Source of the DNA: Ulota crispa
Taxonomy: Eukaryota > Streptophyta > Bryopsida > Orthotrichales > Orthotrichaceae
DNA length: 64,000 nucleotides
NCBI GenBank assembly: GCA_963920765.1
Contig: OY987245.1
Span: 1,318,727-1,382,726 of the forward strand
Direction: 5' to 3'
Below the pieces are notes generated by a model. The model had not been told where the DNA came from. It did not search any database and saw only the letters and a list, made by a program, of their open reading frames with translations. The position numbers and the translations under genes were made by a program. Below are positions 1 to 64,000 of this stretch, one piece after another. Numbering within the stretch: position 1 is the stretch's first letter; each line of letters begins with the position of its first letter.

Positions 1-1920
1 TTGGTAGGTAAAAAAATTGCTATGGAGTTGACATTTATCATTTCTATAGTTGAGTGAAAAGTACATTTACACATCATTATTAATATGCTTTTCATCCCAA
101 TCTCAAAAATAACAAATTGCAAGTAGTATCAACTAGAACAAATCAACTCCTAAGTGTGTCCAAGGATACTCTAGGACTGATTTACCTAAAACAATAGATT
201 CAAAATTATGATAACCATATATTCAAATCTCGGGGGGGTCACACCCCTTTATGATTGGATACCACCTGCAATAATGGGGTCATTAAATGGGGGATATTTA
301 GATTCTTTAAGGTGATTTTACCTCCATTTTTTAGATAAAAAGCTACTTTAGTGTATTTTAGGGTATCCTATGCTTATTTCTAAATGGTTATATGACCTAA
401 TTTTCAGACCCTATTTTTTTTACAAACACAAAAGTATCATAAGAAAAAATTATGTGTACACAGTGGGTTTATAGAAGACTTTGGCCCGCAAGAAAATAGC
501 GTAAGAATTTAACACATAGCAAGTCCCTCAAACCATACTTACAAAGCAGCTTTCCTAAATTCTAATTCATTCCTAAAAATTCAAATTATCTTCAACCACA
601 TGCAAACTCACAAAATGGCAAACAATGAGCTTTGAAGCACTGAACCCTAAAATGGAGAAGAAATGAGGAAAGGAAAGAAACCAGGCAAAAGACAGCAGGT
701 AAGTCTGAGCGTGAACCCAAGCTCTTATTGTCAAGAACTGCAGAAAGAACTGAGCAGTAACGCCAATATCCACCACCGTCGTTGGCGGAAGAAGATAAGA
801 AATCCAACTTTGAACTCAAACCCCACTGAGCTCACACTCCCGCGCTTGCAAGTACAGCGCTGTGTGGGAAATTCTATAAGGAGGATGATAAGCTTCAATT
901 GCACAGCACCCTTGCCGCTACTTTCAGTGCTTAGATAATCTGAGGAGAGAAAAATTGCAAACATCAAAAAAGCAATCTCAAATCTAAGAATCCCAAGTGC
1001 CAGGTAAGAGCAATTGTAAGCTTAGCATAGTAGCGTGTAAAGAAGCCAGCGTATAAAGAATCCAATGTACGTGCTTGCTAGCACAAACCCTGCTCTCAAG
1101 ACTCCACAACAATGCTAGCCTTTGCCAGCACGTCCGACCCTTCTTCAATTATTCTACAACCTGCTGCTAAACCCTAAACCGTTATAATCCAAAACCTAGA
1201 TAGAAAAAGCCAATTTTCATCCATATTGCTCAAGAACTCTAAACCCTATACTCATCCTACTAAACTCTTTTAGGATAATCTTATAATTCCAACCCTTTTT
1301 TTTCTACAGTATTTTAAAATAGAGGATTATACACCACCATATTTTACATATAATGAAGCAAGACATATTTTTCCAATACTATGGTAAATCTAAAAAAGAT
1401 ATAAAATTTATCTCCAATGAATAAAATTGACCCTATTTTTTATCTCACATAGTTTATTAAAAATTGGAGAGTCACCCCCAAGATTCAAATCAACAACCTT
1501 TAACGTAAAATTGCAAATTGCAACTCAATTAATTTTGTATGAGAGTTGGATGAGCTGCATGAGCATGATTAATCTAGTGCAACAAAAGAAGTATCGTTTG
1601 AAAACCATTAGTTCATCTTGAGAATAATGGATGCCCACTCTTTTAGGGGTTCAAAAAGAAAAATTGTTTATTTGTAGAACTAAATTTGAAGCTTACACCA
1701 CGAAAAGTTTTATGGTTTGAGTGAGAATTTAGTTGCCCTGCAATCAACTTGGGATTACCATTCTTAAATCAACTCTAATGGAATTCATAGTTGCAAGCTC
1801 ACTTAGATTTTGAAAAAACAAAGTGGGTTTGACCTGACAAAACTCTAGTGTAGCATAAAAGAATCGAATTGTGTCCAATTTAATAACAAACTGTCGAATT
1901 GCTAACTAAAGGTCTCCGTA
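1..1920. other. AT-rich intergenic DNA with a GC-richer patch at 650-930
   Basis: No gene is convincing here. Short open frames at 663-938 (plus) and 731-967 (minus) overlap each other and resemble nothing I know. The patch at 650-930 is richer in GC than its surroundings. A telo-box-like AAACCCTAAACC lies near 1170; such boxes often sit near plant transcription starts, so a promoter or non-coding transcript is possible but unproven. Confidence 0.4.
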
Positions 1921-2238
1921 TAAGGTATGTACACCCATAAGCACCACTGTCCACATAACTGTCACCTCTAAAATTTTGGAAAATTTGTGGAAGTGAATAG
2001 ATGTAATGACAAGGATGTACAGCATGTGAACATGAAATTTTGATAGTGGTTAGGGGTGCAATGGCAGTTTGCTCTTTAAAAATTCACAACTTATTCTCAC
2101 AAAATTCAAATAATACATTTGTAAGTGCAAACTCAATATTTTTCTATTCCTAAAAGGATCCTATAATTTGCTAGTTATTTATTGATACTTGTCATGTTCA
2201 AAACTCTTAGATTGACACTTACGGGTGTACATACCTTA
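1921..2238. mobile_element. TA-flanked MITE, family F, copy 1
   Basis: The left end reads TAAGGTATGTACACCCATAA and the right end is its imperfect inverse (ACGGGTGTACATACCTTA). The element is about 318 bp. A copy in the opposite orientation lies at 56889-57207 and shares the interior, including the stretches around the words GCAAACTC and ACATGTTGTAC or its complement. The ends fit AGGTA... inside a TA duplication, but TTA/TAA cannot be excluded. No coding capacity. Confidence 0.65.
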
Positions 2239-3346
2239 CCCGTATTGCACATCATAAATGAGGGTGGTTGCACCAAGGACCTTTCTCTTTTCTTTTTTAT
2301 TTTAGTTGAGCAGCTGGCACCCTTGTATATGTATGCAAATAAGGAAAATTGGATAGAGTCATCCTATAAATGAGCTAGTATTAACAATTTTCATCCAAAT
2401 AGCGGGTTACCTAGCATTTATTTGGTATGAACTAAGGATATAATCCACATCTAGTTTTTCTCAAAGTTGAGGTAGCCATTGTCTAAATGAGGTAAGATTT
2501 TGGCAAAATTTTGTTCAGTTTAGTTTACCCTTGAGTGCCCCAGTACCCCAAATCTAGCCTTTCCATATCCAACAATTTGTTGACTTTGACCGTTATAATC
2601 TTTTGACTTGCGCAATGAATACTTACCAAACTTTTCATACATTTACAAACGCTAAACCTTGTGCAATATCAATGACTAATTCTTCTAAATGTTGTTTTTG
2701 AACTTATGATGCTAGATTGTTTGCAATGAGATCCAATGCAGCATGAATTTGGACTGGGCGCTCGGGGGTTAAATTGAGTTGCACACCTTATAGTGGGGTT
2801 TCTTGTGAGCTTTGCAATGGTACTGCCCAGTGACGCAGGCAAGGGGAACTAGGGAATTGTTTTTTGGACACTTGCGAAGCAACACGCGTATCCTACAAAG
2901 CAAGCAGCTCAGGGAAAAAGGGATAGAATCGTCCATGGCTTGCAGTTCATCCACAAAATCAGTTAATCTTAAGTTTACTTTTTATCCAAAATTTGGCGGA
3001 CTTAATGTCTCTTTGAAAGGATTTTGATTGTATCATCCTTTCATTAATTGAATTTTCTTTTCAATGTTACCTCTCATGAGTACAAGAGTGAAATATGTAG
3101 CTCCAAAATCTTTTGAGGCAAAATTAATCATGGCCTAAAAAATATTCCAGCAGCAATATCTTCATGAATGCGAGTTTTTTTCCTCGTCCATCTTTGCATG
3201 GACTAATTCAATGCCTTGCAGTAAAATCACGAAGCACACAAGATCAAACAAATCACACGGTTTGAAAAATTTACCAAAAGCAATTGTCTAAACTCATACG
3301 TCAATGTACCTCATCTGAATCAAACAACTATTAGACAGTAGTACTG
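2239..3346. other. Intergenic, nothing recognised
   Basis: AT-rich sequence with only short chance reading frames, for example the overlapping opposite frames at 2769-3027. I see no splice-consistent coding structure and no clear repeat ends. Confidence 0.4.
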
Positions 3347-3597
3347 CCTATTCGTTAAATTGGGAAAAACAGTACATTTTGAGACTTCTGAGGTTTTAAG
3401 TGGTCACCTAAAACCTTAGCTTGCAGCATTTTGTTGGTACACGTGTCCTCATTTGAGAGGAGAGATTTGAGAGGGAAAAAATCTTAGTGACTCAGATTAA
3501 ATCTGATACCTTTGAATCCGGTCTAAGACAATCTTTTGGATTTAAGGTGGAGAACAAAATGGTACCTCCGTTTTTCCCAATTTAACGAATATGGTGT
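3347..3597. mobile_element. Family A palindrome-cored MITE, copy A1
   Basis: About 250 bp with inverted ends: left TTCGTTAAATTGGGAAAAAC, right the inverse ending CCCAATTTAACGAATATGG. Inside, 3391-3416 is a near-perfect palindrome with arms AGGTTTTA(A/G)GTG. The same arrangement recurs at 7437, 7664, 8699, 10281, 52609 and 61259. No open frame; non-autonomous. Confidence 0.8.
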
Positions 3598-5260
3598 TGT
3601 ACGCGTTCAGCGTACAAGTAATGGATGCTTGCACTCGTAGGGTTTAAGGTAGCTAGTGTCAACACGAGGTAAGAATGAGCGCAAACAAAAGCTAGACAAA
3701 AATCAGTTGCCTTGCACTACCTGGGCACTAAGTTTACTAAGCTTAGAAGAGAAGTATCTTTGTAGGCATTGCAAGGGCGTGGCCGAGTGAGCATGGCAGG
3801 CCAGGGGAACGATAAACACGTGAGAGAGCGGTTGCAAAGCCTTGCACCATGGATGCAGGATTGCAGGTACCATCACCGGTATAACTTAGCTAGCTACAAC
3901 AGGATCCTATCATTCCCATCAATCCCAGGGATTACATGGTCACCAACAACCGCGGAGCCGAGATCCAGTCAGGAGCAGACAACGCACCCGGCCTTTCCAG
4001 GCACTTGCAACAACGAGTACAGTTATTAATGCCCCTCCGAAGTGCCTAACGCCCTAAGCCCCTGGGGTCTGAGCCCTGAGCCGTGAGCTGCTTATTTTAC
4101 GTCGACACTGCCCTTGGAAACCGACAATTTTGGCCCACAGCTGTGATACTCTGGTTCTGTGACTGTTGTTTACTTCAGGAAAATCATCAATGCGCCTGCC
4201 AGTAACTTAACTCATGACTGATTGCCTAACTCATGACTGATTGACTAACTCGTGACTGATTGACTGTCCACCATACCCTGGTAAACTTTTAGTCTGGTTC
4301 CGTAGGCGACTCTCCCAGAGGGCCGTGGCCAGACACACGTTCTCCTGCTCTCTACTGAAAACCTTGGCTAGACTTGGAGCATCCTGGACCATCGGCTCTC
4401 CAAGTTGTCTTGTTCAATTTTGACATGCTCTCAAAATTCTTGGTCCCCACTCTTGCTCACCAAACGTGGCCCATAAATGGTTTATAAATCAATCATCAAC
4501 TGAAGTGGATTTTAGGATAAAGCTCACCAAACGTAAGATGAATAGTACTTACAAGGGCCATTGCTAAAACATCGTTAGAATTGAGTACCATGAGCATATG
4601 TTGAGGAGTTTAGAGCACTTGTTCAAGTATTGTAAGTGTTACACATTTGGCAAGTAAGGGTGCAAATCCTCTTGATCCCCTAATTTCCTAGAACCTAAAT
4701 GCTAAGTAGATCGCAGTTGCAACCACTATGAACCATTGTGCATAAAAGTGGCTAAATTTGGCCTCGATTTCAACTGGAGATCTCCTTTTGATTATTTTTT
4801 TTGTTATTAACTATGAACTATGAAAATCCATACTCATTTAAAATCTGATGTACATACTATGAAGAAAAGAAGAAGCTGGAAGTGTTAATCTATCTATTGT
4901 CCTCTATAGATTGCAAGGGGAAATCCTTCAATAGGATGTCAATCTCTACTTGGAAAATACTGCTGATTGTAGGTGACATTGGAATATCTCCCACTCACCC
5001 GTGACATATAAAGATCTCTCCCAGTTACCATGACGGTGGGATATCTCCACGTTGCCATGGCCCTTGTGCAGAGTCTACAGACCAAATTTGCCTTCATTCT
5101 CTTCACACTAGTCCTCACATTCTGGCAAATGTGTACTTTTTCCTCTGCCTCTCTACCTGTGGGCCTGTAGGGAATAATGGCAGGTGCAGGTGCAGGGGGA
5201 GTGATGAAAGTCATGAGACTACCATATTTCACAATATTGCCGTCTCAGTCGCCGGAGCTC
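3598..5260. other. Intergenic and upstream region of the GDSL gene
   Basis: 3760-4400 is richer in GC than its surroundings and carries an open frame (about 3793-4029) without family features. 4207-4263 holds three units of a 19-bp tandem repeat (taactcatgactgattgcc and variants). No gene is supported. Confidence 0.4.
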
Positions 5261-5269
5261 AATATAAAG
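5261..5269 (+). promoter_or_regulatory. Possible TATA box of the GDSL gene
   Basis: AATATAAAG lies about 280 bases before the chosen ATG at 5542, in a GC-richer stretch. Position and sequence fit a TATA box, but upstream ATGs at about 5296, 5333 and 5425 would then lie in the leader. The placement is inference. Confidence 0.35.
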
Positions 5270-5541
5270 AGCAGAGCAGCTGCAGGTCAGGGGATGGAGA
5301 GGGACCTTGCGCAGCAACCTTTGATTGCGACCATGTCCATCCCAAACTAAGTCACTTGTTGCCGTTGTCACTACTCACTACTAACTACTAAGGCTAGATT
5401 TCGTCCTGCTCTGACTCTCCTGGTATGATTTCAAAAGGACTTGCATTTACGAGCAGTACTCACAGTTGGAATGCTCCTCCAGAGAGTTTGGTTGGCTGCT
5501 TTTCCAAGGCTATTCGTTACTTTTGCACAAGAAAGGTAGCT

Positions 5542-8500
5542 ATGGCGGGGTTTGCATTCAGCTCATACACTGTGTGCATGGTGCTGCTCCTCAGCAATGC
5601 AGCCCTGTCAGGAGTGTCAGGAATCCGTACCCGCAACTTCACCGCGACTAGAACTGCTGCTGAGCAGGCGCCGGTTACTACGAGTGCCAACACGGCGGGA
5701 TTGTTGTTTCCAGCGATGGTGGTGTTCGGGGATTCCACAGTGGACGCCGGCAACAACAACTACCTCAACACCATTGTGAGGTCAGATTTTGTCCCGTACG
5801 GAATGGACCTCGACGGTGGCAAGCCTTCTGGTCGCTTCACCGATGGTCTTCTCGCCACGGATTTCGTTTGTAAGCATCATTCCCACACCTGGCTCACTAG
5901 CTAGCTTGCTTGCTATGCCAGTGAGAGAATTGATTCTGGCTAGCTTTCAATTGCCGTTACGAGGATGTAAAGTGAAAAAATTCCTTTCATAGACTCCAGA
6001 GTGTTTTTCTTTGAGCAATGGCTAGAGATATCGATGCCGGTTCACTTTCAGTCAACGCATGGTTAGCTATTTTCATCACATGTTTTTTGGCCTGAGACTG
6101 CACATGCAATTGCAATAATAGGTGTTTGTTAATGCTTTTGCAGCTCTCAAGGTTGGGATACCACTGCAGCTGCCATACTTGTCACCCGAAGCACATGGAG
6201 AGGCTATTCTCACGGGCGTCAACTTGGCTTCGTCCGCATCTGGCTGGTTAGAAGACACTTCCACCCGCTTGGTGCGTACATTCTACTTCCCCTCTACAAC
6301 TCCATACTATCTCTTTTTTTCACCTCTTCTTTCATTGCTGAGAAAGATTAAACTCAACAGTGAAGTCCAAATTTCTTCCAAAATTATAGATACATCAATT
6401 TCGTTAAAATGGCGGTAAAGTCATTACTATGGAGCTACTTTGGCCGGGCGATCAAAATGTCAATTCTACAATTAGAGCGGTGTGAAGATTATGTCACTAC
6501 TTTTGTCGCATGACTGCCGCCAATTAACGAAATTGACGTTTGGACTTTTTGGTGCAGTAGCCTGGTCATGTTCTTTAACAGCATGTTAGCACACCGGAAA
6601 TATGATGATGCCTGCTACTAAGAGTTCTTAACATCTCTAGTCTACATGATTTCTTTCACATATCGATTTCCCTCACTAGGACTTAATTCTGGTACACGAT
6701 TTTTAAAATGGTTTCCGACTTTCAGTGCTTGTACCGAATGCATGCATGTTATTCGCTTATTCCCTTGCAAGAGCATGCTAGATTACTTGATGAATGTAAT
6801 ATCTTTTACCAATGCTCTTTCTGGTCAATGACACAGCACTCTGGTACATGCATAACCCACGATTTAGAACAATCTATAAAGCATCTTTCAATAAGGACCC
6901 AAATTAATTGCCCTGAATCCTGGATTTTTTATTTAGTGTACCGTTGGGGGTGACAAGAAAGATATGTGATTTCATGAATAGTTGGCCTATATGCCAATGC
7001 CATATTAACCTGAATCTGGATTGTTCATGCAATTTTAGAACTTGTTTGCAAAACAAAGGAAAACCTCCCAATGTTAATAGATATAAATCCTTCAATGTTT
7101 CCCAATGTTTTGCATAATTGTATTGATGTGTTTGTTTGGGCAACTTCAACATGGGGCAGGCATGTGTGTGTGCACCTGCTAAGTCATTTAGTAAACTAAC
7201 CTGTCACCACTGCCGTCTCGGGCAAGCAATAAAAATAAAACAAAGGCTAGTTAGCAATTCCAAAGGTGCGCTTAGTGTGATCCTAGTCCACTTCGATATT
7301 TGGAAAATACAGAATTTTTTTCTGTGTTGTAACTGGTTTGTTCATTGAATCAGAATATTTCAACGGTAACCAAAATCTCTAGATATTCACACAGTGCAAC
7401 TGTGCAACTACATTACATTTTAAGATACCAAGTAACATCATATTTGTTAAATTGGGAAAAAGAGTACATTTTTGGGACTTCTGAGGTTTTAGGTGATCAC
7501 CTAAAACCGAGCTTGCAGCATTTTTTTGGTACATGTGCCAAATTTTTTTCCCTGTTGTAATTGATTTGTTCATTGAATCAGAACATTTCAACGGTAATTA
7601 AAATCTCTAGATATTCACACAATGCAACTGTGCAAGTACATTACATTTTAAGATACCAAATAACACCATATTTGTTGAATTGGGAAAAACAATACATTTT
7701 GGGACTTCTAAGGTTTTAGGTGGTCACCTAAAACCGTAACTTGTAACATTTTTTTGGTACACGTGCCCTCATCTAAGAAGAGGAATTTACGAGAAAAAAA
7801 ATCTTAGTGGCTCAGACTGAATCTAATACCTTTGAATCTGATTTAAGGTAACTTTTGGGTTTACGGTGGAGTACCAAATGGTACCTCCGTTTTTCCTAAT
7901 TTAAAGAATATGGTGATAAGTACCATTAATGCAACTTACTACCGAAGGTTCAAACTTTGCTGGTAATTGTTTAAATCCTCAAAAAATTGCATGTGATCAT
8001 TTTTTGTGGAAATTGTAACACGTCTCTTTGATATGAATAATTTTGCTTAATTGACTAAGTAGCTTCTTTTTGTGTTTGTACAGAATGTAATAGGACTTGC
8101 TACTCAATTAGAGTGGTGCCAAAACTGGAAGAAGGAGGTGCTGAGCGTCGCAGGGCCGCAGAAAGGAAGTTACATCATTGAGAACGCCTTATACGCAATA
8201 AGCACCGGTAGTAACGATTGGGTGAATAACTATTATTTCAATCCCACTCTCCTAGAACGATACACCCCAGATGAGTACACCACCATGCTACTAGGTCATG
8301 CACGCCAATATATACAGGTAAGTGCGTACAGTAGCTCTAGAATCTAAACTCTATACAAAAAACATCAAAATGCCATATATAACTAAATCTGTACAGTTCA
8401 AAGTCCACAAATAGCAGTCCAACTCTTACGTTTTTGGAGATTTGTTCAAAACATCATATTTTCAATGTCTTGCGTGTTTATTGAAAGATCTCCTAACGTT

Positions 8501-11059
8501 TTGCATAGTCCTATAAAATCCATACTTACATGAACAATCTAGGTTACTTTGGTAAGATGTAGCATAAAGAGAGATATAGAGTTTATGTTTATTCAAATTT
8601 ATAGTTAATGCACAATAAACTCTTTACAATTGCTTTGTAGGGATTTGCATATGAATTTTGTGTGTATTAAGCAGTAATATACAGAACGTAGAGAAAATAA
8701 CATCATATTTGATAATTTGGGAAAAACAAATGTCCCACTTTGTACTCCACCTTAAATCCAAAAAGTTACCTTAAACCAGATTTGAAGGTATCAAATTTAG
8801 TTTGAGTCACTAAAAAAAATTCCCTCGCAAATTCCTCCTCTCAGGTGAGGATACATGTACAAAAAAAACACTGAGGAAGGTTTTAGGTGGTCACCTAAAA
8901 CCTTTACTTCAAAATTTTGAAAGTCCCAAAATGTACCATTTTTTTTCCAAATTAACTAATATGGTGTTAAATACGTTGTAATTGGGAAATGTGAGAGAGA
9001 AAAACCATAGAAGAAACAAACAAAAACATTTAACAATTCCTTTGATGTGAACAGTAGAACACAAAGAAAACAAAACATTTGTGAATTCTCTCAAGGAAAA
9101 TGTGAAGAATTCCTAAATTGATATAGGGAAATTAAAAGTATACATGCTGTAATCATAGTTGTCACATTGGATCACCCGTCTAACAGCTTGACCGTTTGCC
9201 CAAAGTGCCCAATGGAGCTCAAGTCCAATTGATGTAGTCAACTCATAATTAATTTCAGAAATGATAACAAAAGAAATTTATTTGTATGTGGTGGTGACAC
9301 TCATTGTTGTCAACAATCAACATGAAGTCAAAACTTGAAGTTAAAGCCAAATCACGAGGTAAAAATGAAAATTATCATTTGATTCTTCCATTGTAAGGTC
9401 AACTCCCTAAAAAAATCCTAAAACACAAAAGTGAACGGACATTGTACATGTCTATTTTGTAAGTTTGCCTGTCAGGTCCGATAGCCAAGTTTGCTTGTCT
9501 TGTACGCCAACCAAATCTTGCCTGATGTGACAATTATGATTGTGATTGTACGTGCATGTGTGTGACAATCGACAGGAGTTGTATGACTTGGGGGGCCGCA
9601 ACATCGTCATCCTGAATCTTCCGCCTCTCGGTTGTGTTCCGCAGCAAATCACTCTCCATGGCCATGGCAACCAAAGTTGCGTCAAGTTCCTCAACGACGC
9701 TTGCAGCCGTTTCAACGAGCAACTGCTGGCATTGACAGACGACATGAAGAAAACGACGATGCCGAATTCTCGACTCGTCTTGTTTGACATCTATGGCAAT
9801 CTCTACAACGCCTTCCAAAATCCTCAACAATTCGGTACGTCATTTCTAAAAACATTGATCGATCTCACACCCACGAACTCACCTGATTTTTGAAACGGCT
9901 GAATTAAGGTAGCAACACCCATACGCGTCACTTTCCCCATGGGCGTGACCTACATTTACATCCATATCTGAGTTTTTTTGTGAGTTGACCAATAAATACA
10001 AAAATAAATTGGTCATGGGTCACAAAGTAATGGTTTTGGGTGACAAGGTAATGATTATGGGTAACAAGTGCATCCCATTTGAGTGCCAATGGGTATGGAA
10101 ATAAGTTCAAAGAATGATGTTAAATAGTTTTGCAACACCATGAATAAATAAACAAAGGAGGTGAAAACACCATTCAAGTACCCTAAGCGTGATATTGTCA
10201 CTTTTCATGACAATTTTGGGTGCCCCATTGTACTATTTAAGTGACTATTCAAGCTAGTATTATGAGCGTATGAGCACAGAACACTATATTCGTTAAATTG
10301 GGGAAAACAGTGGTCCCACTTTGTACTTCACTTTGATCCAAGATAGTCACCTTGAACCAGATTTGAAGGTATTAAATTCAATATGAGCCACTAAGATTTT
10401 TTCCCTCGCAAATTCCTCCTATCAGGTGAGGGCACGTGTACCCAAAAAAACGTTGCTAGCTCAGTTGTACATGATCATGTACAACTTGCAAAAGTCCCAA
10501 AATGTACCCATTTTTCCAATTTAACGAATATGGTATTACAATGAAAACGCTAGTATTATGAGCATATGAGCACAATGAAGACTTCAGTAAGCTTCTTTCT
10601 TAATATCTCCTCCATACAACTATACATTTATAATGATTTTGGACTTCGAAAAATCTTTGTGGACAAATTCTTGTAATTGTAGTTTTTGAATTGATGTCAA
10701 TATTTTTGATTTCCTTTAGCTTATCTAACAATGATTTCTTTCAAAGTTCATCAATTGATTTTCTTACTCCAAAATCCTTAGTTTCACGCTTATGGGTGCT
10801 GCCACCTTAATGATCTAAAACCGCAAGTTTTGTACGTTGCGGTTTGGTTTCAGGATTCAAGTACACTCGGTATGGGTGTTGCGGGAGTGGGATCATCGAA
10901 GTTTCGATATTTTGCAACAAAGATGTACCGGTGTGTGAGAATCCAAGTGAACACCTCTTCTGGGATAGCTTCCATCCCACCTCCCACTTCTACAGCCAAT
11001 TGGCGGATGTAATGATTGCTCTTGTCAAACCCATTCTTCTCGCACCGCCCCACCCTTAG
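5542..11059 (+). CDS. GDSL (SGNH) esterase/lipase, 5 exons
   Basis: Predicted secreted ester hydrolase of the plant GDSL family, 384 aa. Exons: 5542-5869, 6144-6271, 8084-8317, 9576-9834, 10854-11059. All introns are GT...AG and the phases join without a break. The start at 5542 gives a clean signal peptide (MAGFAFSSYTVCMVLLLSNA...). An in-frame ATG at 5425 would add 39 residues and bury that signal. Block I is VVFGDSTVDAGNNN with nucleophile Ser65. Block II is near GVNLASSASG. Block III is GSND with Asn196. Block V is DSFHP with Asp354 and His357. NIVILNLPPLGC in exon 4 is also typical of the family. Length and exon number match plant family members. The substrate cannot be told; relatives act on cutin, wax or other acyl esters in the wall. 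Introns 2, 3 and 4 (1.8, 1.3 and 1.0 kb) are enlarged by MITEs. The reading frame is intact. Confidence 0.93.
7312..7767. repeat. Tandem duplication of 228 bp inside GDSL intron 2
   Basis: Units 7312-7539 and 7540-7767 are nearly identical, with a constant offset of 228 (for example ttcattgaatcag at 7341 and 7569). Each unit carries intron flank plus the left half of a family A MITE, so copy A2a is truncated and A2b is complete. The duplication therefore came after the MITE insertion. Confidence 0.8.
7437..7539. mobile_element. Family A MITE, truncated copy A2a
   Basis: Left terminus and central palindrome (7485-7508, arms GGTTTTAGGTG around AT) are present. The right half is missing because the copy ends at the tandem duplication junction. 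Confidence 0.75.
7664..7917. mobile_element. Family A MITE, complete copy A2b, in GDSL intron 2
   Basis: The left end is CACCATATTTGTTGAATTGG and the right end the inverse ending AATATGGTG. The central palindrome is at 7712-7735. Same orientation as A1. It lies wholly in the intron. Confidence 0.8.
8699..8968. mobile_element. Family A MITE, copy A3, in GDSL intron 3
   Basis: Reverse orientation relative to A1. Ends ACATCATATTTGATAATTTGG and its inverse. The palindrome at 8878-8903 has arms AGGTTTTAGGTG and no mismatch outside the two central bases. Confidence 0.8.
9905..10809. mobile_element. TA-flanked MITE, family F, copy 2, in GDSL intron 4
   Basis: The left end TAAGGTAGCAACACCCATAC and right end CTTATGGGTGCTGCCACCTTA are inverted. 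It is about 905 bp, of which about 255 bp is a nested family A copy. The ends resemble those of copies 1921-2238 and 56889-57207, but the interior is longer. It fills most of intron 4 without touching the splice sites. Confidence 0.55.
10281..10537. mobile_element. Family A MITE, copy A4, nested in family F element
   Basis: Left end ATATTCGTTAAATTGGGG, right end inverse. The usual central palindrome is replaced by an unrelated perfect 22-bp palindrome at 10464-10485 (arm GTTGTACATGA). A 27-bp near-identical direct repeat (gctagtattatgagc...) lies on both sides at 10253-10279 and 10549-10575. Confidence 0.75.
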
Positions 11060-13223
11060 AAGGAGAGGTCCAAACTTGTGATTCTAGAAGAGGCTCACCT
11101 TTGGTATACTAGAAAAAGAAACAAAAAAACAGAAATTGGGCAAATGACTACATGTTTGCCACATTCATTATAACGTCCCATTTTCTGCAAATTTACGTGC
11201 GTATGTACACAAGTAAATATATGCACATTTAACAACGTACGTACATTGTACGTACGTATGACCTCAATGAAGCCCATTCTTGTTCAAAGGAATGGCGATT
11301 GGTCATTGGCTAAAGAAAGGCAGGCAACTTCTCATAACATAGAATGATTTTGCAGCAATTGGGTGCGACATTGTTTTATACCTTGGATAAATATGTTTGA
11401 ATAAGATCTCACTAGTTAATTTAAATCTGGTAGCATAATATTTTGTTGTACTTATAATTACGGAAATAGCATCCCCTCTCTTGTCAGACCCAAGCGTTTG
11501 CCATGTTAATTCTCATGATCATACTCTAAGTTTTCACATAATCTAATCATAATCAGTCATCGTGTGGTAATTATGTGTCTGAAGTCTTTCCTTTAGACAA
11601 GCCTTCGTGTTAACAGTTGCTTCAAACTTGAGGAGTACAACCTCAGTATTGCGAGTTTGGCAAGTTTGAGTGTGTCAAAACGAGATGAACCAAGTGTTTG
11701 AAACAGGACATTTCAATTGCTGAGATGTGCTTTTAGTTGCCCACCTAAAACTTTGAGGTCCCGATTTAAGGAAGGACTTAAATGTCAAAGTAAAGATGAG
11801 GGTCAAATTACTCCGGTCCTTGGTCGAAAGCCATTTTTTGAATGTGATAATTGTGTAAAAGTTAAGCTAATGCAACAAACATGACCGCCTATTGCAGCAC
11901 AGCTGCTTGACACACTAATATGGGGTTTCACAGTACAAAAATAAAAACCTGAGTATCATGCACATTCTATGAAGGACGACCTTTTGATTATAGGGTGATA
12001 AAATGGCTTGGTATAATTATGTGATAGTTTGACTTGCTTTTATCAAGGAGAATTGATTGATTGTTCAGGTGATCAAATAATTTGAAAATTTGGCGTGATC
12101 TCATTGTTCAGTTTTGCTCACCTGCTGTAGGTGAGAAAACTGCTTGCCAAAGCCTAGGATCTTGTTTCCAAGTGTTGTGGAATTCTGCCTTACAACAAAA
12201 TTTATTTTATCATGATAAAATTTGAGCTAGATCATTTACGTTTTGTACTCTTGGGTGATAAAATTGACTTTTGAAAACACCTAATGAACATTAAAAATCT
12301 AAGCCAGGACAATCTTGCATTGAATCGGTTATATAAACATTCTGAAAGCCATCAGCTAGCCAACACCAAGAACTTATTTAGCAAACAATTTCAATGTAAA
12401 TGTAGCATCCGTGAGCCAAGTTTTGCAATTCAAACCTTCATGGCTTCATCTACATCTCCCACTGCTGCAAAACTACTCCATTACAGGCAATTCTGACCTT
12501 GTAAAAATCCAACCCTTGTAGATTATTACCTACAATGCAAATCTTTGGAATATGAGAATCAAGGGGTAATTTTGGGAAACACCTGTTAGTAAGGATTTTG
12601 CAGATTTTTATTTGTTTACTCATATTTTGTCCAAAAACACACATGCTAAGAGAACGATGAGCCAATTTTCCAATTCAAATCTTTGATAGCATTTCCCACT
12701 ACCACAACATTAACTTCCTGAGACGAAGTTACCGCACTTGGTGGCATTTCTGTTGCAAAACAAACCCTTCTAAATTTTTGCCTGAAACATACACCTTTAG
12801 AATGTGAGAACACAGATACTAGTAATCAATATTCCCAAAATTCATAGTTTTTTTTGGTACAGCAACCAATTAAATCTGGCAAAAGAGAGAATGCTCTGAA
12901 GTCCAATTGTTCAACAAAAAGTTCAACAAAAACAAAAGAAAAAATCATAATTAGGAGCTCATTCAGATGCTTTTAGTAGTCATCTATGTGCTTTTGGTGC
13001 AGTGACCTCAACATAACATGGTTGGATTTTTGTTGTAAATCCTCCACGTTCATTCATAATCTCATTCACAAAATATCCCAAAAATACACGTTACTTACAA
13101 GAATCTAAAATCCTCCATTCAGTTGCCAGAGCACGGCTCAATCAAACCTACACAAAAACTAACCTACGACAGAATCATGCTCAGATGCTGAATGGGACTC
13201 TTGTTTTGATGAGGAGACCCCCC
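11060..13223. other. Convergent intergenic region between GDSL and peroxidase genes
   Basis: It should hold the 3' ends of both genes. AT-rich; the frames at 12284-12496 and 12450-12665 are short and show no domain. No repeat with clear ends was seen. Confidence 0.4.
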
Positions 13224-14983
<1,760 letters not shown>

Positions 14984-15959
14984 TGATCAACACGCCGACT
15001 TAATTTAGAGATATCGCTGGTCGAGTCAGTTGCAACAGCTGCTGAAATGTTTTGCCGAAATACGTACAAAGCCTCGGAGATACTAGCTAGCTGCAACAGA
15101 AGCAGCTTGAATTGATTGCAGTGAGTATGAGAGCTTGGTTTTGTGATATGTATACTAGTGCGAGTCTAGCTAGTTCAGTTACTTACGAAGCAGGTGTGAT
15201 TACATGATGCTTGACTTTGTGCCTACCGAGAGTGGAGTACACGAACACCTGAGCTATGCAGGAGGCTAACGGTATCCAATGGTCGGCAAGTGCATCAAGG
15301 CCGGTGATCGCAAGAGTTGACTTCATGCGGTGTGGAATTCTTTTCAATCCGTGCCGTTAAGTGTGTTGCATGAATCGAAGCACTTGGTGCGGTGGCCGTG
15401 GACTTCTGGAACTCTGAGAAAGCCAGCTGGCCAGGTGTGGACTTCTTGTAGCAGTCTCGAGACGGGCATTCTTCTCGCCACATGGATTGAATTGAGACAG
15501 GTAAGTAAATTTTCAAACGTCAAGTTTCGTTATACTGGTACGTGTTTCAGACCGTCAAAATCGAGACACTCAATGCACATAATGTGGGAAGTAAATCTCC
15601 AGTAAACCTAAACAAGAACAGATAAATCTGATAAAAGAAAAACTAAACAGCAGCTTCTACTTAGACCTAATGCTGCATTGATCTCCACTCGCACAGTATT
15701 AACTCCGTCTACCAACGTGGTCAGTGGTCACCCATAACGAGTTAATGACTAGTCTCACTAATTTCCCATCTAATCTAAATCTAATCTCCCGTGGGCTGCT
15801 GACAGGTGTCCCTGCCACTCACTAATTTCTCCACCTATACTATATCTGCTATCGGTGGACTTCTGACAGGTGTCCATGTCAAGCTGACGTAATGGATTTA
15901 AGCCAACACATAATTATCACTAAAACTAAAACGTGACAAGAGCTGCTGTCGATTCATGT
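14984..15959. other. Upstream region of the peroxidase gene
   Basis: Probably holds the peroxidase promoter (read leftwards). Two imperfect direct repeats at about 15750-15885 each contain CTGACAGGTGTCC, which includes an E-box-like CAGGTG. Reading frames at 15295-15605 show no family features. Confidence 0.4.
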
Positions 15960-16191
15960 TTAACCCCTGAAGGGCCATTGGGCTCTGGAGATACAGTATC
16001 AAATACGGTCGCAACCATTATTTACAAGTTTGAATCAGTTGGAAATTAAGTGTTACAATCATACATATTGAAAGGTTGTATGATGGTAGGTGCATAAGTT
16101 TTTTTGAAAAGCTCTCAAAGCAGCTCAAATATATCTGTATATACGGTCGTATATACGGTCGCAAAGGGCTTTCAGGACGTCCAAGGGTTAA
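15960..16191. mobile_element. TTAA-flanked MITE, family D, copy D1
   Basis: 232 bp beginning TTAACCCCTGAAGGGCC and ending CCAAGGGTTAA, so both ends carry TTAA next to CCC/GGG. It has no coding capacity. It is followed directly by D2, sharing the TTAA at 16188-16191. D3 at 17021 is the same element in opposite orientation. Confidence 0.75.
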
Positions 16192-16421
16192 CCTTTGGAG
16201 GGCCCTTGGGCGCTGGAGAGCTATAGTATCAGATATGGTGGCAACCAATATTCAGAAATTTGAATCAATTGGAAATCAAGTATTACAACCATGCATATTG
16301 AAGAGTTGTATGATGATGGGTGTAAAAAAAAATTTGGAAAACCCTCAGAGCAGCTCAAATATGTCTATACATATGGCCATACATACAATTGCAAAGGGCT
16401 TTCATGACGTTCAAGGGTTAA
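16188..16421. mobile_element. TTAA-flanked MITE, family D, copy D2
   Basis: 234 bp, TTAACCTTTGGAGGGCCC to TTCAAGGGTTAA, clearly homologous to D1 along its length (words such as AGCAGCTCAAATAT and GCAAAGGGCTTTCA recur). D1 and D2 stand head to tail. Confidence 0.75.
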
Positions 16422-16517
16422 GGTTTTTGTCTTCAATTATACTAGTGTAGTGGAAACAACAAAAGTGGCGTTCCCTATGACTAAGCTTCACACACAACTT
16501 GGAGCACGTGGGTAGAA

Positions 16518-17020
16518 TTAACCCCTAAAGGACCAAGCAGCCTTTTGCATCTAGTACAATACAAGGTATTTTTTTTGTATTTGAAGTACATCCACACCTT
16601 TAAACCTCATATTCAATAAAATGGGAGATTGGGCACCTCCCAAAATAACCAAAGGAGACATAAAACTTTTCAATTTTAGGTTAGTTTTGAAAGGTTTTAT
16701 TGCAATTTAAGTCAAATTGCAATAAAACTTTCTAATTTTAGGTAAAATTTGAAGGGTTTTATGTCAATTTAGCTCAAATTGAGTTGAATTGACATAAAAC
16801 CTTTTGTTGACTTTCCTTTCCATTACCTCTCATTTCAATGGAAAACTCCCATTTTATTGAATATGGGGTTTTTATTACATTTGAGATCAACAAAGAAATT
16901 AGAATATAGATCAATGATGTTCTAGTGAGGTAGTCAAAATCCCAACTTAAAACTTTTTATTGGTAGCAAATGCCAGTTATACAGCAACGTACATACTATG
17001 TATTATAGTAGCTTGGTCCT
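16518..17020. mobile_element. TTAA-type element, family C-like
   Basis: The left end TTAACCCCTAAAGGACCAAG pairs with the right end GCTTGGTCCTTTAA, where the GGGG is missing. Inside, 16672-16855 folds as an imperfect inverted repeat around AAATTGAG...TCAATTT. The right border abuts D3. Confidence 0.5.
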
Positions 17021-17398
17021 TTAACCCTTGAACGGCCCAAAAGCCCTTTGCGGCCGTATATACAGTTGTATGTACAGACTTATTTGAGCTATTGTGAGGG
17101 CTTTCCATATTTTTTATGCACCTACCATCATACAACCCTTCAATATGTATGATCGCTACAAGAAAACAATGTCAATTTGGACATTTTTTGTCAATTAGGT
17201 CATGCTAATTTGAACCCTTTTTTGTCAATTTGGACATATTTTTGTCAAATTTTAGTCAATTTGGACGTGTCAATGCGGACTGTTTTTCTTGTACTGGATT
17301 ATAACACTTAATTTCTAACTGATTCAAACTTCTAAATATTAGTTGTGACCATATTTGATACCGTATCTCCAGAGCCCAAGTGCACCTTCGGGGGTTAA
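17021..17398. mobile_element. TTAA-flanked MITE, family D, copy D3, interrupted by a CACTA MITE
   Basis: Reverse orientation relative to D1: TTAACCCTTGAACGGCCC to TTCGGGGGTTAA. Removing the 146-bp insertion (element plus one target copy) leaves 232 bp, the same length as D1. Words such as CATCATACAACC and TAACACTTAATTTC match D1 in reverse. Confidence 0.8.
17154..17296. mobile_element. CACTA-type (En/Spm) MITE, 143 bp, with 3-bp duplication
   Basis: The ends CGCTACAAGAAAA and TTTTCTTGTACTG closely match the CACTACAAGAAAA terminus of the plant CACTA superfamily. GAT is found on both sides (17151-17153 and 17297-17299). The uninterrupted site in D1 has a single GAT, which confirms a 3-bp target duplication. 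The interior has repeated GTCAATTTGGAC words. Confidence 0.8.
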
Positions 17399-17448
17399 TA
17401 GTTAAAACCCGTCAAAGCGATAAGGGCGGGTTGTTCCAATAGTTGCCC

Positions 17449-18074
17449 TAAGGTAGAGGGCTTGAAAACCGTTCGGTCTCTTAGAACCGTGCATGTAGAT
17501 TGCTCTAGAATCATGCATGCAGATTTTTAAATGGTCTGGTATTGTTGCAAATGTTTGCACGGTTTAAGGCACTAAATTGCGCTACAATTAACAGTGCTAA
17601 GTGTGATTAGTAGTGTTTAGGATGTTACGAATTGTTATCGGGGGTAACTGCAGTTACATGTCAGAATTGAATAATAAAAAATGGGACTTCAGACATGTGT
17701 TGCATTTAGGGATGCGGGTGAGTAACTTACCCCACTGACCCCTTACACCACATGCAACTGATTCATTTTAGAGCCCTCATTGACCCATTCTCAAGTTTTT
17801 GTTCAGTGCTTCATAGATTGATATGATCCATTTCCACGTGGCCCTTGAACCACCACTGTCCCACACTACAAACGACAATAGGGACCCTACGGCCCTTTGC
17901 TTTGAAAATTTGTATTTAATTCACATTACTCCAGAAAATTTCTTATAGATCGGCCACCAAACCGCCTCCTCTTTTCCTTATTGCCAAAAATATTTTGACC
18001 CTGACACCCTGCCCTGCCTAATTGGCAGAAGCCCACTTTCCCTTAGATGGGCGGTTTCCGAGCCCTCTACCTTA
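17449..18074. mobile_element. TA-flanked MITE, family G, copy G1
   Basis: The left end TAAGGTAGAGGGCTTGAAAA and the right end, inverse GAGCCCTCTACCTTA, delimit about 626 bp. Copies at 27080-27483 and 51826-52155 share the same termini, including CCCTTAGATGG near the right end. No coding capacity. Confidence 0.65.
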
Positions 18075-18284
18075 GTCAAGAAATTGGGAAAAGACTCCAA
18101 GTCATTTACCAAGAATTATTTCATCTTTGCTACTAATCGATGCGAAGTTCTACTGTAATCGTTAATAGTTGTTTATTTGCAGTTTTTGTAGTTTCAAAAG
18201 AAGAGGATTATCTCAGCCAACACACTCACAATTTCACACATCCTCAAGAAATCATGTACAACACTACATCTAAAATTTGTGTAA

Positions 18285-18758
18285 TCTATATTAATAAAAG
18301 AATAGCCGTCAATCAGTTAGGGCCTATCATGTAATAGCGTTCAATCAGTTAGGGTCAGGCATAAGCTAGGTTTGGGCATAACTAGGATCGAAAAGGCATA
18401 AATGGATAAAGTAAAATCACCTGTGACTCTCTTTTATCTATTTCACTAAACGTTAACAAGAAGTCACTGGTAGTTGCATCGTCATTGGCAATTGCATCGT
18501 CACTGGCAGTTGCACCACAACTTTCTCTCGGCCAAAAGAGAACACGAGGATAAGGGGACACGAGGATAAGGAAGTACTGGGATAAGGGGGCACAGGAATA
18601 AGGGGATAAAGGAATAAGGGGACGCGAGGATAAGGGGGCACGGGGATAGGAGGACATGGGGATAAAGGGGCACGGGGATATGAGGGCACAAGGATTGGGG
18701 AGCACGGGGATAGGGGGTGGGGGGCATAAACTTGTTGGTACGATGGGCAATATACTAG
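18285..18758 (+). mobile_element. Helitron-like unit, 474 bp
   Basis: It starts TCTATATTAATAAAAG after an A and ends GGGCAATATACTAG before a T. That fits Helitrons, which begin TC, end CTAG-type and insert between A and T. A second, related unit starting TTATATTAATAAAAGAAT follows at once (18759). I do not see a strong terminal hairpin, so the assignment is tentative. A minisatellite lies near the 3' end. Confidence 0.4.
18538..18722. repeat. GGATAAGGGG-type minisatellite
   Basis: About 11 degenerate units of 15-18 bp with consensus near CACGRGGATAAGGGG. The G-rich strand is the plus strand. A shorter version occurs at 19665-19735. It creates spurious proline-rich frames on the minus strand. 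Confidence 0.85.
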
Positions 18759-19744
18759 TTTATATTAATAAAAGAATACCATTCAGTCAGTTATCAGTTA
18801 GTTAGGTCAGGCATGACTAGGAGAGGGTCGGGAATGACTAGGATGGAAAGTTATAAATGGAATAAAGTAAAATCACCTATGGCTTCAACATTGACAACAT
18901 GTCATTGGCAATTGCACCATCACTAGAAAATCACCTATGGCTTCACTAGATGTTAAAAGCATGTCACTGGCAGTTGTACTACTTGAGGAGATCACTAGCC
19001 TATGTTTTAGGAACCACGTGAGTTAAAAGATAGGGTCCATTTTGTTCAAAGGACAAAAAATTTATATAATATGTAGACCTTCTATAGGGTTCATGAAATA
19101 CTATATACTTTAGTATATATAAATTAGGGTATGTAAAAACATTAGGTAGTAGGATTTTCTATTAATAAATTAGCCTTGACAAATAGGGGTTGTAAAAAAA
19201 TTTAGTGTTGTTTGCTGCTCTCCATGTTAAATTGTTTTAAATATGTGCCATAGAATTGAGAAATACTAAGAACTTGTTACTAAAAAATTTCACTTAGACA
19301 ATAGCCCTCTAATTCATATGCTTGTTATTGATTTCATAGTGAATACCATGTGTGTCTATGTAAAAGAAAGTAAGATTTTTTTTGGATGAATATTAGAGAT
19401 AGGATAAAATTGGACAAACAAAATTTATACATAAAATAGCCCCATTTAAAAACCAAATGAATAAACTTATTAAAAGAATAGGGTACTAAAAATATGATCC
19501 GTGTAGCCTTTTATATAAAAATACGGTCATTTTAATTACCATATTCTAGATAAATAGCCATACATCAAATATCCTTTTAACTCACGTGTATACCATAAAA
19601 TCACAAGGAGTGATCTCCCTGAGTTGCACTGTCAATAGCAATTGCACCACAACTTTTTCTTGACCAAAAGAGAGCACTAGGATAGGGGAGCACAAGGATA
19701 TGGGCACAAGGATATGGTCATGGCAATAGGGGACATGTGTTCTA
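18759..19744. repeat. Diverged second copy of the Helitron-like unit
   Basis: 18759-18920 repeats the start of the unit at 18285 (AATAAAAGAATA, GGTCAGGCAT, GGATAAAGTAAAATCACCT). 19620-19735 repeats its distal part (GGCAATTGCACC, CAAAAGAGA, GGATAGGGG). The AT-rich sequence between is not present in the first unit. No gene seen. Confidence 0.5.
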
Positions 19745-20678
19745 TTAACCCCTAAAGGACTGAGCCATTTTTTCAGTGAAAATCACTCAAAACTGCTACT
19801 TTTGGGGGGTTAGTAAGAAGGTTTTTTTTTTAAATTTGGGAAATCCAACCTTAGGATCTTGCCCTAGACTAGATTAGGTACTTGTGGAAAAAAAAATTGG
19901 TCATTCCGGATGGACATGAGTGAGATATTTACATCTAAAGTGAAAAGAAAAGTTTTTTTTCATGCTGCCGCAAAATTTTAGAAGCCTTTGATCATTCTTA
20001 CATGAAAATAATTGCTCTATGCAACTTTGCACTTCATTTTTCCTATGTAGGAGATCAAGTTAGCTATGTGTGAGAGAATTTTCAAATCAATTGGAACTAC
20101 ACAACACATAGGAAAAATTAGTAAGTAAAAAGAAGTAGAGAATGAGTCAAATCACTAAATTGTTAAAAATTGAACCATTAAAATGAAAAATGCAAATTCC
20201 GCGGTCATAATGTTGTGATAAACAACCTACATCCTTTGGTTTTTTTTTTTTTTCCAAAATAATAAAAATTGAGTAAAACAAAGGACTTCAAATTTTATTT
20301 CAGAGTAGAGATTCCATAATTGCCCGCAAACAAAAACTCATCATAACTTTCATCATTGATTGAAATTGAATGATTCAAAGCTTCTCACCTATAAAAAAAA
20401 TCTAAAGAATCAATTTCAAATTTTAATTTGTAAAAAATTTAATTTTTAAAAAAGTTTTTGGGCTGCCCGCGCGGGCAGTCCTCCCTTGCTTTTCAGATTT
20501 TCATGCATAACTTCTTCAATAATTGTTGGAATGAGGAAAACATTAGATGCTCGCGTAGATCTTTGAATTCCCCACCTTCAATAAAAGTTTTAGAAAATCA
20601 CACAAAGTAGCCTATCCAAAGGTACATGCCCGAACTCCCACCTGTCCCCCAAAGGGACAATAGTCCTTTAGGGGTTAA
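19745..20678. mobile_element. TTAA-flanked element, family C, 934 bp
   Basis: Ends TTAACCCCTAAAGGACTGAG and AGTCCTTTAGGGGTTAA are perfectly inverted for 16 bases including TTAA. The interior matches the element at 39645-40568 in reverse (CAACCTACATCCTTTGGTTT; TTTGCGGGCAATTATGG). A 12-bp palindrome GCCCGCGCGGGC lies near 20465. No transposase frame. Confidence 0.8.
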
Positions 20679-23600
20679 AAATGATGCCTCTGAAGATTCT
20701 GGACTCTAGTGTGGGGTGAGGCCGTGAGGGGCACGCTTGGTGTTGATTTTGCGTGGCCACAGGCAACCAGGAAATTTCAAAAAGTCAGAACATCCCATGA
20801 GGTCTTAAGGTAGGAGTACCTTAATTGGAGATTCTGAGAATGTAGAAGGGATAGGAAACCTGCAAAGAGTGTTGGAAAATTGTTTTTGGAATTTTTTGAG
20901 ATTGTATGAATAAACTCTAAATTGTTGAAGGTAACTCCCTAAACACACCTATTGTGGATACTAGACCCCCATTGAATGTAAATGTGACATCAAAAAGATT
21001 CAATCACATGCTGCCACCTACACAATTTATGTTCCAATACTCAATTATGGTATACAACTTTAGCTGACTTACGTGTCTAATTTGGATAATTGATGGATCT
21101 CAAACAGACTCATTTATAAGTGTCCGAGAATGAATCCTATCCATTTAAGGTGAACCTACCTTATCTGCTACAAACTCGGGATTTGCGGTGGCTAATTTGT
21201 CAATGCATGCTGATTGCTGACTCACAGTAACTTAACACTGGCTGACTCATGCTTACCGTGGCGTGAAGGCCGTAATTTTTGTATCTTTACTCACGTGGAC
21301 TTCGAATTTTACTCACTGAAGTGAAGGAGGTTAGATTCGTAGAATCTTTTTGCTGTACTGTACAAAGCCAATAATATCGTGGAATCTCACGGCTGACTTG
21401 GCCGACACTCCAAGCTGTGCAAAACTGCAAATTCGGAGGAAGGGATGGATAGAACTTACTTATTTGGTTTCTAGATGCAATCAAGACTTTTTACTTGTCA
21501 CCTGTGTCCTCAAATTTTGGCTAACCTTAGCAAAACTTCTATGGAAAAAATCCCTTGCTGTAAATACTAGGGGGAGTCACGGGTAGTCACGGCACTTTCT
21601 TCTCCGGCTGTGGAAAATGAGAATGCCAACATCGCTTGTCTATTAACTGCCGGAGTCTAGCTGTGGTTTGCATGCAAAACTTCACACCAGAGGAGGTAAA
21701 GAATGAGGGTTTTGCATGAGAAGCTTCACCTCTTGTAACCCATGTTTCATCTTGTCGTCTTATTTTTATTGTCAATTCACTGCTCCCATTGGTAAAGAGT
21801 GTATCTTTTGAAAAGTAGGTAGTCATTCCCCATTCTCATTTTCCAAAACAAACAAACAAGGTGTCACACCATCTCACAAAGAATGAGCTCCTATTGGCTC
21901 CTTTTTTCTCTCCACAACTTCTCAATCCTTCTCTTTTCATTCTCTGAGAAGCCCTGACTACCCCTACTATGAAAATTCCAATGGTAAACTTGAACTTCTA
22001 GCACAATTGGTGATGTTTTTAAAGCATCTTGAGTGGGATGTCAAACTCCTTTCTGAGGATTTAAAATGATTATGGGAAGCAAGAATATTGGCATTCCCAC
22101 TTGAGTTAGTAATTAGGAACCAAACCTAGTTGGCAAGGCTAGAAGTAGTAGATAGCATTGATTTTAGTGTGTAGAAATTGTACTAAACTATTTCCACATA
22201 AATAATTCTTTGCTAAAAATCTTAAAATCCAAAATCAAGGAAAACAAAGATTTGATAGTAATAATCATGACATTATGTAAAATTGGTGAGGGTAGTGGAT
22301 TAATTAATACTAGTGGCTTTAACTTTGACAATAATTTGAACGACAAGTACTTAAAAGTCCAATCCATCCTTGCTAAACAAAATTGACAACATCTGCAAGT
22401 TGTAAGTTCCCTTTGTATACATACTTGGTTATTCTTAACAAAAACTATAACTTTCTACTACATGCAAATAAAAAAAAGCCTTAAAGTTAAATGAATAAAG
22501 CCTCATATAGTGTAGCTACTTGTTACATAAATTATTCAAACTAATAATGCTTAAATGTCTTCATTGCATGTGACATGTTGCCAGTGCTTGTGAATGCTGT
22601 CAATCCAATATGGGTCATTAAAATTTGATTCTTTTGGGTCACTTGAGCGTCTAAAATTGATGACAAGCATGTGATAAATTATATGAAAATTAATCCTCAC
22701 TGCCCGTGGGGACAAAAAAATATTTTCCTTTTCAATTTAGTTTAAGAAGCTCAAGGTTGTGTGATGCTAAACAAAAGGTCTAAAAGAACCTGGGTAAGCC
22801 GTTAGTCTCACCAATACCATACTTTTTGAAACATCGTATGAATACAAAAACTTCACTTATTGATATTTTTGCAAGTTTGAAATAGGTTATTCACAATTTG
22901 TGACAAATGAAAGTGCATAAAATTACGTAAGAAATCATGTTTGTATTCAACTTTTTAGTTGAAATTGCATAAGCAAAAAAAAGTTGATTTTTTTATAACC
23001 ATTCAAACAAGGTGACCACAAGCATCAACTGCCCTCAATGGGGAAGGTTATAAATTTTCTAAAGTGGTGACAATCATTAATCCTTCTTTGCAAAGTAGAA
23101 AAACTTACATAGTTGGATATTGCAAAAGAAATTAGAATTATACTTCTCAAATGGAATGATCTTGAATTTACAACAATATCAAATTTAGGTTCTAAAATAC
23201 TACATTTTTAGCAATGAATAATTTTCTATTTAAAGGGTGTTTGAATGCAAGGCCACATCATTTGCAAACGCTTGGCTATGTCAATGCATTTTTGAGACTG
23301 GAGGTTACAAAATCCAACAAGGTAGTTGGTTATTGTCAGCCTTGCTTTGTAAGGTTTTTGCACAAGAAAATATTATAGAAATATGATTTGCGCTTGTATC
23401 AAAATGATGATTTGAATGAATACTTTAGCATAAACACGAGCATAAACAATGAGACACATTGCATATGGATAATCAAATCTGTTCTTTACAAATTTGAATT
23501 TGACTAACTCAAAAACATCAAATTCAATTTAAAATGTAAATTTCATATATTTACTTAAAGATATATAGAACATTCATTCACAAATTAAGTAGAGATTCAA

Positions 23601-23921
23601 ATGCCCAAAGTTGATTTGTTAATTTTGGAAAATCATTTCCAAAACATAATTCATCAAAAATTCTATTAAATGAATAATTGGCATCTATATATTATTCTCC
23701 TAAAGTGAAATCTTTACACACAATGCCATTTTTTGGTCAAAATCACAAATGACAATGCAAAATCATGCATAGTCACACAACATGTTGATAAATTATTTAG
23801 CAACGGTGGAAGCAAGTTGCAAGCCAAAAATGCAAAAATAACATAAGAAGAGGAACTAGAGAGTCAATAGCATGTAACCTAAAATTGAATTTGAAGATGG
23901 TTTGGATTAGGGTCTTCAATT
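20679..23921. other. Intergenic, AT-rich; one possible MITE
   Basis: No gene is supported; the frames at 21287-21826 are short and overlap on opposite strands. 21565-21970 may be a MITE: the left end TACTAGGGGGAGTCACGG and the right end CCCTGACTACCCCTACTA are imperfect inverses. The rest shows nothing I recognise. Confidence 0.35.
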
Positions 23922-23930
23922 TTCTATTTA

Positions 23931-24245
23931 GGAAAAAATTCATGAAAACCCCTAACGTTTGCAATATTTACATAGATACCCTTGCTTTTTTTAGAAACTA
24001 CATAAAAATCCTTGGATTAAAATTTTCAAGCGTTTGCTTTGTTGTGCATGTCACTTCCCTTCTTCTTTTGTGCAAATTTAGCTTTTTTTTTGTTTTGTGA
24101 CATTTCTTTCTTCAATATTAGTCATGAAGGAAGTACAAGCACAACAAATAAAATGCTTAAAATTTATGATTCAAGGGTATTTCTGTAATTTCTGAAATAT
24201 CCATGTAAATACATCAAACTTTAGGGGTATTCATGAAACTTTTCC
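23931..24245. mobile_element. Mutator-type MITE with perfect 9-bp target duplication
   Basis: The ends GGAAAAAATTCATGAAAACC and its inverse form long imperfect inverted repeats of about 50 bp, continuing through CCCTAA.GTTTG...TATTTACAT. TTCTATTTA flanks both sides (23922-23930 and 24246-24254). A 9-bp duplication with long terminal repeats is typical of the Mutator superfamily. It lies about 630 bases upstream of the start codon of the next gene. Confidence 0.85.
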
Positions 24246-24254
24246 TTCTATTTA

Positions 24255-24881
24255 CCACCTTAGGAAGTATCTCTATTGTTTGTGACGTTTCGTTGATCCA
24301 AATAAAATCAAGTACAATATCACGTAAGCAAAGTCCCGTCCTCTAAAAAGGAAGCCAAGTAATCAAAGTAATCTCATCCCAGATCCTCATGTAGCAGGAC
24401 CTCTTTCAGGACCTCGCTTGGGCTCTGTAAAAGTAGAGAGTTTCATCTTCGCACCTGCCGACTTTCAGAACTTGGTGCGTTCGGTTGCTTCAATACGGTG
24501 CTGCTAATTACGTGGTTTGATCGTGTGCAAGCTTGTTGCGATTTTCAAATTCGATTTAGGTGACCTCACGGGAAACCTGTTGTAATATTTAGATCCTATT
24601 CCAATTTTATAAAAAAAATTGTAAGAGAAACGGCGGGGAAAATTGTCCAATTAGGGTTTGCCACTTTCATTTTGATTTTTCCGTGATCGTATATCACGAG
24701 TAAAATTTAGAATCTCTTGGAATCAGGTGCAAATCTTGGAGTCTTCAACTAGGTGAGAATCGAAATCATAAAGCAGGTGCAAATTTTGGAATCGATACAA
24801 GCCAAAGGTTCGTTGGTGTGAGTTGTGTAGAGAACAAGTCGTGTTTTTTATTTTCTCTTTTTGGTTTTGGCGAGATCGGCC
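24255..24881 (+). promoter_or_regulatory. Promoter and leader of the Fra a 1-associated-like gene
   Basis: The stretch from about 24340 is richer in GC than the DNA to its left, as expected of a promoter and 5' leader. No obvious TATA box was found. The extent is inferred from the neighbouring gene. Confidence 0.3.
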
Positions 24882-26679
24882 ATGGACGTGAGGTTAAGGG
24901 CGGTGAGCGGAGAGAGGAAGGATGAGTTCCCGAAAGGCGAATCCAGCGGTTTTCCCCGGAAGTATGACCCTAACGACCCCTGCACTTACAGTACTATTCG
25001 GAAGTACAAGTGTTTCCTTGACAATGGCGAGCAGAGTTGTGAGCGGACGGAGCAGTTACTGCGACGATGCCCTGGCAGGTGAGAGTCTGGTTTTAGGGTT
25101 TTGAAAGGACTTGCAGCGTTGGAATATGCAAGTAAGGTAGAGATATCATGAATCACCATTTATGGCTGTAGGCGATTAATTTCCTTCTAATCAACATGCA
25201 ATAACGTGTAAGATTTTAGAGTGGCGATTTTGCGGCTTAGTGTCTTCTGAATTTCACTCTGAATTATATGCTCCTGAATCCATAGACGGATTTTTCTCGT
25301 TGAAACCTCTTTTTCCTGGTTGTGAAGTTGTTGAAGGAATTTTTTCTGTGCATGTATTGTGCGATGAGTTGGCCAGATCACAATGATGTTTTATGCATGT
25401 ATACACACTGGACTTTAGTAACGTTTTGGAAAGAGATTATTTCTGTGCTTGGTTTTCTGTTTGTGGTTGAGATTTTTGCTTGCTCTGTAGCGCAGGCCTG
25501 TAGAAGTGGTGGAGTCTGAAACGGAATACACTCAAGGCGATGCAGCGAAGGGGAGCACACCTTTTTGGGGCAAGGAGAGTGATGGAGCCCTAACATTTCC
25601 AAGGCCAACAAGAGAATCTGAGCAGCAGCCATGGAGTGGTATCGTTCCTATGCCTTCTGTTCCTATGCCTTCTATGGAGCCAGATTGGCCTCGGGGGTTC
25701 AATCAACGAGACGCCGAACGCCGTGATTCTTCCTCTGTTCGAGTTCCTGGAACCTTCACAGGGTTTGGAGGAATAATGGATGCTATTGAGGGTGTTGTGC
25801 GAGAGACGGAGGATATAGCGCACAGTTTTCTCCACGTAAGATATGCCTCATCTCCAGCTTTTCATAGGTTTAATTGGTGCAACAAGTGTCCTTGTTTCAG
25901 TGAAAAAGTAGAGGTGATTTTAATGAATATGGCTACGAGTAAGCGTGTGCAAGCCTTTTTTGGTGCTTCAATCAATAATATCTGAAATCATACTGATTAA
26001 CTTTGCATTGTAGTCATTTTTGCCTTGCGTGACCTAATTAATCATGTAGAACTTCGAGGTAGCCGAATATTCAGTAGGGTTTGTTTTTTTAAGATTTTGC
26101 AGATTAAATCCTCCAATGGGGCAAATTGAGTGGGGTATGTGATGCAGGCTGTCCTGCTTAGTGTCTATTAAAAACACTTAAAGAAAAGATCCCCTGAGAT
26201 TGACATCGGTAGCTTTTGGTGTTTATGAATACTCTTAAGGTCCTCTGTACTTGAATAGATAGGACTTTTTTATCGTAACCCTTAAGCGCCCCGAATTGTA
26301 CATTTTAAATAGTGAACGGAGTATTGTGGGGTAATATTTGGTCGAAGTAACTTCTCAATTCATCCAAACTAATGCTTGAATTTTCCTTTGTGCCGTCATG
26401 GAAGTGTGAACACCTTGTAAAATGCGGGGTCCGTAGGAATTTTTTTACTACTGTCCTCCTAATTGTTTTCTAACGTGTTCATCTGTGTGATTTGCTTAGG
26501 TTTTTGGGTTGGACGGAGATGAGACAAACAAGGGAGGCAACCCGTTTGATCGTTGGTTTGGAGGCGACATGTTCGGTGGAACTGAAAGGAGTGATCCAAG
26601 AAAACCAGAGGCCAATTCGTCACAGTCGAAACCATCTAATCATGATGCGTTTGACCCGAAAGATTTTCGAGAGGTTTAA
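24882..26679 (+). CDS. Fra a 1/Mal d 1-associated-like protein, 3 exons
   Basis: 238 aa soluble protein; exons 24882-25078, 25496-25835, 26500-26679, phases joining exactly. The ATG at 24882 is the first in frame. I recognise the motif CERTEQLLRRCPGRP, split by intron 1, followed by VEVVESETEYTQ. This corresponds to the CEKTE..LR.C.G.P.EVV.S..EYT signature of the plant Fra a 1/Mal d 1-associated family. A later segment, AIEGVVRETEDIAHSFLHVFG, matches the amphipathic stretch of that family. The N-terminus (DEFPKG...FPRKYDPNDPCTYS) differs from the flowering-plant members I recall. The middle contains PMPSVPMPSMEP, and the end is acidic and polar. No signal peptide or membrane span. The function is not known beyond interaction of family members with PR-10-type allergens. 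The gene structure is secure; the family name is from motif recognition only. Confidence 0.8.
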
Positions 26680-27079
26680 GTAATTTGTCCTTAACTCTCG
26701 GAATGCCTGCCATTAGATAGGTATAAGACGTTACTGCGGAACAGTAGTTGTGTTCCAGAAGACGTATTCAATGGAGATGTAGACGCTGGAGTTGTGTTGA
26801 TATACGAGAGACCTTACTCACACGATTTTGTTTTTGCTGTAGCCCTCTTTTTAACTAGTAGAATTCAATAATCCAGTCACGTGCCTGAAACATGCCTCTC
26901 AAGTTACATCTCTGTTCCTCCTTTTTTTTAACTACTTGCACTTTGGATTCAAGACATTTGAATCATGAATACATGATTTATATCCTTCACTGAACACACT
27001 TTGTTCTATAAATCATGTAAATAGTAAACATATTCATAAGTGATTTGCCTGATTCAATTAGCAGACAATGAAAAATCTC
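26680..27079. other. 3' flank of the small gene, no other gene seen
   Basis: It should hold the 3' UTR. AT-rich, without recognisable coding signal. Confidence 0.4.
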
Positions 27080-27483
27080 TAAGGTAGTACGCTTGAAAAC
27101 CGTTTGCTCATTTTGAACCATCCAGTAGCTTGTTGTGAAATGGTGCACTGGTGGTTCTTATACTAGCCTCTTACAACTCATTGAATGCATGGAAGAAAAT
27201 TTGTTTTTAATTGCAAGAGCCAATCATTCCCCTTGCTTCCTCAAATCTCTTCACAACTTGCAAGTGAACGGTTCTTGGAAGGTCTAAGGTTAATAATAGG
27301 GACCTATGACACATGCACTTTGAGAATTCATAAGTAACTCAAAAATGCTTCAAAAAATATGAAACGACATGTGTTGCATTCAGCATCTATTTCTCTTTGT
27401 CTGAAAAATGAACTAAATCCACGGAAGACCATGAAAAAGAGGGATGAGCCCTTAGATGGGCAGTTTTTGAGCGCACTACCTTA
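27080..27483. mobile_element. TA-flanked MITE, family G, copy G2
   Basis: Ends TAAGGTAGTACGCTTGAAAA and, inverted, GAGCGCACTACCTTA; about 404 bp. CCCTTAGATGGGCAG near the right end is shared with G1 (17449-18074). Confidence 0.65.
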
Positions 27484-28194
27484 CTTAAGGATTGGAGGAA
27501 AGAGAGTAGAGACCATTCAACTTCCAAAGCCATTATTTCAACTAGCCTTGCAGGCTTGCAATAAGGTAGGCGTTCCATGCTTCAGTAGTGTATGAATTTC
27601 AGCACTTCAACCCCTGATGACCCGAGGTGTCTTCGATAAAACTTAAATATGTTGCAAATTTATCAATACAGTCTGCGTCGTGCATCATTGTCACGGTTAC
27701 ATAGACATTGTTAGACATCCTCAAAGACCATAGACTGCACCACAAACTTTTGTTGATCTTTGGCCTCGGCGAACTCCCTTTGGAGAATTCCTAATAGGGG
27801 CCAGTCCATGGTTGGAGAGTTTCATTTTAGAGGATGTGTCTGACGTAAAAATCTCCCAACTACCATGTCCATGCACGGGCTAGAGTTAAGTTCTCATTCA
27901 GATTTCATATTGTAAGCATTCAAACCAGAACCAATGTGACATTTACTGTCGCACACGGAAACTGCAAATAACGTTGTGAAATTTAGTCGAGTCTGCAACA
28001 AACTGTACAACAAGATTAAAAAAAGGTACATTTCAGCAGCGTTTGAGTGGAGAACTAATGGGATAGAAATACTTGCACACTGCACATAGTTCTTGTCAAT
28101 TGGAGATCCAGGGGTCAGTTCAACAAGCGAAGCAAATCGGTACAGCAAGCGAAAGCTACTATTGGGGATACCATAGAAATAAGGGAGAGGGAAG
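27484..28194. other. Intergenic, downstream of the Patched-like gene
   Basis: Holds the presumed 3' UTR of the minus-strand gene that ends at 28195. No further feature recognised. Confidence 0.4.
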
Positions 28195-31100
28195 CTAGGG
28201 AAGGATGCTGCCGTTGTGGGACATCATGGGAGTATCCCCAGCGTGTTGCGGGCTAGCGCGGTATCTGGAAGCGGCGGGAGCGACGCCCTTGGGGCTCGTC
28301 TTCCTCACGTGGGGAAGAGGAGGAGGGCCGACCCAGGACAGAATCACGGGCAGCAGCACGAAGCCGTTCAGGAAGCCCAGCACGCCCATTACCGTGAACA
28401 TGGCGAAGTAGTAGAGCCGGAAGGCGTGGTACCTTGAACATCCACGGAGCACCAATCAAATCAGTTCCCTTCTCATGTTGTTGGGTACATAACTGTATTC
28501 AGCAAATGCTAACTGGAAACGAAATGACCCGAGGAATATTCTGAACAGCAGCAAATAGAGGGCAGCAAGCAGGAGCTTTTCTTGTGCAACCCACACGTCT
28601 GGAACCAAGCCCAAAAAATGACATGTTTTTTTTTGTTCTTCTTGTGCAAAACACACGCTTTACAACCAGGCTCAGGAAATGGCGGTTCCTTCCAACGTTG
28701 ATAGTCATTCATTAGACCGGGTTGTAGGTTTGTATCACAAACAAGAAACCCTACACCGAAGTTGAACAGCAGGCTCATTTCATCCGAGACGAATAATTAT
28801 AATTTTTTAAAATATTGAGTTTGACTTTTCCTTGAGATCCTGTGTCTTCCCATATAAGAAAAATTTGATTATGAAAAACAATTTCCCATTATTTCAACAT
28901 TTAAATTTTGAAATGTTTTTGGACAAACCTGCTGTTAATTTATGGTATTCAAGTAAGTATGTTGTCTTTCGCAATATACGCCTAGAACTAGGTCCAATGA
29001 GTGGCAATCGCTTCCAACAATACTGGAATAAGAAACCTTATGTACAAGCACAAATCTTCTTCCTTTATCAATGCATGCCAACATCTACGCTTGATAAGTG
29101 AGAATTGGTTGCCATTTTGTGGTTCACGTTGTGGGGTTATATTACAAACAAAAAACCCTTACGAGCAAGAACAATTCACGCATAAAGCTAAGCCCAATAA
29201 GTGACAGCTACTCCACAAATAGCTGCCATTTACTAGCTTTAAACGTAATCTTGTACCGCAAAATGAAAATCTTATCAGCAAATTACATATGTCACAATTC
29301 CATTGTACAACGATTTGCATGGCCAAATAATACTTATTTAAGGTTTCATTGCCACAAACAATAGACATTTAACTCCAAACCCCAACTTCAAAGTGACTAT
29401 TGGAAGATGACAAGCAACAATGTTAAAGCTAACCTTTTGTGAATCAGTATATTTTGTTTTCATGTTATTGAATATGATTTATTAATTGCTATTATTACAA
29501 AAAGTAGTTGTGTACACCAACATCTATTTGATAACTAGACCCTGCTGTATGCAATCCTGATTGTGAAAGATCAAGTTCATTGAGGTTTCACCAACGTGTC
29601 CAAGCAAGTTCAGTAACCTCACATTGTCATGACATTTAGCTGTTATAAGTGCTCCTTTTCATTGAAAAGAATTTACTAGCCTTGCTCCAATTTTTGGGGA
29701 GGTTTCTAGGGTAGTGAAATACAGATTATTCGCATACTGTATGAACAAACTATGAATTTTTAAACGGATTCTAATAGAGTGAGTAAATTCAAAGAAAGCC
29801 GTGATCAAGCAGTTGTTTCTATCATTTCAAGACATGCAAATGAGGTATTCTAACATGCACTTGCTGGTGACATTGATCCCACTTCTGGCCTATTCCATGA
29901 CCTTCCTTCCCATGGCAAGAGACCTCCTTACTGATACTTTAACTACAGTGCCAAAGAAGAGAAATAAGAAGTGTTTCCGGACAAGTGAAACTAACCGAGC
30001 AAATACAAGCACTCCAGGTTACTGAAATCAAAAATTACTTGAGGAAACTGAATCGGCTTCTTTTGAAGCATTAAGCAGGAATGAAATGGAGAAGGAATAC
30101 AAAATTGAAGCTGATAAGAAAGGAGAAGGGAAAGGAGTGAGTGGGACTTACTTCACAAAAAGGAGAGGAATTGTAGCTGCTATTTGAGTTCCAAAACCAT
30201 GCAGAAGCGGTTCCATTGTCCACTCCAATGCTTTTCTGACTCGGTAGTTGCGTGTGCCATCAACCACTAGAAACGATCGGGCCAAGTAGGTGAGCTCTGC
30301 CGACATCCCAACCTGAATCAACAAACCCCCTTGTCAAATCAATAAAAAAGCAAAAAAACCTATAGGTTCATTCGTAATTAATCTAAGTTTCTAGCAACTT
30401 CCGAGTTTACATAACAAAACACCATTCATTGATGGTGAGAATAAAAAGGTCCTTTGTTTGCTAAAAAAATATTAGACAGTAAAAGCGAATAGGATTTAGA
30501 GAGCCAATAGTATTATATGATACACTGCTTGAAGTCCAGGTTCAGGTACAGATATTATTATCTATTTTGGTTCATTTTCAATTGTTGATGGGGAAATTTG
30601 AATGTTGTTGTATGATAAAATGAAAAGGGAGGCCTAAAAGAAATTAAGACTTCATTTAGCATAATTTACAAAGCCAGAAGAAAACTATGTGCTTACGGTC
30701 ATAACTAATACGGTCCCTTTGCCTCCCACAAAAATCAGCACCTAGTGAGGTGTTTTTGGCCCACTGTAATTCCTTTGCAAAAATATTTGGGAGAGATAAT
30801 TCATCCTTTAGAGAGGGGGGTCACGTAAAAGAAAAAACGAGTAATGGTGGGAGGCTTACAACGATGCCAAGGTTGACAAGTGACAAAGCTGCAGAAATTG
30901 CAAGCAAATTCCAATCAGTAGAAATCCTTGCTGATAAAAAGTAATACATTTATTTCTGGTGCAAAGAAGAGAAATTCCCACTTGGACAAGGTATTGATTT
31001 ATAATGGAGCTCGAAGAAATAATTGATGAACTTACAGTTTAATTTAGCCCCAAGCACGTAAATAAATCCATACACTTCGAGATCAATCATGAGTAACACA

Positions 31101-34100
31101 CCAACGATGATCAACGACATGGTTATGCTGAATTGGAAGATGAGCACGGCCACAAACACTCCAACTGTTTCAGCAAACGTCCCAAAAACACCGTTAATTA
31201 CACAAGTTATCCTTCGCTCAGAAATATAGTTTCAGGACTTGAATCTCTTCATTAGGAAAATCATTTTGTTGAACAAACTCTAGAGAAAAAACGTTGGTGA
31301 AGATGAGCCTTACCCAAGGCCAAGCCCACAACAGTGTAAAGGTCGCGGTAGCTGTGAAGATACTGCTCAAAGAAGAGGAACGGGAATCCATACATATAAG
31401 CAACATTTTCACCGAACTTTGTGTTTAGCTTGTCAACGATAGATCTTGTTTCCTTCATCATGCCAAGGTTGGATGATGTGGAAGCACCCAAATTTAGAGC
31501 AAACATCTGCAACCGAAACAATAAGAGGTCTTAGCTTGAATGCTGATGATAATTTTAGAAAAACAACCACAAAACTTTACAGGAAGAACCTGCTTATGAA
31601 TTAAATGTACACTAATGCTGGTCCCAGAGGACTTGAATTAAAGGTTTAGGGGTTGTGATGCTGCAACAATAACAGCTGCTTAGCTTGTGCTTGTGCTCAC
31701 ATCCCATCTTTTTTTCTACTTTTTCTATTTTGATGATATCAAAAAGACCTCCAATCCTAATGTCTTTGTAGATGTGAAACCTGCGTTGTGTTTATCTTCT
31801 CGAGGGCCTTTTCGATGTACACATCATCTTTTAAAAAGACCCTTTGTGTAATGATAACACAAAACAGTACAACATGTACATCTCTCGCTACATAGATTCA
31901 ATGTGATTCTATGTTTGGACAAGGTTCAACACAAGTGTGATACCTGAGCCTTGGTGGCAGCAATGCCGAAGTTGGAGTTTGGCTTGTAGCCTGGAGCATG
32001 TATATCCTGGAAACAACTGAGCGGCTGTTTCGTTACGAGGTCCTCACAGTACAGATCTTGCAGAGAAGCAATTCCTATTCCAAGGAAGACAAAAACTTTG
32101 TAAGAATTACCAAACTTTACCAAAAATAGTCAATGATTTTTTTTTTTCAATTAGACATGCAAAGGAATGCATGTGCCTAGAAAAATCGGAAAATTCTGAA
32201 AATTTCAAAAACCATGTCCACATTATGTGGATTTACCAAGTGGCCCCGCGGACCATATCTTGGTATAGTCATAGAACGTTTTGCTGTCCGTTGAAAGTGG
32301 GTAACTAAGATTAAACGCAATCCTGTTCCACAAGCAAAAATTCCCAAGTGGTGACGCTTCAAGTATCTGCACCAGAATAAACAGAAAATCTACAATTAGC
32401 ACCAATGATTAATTTCATGCAGCGAGAAAATGACACACGTGCAACTTCAGTCAAAGAATTTCACGTTGAGTTTGTTCAAATTGCAAAGAAAGAAATTACC
32501 CCTGGTTGAGGCGAATTCCAAGTTGAGTTTTCAAGAGCACCGTAGATCTCAAGTAGTTTTCTCTCGCTTTTTACATAATCAACATCTCTGGTTACTATCC
32601 ACTGCAACCAAACCCAAAAAACTTATCAGTTCCATCGCCCTTAATAAACCTGAAAACAAGTGTAAGAACCAATTTTTAGCAAATTCTGAAAAAAGTGTGT
32701 TACCATGTAATAGTAGACCTAATGAGGAGGACTTTGTGGATTCAGTTCAGAAGATACTTACAATATCATAACTTGTAAACCGGTCCTCCGTGACTCTGGC
32801 AAACGTGTTCTGATAAGAACCTGTAGTTTCAAAACACGCCCCTTAGTATTTTCTAGATCATTTTTTTGCTCTTAATAATGATTCATGGTAGATCAAAACT
32901 TTCATAAAACGATAATTTTTGATATACATGTGATAATTCAGTGGAGAAAATGGGGCTTTACCTGTCAATGTAACATCTGATAGCCTCAATCCATGCTCCA
33001 CTTTCTCAAAACCCAAGTAAGTCATAGATACCAGCAACCCGGAAAACACAACAACCTGGCCATGTATACACAAGTAGCAACTTCAGTACACATTATAAGC
33101 TCATGTTTCAAAGCTTCGAACTTGAAAGCAATCTTTCTCTTTATTTTGAGATAAATGTTTCAAGTGATATTTCTTATGCTCCGGAGTTTAGTTGCAACAG
33201 AGGCTCACCACGACAATCTTGAAGAGATTGCTTTCGAACAAGGGTGCGTAGTATTTGGCCACCCAACGAGAAATGGCGGAGCTGCCAGAGCTCTCCTGGA
33301 AGGAAGGGTCTGAGACATCGAAGTTCTCTGAATTGAAAGCAGCTTCCTTGGAGTAATGGGCTGTAACAAATGTCGCTGCATCAACTTTCCAGCTTAGTCC
33401 ATGTCTATTTATAAAACGTTAAATGAAAGTTTGTAAATGTTTCCATGCTACGGAAAATTCCACTAATCCTTAAAATGACTAACAAAACTTTGCAGAGAAA
33501 GAAGGTAATAAGATGCTCATACCTTCTTGTGCCTTGCTCTTTCTGCGGATTCCACAACAGAGCCAGAGATTGGGATCGTTGTAATGAGCCTGAATAATCA
33601 ATGGTAAGTCTTAGATGAATCCTAATCTTGAATCACTAAGGAAATAGCTTAGTCATTGCTTGTATTGGTCAAAAGCAAAAAAAAAATTGAACAAAAGAAA
33701 GACCCCATCACCAACTAAATAGTGCATTACGTTAAACCTCATGGTCTTTTGAAGGTTAAATGCAACTCAAATGTGCAAGAAAAGCTAATGGTAAAGAGGT
33801 TGAGCAGAGGGTTTTTGCAAACCCTTGAAATCTTGGTCTTTCAGGCGTTAAGATACATGAGAATGGAAAAAAAGCCAGAAACAAGATTATTTTCAAATTC
33901 CGAGAAGTACCTTCACTCGGCGAGCATCGAGAGACATGAGGGGCATGAAGATGAGAAGCATGCCAAGCGTGTGTAACGTGGCAGTCAAGCCCATTTGCCA
34001 GCAAAACCATTGCGCCACGGGCATTGGATTCTGTACCATACAAGGATTTTGAACATGAAACATGCTCAAGGATAGCCAACCATGTTTCAGATTGAGCACG

Positions 34101-37100
34101 CTCAAGTTTGCTACTTAATTTTTTTCTTCAAAACTAAACAATTTGCCAAGTACATCCTAACTGTTTAATGATCGAAAAAAACTGATTGGTGGATGCAGAT
34201 ATATAATTGGACAGACCACACAGGATCTCTTTTCAATGATTTCGTGGCCAATTACACTCTCAAATTTGGTAAGTTTGCCTTTAAAATATCCCAAAAGGGT
34301 AAGAGCAATTCTTCGAACTCCTCAGAAAAGCAGAGTTTTGTGTTCACAAGTGCCTACCAAAGAGGAAATGAAGAAAGCCGCCAGGACAGAGAACGTTGTG
34401 AGCACAACCGAGGGCCCAGCAAGAGCTAATGCAAGTCTCATTTCACGGTCAGGAGTTAAGTCTCCCGGTGTGTTGAGTGCTTGAAGTTTCGGATCCTCTA
34501 GGAAGTTCCTCAAAATGTTGACCAGGACAAAGACATCATCGATACCTACACACATGCAGTCAGACATCATCGATACCTACACACATGCAGTCAGACATCA
34601 TTTCGAGTGTGTTTTTGCAAAAGCATGAGAAAAATTTCTTGTCCAAGTGTTGCTACGAGACGTTCACGTACCTAATCCAAGCGCAAGGAAGGGCACCACA
34701 GATCCTGCTAACGGTGAAAAAGGAATGCCACAGAGTGCCGTCAATCCAAAGCCCGCCAGAACCGCAAAAGCCACCACCAACATTCCCTGCACGGACGATA
34801 TTCCAGTGTCAAAATTTTACAAAAATGCTTGTTTTTAAAAAATGGGAGCAGATTCCAAGGCAAGGTTCAAAAGCTTACCATGAGAGCCAAACTGGTGTGA
34901 GAATGTACAGGATCCCGCAGGTTGACGAAGGCTGCAAATGCATATGCAGAAACAAGGGCTGTACTGAGGAAGATTTGCCACAGTGGAGTGTTGCTTGCGT
35001 CTGCAATGATGTCCCGTGTAGATTTCTGCAACCGAATCCAAACCGTGAGTTACTGTGCTGTAGCCCGGGAACTCTTCTTCGTGGTTCATTGAAACTGCGA
35101 AAGAGAGATACATGCCTAGAGCTTCATCAGGTTAATTATGCAGAAAAAAGGCAGGCGGAGTTGTCCAGGTGATAAATTTCATACCCACATATTGAATTCT
35201 AGCTGTAGGTCCTCAAATGCTTCGCCTTCTCCGAAAGAAGTGTTTATGGCATGTTTTCTCAAGGGATCTAGATTACGGATCATGACGTTCTCCCAGTCTT
35301 TCACCAGGTCCTCCCTTGCACTGGAGTCTATTGGGGATGCTAGTCTGGTGGTCATGTACTCTGCGAATAAGGGGTGGTCGTGGTGGTAGTTGTTCGACGC
35401 CCAGCGCACTCCCCCGAGCTAAACAGCGAAAGTAAAAAGGCAGGAATATACTCAAGAATTTGGCCAAAGTGCAAAACCGAGCATGTTTTCTGTAATGCTG
35501 CCATGCAACAACGTTTCCATACTAGAAGCATAGTCTGAATATTGAAAGGATTTCCATGGTGGAGGAGACTCAACGCAAACAAGTGCGAGAAATGCTTGCC
35601 AGCTGCAGACTTTCTTAAATCAATCTAAGACCAGTTTTCTAAATGGAAACTTTTCTGAAAACTCGAGAAAAGATTGGTACTACGACATGCAAAAAAACTC
35701 GATAGTAACTGAGGCAGAAGCAACCTTAGTTATATTCTTGCCCGATGCATCATACTCCAAGCTTCCCAGGGACGTCAACACTGGGATGTGCGCACCAAAC
35801 CATGTCATGCAGCAAGGCATCTTCCCAACGATACAATCTACAATCTGCATAGAGACCACTCTCAAGAACAGTACACCTCATACTCCGAGATTTGGACAAC
35901 TAAAAAAGAATAATACTCAGTCAGTGGCTTAAGAATTGATCAGCCAGAAACAACAGTCGTCATATGCCATTTTTTTTCTCTGAGCATGATCAGAGCTAGC
36001 CTCGCAATGTTACAAGAATTCTTGGAAGTGGAACCTGTACCTGTGGTACCCCAGGATCAGGGCTCCGATGTCGACCATTTTCAAGTGCCACATTGATGTG
36101 ATTCAGTATCTGCAGTTCGATTCAAACAATGTGAGCCACCTTGATTTCGTCGCACAATTTCTCTATGAATATATTTTAGCTGATTCCGCATTACAACCCC
36201 ATGACAGATCAAGTGCCAGTAAAAAATGCACTGCTTCATCTTCTACAATAGACAAGACTTCACCCAAAATCTACCCATTCAGTCCATCATTCTACACAAA
36301 ATATGAAAACGTTCCGCTAAAAGTCTAGATTGCATCGTACCCCTTCGGTCGAATTTATTGCAGCATAGGATTTGCGCCAGCGATAACCCCAAGTGAATGA
36401 AAACTTCACCACTGCTAAAATCTCGTTGATAATCTGCCCAGCCACAAAAATTCAAAGCTCAAGAACTCTCGAAGAATCATCAGCCAGAATTTTGGTTACA
36501 GTCGCTTGAAAGCTTGAAAAAACCAAGTACTAGTGCTAATGACCTAACCTATAAAGTGATTACAGGCCAAGAGTTTAGCAAAAAAGGGTGAAATAACTTA
36601 ATGGGCAATTGAAGAAGGATGTAAGCGAGTACCGGCTCAACTTGGGCAACAGGCCTTCCGCTTGCTTTGAACTGATTCGTAACGTTGGTACGCAGCAGGT
36701 TGATGCACTTGACTGGAGCGGTGGTCATTTGGTAGAGTCCAAGTATGAGATCAATGAGGGTAACGTTTTTGATCCCCTGAACATCAGGTACATGCCCTTC
36801 CAGAAGCTTCATCTCGTCAGGGTAATCAAAGTCGCCACCTTCTTTGAAACAATCCAACGGTGACAACTTGGTGCAAGGAAACCTTGTGATGCCCCATCCC
36901 TCCGGCAGTGCAGACGTTGCAGGCACCGATCCCGTGTACGCCCAAAACACCGAACACGTCGACATGAACTGCAGACCCCATGCTCCCCAGTTGTTGTCCT
37001 TGATTGGATTCTTGCCTGGCTTTAGAGAGGTCGGCACTATGGGCCTCTCACAAAAGTCAGCCTGTAAGCCACAACACGAAGCTTACATTAGCTCTTAAAT

Positions 37101-38068
37101 CTTTACTACATTTTTTAGCTTTGTCCACCAGCATCAGCATTAAACCCTAATCGACCAACAGCCACAACTCATTGAGGCATTCTCAAACCTCGGCATTTAA
37201 AGGAGTGAATCAAGTTGGAAATGCAGATAAGAAAAGGCTTGAAAAACGTTACGTTATCCAACACTTGCTTTTTGCCTCCCACAGTAGTTTCCATGGCCAT
37301 GTTCTCATACAAGGGTGCAATGGCATGAGTCAAGGCATCCATGGATCTTTTCAAATCAACTTGAGCATCTGGCGAGGCTCGAGATGTAATGGTGACAGCT
37401 TCCTTGCGGGGGATGCCGCCAAACCTGTAAAGAGCATGACATAAATCACGTATACATCTTTCTAAAGACATTGTGTTTTGTAGTAATCATATCGCCTAAT
37501 GAAAAAAATCCGCATGCTGATATGGCATTATTCTCTTTTGTGAAGGTTTTCGGAGGTGACATACCTTTCGTTGAAGTATAAACGTTCCTCCACGACACGT
37601 GAGTTGTGCTCTACCCACAGCTTTTCCAAGTCTGTCTCGGTGGTTCGCTTCACCACACCGGCTGTCAAGCCTCCTAAAAGCAAGATCCCAACTCTACCGA
37701 CACAAGCACAGAATCATCAATTGATATTGTCAAGATTCAGCATGGATTATACTGCATTTCATAAATTTGGTTTGGTCCAGAGGCTTACATGAAGGGAATC
37801 CAAGGCTTGTGAGCAACGAATGAACCATAATTTGAGAAGATCTCATTCATGGACACATGGTATCGGTAGAGCATCCGCCGATACGCACTCATAAGCTGCC
37901 GCCAAAACCATCAAACAAGCACATAATTCTCAGATTCAACATAAATGAGATTTTGACCGCAAACTCAGCAATTCCCAATTGAGTTCACAAGAGATTTAAA
38001 AGTTGGATGTTTTCAAAACAAGTGATTGTACTGATGATGTGAGGTCATCCCTCAGCACTTACCCCCAT
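28195..38068 (-). CDS. Patched-like RND transporter with sterol-sensing domain, 25 coding exons
   Basis: Predicted 12-span transporter, 1137 aa. Exons, minus strand: 38068-38063, 37895-37789, 37693-37565, 37424-37253, 37061-36633, 36433-36341, 36109-36041, 35844-35725, 35418-35185, 35025-34879, 34786-34672, 34545-34358, 34030-33911, 33589-33523, 33360-33209, 33055-32962, 32820-32762, 32601-32500, 32366-32237, 32074-31944, 31506-31314, 31164-31036, 30888-30860, 30312-30152, 28432-28195. The sum is 3414 nt and every junction keeps phase. TM1 is about residues 34-52. A large cysteine-containing loop runs to about 465. The sterol-sensing domain covers about 468-640. GLGIDD (Gly539, Asp543, Asp544) in TM4 and GMSAE (Gly1007, Glu1011) in TM10 match the GxxxDD and GxxxE/D ion-relay motifs of Patched and Dispatched. 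PMYGFPFLFFEQY-like MYGFPFLFFEQY and the TM12 end FVLLPVILSWVG are family hallmarks. It lacks the N-terminal cysteine-rich domain of NPC1. It probably moves sterols or other lipids using an ion gradient; substrate and membrane are unknown. Confidence 0.9.
34531..34592 (-). repeat. 31-bp tandem duplication spanning a 3' splice site
   Basis: Two identical 31-bp units (34531-34561, 34562-34592) and 9 bases of a third. Each carries TGTGTAG followed by GTATCGATGATG on the minus strand, so the acceptor of exon 12 is doubled. The downstream acceptor (exon from 34545) keeps the frame. The upstream one reads into TGA after GIDDV. Confidence 0.9.
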
Positions 38069-38173
38069 GATTTCGAGCCAGCGGAGTAACGGAAAATCTA
38101 CAGACTGTGATTCTGCTCAATCATCAACGATTTTCGACTCTGACAGGCTGTCACTGCTCCTGCTATGTCGTAC
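38063..38173 (-). other. Leader exon of the Patched-like gene with a short upstream frame
   Basis: A good acceptor (TTCCTGTTACAG) ends at 38174 and a GTAAGT donor starts at 38062. The main ATG at 38068 is preceded in frame by TGA. A separate 8-codon frame, 38124-38098 (MIEQNHSL), lies ahead of it. A further leader exon could end near 38291 (CCGTAATG before GTACTTC). The leader structure is inference from splice signals. Confidence 0.5.
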
Positions 38174-39644
38174 CTGTAACAGGAAATGCCAATATCTTCG
38201 TGACTACTAAACTCACAATTCCTTGAGGAAGTATCTGATAACTAAACATCTGCTAATACATCATTGAAATTTCATTAAGAAATGAAGTACCATTACGGAG
38301 CTTCTTCCTGAACGAACAGCGCCGTCAACCTCGGATGCTGGATACTTAGATCGTCTGCAGCTTCAGAAGCGCCCTGAGCAACGTACGACCGCCGTTCAAT
38401 TCAAGAAAATACTGCGTAACCCCTCCGACTTCCACTTTGCCCTATTGGCACTGCCCAATTACCGACTGTTGGAGCTCTAGCTCACGACGGTGCTGTGCAA
38501 ATAGACACACAAAGCTGCAGAAAACAGAGAAAAATCTTCTTCAGCACAATGCAGAAAGTGAGGACTAGCTCAAGTACACCTCAAGTACAGCTAAAGTACA
38601 TGCTACGGAGCATTGCATCATGAAGCCATGTATAAAGCGTCGAGAGAAGTCTAACCGAAGTGGAACTACGCCAGTAAAAGAGTGGTCTTTACGCTTTAGA
38701 ATCAAGTATATGTACAACCACCTCGTACCCTTTCGTGATTTAGCTTCAGAGTAGCAGTGGTCACTAATGCTCACTACGCAGCTACGAAACTCAAACCAGT
38801 ACCGTCAATGCATTGAACTCTAACTGCTTTTACAGACCGTAGAAGCATGAAATCATGCAACGAGAAGGTGTGCTTGGCTCTCCGACAGTACAGTACAAGC
38901 ACCTTGCAGCTAGAGTAGGTGGTCCAATTAGGAGACCGTGGACACCAGCATTTCAATCCTCGACAACATGCAGCAAGTCTGATAGCACAAACCATTGAAA
39001 TATCTTCAACTTTATGTAAAGATCGATAAAGGCAAAGAGCTCGAGACTTACTGCAGTTAGCAAAGATGAGAGAGTAGAACAAATCTCGGCACAGCAAGAG
39101 CGTCAAAACAGATGTTTGCCGCTGCAGCAGCCTGAAAGCTGCGAGACCGGTTGAGGAAGCCTGGACTTTACAGTCCCCCCAAGCTTGATACTGCTACGAT
39201 GAGCACTTGCAACTGTCCTGCAAGTCGCAGCTTTTGGGAGTGCACACGGATGCGTGACGCTTCGGCGGTGTGGGGGAGAGACAATGAGGGCGAGGGAGAC
39301 GGAGGGGGAGACTTGAAGAGAGTGTCAGCGTGCATCAATGGGCGGGGGGGTTCTCGGCGTCACTTGTACAGTTGCTCCCATTCGGGCTCCTTCAATACAA
39401 GCCAGCGGTTGTCAGTCGTACTTCGGCTCTTCGCCTCTTCCTTCTCAGTTGAGGGCCATGCAGCAAACATTTCTATTAAAAAGAAAACTTTTTTTTAATG
39501 TAAAACATCCTGAGATTTTCTGAATTCCACAGTGTTGGGTAGAATCCACATTTGTTTTCCACATTTTGGATTCTTTTTGGCAGCTTTAACTACTTATGAG
39601 CATTCCTTTTAGAACTAATGCTCCTAGCCCCTAACTAAAGGATG
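38174..39644. other. Upstream region of the Patched-like gene
   Basis: GC-richer from about 38300 to 39470, consistent with promoter and leader exons of the minus-strand gene. Open frames at 38774-39106 and 39151-39498 show no domain. No TATA box assigned. Confidence 0.4.
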
Positions 39645-40568
39645 TTACCTACCCGTAAAGGACCAGACCCCTTTTTTCAGGAACATAGCAATTTTGGGCA
39701 GGTACCTGTGATTGGAGATTTTCATATTTTAGGCTGATATTTTAATATAATGTGGGGACAAGGTTTATTTTTCATATGCACTAAATTTCATGACATTTGG
39801 AATAATGAGTAAAAAGTTATGGCCTAATATGTTGTTTTTTATGTTCATGGGCAGCCTGGGCAGATTTTTAAAAATCATTTTTTCAAAAATAACATTTTAA
39901 AATTGGTTTAGGATATTTATGTGAATGTAGGAAGCTTTGAATCATTCCGTTTGGATCAACGAGATGAAAGTTATGAGGATTTTTTGTTTGCAGGCAATTA
40001 TGGATTCTTTACTCTAAAATAAACTTTGAAGTCCTTTATTTTACTCAATTTTCAACATTTTGGAAAAAAAACAAAACCAAAGGATGTAGATTGTTTATGA
40101 CAACATTATGACCATTAGGATAGGCATTTTTCATTTCCATAATTAAATTCTTAACAATTTTGTATTTTGAATCATTCTCTACTTCTTTTTACTTACTAAT
40201 TTTTTTCCATACGTTATACAACTCCAAATGATTTGAAACTTTTTTGACATGTACTTTACTTAGGTGGAATAAGGAATTTAGAGAAGCACCACCCACATGG
40301 CCTTTTTTCCTTAGGAATTTCACCTTCTGAAGGGTAGCTGTCCGATTCTTCACTAAATGTTTTTGAATATTCAAACCATTCTAACTTCCAATCCACGTGG
40401 TGGAAAACTCTGAAATTTTTTCCACATCTTCTAAAACCATTCTTCTACAAGATCCTGCAATCACATATGCATAAAAAAGTTTTAGTTTTCAAATTTGCTT
40501 GATGCTCTAAAAATGGCAGTTTTTGAAGAGTTTTTGGTGAAACCTTTGCTTGGTCCTTTAGGGATTAA
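39645..40568. mobile_element. TTAA-type element, family C, second copy
   Basis: The right end is GGTCCTTTAGGGATTAA. The left end ACCCGTAAAGGACC has lost its TTAA. The interior is homologous, in reverse, to 19745-20678 (ATGTAGATTGTTTATGACAA; GCAGGCAATTATGGATTC). No open frame of note. Confidence 0.65.
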
Positions 40569-40903
40569 ATGAGGTTCATTTAACACTTGATGGAAGTGGT
40601 TTTATGACAAATATCAAAAAATTCTCAAAAAAACCTAGTTGACTAGTAGTGTATCTAAGACTTGATTTGAAATTCATAACTCCAATAGGGTTTGTTTGCT
40701 ATCCAAGTGTTCCATCCATATTCAACACAAGAGAGCGAATACACTAATACAATACACCAACATCCTTACGGGATTAACCTTTTTTCTTGCAAGGTAGGAA
40801 AGCTTAAAAGGAAGTGTGTACCCAAAACTAAGTGGATTTAGCAATGAAAGAACATCCAATTTTCTTACTTTGACACGTAATCATGTGCTTTTTTTGTATG
40901 AAG
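40569..40903. other. AT-rich DNA between a MITE and the LINE
   Basis: No coding signal or repeat ends recognised. Confidence 0.35.
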
Positions 40904-40920
40904 TTTTTTTGCTTAACCAA
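40904..40920. repeat. LINE target-site duplication, 3' side
   Basis: TTTTTTTGCTTAACCAA, identical to 47754-47770. The flanking bases beyond it differ. Confidence 0.8.
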
Positions 40921-40973
40921 TGAAAGCCGCTTAGGGCAAAAGGGGTCACGTCCCCGGAACCGCCAGAGGCAAT

Positions 40974-43900
40974 TTAGTAGATAAAGTTTGTGAATACGAT
41001 CGGCGTGGAGTAATTATATACTTTGTTGCCTTTTGTACAAAAATGAGGTGACCACTCATTTATAAAGGCTTCAACTATGGAGGCTCTAGCCTCCCTATCT
41101 TTGATAGCTTTGTGGAAAGGGTTCCATATTGCAGCTCCCGCGTGGAGTGTTGCCACCCACACTGTGCTGAGCACTCTCTTCCTTGATATTGGCTCATCTG
41201 AGAACAATTTCCCTCACCTAGCTAGCCAAATTTGCCACAACAGAAAGCCCCTGAGCAAGTCCCACGGCTGGTTGCTGAATACATACTTCCCTATTGTGCC
41301 TACAAAACTAACTTTGTAAAAGCCATGAAAAGCACAATTAAATGTTGTGATTGACATGCCAATATGGTTGTTTGCAAGCTGGTTATATCTTTGCCAAATC
41401 TCTCGTGAATGCACATTCCCCAAAAAAGGTGGAGAAGAGTCTCATTATCATGGGTGTAGAACACGTAATGCGTTGTGGCTTGGGGTATGTGGCTCATCCT
41501 GTTGCTGGTTGCCAGCCCTTGGTTCAAGAAGAGCCGCTGAAAGGTGGCTGCTTGTTTTGGTCTTGAATTATGCCACATCAGCTTATGTAGTTGCCGGATC
41601 TGGCCAGCAGTTAAGCGTCTGATCCGCATGTCCCGAGTGCATTTCAAAGCTTTGTCCATCCCTTTGCTCAAGCTTTGGTAACCTCTGCTTGAGGTGTAGT
41701 TGAAGAAAGGTACTTCTGGTAATCCGTTGCTTTCTTTCCATTTCCAAACACCCGGGTTCCAGATCATGCTATTGAGTGTTTGGCCTGGATATATCCAAAC
41801 GCTGTTATTCCCATCTGGGGTGTTCCTTGGATTGCATTCGGTAAAATTCTTTGCTTTTGCGCTCCACATTACTACTTGTGTGCTGCTGCATTCTGCAATT
41901 ACTCAACTAATAGGTATTTGGGGCGGATTTTCTTCAATACGCAGGAGCCCTCTATTGTTGTGTGTAACGTAGACTACTGTCCCATACTGCTCCAACTTTG
42001 GCTAATGTAAGTAGTAGACGCGGCCTGAGGCATGATTCTATAGCCAGTCACCTCTCATGCATGGCTGGTCTTGCGATCTTGGGTCCCACAGGATCAGATT
42101 TATGGTCTTTAGCCTCTGATGGTGAGTCTCTTTTGCTGCAAGTCCTCTCCGAGGCAGTTTTTGGCCAATCTCCTAGACAGATAGCCAATCAAACTTCTGC
42201 TTGCTCCATAGATCTCTTACTTTGGTGATACTAGCTTTGGCCCACAAGTGTAGGCCCGACTTAGTTCCAAACCCGAGTGGAGTGTTGGCCGCTTCTCTCA
42301 GGATAGGGTTTCCAAACAATGGCTGTCATAGGATCCTTTCTAGTATTGAGGGCTCCAATTGCACTAGGTTGTGGCGGATTGCTGAAAATGCTTGCAGGCA
42401 TGCACTCATTAGGGGCAAGTGGTTATTCTTTTTCACAGCTTTGCTGAAGAAGAGCCAATTTGGAGAACTAGGCCACAACCAATCTCCCATTGGCCAACTA
42501 TTGTATACTTTGTGTTGGAGAAGGGGCTTCCAAAGCTTGCCTCCTAGAAAAAGGCCTTGGGTAACCAGTTTAGCAAGTAATGCCTGGGTTTGCAAGAATG
42601 GGTCAGTGAGTCTGATTCCACCCTTTGCAAAAGGAAGAATGCACGTGTTCCATTTTACCTTCACAAAGCAGTGACCTTCATGTTTTCTAGCCCACATGTA
42701 GGTCCTCGTTAGCTTTTGAATGTCCTTGCAAAAGTTGGGATTTAGACCGCAGCAAGCAGCTGTGTACCAGCACGTCACAAGGAGCACCTGGTTGCAGACT
42801 AGAATCCTGCATGCTAAGAATACGTTCTTCAAAGTCCAACTGTTCAATTTCTTTCAAAAAGAGGTCATGAAGGGAGTAGTATTGGCATCTGCGGCTAGAT
42901 GAAATCCAACTAGGGGACTGAGGTACCGTACACCTAGTCCCTCTACTGCCCACTTCAATCCAATGTCAGCTGCCCACGTGAAGTCCCTAGGGTTTGGTGA
43001 CGCCCATATGGCGTACGTCTTGTTCCAATTTACTTTTGAACTTGATGCTGTGCAGTATGTTTCCAACACGCTATGTTCTTTGGCTAGGTTCTCCGGGTTT
43101 CCTTGCAAATACAAAGCTATATCATCCGCATATGAGGCATTGATAAGCGTCGTCCCACCTGGAAGTTTGAAGCCCTGCACCTGGTATTTTGGGTCTCCCA
43201 ACATATATCCCAATGAATCTAACACGACAATAAAAAAAGGGAGAGAGGGGGCAGCCATGCCTTACAGAGCAAGAGAGTTTGAAGGTTGCGCCAACTTCTC
43301 CGTTTACCACCACTGTTGACGCCGCATTTTTGTAGAGAGACATGACGCTCTTGATGAATGTCACGTGAAACCCTAATTTGTGGAGGACCACCTCCATAAA
43401 GCGCCAGTCAATGCGATTGAAGGCTTTTTTGAAGTCCAGCAGCAGCAAGATGAGGTCTTGTCCACTTTCCTCTATATAGTGCATTGACTCTTGTGCCAAG
43501 AAGACGTTATCCATTATACATTTCCCTTGCACAAAGCCAATTTGGTTTGGTCTGATGATCTCTAGAAGAATAGCTTGTAACCGTCTTGTTAGCAGTTTCC
43601 TCGTGAGTTTGTAAAATGATCCAAGTAGGGTGATTGGCCGAAAGTTTGTCAATAGGCACGCGTCTCCACCTTTAGGGATCAATGTTATGATTCCCTTGTT
43701 TTGTTCTACGCTGAGGGATCTTGTGTCCTAGACTTCTTGTATTGCTGTGAGCAGGTCACGTTCAATGGATTCCGTACAAGCTTTGTAGAAATTTGCAGGG
43801 AGGCCGTCTTCCCTTGGTGCTTTTCAATTGGCCAGCCCCTTGATGGCCTCTCGTACTTCTTCTATCGTGAGGGGCCATGTCAAGATAGTGTTGTGAGAAG

Positions 43901-45286
43901 CCGTGACAACCTGCAGAATGCTCTTCAGCACCTTCTCTCTGGCTTGTATGACAGTATTTGTTTCCTGGTCTGCAATGTAGAGGCTGTGATAAAAGTCAGT
44001 GACCGCTTTTTACTTTTCTACTTAGGTTGTGAGCTGGCGTCCCTCCACAAGCAGTTGGGGGATGCTTGTTTTCTTTTTTGAATCCTTGTAGATGTTGAAA
44101 AATTCTTTAGAACATTGATCACCCTTTTGCGTCCATCTGGCTGAGATTCTATGGTACTGTGCATCTAGGATTTTTGTTGACAACTCGTGCAGGTGGGATT
44201 TTGCTTCATTGAATACCACTGAAGCTTGTGTGTTGCTAGGGTGATTGTGGAGGTATGACTCTACATCTCTACTTTTCTTCAGCTCTTCTCTTTCTTGTTT
44301 ATAGTGTCATTGCTTTCTTTCCTTGCTGACAACGTTTGCTTCTTGGAGGGCTCTTCCTTGTGCGTGCGTCACCCATGTGAGCCATGAATTTCCGACCTGG
44401 GGTTGTGGTTCTTTCTTCCAAGCTTGAATCAGCCTTTGCTACACCTCAGAGCTCTTGAGAATCTGAGCCTAAAGGCATTTTTGACGTATTGTTCCATTGG
44501 TCGGCAGGATATGCAGAGATACCGGTGCGTGGTCTGTAAGCTAGAGGTGAGGATGTGTAATCAACATCCCCCCTTGATCAAGCAATCTCTTGGTTGCGTA
44601 GAATTGGTCTATGCAGGCACATCGATGATCAAAGCCGGTCCGCCCATTGTGCCAGGTGAATTGCTTTGTTGATTATTTGTATATATTGTCTGACTTAAAC
44701 ACATCCTCAATGTTGTAGTGTGCTAGGAATCTGAACCAAGAGGCAACTTCTCCTCTAGATACCTTAGTCCCTATGGCCTTTAGGCAATCTTCTGTGTTTA
44801 GGACCATGTTGAAGTCTCCAGCAACAATGAGAGAGTCTCCCTTCACGTTTGTTGAAATCATTGTTTCCCAAAGACTCCTCATGTCTGTTGAGGAACTTGG
44901 AGAGTAGATGTTCATAATGACAAGTGTCAAGTTTCCGTCCATTGTCATCTTTATAAATTGAACCCTACCTGGTACCAATATAGTGGCTTTTGTTACCAAG
45001 TGAGCTATGTGCGGTGATAGTAAAATACTTGTTCTTGCGTGCCATCTCACAAGGGAGCCTTTTTTTGTTGCTGGATTCCACACTCATTTCCCTCCTCTAT
45101 ATGGAAAGCTTCAGCTGTGCTGTTTGCAATGGTCTTTGTTCATCCAGTGCTCTTGCAAAAGGATGACTTGCGGAGGCTTCTCCATCTTTTCAAAAATTTG
45201 GCGGAGATGTACTTGTTTTCTAGCTCCCTCAACGTCAGTGCTTGAGCCCCGGATGTTTAGTGAGCAGATTTTGATTCCGGCATCCA
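40974..45286 (-). pseudogene. LINE ORF2 remnant: endonuclease, reverse transcriptase, zf-RVT
   Basis: ORF2 begins at about 45286 (MDAGIKICSLNIRG). Endonuclease motifs are NIRG, LLQEHW, NIYSP and AGDFNMV (to about 44673). Reverse transcriptase motifs are NFRPITLLGSFYKL, QIGFVQGK, LLLDFKKAFNRIDW (block A) and YADDIALYL (block C, about 43130). The zinc-binding domain of plant LINEs (QIRQLHKLMWHNS, LHLFWGMC) lies at about 41300-41870. A frameshift at the run of seven A/T near 43220 separates the block B region from YADD. Stops break the endonuclease near 45090 and the linker at 43690-44020. It cannot make a full protein. Confidence 0.88.
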
Positions 45287-46168
45287 TCAGAGCGCGTCTG
45301 ATGTTGTGATCATGTACGGAGGTATTGCTGCCACTTCTCCCACTTCATGCTGCTCTTAGGAGGCAAGAGAAGCTTCTGTTGCAATCTTGTGCCTTTTGGT
45401 TGCTTGGCATGGAGAGGCGTTCATTCATGGTTGCCAGTCTGCCAGCAATTTGGTTAGGTTTGTTAGCTTTGCCAATTCCTTATGAAGGCAGTTAGCTTTT
45501 AGATGGCCTCTCCATGCGGCCAACCGCTTTAGTTTGTCCTGCTTGATCTAATTGAGAGATGATTGCTTGGCGGTTTTAGCTGCTGGGTCAGTTCAAACAA
45601 TGGCTAGTACAGTAAGTTTGTGAATGCCATCCTTCTTGTCCCAGCGTCCTTTCCAATTTATCAATTCCCAGGTTTTGATTAGTGGAGGTTTCTTCAATAG
45701 GGTTGTGATCTTTTCTTGAACACTTGCTAGGATTTTATTTTGAATGCTAGCTAGCGTCTTGTCTTTTGGAGAGAAGGCTATGTTCACCGATTCTGGCAAT
45801 CCCGGTGCAGCTCCGCTGGGGTTGAAGAGCATTTGCTAGCCTGCATAGGTTTCTTTGTGTACCACGGGCCAGACAGTCAAGAAACGGGTTCCTTGTGTTG
45901 GTGGTTCTCTTGTCCCTATGTTAAAAGCATCTTTCATCGCCTTGGGAGGGAGGCAGTTCCATAGTTGCTCCATGGGATGTGAGGATGAACGGTCCTCTTT
46001 TTTCTTCCAAAATCTTCCTTGCAAGGGATCTGGAGTGTGTTCCTCTACGCTTACTACCATTTGTCTGCAGCCGACTGATGGTGGGCTCATGAGAATTGCC
46101 ATGTTGTAAGCTTTCTCCAACCTTGTGAGGATTGTGACTCGTTTGGGAGTTCTTGGTATTGCACTAGA

Positions 46169-47464
46169 TTAGGACCCTCCTAAAGAAGGAAAGTCTTTTT
46201 TGTAGTGTTGCTCAATGGATCCTTCAAAGGCTATTGGATTTTGTCTTTCAGCTTTTGGGGTTCCTGTATGGGATCTCGCCTGTGGTGCTTTGGATCCTTG
46301 TGTAGTTGGGGCCTTTTGTGGCAGCTCTGGGAATTTCTTTTTCTTCTTTTTCCTTTCCACCAATATGAAGTTGTCTTTTGCCTTGGCTGCCCTGTGCTTC
46401 TCTGTGTTTTCTTGTATCTTCTTCCCCGCCACTTTGTTTGCTAGTTGAGAATCCTTTTTTTTTGCTAATGAGTAGTTGGAAGAGTCATGCCCACTTCCGA
46501 CAATGGTTGCATTGGCTCAAGAGTTTGGAGTACTCAACCTGTTGATCAATGATGATGACTATATCTGAACCTTCTAGCACAAATGGTATTTGTATACTTG
46601 CCAGAAGTTTGGATATATCCTTTGGGATTATGTGGACAATGGGTCTAGCTGGCCTTCTGTTGCACGTGATTGAACCTTCTACGACTTGCACTTCCCCAAG
46701 TAATCTACCCATGCCTCTTAGCCAAGAGTTTTCCTGAAGCAGTGGATCCAGCTTTGTAAACTGGACTCTGATCATGAGTTCAAATTGTAACGCTCTTGTA
46801 GGATTTAGAGTTGTAAAGCCATTGTTCCATTTGTGAAATTTAATCACTCTTCCACTCCAATCTAGGCTTGCTATCTCAATGCATCTAGTAGCGCCTGCTT
46901 GGTCTAGAAACTTGATTCTAAAGAAGCCTCTTGGCAGTACTTGTACAGATGAGAAAGAATCTTTCAAATGAGCTTTGAGGAATTGAAGGAGATTTGGATA
47001 ACCTAGAAATGCTCCTGGAATGCGGCCAAGGACTAGTCTTTTGAACTTTGCTACTTGTTCCTTTTGCATCTCAAGCAATTTGGTCATCGAGCTTGATTTT
47101 TAGCTTGGGGTTGATGAAGGGTTGCTTTGGTCCTTTCTCCTCCCCCTTCGGCCTTTGCTGCGCTTGGCAGAGTGATCTTGACTTCTCCGTCCTTCTCTAA
47201 ATTGTGTTCTGGCTGTCCAACTGAGGTGGTCCTTGGAGTGTCTACTAATTCCCATCCAGCTTCAGACAGGTGCATTAAGCTTTTTGCCTTCTCCCTTGGA
47301 GAGGGAGCTTGGGCCATTATCGTGTCTTGGTTGCCAATCTCAAGTAAAGCCTTCATCATTCTGATCCACGTGCGTGTTGGCAGCGGCGCTCCTCTTGTTG
47401 TCAAAGAACAATGCCTTTTGTCTAAACAGTTCCGATTGTTTATAGCTAAGTGTGATGCAAACAC
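46169..47464 (-). pseudogene. LINE ORF1 remnant (gag-like, DUF4283 type)
   Basis: The open part 46485-47087 contains LVLGRIPGAFLGYPNLLQFL, SVQVLPRGFFRIKF and ends in CNHCRKWA, the start of a CCHC-type zinc knuckle. This is typical of plant LINE ORF1 proteins. A TGA cuts the knuckle; a lysine-rich tail continues in another frame at 46169-46432. 47084-47464 may be an N-terminal part. A non-functional copy. Confidence 0.7.
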
Positions 47465-47753
47465 AACTACAATATTGGCTAAAGATTTTCTTGATCAGAT
47501 TTTCCTCGATCAGGAGGTTTTCCGGTCAATTCTTAAACCTTAGCTAACTCAAGCTCTCTGATTTCTACGTAGCTTGCATTAATGCTTTCTCCCTCTGGTC
47601 ACAAAGTATAAAGCAATGCTAACACAATCTAGAGGCATCCATCAACAAGCTTGCACAATCGAAAAACAACAATTGCACTGAAAAATATTTCTCACCGCAA
47701 ATTTTGGATCTTAGGAGCTCCGACGCTTGTTGCAAACAATGGCTTTTCTTTTC

Positions 47754-47770
47754 TTTTTTTGCTTAACCAA
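47754..47770. repeat. LINE target-site duplication, 5' side
   Basis: TTTTTTTGCTTAACCAA, identical to 40904-40920. Confidence 0.8.
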
Positions 47771-49283
47771 ATGCAATATTTGGAATTTTTTGAAAGGATT
47801 GGTGAGTTATGGACTTATGGAGTTTCTGCATTGATCACCTTTTTTGCCTTCAAACCCTATGCTTTGTATAAAAGAAAACCTAGAAATTTTTCATTTTAGG
47901 GACGGGGCTTTCAATTGAGCAAGGAATTAAGAATCAAGTGCATGATTACAAACTTTATTGTGACAATAAAAGATCTGCAGTTTTTAATAGGAAATGCTTG
48001 ATACTCAGTGGCAAATGTTCAAGTTAAAATATGTAAAGTTTTACATATACATCACACTCAAATACTAATTCTAGGTTTTACTCTTCTTAAAAAGGAATTT
48101 CATATGTGTATCATTATGAAATTGAACTCCAACAATATAATTGTTGGTATTAGGGAATCTGTTTAGTTGCAGATTTTCAAACATTAAGTGGTCATTAGCC
48201 TTAAAACAATTGATAATTTCCATGATACGATCAATTTTTGTATTCTCATTTGTAACTTAGCATCTCATATTACCTTTGGGCTCATGGGCAATGCACGTAA
48301 GGAAATTGTACCCAAGGAGCATCTAAATAAGCACATGAACATGATTTTTATTGTTAATAAGACTACCTAAAATATTGTTGAATCTGTAAGGATATTAAAT
48401 TTTGCTATTCTCTTAGGTATCAAAGTGGCAATTTTGAGTGACTTCATAGAAAAAGGGCTTGGACCTTTAGGGATTAACTAAAGTTATGTTCCAATCTTTT
48501 TGTGAACAAGAAAACACATAAGTCATTTCAATTGGTATAAGAATTTCAATAGTACAAAATTCCTTCACTCTAGAATTTTGTGTAATTAATAGTGTGCAAA
48601 TGTGACATGTTTTTGACCCTTATTCTCCAAATTGAGTTATAATCACCACCTTTTGCTGCTCCTCAAAGTACCCACTTGTTAAATCAACCCCAATAGCATG
48701 GGACTTTTACACTCTCTCTAATTGAGATATATGCTAGCAAAATTTTCTCAAAACTTTGGTCACTTGAACCATAATATTGGAGATGATGTTAAATGTTACC
48801 ATCCACATAACCTAATTTTTATGAACTATTTTAGTAGTGCACCTTGCAAAATTCCTTTTTTCTTGAATTATGTAAGCTAACATTATTAATTGTGAGGCGT
48901 AATAAGTGAGACAAACTTTTGACATGGCCTTGAATGGTCAACATGATATAAAAAGTACAATAAAAATGTGAAAATATAAAAATAGGAATGGTGGATGACT
49001 GAGTATGTAACAAATGGCACTTTGGGTCCAATCATGACCAATGGTATTCCTTTGCACTCGATAAATCGAAAAGGTTTGAGTAAGCACCCCTCATCTTTCT
49101 CTGCCATCACCACGTTATCACTACGTCATACTGGATACGGATTGAATTTCTGTTTCTCCTTTCTTGTTTATCCCAATGGAAAGTAAGCTTAAATTTCAGT
49201 TTCATTGCACCCAATTTTTAGGACGATTTTTTTTGGTCAGAATCTTACCTCAATTTAAGCTCAACACCAAATACCTTAACTCC
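47771..49283. other. AT-rich intergenic DNA with one orphan TTAA end
   Basis: GGACCTTTAGGGATTAA at 48462-48478 looks like the right end of a family C element. No left end was found; the LINE may have inserted into it. No gene supported. Confidence 0.4.
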
Positions 49284-50200
49284 TTAACCCTTGAGAGACC
49301 ACCTTAGAGACCATCGAACCATATTTTGGTTCAGGAGAGTGGTTATTGGCCTATAGTGTGAAATCACTCCACAATTTGGAAATTGCTCTTGCAGAACGCT
49401 TGTGATTACAAGAATTTTGCATCCAATCTTAAAAAAAACAATATAATTGGGTATGTGACTTGATAAATAATGGTGTTTATACAATATGACTTCAAAATAC
49501 ATATCCATATTTGGTCAAAGATGGATTAAAGCTACAACACAATACATCCAACATACAAGAAGAATGCCACATTTGAACTGTGCGGTCCTAAAAAAATTCA
49601 AGTTTCTTAAGAAATACGCTTGTATTGTTTCTCTATAGGGTAGTAGTATAATTGTCGTATTTGAAGATTTATTGAAATAGTGCTACTATTTCATCTTTAA
49701 AAACATCATCATGCATTTAAGGCCAATTTTTGATTGTTTTCACCAATCAAATTTTTCATAGCATTTATTGAATTTTTTGTAATTTTTTTTAGGGTAGCAA
49801 ATAAAGTGGAAATTTTGACCATTTTTGTCCACTTAGCTGCACCTTGTGATTTTTGTTTTTATTCATTTTGTGTGAAACTGGTCTTATTGGAAAGGTGAGA
49901 AACCCTACTTTCCAAAAATATAAGGCTCTTCTTTAGCACAGCTCACATGAAGTGGTAACATCCAAAACCACACAAGTATGAGAAATTAGAGAAATCCACA
50001 TACAACTCACTCAATCATTATAGTATATCACCTCCAATGGTAGATCTTGTTGAAATCTTGACACTTTACCCTAAACAAGGTGTTTTTTCCTTTTATATGG
50101 TTTTATTGTTGAAATTGGATCTAAATTTCATTGAACTACACATTCAAGTTTGCTATCCTTGTTTCCAGTGCATTTTGAATGCATGTATAAAATATCTCAA
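49284..50200. mobile_element. TTAA-type element, family B, copy B1
   Basis: Begins TTAACCCTTGAGAGACCACC. About 0.9 kb is homologous to 53275-54188 and, in reverse, to 57205-58433 (CCATATTTTGGTTC; GTGACTTGATAAATAATG; GTGTGAAACTGGTC). The far end has decayed, so its border is approximate. No open frame longer than chance. Confidence 0.7.
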
Positions 50201-51825
50201 TTTCACTAATATATTGATCAAACTTTGGTATTATTTATAAATATTAAATGTGCTCCATTGATTCCTTGCTTGTGAAGAACATATGTAAACTTGAATCATT
50301 TTCATCTATTTTGATACCAAATACCTCAATGTATAACATTTGTTTGACATTACATTTTTATGTTATTATAGTTCTTCTATCTTTTCCCTAATTCTCTTTT
50401 CTCATTGCCAACTTTGATTTAACGTTCAATGTTAACTTTCATCATTAGAGTCACCAAAGAGAGAGGTGTATAACTGTATGTTATTGTAGAACATGATCAT
50501 GTAAAAGCACAATTATCATCTTACAATACTACAAGGTAGAATAAATTTTTTATCAAATTTTTTTTTCTTAAAATCATGATTGTTTGTTAATGAGGTTTGG
50601 TACTTTGATACATCAAAGAAATCACAACAAAATCAAGACAAGGTCCAAAGACAATATTTGAATGTTAAAAGTTACCATGGGCTAAAGTGTAAATGACAAA
50701 GTTTTCAAATCTATGCTTTTACTTCAATATCCTTTGGTAGAAATTTAGGAATGAGTGTCTATGTATTAGCTATAGTTTTTAAGGCAACCTTGTAAATGTT
50801 TTGGGTACATGCAGTCCTTTGAATTTCTTAAAAATGAGAAAGCCCCAATACAAAACTACAAAATGTAGGCTTGAACTTCAATATAAAATAAAAATTAACA
50901 CATGTTAAATTCATTATAATTTTCAACAAAAATCACATGTATTTTGAATTACATTGGCAACACACTTATTTATGAGTGAATTGTAAATGGCTAAAAGCTT
51001 CAAATGTTTTGCAAAGTATTTATGGCCATGACTTTGTAACTTCGGCCTTGGCATACCAATGAGATGACTATGAGTTTAAACCCAAACCCAGACGTTGGTG
51101 AAGCACTTACCACCACAATACACCCAACTATGATGGGATCAAATTATCTTATCCTTTGCTCTAGGCTTCTTCAAGATCGGGGCTCTTCCTCTTCTAAATG
51201 TTTTACACATACAAGTTCGATATGCATGATATTGTAAGTGGATAGTAAATCAGGTACCTTGCCTTGCCAAATGGGAGTTCCACATCAGCTTGTAATATCT
51301 ATTGCCCAATCAAGAGGCGGTGCCAAAGTGCCCACGTGGCGCTTGTGAGCAGTTTGATGATTGTTTTCCGCCAAAGCTGTGGTAAGCTTATATCATATGT
51401 CCCATATTTCCAACAGTCCAAGGCTGGCATGAGCTTTTCATAGATAAGGTAGATCCTACCTAACCGTATAAGCATACTCTATGGTATTCAATGTTGTTCC
51501 CTACTTCCCTTTCCTCAGAAATCTGAACTTCTGGAGCCTTTTGTCGTTGCTCCCTTTGTTATGGCCCATCCCTTATTGATCCAACACAACAATGATATCA
51601 TCTCACCACTTGATGTCACGATACAAGGCCCAAACTAAGAAAGAAGAATTGGAAATTATGAGGCCCCAGTGACAAAATGATGAAAATTTCAAGTAAGTTA
51701 GCACAAATGGATTTGTTGTGTGGTTTAGGGTTAATTTGCATATTTTTTGAACATATATCTTTAAACAATTGGTTATTTTCTTGTATGAGAGATTAGAGCT
51801 CGGATGAGACCTCGCCTTCAAGATG
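50201..51825. other. AT-rich intergenic DNA with a possible LINE fragment
   Basis: Around 51250-51300 the minus strand can be read YKLMWNSHLARQG, similar to the HKLMWHNS part of the LINE zinc-binding domain at about 41570. The surrounding frame is broken. Otherwise nothing recognised. Confidence 0.3.
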
Positions 51826-52155
51826 TAAGGTAGGAGGCTCATATCCCGCTCAGGCTCAAAAACCGTCCACTTTCTCAAATGTATTTTATGTGTATATGCT
51901 ATTTTTTATAGGTTTCAAAAATATACAAGTACAATACATTTGAGGAGGTGAACTATTTTAGAACCCTATGGCCTTTTCACTTCAAAAATTTATAACTAAT
52001 TCCACAAAACTCTAAAAAATGTGAAACAACTTGGGTTAGTTGTCAATTCTTCTTGTCTTTCAAGGGAAATTTATTGAAAAGTAGTTCAAGAAGTTTGACC
52101 TCCCCAAAATTTGGTTTCAGCCCTTAGATGGTCCATTCATGAGCCTCCTACCTTA
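51826..52155. mobile_element. TA-flanked MITE, family G, copy G3
   Basis: Left TAAGGTAGGAGGCTCATATC and right, inverse GAGCCTCCTACCTTA, enclose 330 bp. CCCTTAGATGGTCC near the right end matches G1 and G2. Confidence 0.65.
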
Positions 52156-52608
52156 GTATGTGCCTCATGATATTGTATTCTCAATTGTATTCCTTTTTTT
52201 ACAGGATTGTACAGTCTTTGTAAGAATTTGGTTGCATATTGAGATACATACATTATATGATAAGTAATAACTAGGAGGTAAAGATTGTGAATCTTACTAG
52301 GTGTACAATGGTTCTTCATATTCTAAGAAAGATATTCTTCAAACTTGGTTAGAAGCATGTAAACTGTATTTGTGTAGTTTGTGAGAGTTTATCTTTGTTG
52401 TACTTGGATTGTAGGAAAGGAGATAGACCTTACTTTGACATAAACTAAGTTTACAATGAGTTTGAGAAATAAGTAGCTTGCTTTTACTAGTACCCATGGT
52501 ATTGTTAGCATTTGAAAGAAACAAATCTATACCTTTTTTAAAGTGCACTTGGTATTCTATGACGCTTCATATATTTGGCTGAAGTTAACTTTGCACAAGT
52601 AGTTTTTA

Positions 52609-52868
52609 ACGTCATATTTGTTAATTTGGGAAAAACAAAGGTACCATTTTGTACTCCACCTCAATCCAAAATAGTTACCTCAGATCAGATTCAAAAGTAT
52701 CAGGTTCAATTTGAGCCACTAAGATTTTTTCTCTCACAAATTCCTCTTCTTAGGTGAGGACAAGTGTACCAATGGGGCTTGCTTCAATGGGGTGATCACC
52801 CCGTTCTTCCCAAATTTTCAAAAGTCCCAAAATGACCCTTTTGACCCAAATCAACAAATATGGAGTTT
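52609..52868. mobile_element. Family A MITE, copy A5
   Basis: Ends TCATATTTGTTAATTTGGG and AACAAATATGGA, reverse orientation. The central palindrome is GGGGTGATCACCCC (52789-52802), different from the other copies but still perfect. Confidence 0.75.
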
Positions 52869-53274
52869 TTTTTATAAATTTTAGGTTTATAAGATATGCA
52901 TTGTATTAAGTTTCAACATTAATGTTTAGTAAGATAAGACCTGCCAATGATACATGAATTTTAGTCACCAAAATTAGTGCAATTTAAAAACCACAAATGA
53001 TATGGAGTAACTACAAAGAAGTATTTCCGTTTATCTCATTGAATTTTTAAAATTTTGTAAATTGAACACTCTACAAAGCAACATAAGCATCCAAAAACAC
53101 AAGCTATAACTATAAGAAGGCCTCTTTACAGATTAATTCTCGAGGATTAATTCGTGCTTTGAAGAGCCTTCTATAGTGAATCTATATACTTAATTAATTG
53201 GAAATCGTCAAAACATTCACTGTGAGTCAAATTTGTTATTTTGTAGACAGAGTGTTTATTGTGAAAATTACGGG
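52869..53274. other. AT-rich spacer
   Basis: No gene or repeat ends recognised. Confidence 0.35.
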
Positions 53275-54188
53275 TTAACCCGTTAGAGACCACCGAACCA
53301 TATTTTGGTTCACGAGAGTGGTTTTTGGCTTATAGAGTAAAATCATTCTACAATTTGGAAACCAGTTTTGAAGAATGTTTGTCTTTATAAGAATTTTGCA
53401 TTCAACCAAATAAAAAACAATGAAAGTAGGCATGTGACTTGATAAATAATGATGTTTATACGGCATAACCTCAAAATACGTATCCGTATTTGGTAAAAGA
53501 TGGATCAAAGCAACAACACAATACATTAAACATCCAAGAAGAATGTCAAATTCTAATTGTGAGGTCCTAAAATTTTTCAAATTACTCAAGAAATACGCTT
53601 GTAGTGTTTCTCTATATGGTAGTAGTATAATTGTAATATTTGAAAATTTATTGAAATGGTGTTGTTATTTCATCTTTAAAATTTGTCATCTTACAATTTG
53701 GGCCAATTCTTGATTGTTTTCACCAATTGGATTTTTCATAGCATTTATCAAGTTTCTTATAAAATTGTTTTAGGGTAGCAAATAAAGTGGGATTTTTGAC
53801 CCTTTTTGTCCACTTAGCTACACCTTGTGATTGCTATTTTTGTCCATTTTGTGTGAAACTAGTCTCATTGGAAAGGTGAGAAACCTTGTTTTCTAGAAAT
53901 ATAAGGCTCTTCTCAAACAAATCTTGTATGAAGTAGTAAGATCCAAAACCACACAAGCACAAAAACTTGAGATTTTCCACCTACAACTCACGCAATCATT
54001 ATGATATTTCACCTCCAACGGTAAATCTAGTTGAAATTTTGATATTTTATACTAAACAAGGTGTCCTTCACATTTGTACAATTGAATTATTGAAATCATG
54101 TCCATATTTGATTCAATCACACATCCAAGTTTACTACCCCAATTTCTAATGAATTTTGTGAAAATGTGTATGGTCTTCAAAGGCTTAA
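53275..54188. mobile_element. TTAA-flanked element, family B, copy B2, 914 bp
   Basis: TTAACCCGTTAGAGACCACC at the left and GGTCTTCAAAGGCTTAA at the right, so TTAA stands at both ends with near-CCC/GGG termini. Homologous throughout to B1 and, reversed, to B3. Confidence 0.78.
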
Positions 54189-54360
54189 ACAAAAGACATC
54201 CAGCAATGAATAATAACACTTTGTAAACCTCAAGTATAGAAATCATCTCAACACGAGAAATTCATCTAATAGAATGATGGCACCTTTGATTAGGTGCAGA
54301 TATTGATCATGCAAAGCTTTTCTTTTAAAAATCCAAATTGTCACTCAAAATGAGCAGTTT

Positions 54361-55008
54361 TAACCCTAAATGCCCAAGGCACCCAATTTGGGTGTTTGCA
54401 AAACTTTGAAGATGAATAAAATCTTATCAAATCACTATTTTTGGTATTTTCTTTTGAACACAAGTTTGTTTTGAATTCTATTTTCAATATCAAAAGTCCG
54501 ATTTTGAAAATGAATGTTCATGCTTTTCTATTTAAGATTTTGTACAAGGGTGTCCACTGCAATCTTAACTTTTTTAGTGTTGGAAGATTTTGAAAATGAG
54601 CCTCAAATACACTAGAGCTTGGAGAAAAATCCGCATTAAAAATCCATAAAAGAAAATTGTAGGAGTAAATTTTGAAAGCATTAAATTTGTTGACGTTAAA
54701 CATGTAATGATCTTAAACCTCATACTTTTTTGAAGACCAACTTTTTACATTTTAAAAGTGAAATGAGGATTAGAAAACTTCAAGTCACTTTTGCAGTTTT
54801 AACACCCTCATGTCCAAACATTATAATCTTTCAAACTGTAAGTAATATTGTTGTGTTTTGTTTTCCATGTAATCCCTACCATGTCAAGTTTAAATTTGTA
54901 CGGTTACAATTTTAAAAACTTAATGAGATGTATGAAAAGGTTGATTGTTTGTTCACTTTCTTGAAAATGCCAAGAAGTTCAGAAAGGCCTTGGGAATTTA
55001 GGGGTTAA
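54361..55008. mobile_element. TTAA-flanked element, 648 bp
   Basis: TTAACCCTAAATGCCCAAGG and, inverted, CCTTGGGAATTTAGGGGTTAA form terminal inverted repeats of about 20 bp with TTAA at both outer ends. The interior is unlike families B and D. No transposase. Confidence 0.75.
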
Positions 55009-55312
55009 TCCAAAACATTCGAAAAGAAATGCATTTCTCCAAAATAGTCTACCTTTGCTTTGACAGTAATTGTGACATTAGAGAAAATTTGATAAGACGC
55101 TTCAGGATTTTTTTTTAAATGATGAATCCCACTTGAAGAAAACCTATTTCTGTGAAACTCAAGAGAATATCTCATATTTCTTCATTGCTAACTCTTCTGA
55201 CCATCCTTTATGACACAATTTGAATGATTGTTTGTACAAATTAAAGTACAGCAAAATTTGACACATAAGCTTAGCTAAAACTAGAGCTAAAACCAGTCTA
55301 TAACTATTCTTG

Positions 55313-55893
55313 TTAACCCCTAAAGGACCGAGGGTCCTTTCGGGGACATTTGGGATTTTGGGCATGTACCTATGGCTAAATTACTTTGCATGATTTTCTG
55401 AAACTTTTATTGAAGGTGAGGAATTCATAGATCTACGTGGGAATGCAATTTTTTCTTCATTCCGACAATTATTGAAGAAGCTAAAAATAGATTTTTGGAA
55501 AAAGCTGCTCCTCGGGCAGCCAAAAACTTTTTTGCTCTAAACCACACCTACTTGCAAACTAAAACTTCTCATAACTTTCATCTCATTTATGAAAATGGAA
55601 TGATTCAAAACTCCCCACATCTATATAAGTCTAAAGAACCTATTTCAGATTTTTATTTGAAAAAAATGAAATTTCTAAAAAAGTTTTTGGCTGCCCAGGG
55701 AGCAGCTTTTTCCAAAAATTCATTTTTAGCTTCTTCAATAACTGTTGGAATGAAGAAAAAATTGCATTCCCATGTAGATCTATGAATTCCTCACCTTCAA
55801 TAAAAGTTTCAAAAAATCATGCAAAGTAGTTTAGCCATAGGTACATGCCCAAAATCCCAAATGTCCCCCAAATTGACAATGGTCCTTTAGGAT
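55313..55893. mobile_element. Foldback element, about 580 bp, derived from family C
   Basis: Left arm 55313-55537 and right arm about 55675-55893 are inverted copies of each other: TTAACCCCTAAAGGACC outermost, TTGAAGGTGAGGAATTCA inside, GGCAGCCAAAAAC innermost. The arms match the right half of 19745-20678, so it looks like a rearranged derivative. The right TTAA has decayed. A 96-codon frame at 55495-55785 is a by-product of the inversion. Confidence 0.8.
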
Positions 55894-56886
55894 GTATGTT
55901 TTTAAAAAATGTGAGCTTAGGATATGAATTGCATACACCTCATAGCAAAAAAACACACAATCAATGAACACGTATTTGCATAACATTTAGTAGCACTCAG
56001 CAGGCCTGCCCTCCCTCCAACTAATAAGTGTGGAATATTCCACACCCATCAGTAGCTAAGAGGACACTTGGCTGAATTTGTCAGAGAGTTTATGAAAGAG
56101 AGGCTCAGTTTAGTGCATTTACTTCAATGTGGGGGCTAGCCATGTCAGAAAATTTAATTTTAAAAAAATTAAAAATTAAAAATTGTCATGATGAAGTTCG
56201 TGGATGATACCTAAAGAGAGGGAAGGGTAGCCTCTCTTTAGGCTACTAAATGTTATGTTATTGGTAACTACAGCTGATCCACATTTTTTTATATGTACCT
56301 ATTGATTTATTTTTATTGGTATGTCCTAGCAAAAAAGCACACATAATCATTATATGCTTCTTGCAGTGCTTATAACAAATTTTCAAAGAGATTATTGTTT
56401 GTTCATATGGTGTTCACAAATACAAGTACTCAAATAGCTTGAATTTGTAATTCAACATCCAATGCACTCAAAAAAACTTTAGTTTTTTTTTAAATAGTAA
56501 TTATGCTTAATTGCTCATACCAAATCTTTTCACTACAAATATGCTTGTGAGTCCATCACATATGGAATTCATTTTAGTTGAAGGTCCCCAATACTTCCTT
56601 ACCATACTTGGGGTGTTAGGGATCCATGGGGGGTTCATCCATCGTTAGTCTTGTTATTAACTCTCACTTTGGTGGGTTTGGACCATGGAACTTCCTTTGG
56701 TTTGTTTGTACCCAGTCCACATCAACTCATTTTTTAGGGACAAAAAAATGGTCATTTGGAGACAGGGAGATTGGGATTAACTGAATGGTGACTGATCCCT
56801 CCGTTTATCAAACAATGAACTGTGGACAATAAAAATCTGACAAAAACTACCCAACACCAAAAAAGTGCACTGGTCCACATTGTAAC
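55894..56886. other. Intergenic, nothing recognised
   Basis: AT-rich; no coding signal and no paired repeat ends found. Confidence 0.35.
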
Positions 56887-56888
56887 TT

Positions 56889-57207
56889 AAGGCAGGAGCA
56901 CCCATAAACGTCAAACTAAGGGTTTTGAACATGATGACTATTAATTAACAATTAACAAATTATAGGATCTTATTAGGAATTGAAAAAAAAAAAGAGTTTG
57001 CACTTTCAAATGTATTATTTGGATATTGTGAGAATAAGTTATGAATTTTTAAAGAGCAAACAACTAGTGCACCCATAACCACTTTTAAGAATTCATGTTC
57101 ACATGTTGTACATTCTTGTCATTACATCTATTCATTTCCACAAATTTTTCAAGAATTTAGAAATGATAGTTATGGGGACACTGACACTTATGGGTACTCA
57201 TACCTTA
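56889..57207. mobile_element. TA-flanked MITE, family F, copy 3
   Basis: Reverse copy of 1921-2238 with ends TAAGGCAGGAGCACCCATAA and TATGGGTACTCATACCTTA. Its right end overlaps the TTAA where family B copy B3 begins. Confidence 0.65.
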
Positions 57208-58433
57208 ACCCTTTAAAAACCACACACATTTTCCCAAAATCCATTAGAAACCGGGGCAATAAAATTAGGTGTGCATTTGAATCAAATATGGACCCAATTT
57301 GAATAATCCAACCGTACAAATGTGAAGGACACCTTGTTAGTTGTAATGTATCAAAATTTCAACTAGATCTACCATTGGAGGTGAAATATTATAATGATTG
57401 AGTGAGGTGTATATGGAAAATCTCTAGTTTTTCATGCTTGTATGGTTTTGAATGTTAACTCTTCATGCAAGCTTTGCTTGAGAAGAGCCTTACATTTCTA
57501 AAAAGCTGGGTTTCCCACCTTTCCAACAAGACTTGTTTCACACAAAATAAACAAAAATAGCAATCACAAGCATTAGGAAAAATTTGGGGGGTCCATAAGG
57601 CCTTTATAAACAAATCTAGCCCTCCATTGTTTTGTTCCCAATGTGGGGAACCAGCGCCTGCAAAAGGCCTAAAAAATTTAATAAAAATAATCCAAAAAAT
57701 AAATAAATAAGTCTTAGAAAAAAATAAGAATTTTATTTTTTATTTTTTTTAAATAAAAAAATTCAAAAAGCTGAGGTGGCATCAATGATGCCACCTCAGC
57801 TTGCGCATGATTTTATTGGGGACCAGGTTCCATGGCTAAGGACCCCCCCGAACTCAGGGCCTTATTGGGGCTCCATATTTTTCCTAATGGTGTAGCTAAG
57901 TGTACAGAAAGGGTCAAAAGTCCCACTTTCTTTACTACCCTAAAACAATTCTACAAGAAATTTGATAATTGTTATGGAATATCCAATTGGTGAAAGCAAT
58001 CAAGAATTGGCCTTAAATATAGGATGAATTTAAAATGAAATAAAATGATAATATCATTTCAATGGATCCTCAAATACTACAATTGTACTACTATTGTATA
58101 GAGAAACAATGCAAGCGTATTCCTTAAGCAATTTGAATTTTTTTAAGATTGTACAATTGAAATGTGGCATTCTTCTTAAATGATGTATTATTTTGTTGCT
58201 TTGATCCATCTTTGACTCAATATGGATATGTATTTGAGGCCATGATGTATAAATACCATTATATATCAACTCACATATCCGATTCCATTGTCTTTTCTTG
58301 GGTTGGATGCAATATTCTTGTGATCACAAGTATTCTTCAAGATCATTTTCCAAATTATTGAGCGACTTGATTGTATAGACCAAAAACTACTCTCCCGAAC
58401 CAAAATATGGTTCCGTGGTCTCTGAAGGGTTAA
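57205..58433. mobile_element. TTAA-flanked element, family B, copy B3, with nested MITE
   Basis: TTAACCCTTTAAAAACCAC at the left and GTGGTCTCTGAAGGGTTAA at the right: TTAA on both sides and a 15-bp inverted repeat. Reverse orientation relative to B1 and B2. Without the 319-bp insertion it is 910 bp, the same length as B2 (914). Confidence 0.82.
57571..57889. mobile_element. MITE nested in B3, 319 bp, no target duplication visible
   Basis: Ends CATTAGGAAAAAT and ATTTTTCCTAATG are perfectly inverted; the repeat continues imperfectly to ATAAGGCC. B1 and B2 show the empty site CACAAG/GTG, so the borders are exact and no duplication is visible. A perfect inverted repeat with 16-bp arms AAGCTGAGGTGGCATC and a 3-base loop lies at 57768-57802. 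Confidence 0.8.
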
Positions 58434-59602
58434 GCTTACTCGGACCCTCACTTGGACCCTCACTTGGACCCTTTTGCTCTGACCCTTGTTCCTCACTTGT
58501 TGACTTTGATGAAGGAGAGTTCACATTTCCTGTTTCACTGAGCTGACTGGGGAAAGCGGTACACCAGTATATTGAAAATGAATAAAATTCACGATCAAAT
58601 TAAGACACCTTCACAACAACTAATGGATAATAACAAGCTTGATTAATTCATAACCAACTATTACTTGTTAGGCCTAGTGTTTCGGAAAATTGTGAGCTGC
58701 CTAATGTAAAAATCCTACAATTTTCATTTTCAGCCGGCTTTTGTAGTGCGAGCATTGGATATTGCCTATATTCTTTTTCTATGATTAGAAATTTCTCAAA
58801 AATTTATCTGACTTTTATCTAATTGATTCAAATTTCAAATGATTTTTTTTGACATTTCATCAAGCTGACTTTGTAATGTTTTGGATCTCCCCACTCATTG
58901 ATTGAGCCTTTTTGAATTGGTGCTATTTAGTTGCACAAAACTACTGATCATATGGTATAACCCTTCAGAAGTATTGTAAGTTGATTGTGTCCTTGGATTG
59001 CTTGGACTTTGTGTTTATTCATGATTGAAGATTAGGGTGGATGCAACTAGATATATTTTATATCTAACTTTGGTCTTGTATATAGACAATGGTGCAAGAT
59101 TGATGGTTTGGATTGAAAGTTTTCTGCATTAGGGGTATTTTTTATAGAAACTTGGTTTGATAACATATTTTGTTGATTCAGGATTCCAAAAAGCTGAGGA
59201 AAAGACACACGTGGGATAACATTTATAGCAAAATTTCCACTCAATTTGATGATAAAGGAAAGGATGTATGTGTTAAAAAATAAGTAATGTTTGTATACAG
59301 TCCCGAACAGTTAGAATCCTTTTCCTATAACTCTCTCAGGCAATCAATACTTTAGCAAATTTAAAAATAATCAAAATTCTAAAAAATCAAGAAAAAGTAA
59401 TAAATTGCATTAAACTTTGATGTAAGTTTAAATAAGAGAAATGTTAGAAAAAAACATTTGAAAAAAAACATCAAGTCATGATTTAAATGCTATTGAAATC
59501 ACTATAAGTTCACTAATGATATACCTCTAATATGTTTTCAGTATACTCTCAATGAATAACAAGCTTGCTTGAGTTACGGAAATTTCAAGTTCTAAAGTGC
59601 AG
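58434..59602. other. Intergenic, short tandem repeat near its start
   Basis: 58442-58475 holds about three units of GGACCCTCACTT. The rest is AT-rich without recognised features. Confidence 0.4.
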
Positions 59603-60010
59603 CTAACCCATTAACGTTTGGTGGACCATTTCTTGGTCGATTTTGACTCTCTTCAGTTTGTAAAAAGAGCATGTTAAGGAATTTGATGATGTGGCAAAGG
59701 GGACGGGTATGGGGAATTGGAAAGTGAAGAGTTTAGGACAATCACCAGGCCAATTTGAGGTGGCATGTGGCTAGAGGGTTGAAAAAACTAAAAAAGTACC
59801 AACTAAAAATATACCAATAAATGCAAAAAGAGGGCCATAACAACTAAAGAGTGAGCAAAATTCATGATGCACAACACTAAACCCTGCAAGACACTTCCAT
59901 CTATACAGTCATATCTGTGATAGACATTTGTATTCAATAGTTTGAAAATTTCCCCCAAGTGGCCATACAAAGGATTGCCCCCCAATCGACCACAAGCGTT
60001 AATGGGTTAA
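59603..60010. mobile_element. TTAA-type MITE, 408 bp
   Basis: Left end CTAACCCATTAACGTTTGG (TTAA mutated to CTAA) and right end, inverse AAGCGTTAATGGGTTAA. The ATTAACG terminus differs from families B-D. No coding capacity. Confidence 0.6.
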
Positions 60011-61258
60011 AAGCCACAAAGATGTTGATGATGTTGAAAAAAAGTTGATGAATACGGCTTACTCATTTGTGCAAAATTGCATTTAACATGGATTAAAAAC
60101 ATGGATTAAGAATAATCCATTCTTCAAATTTTAATACATTTGTCCCCCTTACTAGACTTTTCAAACATTTCAAACATGTAATCATTTTTAAATTTGATGA
60201 AGAGTAGTTAGAGTGTATGGGAGGGTTTTAGTAAGGACTATGACTTTCTCTCTGGGAACCTATTAGAGTTTCTTTCAAGATTTTCAATTTTTTTTGAATG
60301 GTACATAAGGCCGCTATGTTTTTTTTGTAACTTCCTAATTATCTGAATAGATGCTCCATTGTACCATTGTAGGTTGGTTTTTTAACTGGAATGTCTTAGA
60401 ACAAACTTGGGGCTTTCAAAGAGTTGCTGTCTAACATCCTTTGTACTCTATGTTTTTTTGTTCTCTACACTCTTCTACCTATTCTTTCTGCCATTCCTTC
60501 AAATCAAAGAAGAACAAAAACACTCTAGAAGGTTTGCGTGTTTTCAAAAATTTATTACAAACAATATTTTATTTTGTTCAGAGCATATCTTTAGAGCAAT
60601 CAAAGAACATGCCAATTTTGACAAAGAATCACTTTCACAATTGAAGTTCAAATTTGAATGTTAGCAAGTAATGTGTAGTTTGAGGAAAATCAAGCCTGTT
60701 TCTGGGCCTTACTTTTCTCCTTTATAACTTGTTACTTGAATTATAACTTGTTACTTGAAGTTGGATATGGAGAATTAGGCCGTGCTCTTTAAAAAGACCA
60801 AAAGTTAATTTGTAATTGCAAAATTGTCAATTACTGCAAGTTGAACAATTGAATGGTAGATATTGGCCAACATATGTGTATGTGGGGTTTAAGAAAATAA
60901 GAAATCAATGCAATATTTGCTGGATTTCCTATGGAGTGCCAAGCTCAACTAACAAAGCTTAGTCCAACTAATCTCATTTCTATTTTTTAATTCTTTGAAT
61001 TAAGAGACATTTTTCAATTCCAAGTTTGTATCGATATCACAATTACAATCCAACAATAGATTCCCTTTTAGCCCTCCCAGAACACAACAGAGGTTGCTTG
61101 ACACTTAAAACTCCAGTTGAATTTGAAAAGTTATCCAAACATCTCATTTATAAAAAAAATCAAATTTAAGTAAACTTAATCCTTCTGAAGAAAAGAAATG
61201 TTCAATTTTAATAGTATGTACAAAGTCACATTTAGTTGAAAATCATTATAGGTAAAAA
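60011..61258. other. Intergenic, nothing recognised
   Basis: AT-rich; the overlapping frames at 60407-60664 show no domain. Confidence 0.35.
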
Positions 61259-61504
61259 GCAATATTTGTTAATTTGGGAAAAATGATACATTTTGGGACT
61301 TTCAAGAAGTGAGTCAGGAAGTTTGAGGTGATCACCTCAAACCGACATGTGCCCTCACTTGAGAGGAGGGATTTGCGAGGGAAAAAATCTTAGTGGCTCA
61401 TATTGAATTTGATACTTTTGAATCTGGTTTTAAAGTAGTTTTTTGGGTTTGAGGGGAAACAAAGTGGGACCCCTCTATTTCCCAAATTAACAAATATCGC
61501 GTTG
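61259..61504. mobile_element. Family A MITE, copy A6
   Basis: Ends ATATTTGTTAATTTGGGAA and TTCCCAAATTAACAAATAT, same orientation as A1. The central palindrome at 61321-61342 has arm GTTTGAGGTGA and is perfect over 22 bp. Confidence 0.8.
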
Positions 61505-64000
61505 TAAGTTAACTTCTACAAGGCAATCATTGTAAAGCAACCATGTTTTGGTACTGCTCAAAGACTCTAACCTTAGTTTACATAATAGGGAAGTAAAAAA
61601 AAACTAGTGTTTGTAGTTTTGGTTTTTAAATTTTTTGGGAATTAAAAATAGTAGCATTCCAATTAATACAAACATTTTTCATCAAAAGTACAAAACCAAA
61701 AGACAAGAACGTACCTGTATCTCTCAAAACAAGAGTGAATATGACCTATTTTCAAAGAACAAGTAGGGTGCATCAACAATGGAGGCTTGTTTTTTTTGCT
61801 AAGTCTTCTTGTCACTTGAAAAGGGATTCCATATTCTCTTGGTATATAATTTTGAACACAACATGAACAAATATTGTCAACTACAAATTAATGCAACTAT
61901 AAATGCATCCAAAACTATCCATAAGCTCTCATGTTCTAAAAGTACACGTTTTATACAAGAAAAGAAACAACTTGATTTCAACTAAATATCCTTACCTTTA
62001 AAATGAATCTCAACCAAAACTGAGAATTTTGTGAAAAATAGTAATAAAAATGTTACTTTTGAAAAAGATTAAGTCCATATTTTGTAAAATGTTGTATTCC
62101 ACATTCCTCATAGATACTCTACAGAAACAAAGAAACACGATATTTAGCAAAAAAAAAGGGACTATACTTTCTTACAAATCCAAATGTTTACTCCATTTTC
62201 CATGGTATTCCCATTTTTATCATATTTCACATTCTGACATTAACTAAAACTATCCAGTCAGGTATCATTTGCAGTCTTCAGGGTCCAATGAGCAAGTATT
62301 AATTATCCCTGTCAGTGTCAGCAGTTTGACTCCAGCTTGTGTGAGGGTAAGGTACCACCATACCAATGACACAGAGCCACAAAATATACACCTGGTAAAC
62401 AAGACTCAAACAAGCAGGGCTGGTTTTCTTCAATAATTGAAGAAAAATATGACTAAGTTATTAAGTTTTCTGGCAAGAGAGCCGTGAGCATGATGCGGGT
62501 ACTGATGTGGTAGGAGTGGTTAGCAATTACTGTGAATAAGGGTGACACTAGTGCAGCAGCAAATGCAAAACATGAACATCAACATCACAGGACAACCCCC
62601 TTCAACAACCCAACCAAGGGCTTTTCTTCTGTAAAAAAACGAATGTTAACTTAGCCACAGTGGCAAATATACCAACTGCAGCTCATGTGGAGCATTTCCC
62701 TCTTCATGAAAACAATGTCACTCCTTTGCAGTCACGTCAAATGTACTGTAAGTTCTTTGAGGTCAACATCTCACAATCAGCATGTAAACTTACTGTACTG
62801 TAGCAGCTTGTCTTATGTACAGTACACTAAGACAATACTTCACTTCCATAATGGAATATCATGTTGTACTTAAGATAATCAATGCAAGGTTCTCCACTAA
62901 CCTTTGTCCTTTTGCCCAATCTTCTATTCGTAAAAACAGGGTCATAATACCACATGGTTTGTCATAAATACCATTGCACCACTTCACTAAGCTTACACGC
63001 AAATGCAAGGAACTAGGCAGAAGCTCTATAGCACTAAGCCACTAAGCATGGTTGTACCAACGGTGAGTACGTTCCTGCCCACAGTATTTACGTGAGTGTG
63101 TAGAGCCTTATAGAGTTTGTATGTGAATCGAAGCTACATTCAAAAATGAGAGAGAGAAAGTAGTGCTCGTTTCTGGTATAGTATGTGTACATCAGTGATG
63201 TGAGCAGTTGTAAAGAACTCAAGAAATAGCAGCAGTAAGCTTATGTTTCAAGTGATGCTTTTTCAAGGGCATAACTTCTACCACAAAAGCGTAACAAAGA
63301 AATATTCTGAAGCGTAAGCCTCTGCATGTACTTGAGACCGATAAAGGCCAAGCCTTGAGCACCACGAGATGCAGTTTCTTCAGTTCTTCATGTAAGAGAA
63401 GGCATTCTAGTTGTAAAGCAAAAGAGGTATGCCTTGATGTACAATTGCATTACATTGCGACAGGAACTTGATGGAGTCAGGCTTACCCTAAACATATCAT
63501 ACTCGCGGTAGCCTTCATCGATAGTTTTGAGAGTCCTACTGCTTGTTGAGATTCTATCCACACGGCAGCTTTCAAGATAAGGTAAGTGCGATCCAACGCT
63601 TTAAATGAATAAGGGCATTGCAAATCTATGTTAATTCGCCCCGTTTCTCCAACCGATACTCACAAACATTGTGCAACATCACGACGAGAAGAAGAATGCA
63701 GTGCAAATCACGTTGATTCCAATTGAAAGCTCGGGAAGTGACAAACAACAGAGAAATTCAATCAGACTCTTGTATAATATCTAAACCCTAATCGAAGAAC
63801 TACAAAGCAACAACTATGGTGATACATCTTCGCTAATGACAATGTAATGCCACATGCATGCCTGAGTAAATGGCAAATCAACTGAACCTGCAGCTCCTTA
63901 CTAGAATTAACATAACCAATAAACGAAAATTCAGATGCATGTGACTAAGGGATGGAATTTCTGCAACAAGGAGTCTATTGAACCACGTTGTAACGAGATT
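61505..64000. other. Intergenic to window edge; one possible exon
   Basis: Composition becomes GC-richer after about 62250. On the minus strand, 63573-63489 can be read as an exon (CRVDRISTSSRTLKTIDEGY...) between an AAG acceptor and a GTAAGC donor. I do not recognise it and could not join it confidently to a neighbour; a gene entering from the right edge is possible. Confidence 0.25.

Follow-up and report, generated by a model that had tools for sequence, protein, structure and literature searches.

Matched arm changes in the internal palindrome of a MITE family in Ulota crispa

Related elements and hairpin systems

Grass MITEs such as Stowaway and Tourist create TA or TAA duplications at their targets. 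The expected duplication is 2 bp for Stowaway, 3 bp for Tourist and CACTA, 8 bp for hAT and 9 bp for Mutator elements, while Helitrons and Helentrons make none. Subterminal repeats that bind the transposase are found in Ac/Ds and En/Spm. The elements described here, family A, resemble these last two in carrying a short motif in both orientations inside their ends. The features that family A has in common with Stowaway (PMC1925063) and Tourist are short length, lack of coding capacity, terminal inverted repeats, high copy number and intronic location; family A differs in its variable 4-bp duplication, its terminal sequence and a separate internal palindrome that is specific to each lineage. Short palindromes or palindromic subterminal repeats likewise persist as a structural trait in several families of Helitrons, Helentrons and HINEs (PMC4067079) and in ATon elements (PMC3422177). 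Helentrons, however, prefer TT targets and have a 3′ palindrome near an end (PMC4067079), whereas the terminal inverted repeats of family A measure 23 nt or more and its target duplication is 4 bp long.

Hairpin maintenance by template switching, as presented in PMC8794818, likewise yields matched changes on both stem arms, sometimes several together. That case concerns RNA genes, and the terms transpos, MITE and plant are absent from its main text; in resident copies of family A, two-arm changes are at most slightly more frequent than expected. Among titles and abstract openings of the open-licence literature we found no account of covarying palindromes in MITEs, which is a weak negative.

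Family A and its copies in the window

Family A is a non-coding MITE of ∼257 bp with the terminal repeat AACACCATATTYGTTAAATTGGG. Both ends are ungapped in 167 of 175 copies, confirming the terminal inverted repeats, and the 4-bp target duplication is exact in 93 of the 125 usable copies (60 of 185 were not usable), where random pairing gives 2.26. Among duplication lengths of 2–10, 4 bp alone stands far above random pairing, which does not fit Stowaway, Tourist, CACTA, hAT or Mutator; the presence of a target duplication does not fit Helitrons or Helentrons. A first look at the genome gave 4005 candidates, of which 40 were scored. The family thus has the inverted repeats, target duplication, short length, non-coding content and high copy number of a MITE, and at its length it is too short for a transposase. 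A scan of the window (the whole 64,000-nt stretch analysed) and of twenty 10-kb stretches found no autonomous partner; it did yield two long end-to-end candidates, whose flanks were unequal.

The initial annotation had reported seven copies in the window, and all exist; six are complete or almost so, and A2 is a 5′ part. Lineages, except for A2, are taken from a body-only tree. A1 (S1 lineage, 3342..3598, plus strand, flanks GTAG/GTAC, ends placed by eye) has the core GGTTTTAAGTGGTCACCTAAAACC at 3392–3415, whose arms GGTTTTAAGTG and CACCTAAAACC contain one mismatch around a non-complementary centre. A2 (7434..7548, plus strand) lies within a local tandem duplication and has a perfect 24-nt core at 7485–7508. 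A3 (S1 lineage, 7662..7917, plus strand, flanks AAAT/AAGT), with the core GGTTTTAGGTGGTCACCTAAAACC at 7712–7735, and A4 (S4 lineage, 8699..8968, minus strand, exact target duplication AAAT), with its core at 8879–8902, both have perfect arms and a centre of GT or AC. Of the first three cores, all described earlier as palindromic, A2 is therefore perfect and A3 perfect in its arms, while A1 falls short. A5 (S5 lineage, 10280..10537, minus strand, flanks ACAG/ACAA; A4 in the initial annotation) has a perfect 24-nt palindrome, AGTTGTACATGATCATGTACAACT, at 10463–10486. The core that had been called unrelated to the others is not so distant, since GGTTGTACATGA and GGTTTTAGGTGA are identical at 9 of 12 positions. 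A6 (S6 lineage, 52608..52867, minus strand, exact target duplication TTTT; previously A5) has the perfect 14-nt palindrome GGGGTGATCACCCC at 52789–52802, and A7 (S7 lineage, 61256..61503, plus strand, exact target duplication GTAA; previously A6) the perfect 22-nt palindrome GTTTGAGGTGATCACCTCAAAC at 61321–61342. Four of the 14 perfect palindromes of at least 14 nt in the window are family A cores, more than chance would be expected to place there.

A second MITE-like element at 16603..16870 (no strand assigned) has a terminal repeat, AACCTCATATTCAATAAAATGGGA, similar to that of family A, flanks TTTA/TTTA and long internal inverted repeats; its terminal sequence and duplication length suggest that it may be related to family A. 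A GDSL lipase gene, apparently intron-bearing, is among the features that point to a plant genome.

Pairing between lineages and decay within them

We analysed 205 family A copies, all from the window's own genome. Copies were gathered by similarity to a few bodies, taking the best 20 of 40 listed matches for seven groups, from the top downward and skipping self-hits and copies already in the set; the last two copy groups supplied 15 and 5 matches and the mini families 8 and 12. Splitting failed for two of 187 copies, and 10 of 185 (later 10 of 205) were excluded from pair counting because they were gapped or decayed. The eleven lineages were thus sampled by body similarity and not at random. 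Body-only searches showed that core sequence tracks body lineage. The tidied core set merges S6 with S23, gives the mini centre as AT, normalises outer bases and omits S25; the pairing test was repeated with S25 included, its 11 lineages counting two mini families among them, with mini-1 represented by its commonest core (4 of 9 copies).

Lineage-majority cores are paired at 96 of 99 lineage-by-pair cells (pairs 2–10, 11 lineages), a value reached by none of 200,000 arm shuffles. At pairs 5–9 every cell is paired (55/55, i.e. 11 of 11 lineages), which 2 of 200,000 shuffles equalled. In slid controls, 17–60% of cells were paired, against 97.8% for the true core (ten lineages, without S25). The slid controls and the shuffles together rule out chance as the cause of the matched arms, and simple conservation of the core is ruled out by its deep change per column, 1.17 compared with 0.88 in the body. 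Predicted hairpins of the 11 typed cores have energies between −6.6 and −11.1 kcal/mol and z scores between −3.5 and −7.1.

Setting changes in the core arms against substitution in the body over the sampled copies, a check that the initial annotation had proposed for all genomic copies, gave a two-arm excess on deep branches. With 195 copies and pairs 2–10, two-arm events make up 7 of 17 deep changes but 7 of 134 terminal ones; without the S25 and S26 copies (175 copies) the figures are 8 of 13 and 8 of 128, so that the 20 extra copies weakened the contrast (Fisher test) from 4e-6 to 1.4e-4. Ancestral states are by parsimony, and the S5 change at pair 4 counts as two-arm in the 175-copy set and as one-arm in the 195-copy set. 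At pairs 5–9 the deep branches have four one-arm events, which together make up two paths of two steps each, both ending in a paired state (195 copies). In deep-branch controls, 9 of 552 changes at random pairs of body columns were two-arm, and the two terminal repeats changed symmetrically in 7 of 43 cases, compared with 8 of 15 for the core (167 copies). Of the 74 deep branches with any change, 9 carry changes in the core. The arms therefore covary across lineages, as expected of a functional hairpin or dimer site, with S25 and S6 as exceptions; the earlier claim of matched change beyond chance holds at the level of lineage-majority cores, where a symmetric site, a hairpin or some copying process would account for it.

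That individual copies keep the symmetry is not borne out. Their decay is mostly single-arm and proceeds at about the body's rate, with 7.56 terminal changes per column in the core and 7.75 in the body. Over pairs 2–10, 122 of 1545 cells are one-arm and 9 two-arm, where independence predicts 4.4 of the latter (an earlier expectation of 15.1 took in outer pairs 11–12). Terminal changes were two-arm in 7 of 112 cases in the core and 127 of 5860 at random body columns, a small core excess that is partly due to mixed lineages. Among the 8 of 128 noted above, one or two (L017:4857 and window copy A6) are plausibly single-copy events, and we judge the remainder to be lineage mixing or non-complementary. 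Matched changes thus belong mainly to lineages, and once an element has inserted, its core drifts as its other parts do. The scarcity of terminal two-arm changes, despite their small excess, speaks against resident copies being rewritten as the main cause. Nor is the core shown to suffer more deletion than the body, since it is gapped or decayed in 10 of 185 copies (5.4%) and 24-column blocks of the right body in 1.1–15.1%. Asymmetric decay at the body's rate, which the initial annotation would have read as a sign of chance, is thus what is seen within lineages; chance does not follow from it, because the majority cores of the lineages are different at most pairs of the stem yet still match.

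Symmetry between lineages has its own exceptions. A symmetric core was predicted for S25 before its copies were obtained, and the prediction failed: pair 3 is mispaired in 16 of 16 copies and pair 4 in 15 of 16, these being two pairs beside the centre. A lineage can therefore spread with an imperfect core, and an absolute rule of symmetry is ruled out. Pair 10 is mispaired in the S6 core, a one-arm change at pair 4 is common to four S2061 copies, three S4 copies have a mismatch at pair 3, and mismatches at pairs 4 and 5 are common to 3 of 9 mini-1 copies.

What may keep the arms matched

The internal palindrome reads as a subterminal motif, about GGTTTNRGGTGA, present twice in head-to-head orientation, and a similar motif occurs twice near the 3′ end in direct orientation. 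In favour of this link, the four lineages with G at pair 7 also have G at the matching place of a 3′ unit, which the other seven lack. We give an even chance to the view that family A carries an inverted pair of its own subterminal motif, kept symmetric while the element is mobile, as a dimer site or a hairpin. The symmetric core would then have a job in mobilisation, either as a putative dimer binding site for a transposase or host factor or in the form of a small DNA hairpin with a predicted stem of 7–10 bp and a 4-nt loop of the form GNNC. A source whose arms fell out of step would spread less unless the other arm followed. The sequence of the core is permissive and its shape less so; the centre (pairs 1–4) tolerates mismatch and the middle (pairs 5–9) hardly does. 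Against selected symmetry we count the mispairings in S25, S6, S2061, S4 and mini-1, the 3′ units that did not follow core changes in S2061, S4b and S5, and the small two-arm excess in resident copies, which selection does not predict.

More tentatively, compensatory evolution, classical for RNA stems, may here reveal a functional DNA palindrome whose mobile lineages keep symmetry with a wide choice of sequence. If so, dead neighbouring copies would be a built-in neutral control, and thousands of candidate copies in one genome would offer the selected history (lineages) and that control together. Family A would allow a test of whether DNA shape, beyond sequence, is read during transposition, and also a gauge of how often template switching naturally rewrites palindromes.

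A mutational bias is a less probable, rather unlikely explanation, in which quasi-palindrome correction or template switching copies arm onto arm, at the source or during transposition, and the palindrome has no function. Template switching, which the initial annotation had also raised, is a proposed mechanism for compensatory stem changes (PMC8794818); in resident copies it is at most infrequent, while in source copies it is possible. On founding branches the core changes in bursts, with 6 changes at 18 core sites against 7 at 210 body sites for S5, and 4 core against 3 body changes for S2061. Transversions make up 17 of 21 deep core changes and 69 of 185 in the body, but they are also 65 of 136 terminal core changes, so part of this bias is core composition. 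The resident two-arm cells (9 for 4.4 expected) fit such copying, yet two-arm changes on terminal branches are few (8/128, pairs 2–10), one-arm variants inherited by several copies show that correction is not automatic, and copying of one arm onto the other supplies no new sequence by itself.

Recombination between lineages could instead move whole palindromes among bodies, making the double changes replacements and not compensation. The recurrence of GAGGTGATCACCTC in both L014 copies, L144 and S7, and of GGGG in S6, S23 and S26, would fit, but some recurrences are also explained by shared ancestry and the eight distinct matched cores of the tidied set must still arise, which moves the question back; we think this distinctly improbable.

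The half-sites might, finally, match solely through their fit to one changing transposase, with symmetry itself irrelevant, and the G at pair 7 in S23, S6, S26 and S7 is indeed echoed at the matching place of the 3′ units (4/4 against 0/7 other lineages, though three of these four lineages form a single clade), as is AGTT, carried by both the left arm and the first 3′ unit of S25; this we hold very improbable, since the S2061, S4b and S5 changes hit both arms and are absent from the 3′ units, and the terminal repeats, also bound to fit the transposase, change symmetrically less often than the core on deep branches (7/43 against 8/15).

Family A and its copies in the window

Family A is a MITE by structure: a non-coding element of ~257 bp with terminal inverted repeats beginning AACACCATATTYGTTAAATTGGG and an internal palindrome, the core. 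The assembly that contains the window comprises 274.8 Mb in 157 contigs, and a first genome search gave 4005 candidate places for copy A1, 40 of them scored. Because selection of copies by core was to be avoided, the genome queries consisted only of body sequence lying 3′ of the core, taken from seven Family A copies and later two more; DNA was read around 20 matches per query for the seven bodies and 20 jointly for the last two. A whole-element search had instead supplied the first eight loci and the twenty 10-kb stretches. Of the 187 copies collected in this way, 185 were divisible into left body, core region and right body; the final set held 205. Among the 125 of these 185 with both ends and sufficient flank, 93 have an exact 4-bp target duplication (random pairing expectation 2.26), and no other length tested on them from 2 to 10 approaches that count. 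A 4-bp target duplication is not known to fit the common plant transposon groups. At the empty sites of the 93 copies, a weak symmetric base preference flanks the target (G, C before; G, C or T after).

All seven copies (A1 to A7) and cores reported by the initial annotation were located in the window. The A1 core was described as a perfect palindrome, yet one of its arms is already mismatched at one position; the core described as unrelated is identical to the common core at 9/12 arm positions, including the TGATCA centre. A2 is partial because a tandem duplication at 7313-7703 (spacing 228 bp; 163-nt reference, 91% identity), spanning flank and element, took in the 5′ part of a Family A copy. 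A2 to A5 sit among exon-like stretches of a gene (5425-10980), and all four may lie inside introns of that single gene; of two stretches tested against Pfam, 9576-9836 matched Lipase_GDSL (E 7.8e-8) and 5425-5865 had no match. The window also contains a degenerate tandem array of a 16-bp unit (18520-18727) and a 215-nt inverted repeat (55319-55891; arms 92% complementary, 143 nt apart), one arm of which is related to 20490-20672.

Core change within and between lineages

In a tree of the right body only, copies cluster largely according to core type. The GGTTGTACATGATCATGTACAACC type is found in 20/21 copies of the A5-body clade (the remaining copy is gapped) and the GTTTGAGGTGATCACCTCAAAC type in 21/21 of the A7-body clade; arms in the remaining lineages are TTTTAGG, TTTAAGG, ATTAAGG, TTTGGGG and TTTTAGGAGG. 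The A4 lineage (S4) is a mixed clade with two or three core types, and S1 (the A1/A3 lineage), S23 and S2061 each have a few copies closest to another type. Core swapping between lineages would account for some recurrences of similar cores on different bodies, though we consider it distinctly unlikely as the general explanation.

The initial annotation held that the core changes yet stays palindromic, and took asymmetric decay at the body's rate as the sign of chance. Resident copies do decay in this way, with a small two-arm excess remaining. Within-clade change per site is 0.050 to 0.104 in the core and 0.048 to 0.078 in the body (core about twice body in S23 and the A6 lineage S6, nearer to body in other clades), and terminal branches carry 7.56 changes per core column and 7.75 per body column. 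Numbering pairs from the centre outward, 1545 cells at pairs 2-10 include 122 changed in one arm and 9 in both (4.4 expected under independence); with outer pairs included, 220 and 17 (15.1 expected). Since the terminal rates are alike and one-arm cells dominate, the inserted palindrome is not conserved and changes mostly by single arms. Two-arm changes are 7/112 of terminal changes in the core, 21/339 between terminal repeats and 127/5860 in random body columns, a small core excess over the body. Of eight terminal two-arm core changes in a 175-copy tree, four (loci L154 and L167 and both L014 copies) have the look of lineage mixing, two are non-complementary, and the remaining two (L017:4857 and window A6) may each have arisen within a single copy.

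That tree was built from both body parts, leaving the core out, and branches with five or more tips counted as deep. At pairs 2-10, deep branches had 8 two-arm and 5 one-arm changes versus 8 and 120 on terminal branches (Fisher 4e-6). Adding 20 copies, which introduced the S25 exception, gave 7 and 10 versus 7 and 127 (195 copies; Fisher 1.4e-4). Among these 195, the contrast holds at pairs 5-9 (5 and 4 versus 4 and 66, p 6e-4) and is absent at pairs 2-4 alone (1 and 5 versus 3 and 44, p 0.39); the four one-arm deep events at pairs 5-9 are parts of two two-step paths, both ending complementary. Two-arm shares of deep changes (167 copies) were 8/15 for the core, 7/43 for terminal repeats and 9/552 for random body column pairs. 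Across eleven lineages, the majority cores show complementary arms in 96/99 cells at pairs 2-10; shuffling right arms among lineages gave a mean of 74.2 and reached 96 in 0/200,000. With ten lineages, S25 being then unknown, both sides had changed at 7/9 pairs versus 2.2 in shuffles.

For the last group we predicted in advance that lineage-majority cores would be complementary at pairs 3-10, at least two mispairs breaking the rule. The S26 majority core (5 copies) was complementary there, as predicted. The prediction failed for S25, with core GGTTTTAGTTGATCCCCTAAAACC: pair 3 is mispaired in 16/16 copies and pair 4 in 15/16, with the stem of pairs 5-12 intact in the majority core. Inherited mismatches also occur at pair 10 in S6, pair 4 in four S2061 copies, pair 3 in three S4 copies and pairs 4-5 in 3/9 copies of the short-element family mini-1. 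Given S25 and these mismatches, core symmetry is a strong tendency, greatest mid-arm, rather than a law.

Source of the matched change

Selection for a symmetric core site, acting during mobilisation, would explain together the neutral decay of dead copies, the matched lineage change and the tolerance of the centre; we put its probability at about even. Template switching, which would rewrite both arms together, is the less likely reading. It would explain matched change of several bases (PMC8794818). It also fits the bursts of core change on founding branches and their richness in transversions (17/21 deep core changes versus 69/185 in the body and 65/136 on terminal core branches). However, it happens rarely at best in copies already inserted, and the source copy would have to be its main place of action. 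A changing transposase with no need of symmetry is very unlikely. Each of these elements (MITEs, subterminal repeats, the rewriting of palindromes) is of an already known kind; searches of open-licence papers listed no MITE family whose internal palindrome shows compensatory change at the level of lineages, with dead copies as control.

Relatives and make-up of the core

Shorter families (110-140 bp) with Family A ends are present in the 10-kb stretches. Their commonest core, GGTTTAAGTTG-GT or AC-CAACTTAAACC, is exactly symmetric in 4/9 mini-1 copies, and has further matched change at pair 4 and a non-complementary centre. A hairpin loop or half-site spacer would show such a free centre.

The core consists of two GGTTTAAGGTAA/GGGTTTAAGGTGG-like units, head to head, and the motif occurs twice more, directly oriented, in the 3′ part of Family A. 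A G at core pair 7 is accompanied by G in a 3′ unit in 4/4 lineages, three of them from one clade, and in 0/7 others. S25 has a change common to the left arm and the first 3′ unit; in S2061, S4b and S5 (the A5 lineage) the core changed and the 3′ units lack the same change. The pattern suggests a putative binding motif used several times, its inverted pair being under a rule of its own.

Long-hairpin relatives with Family A-type ends are also present (L024:5182-5430; L028:5454-5700 and L009:4601-4868, both with an approximate end), whose arms look complementary by eye over most of their length. A different MITE-like element in the window, at 16603-16870, has ends resembling those of Family A (AACCTCATATTCAATAAAATGGGA), TTTA/TTTA flanks and long internal inverted repeats.
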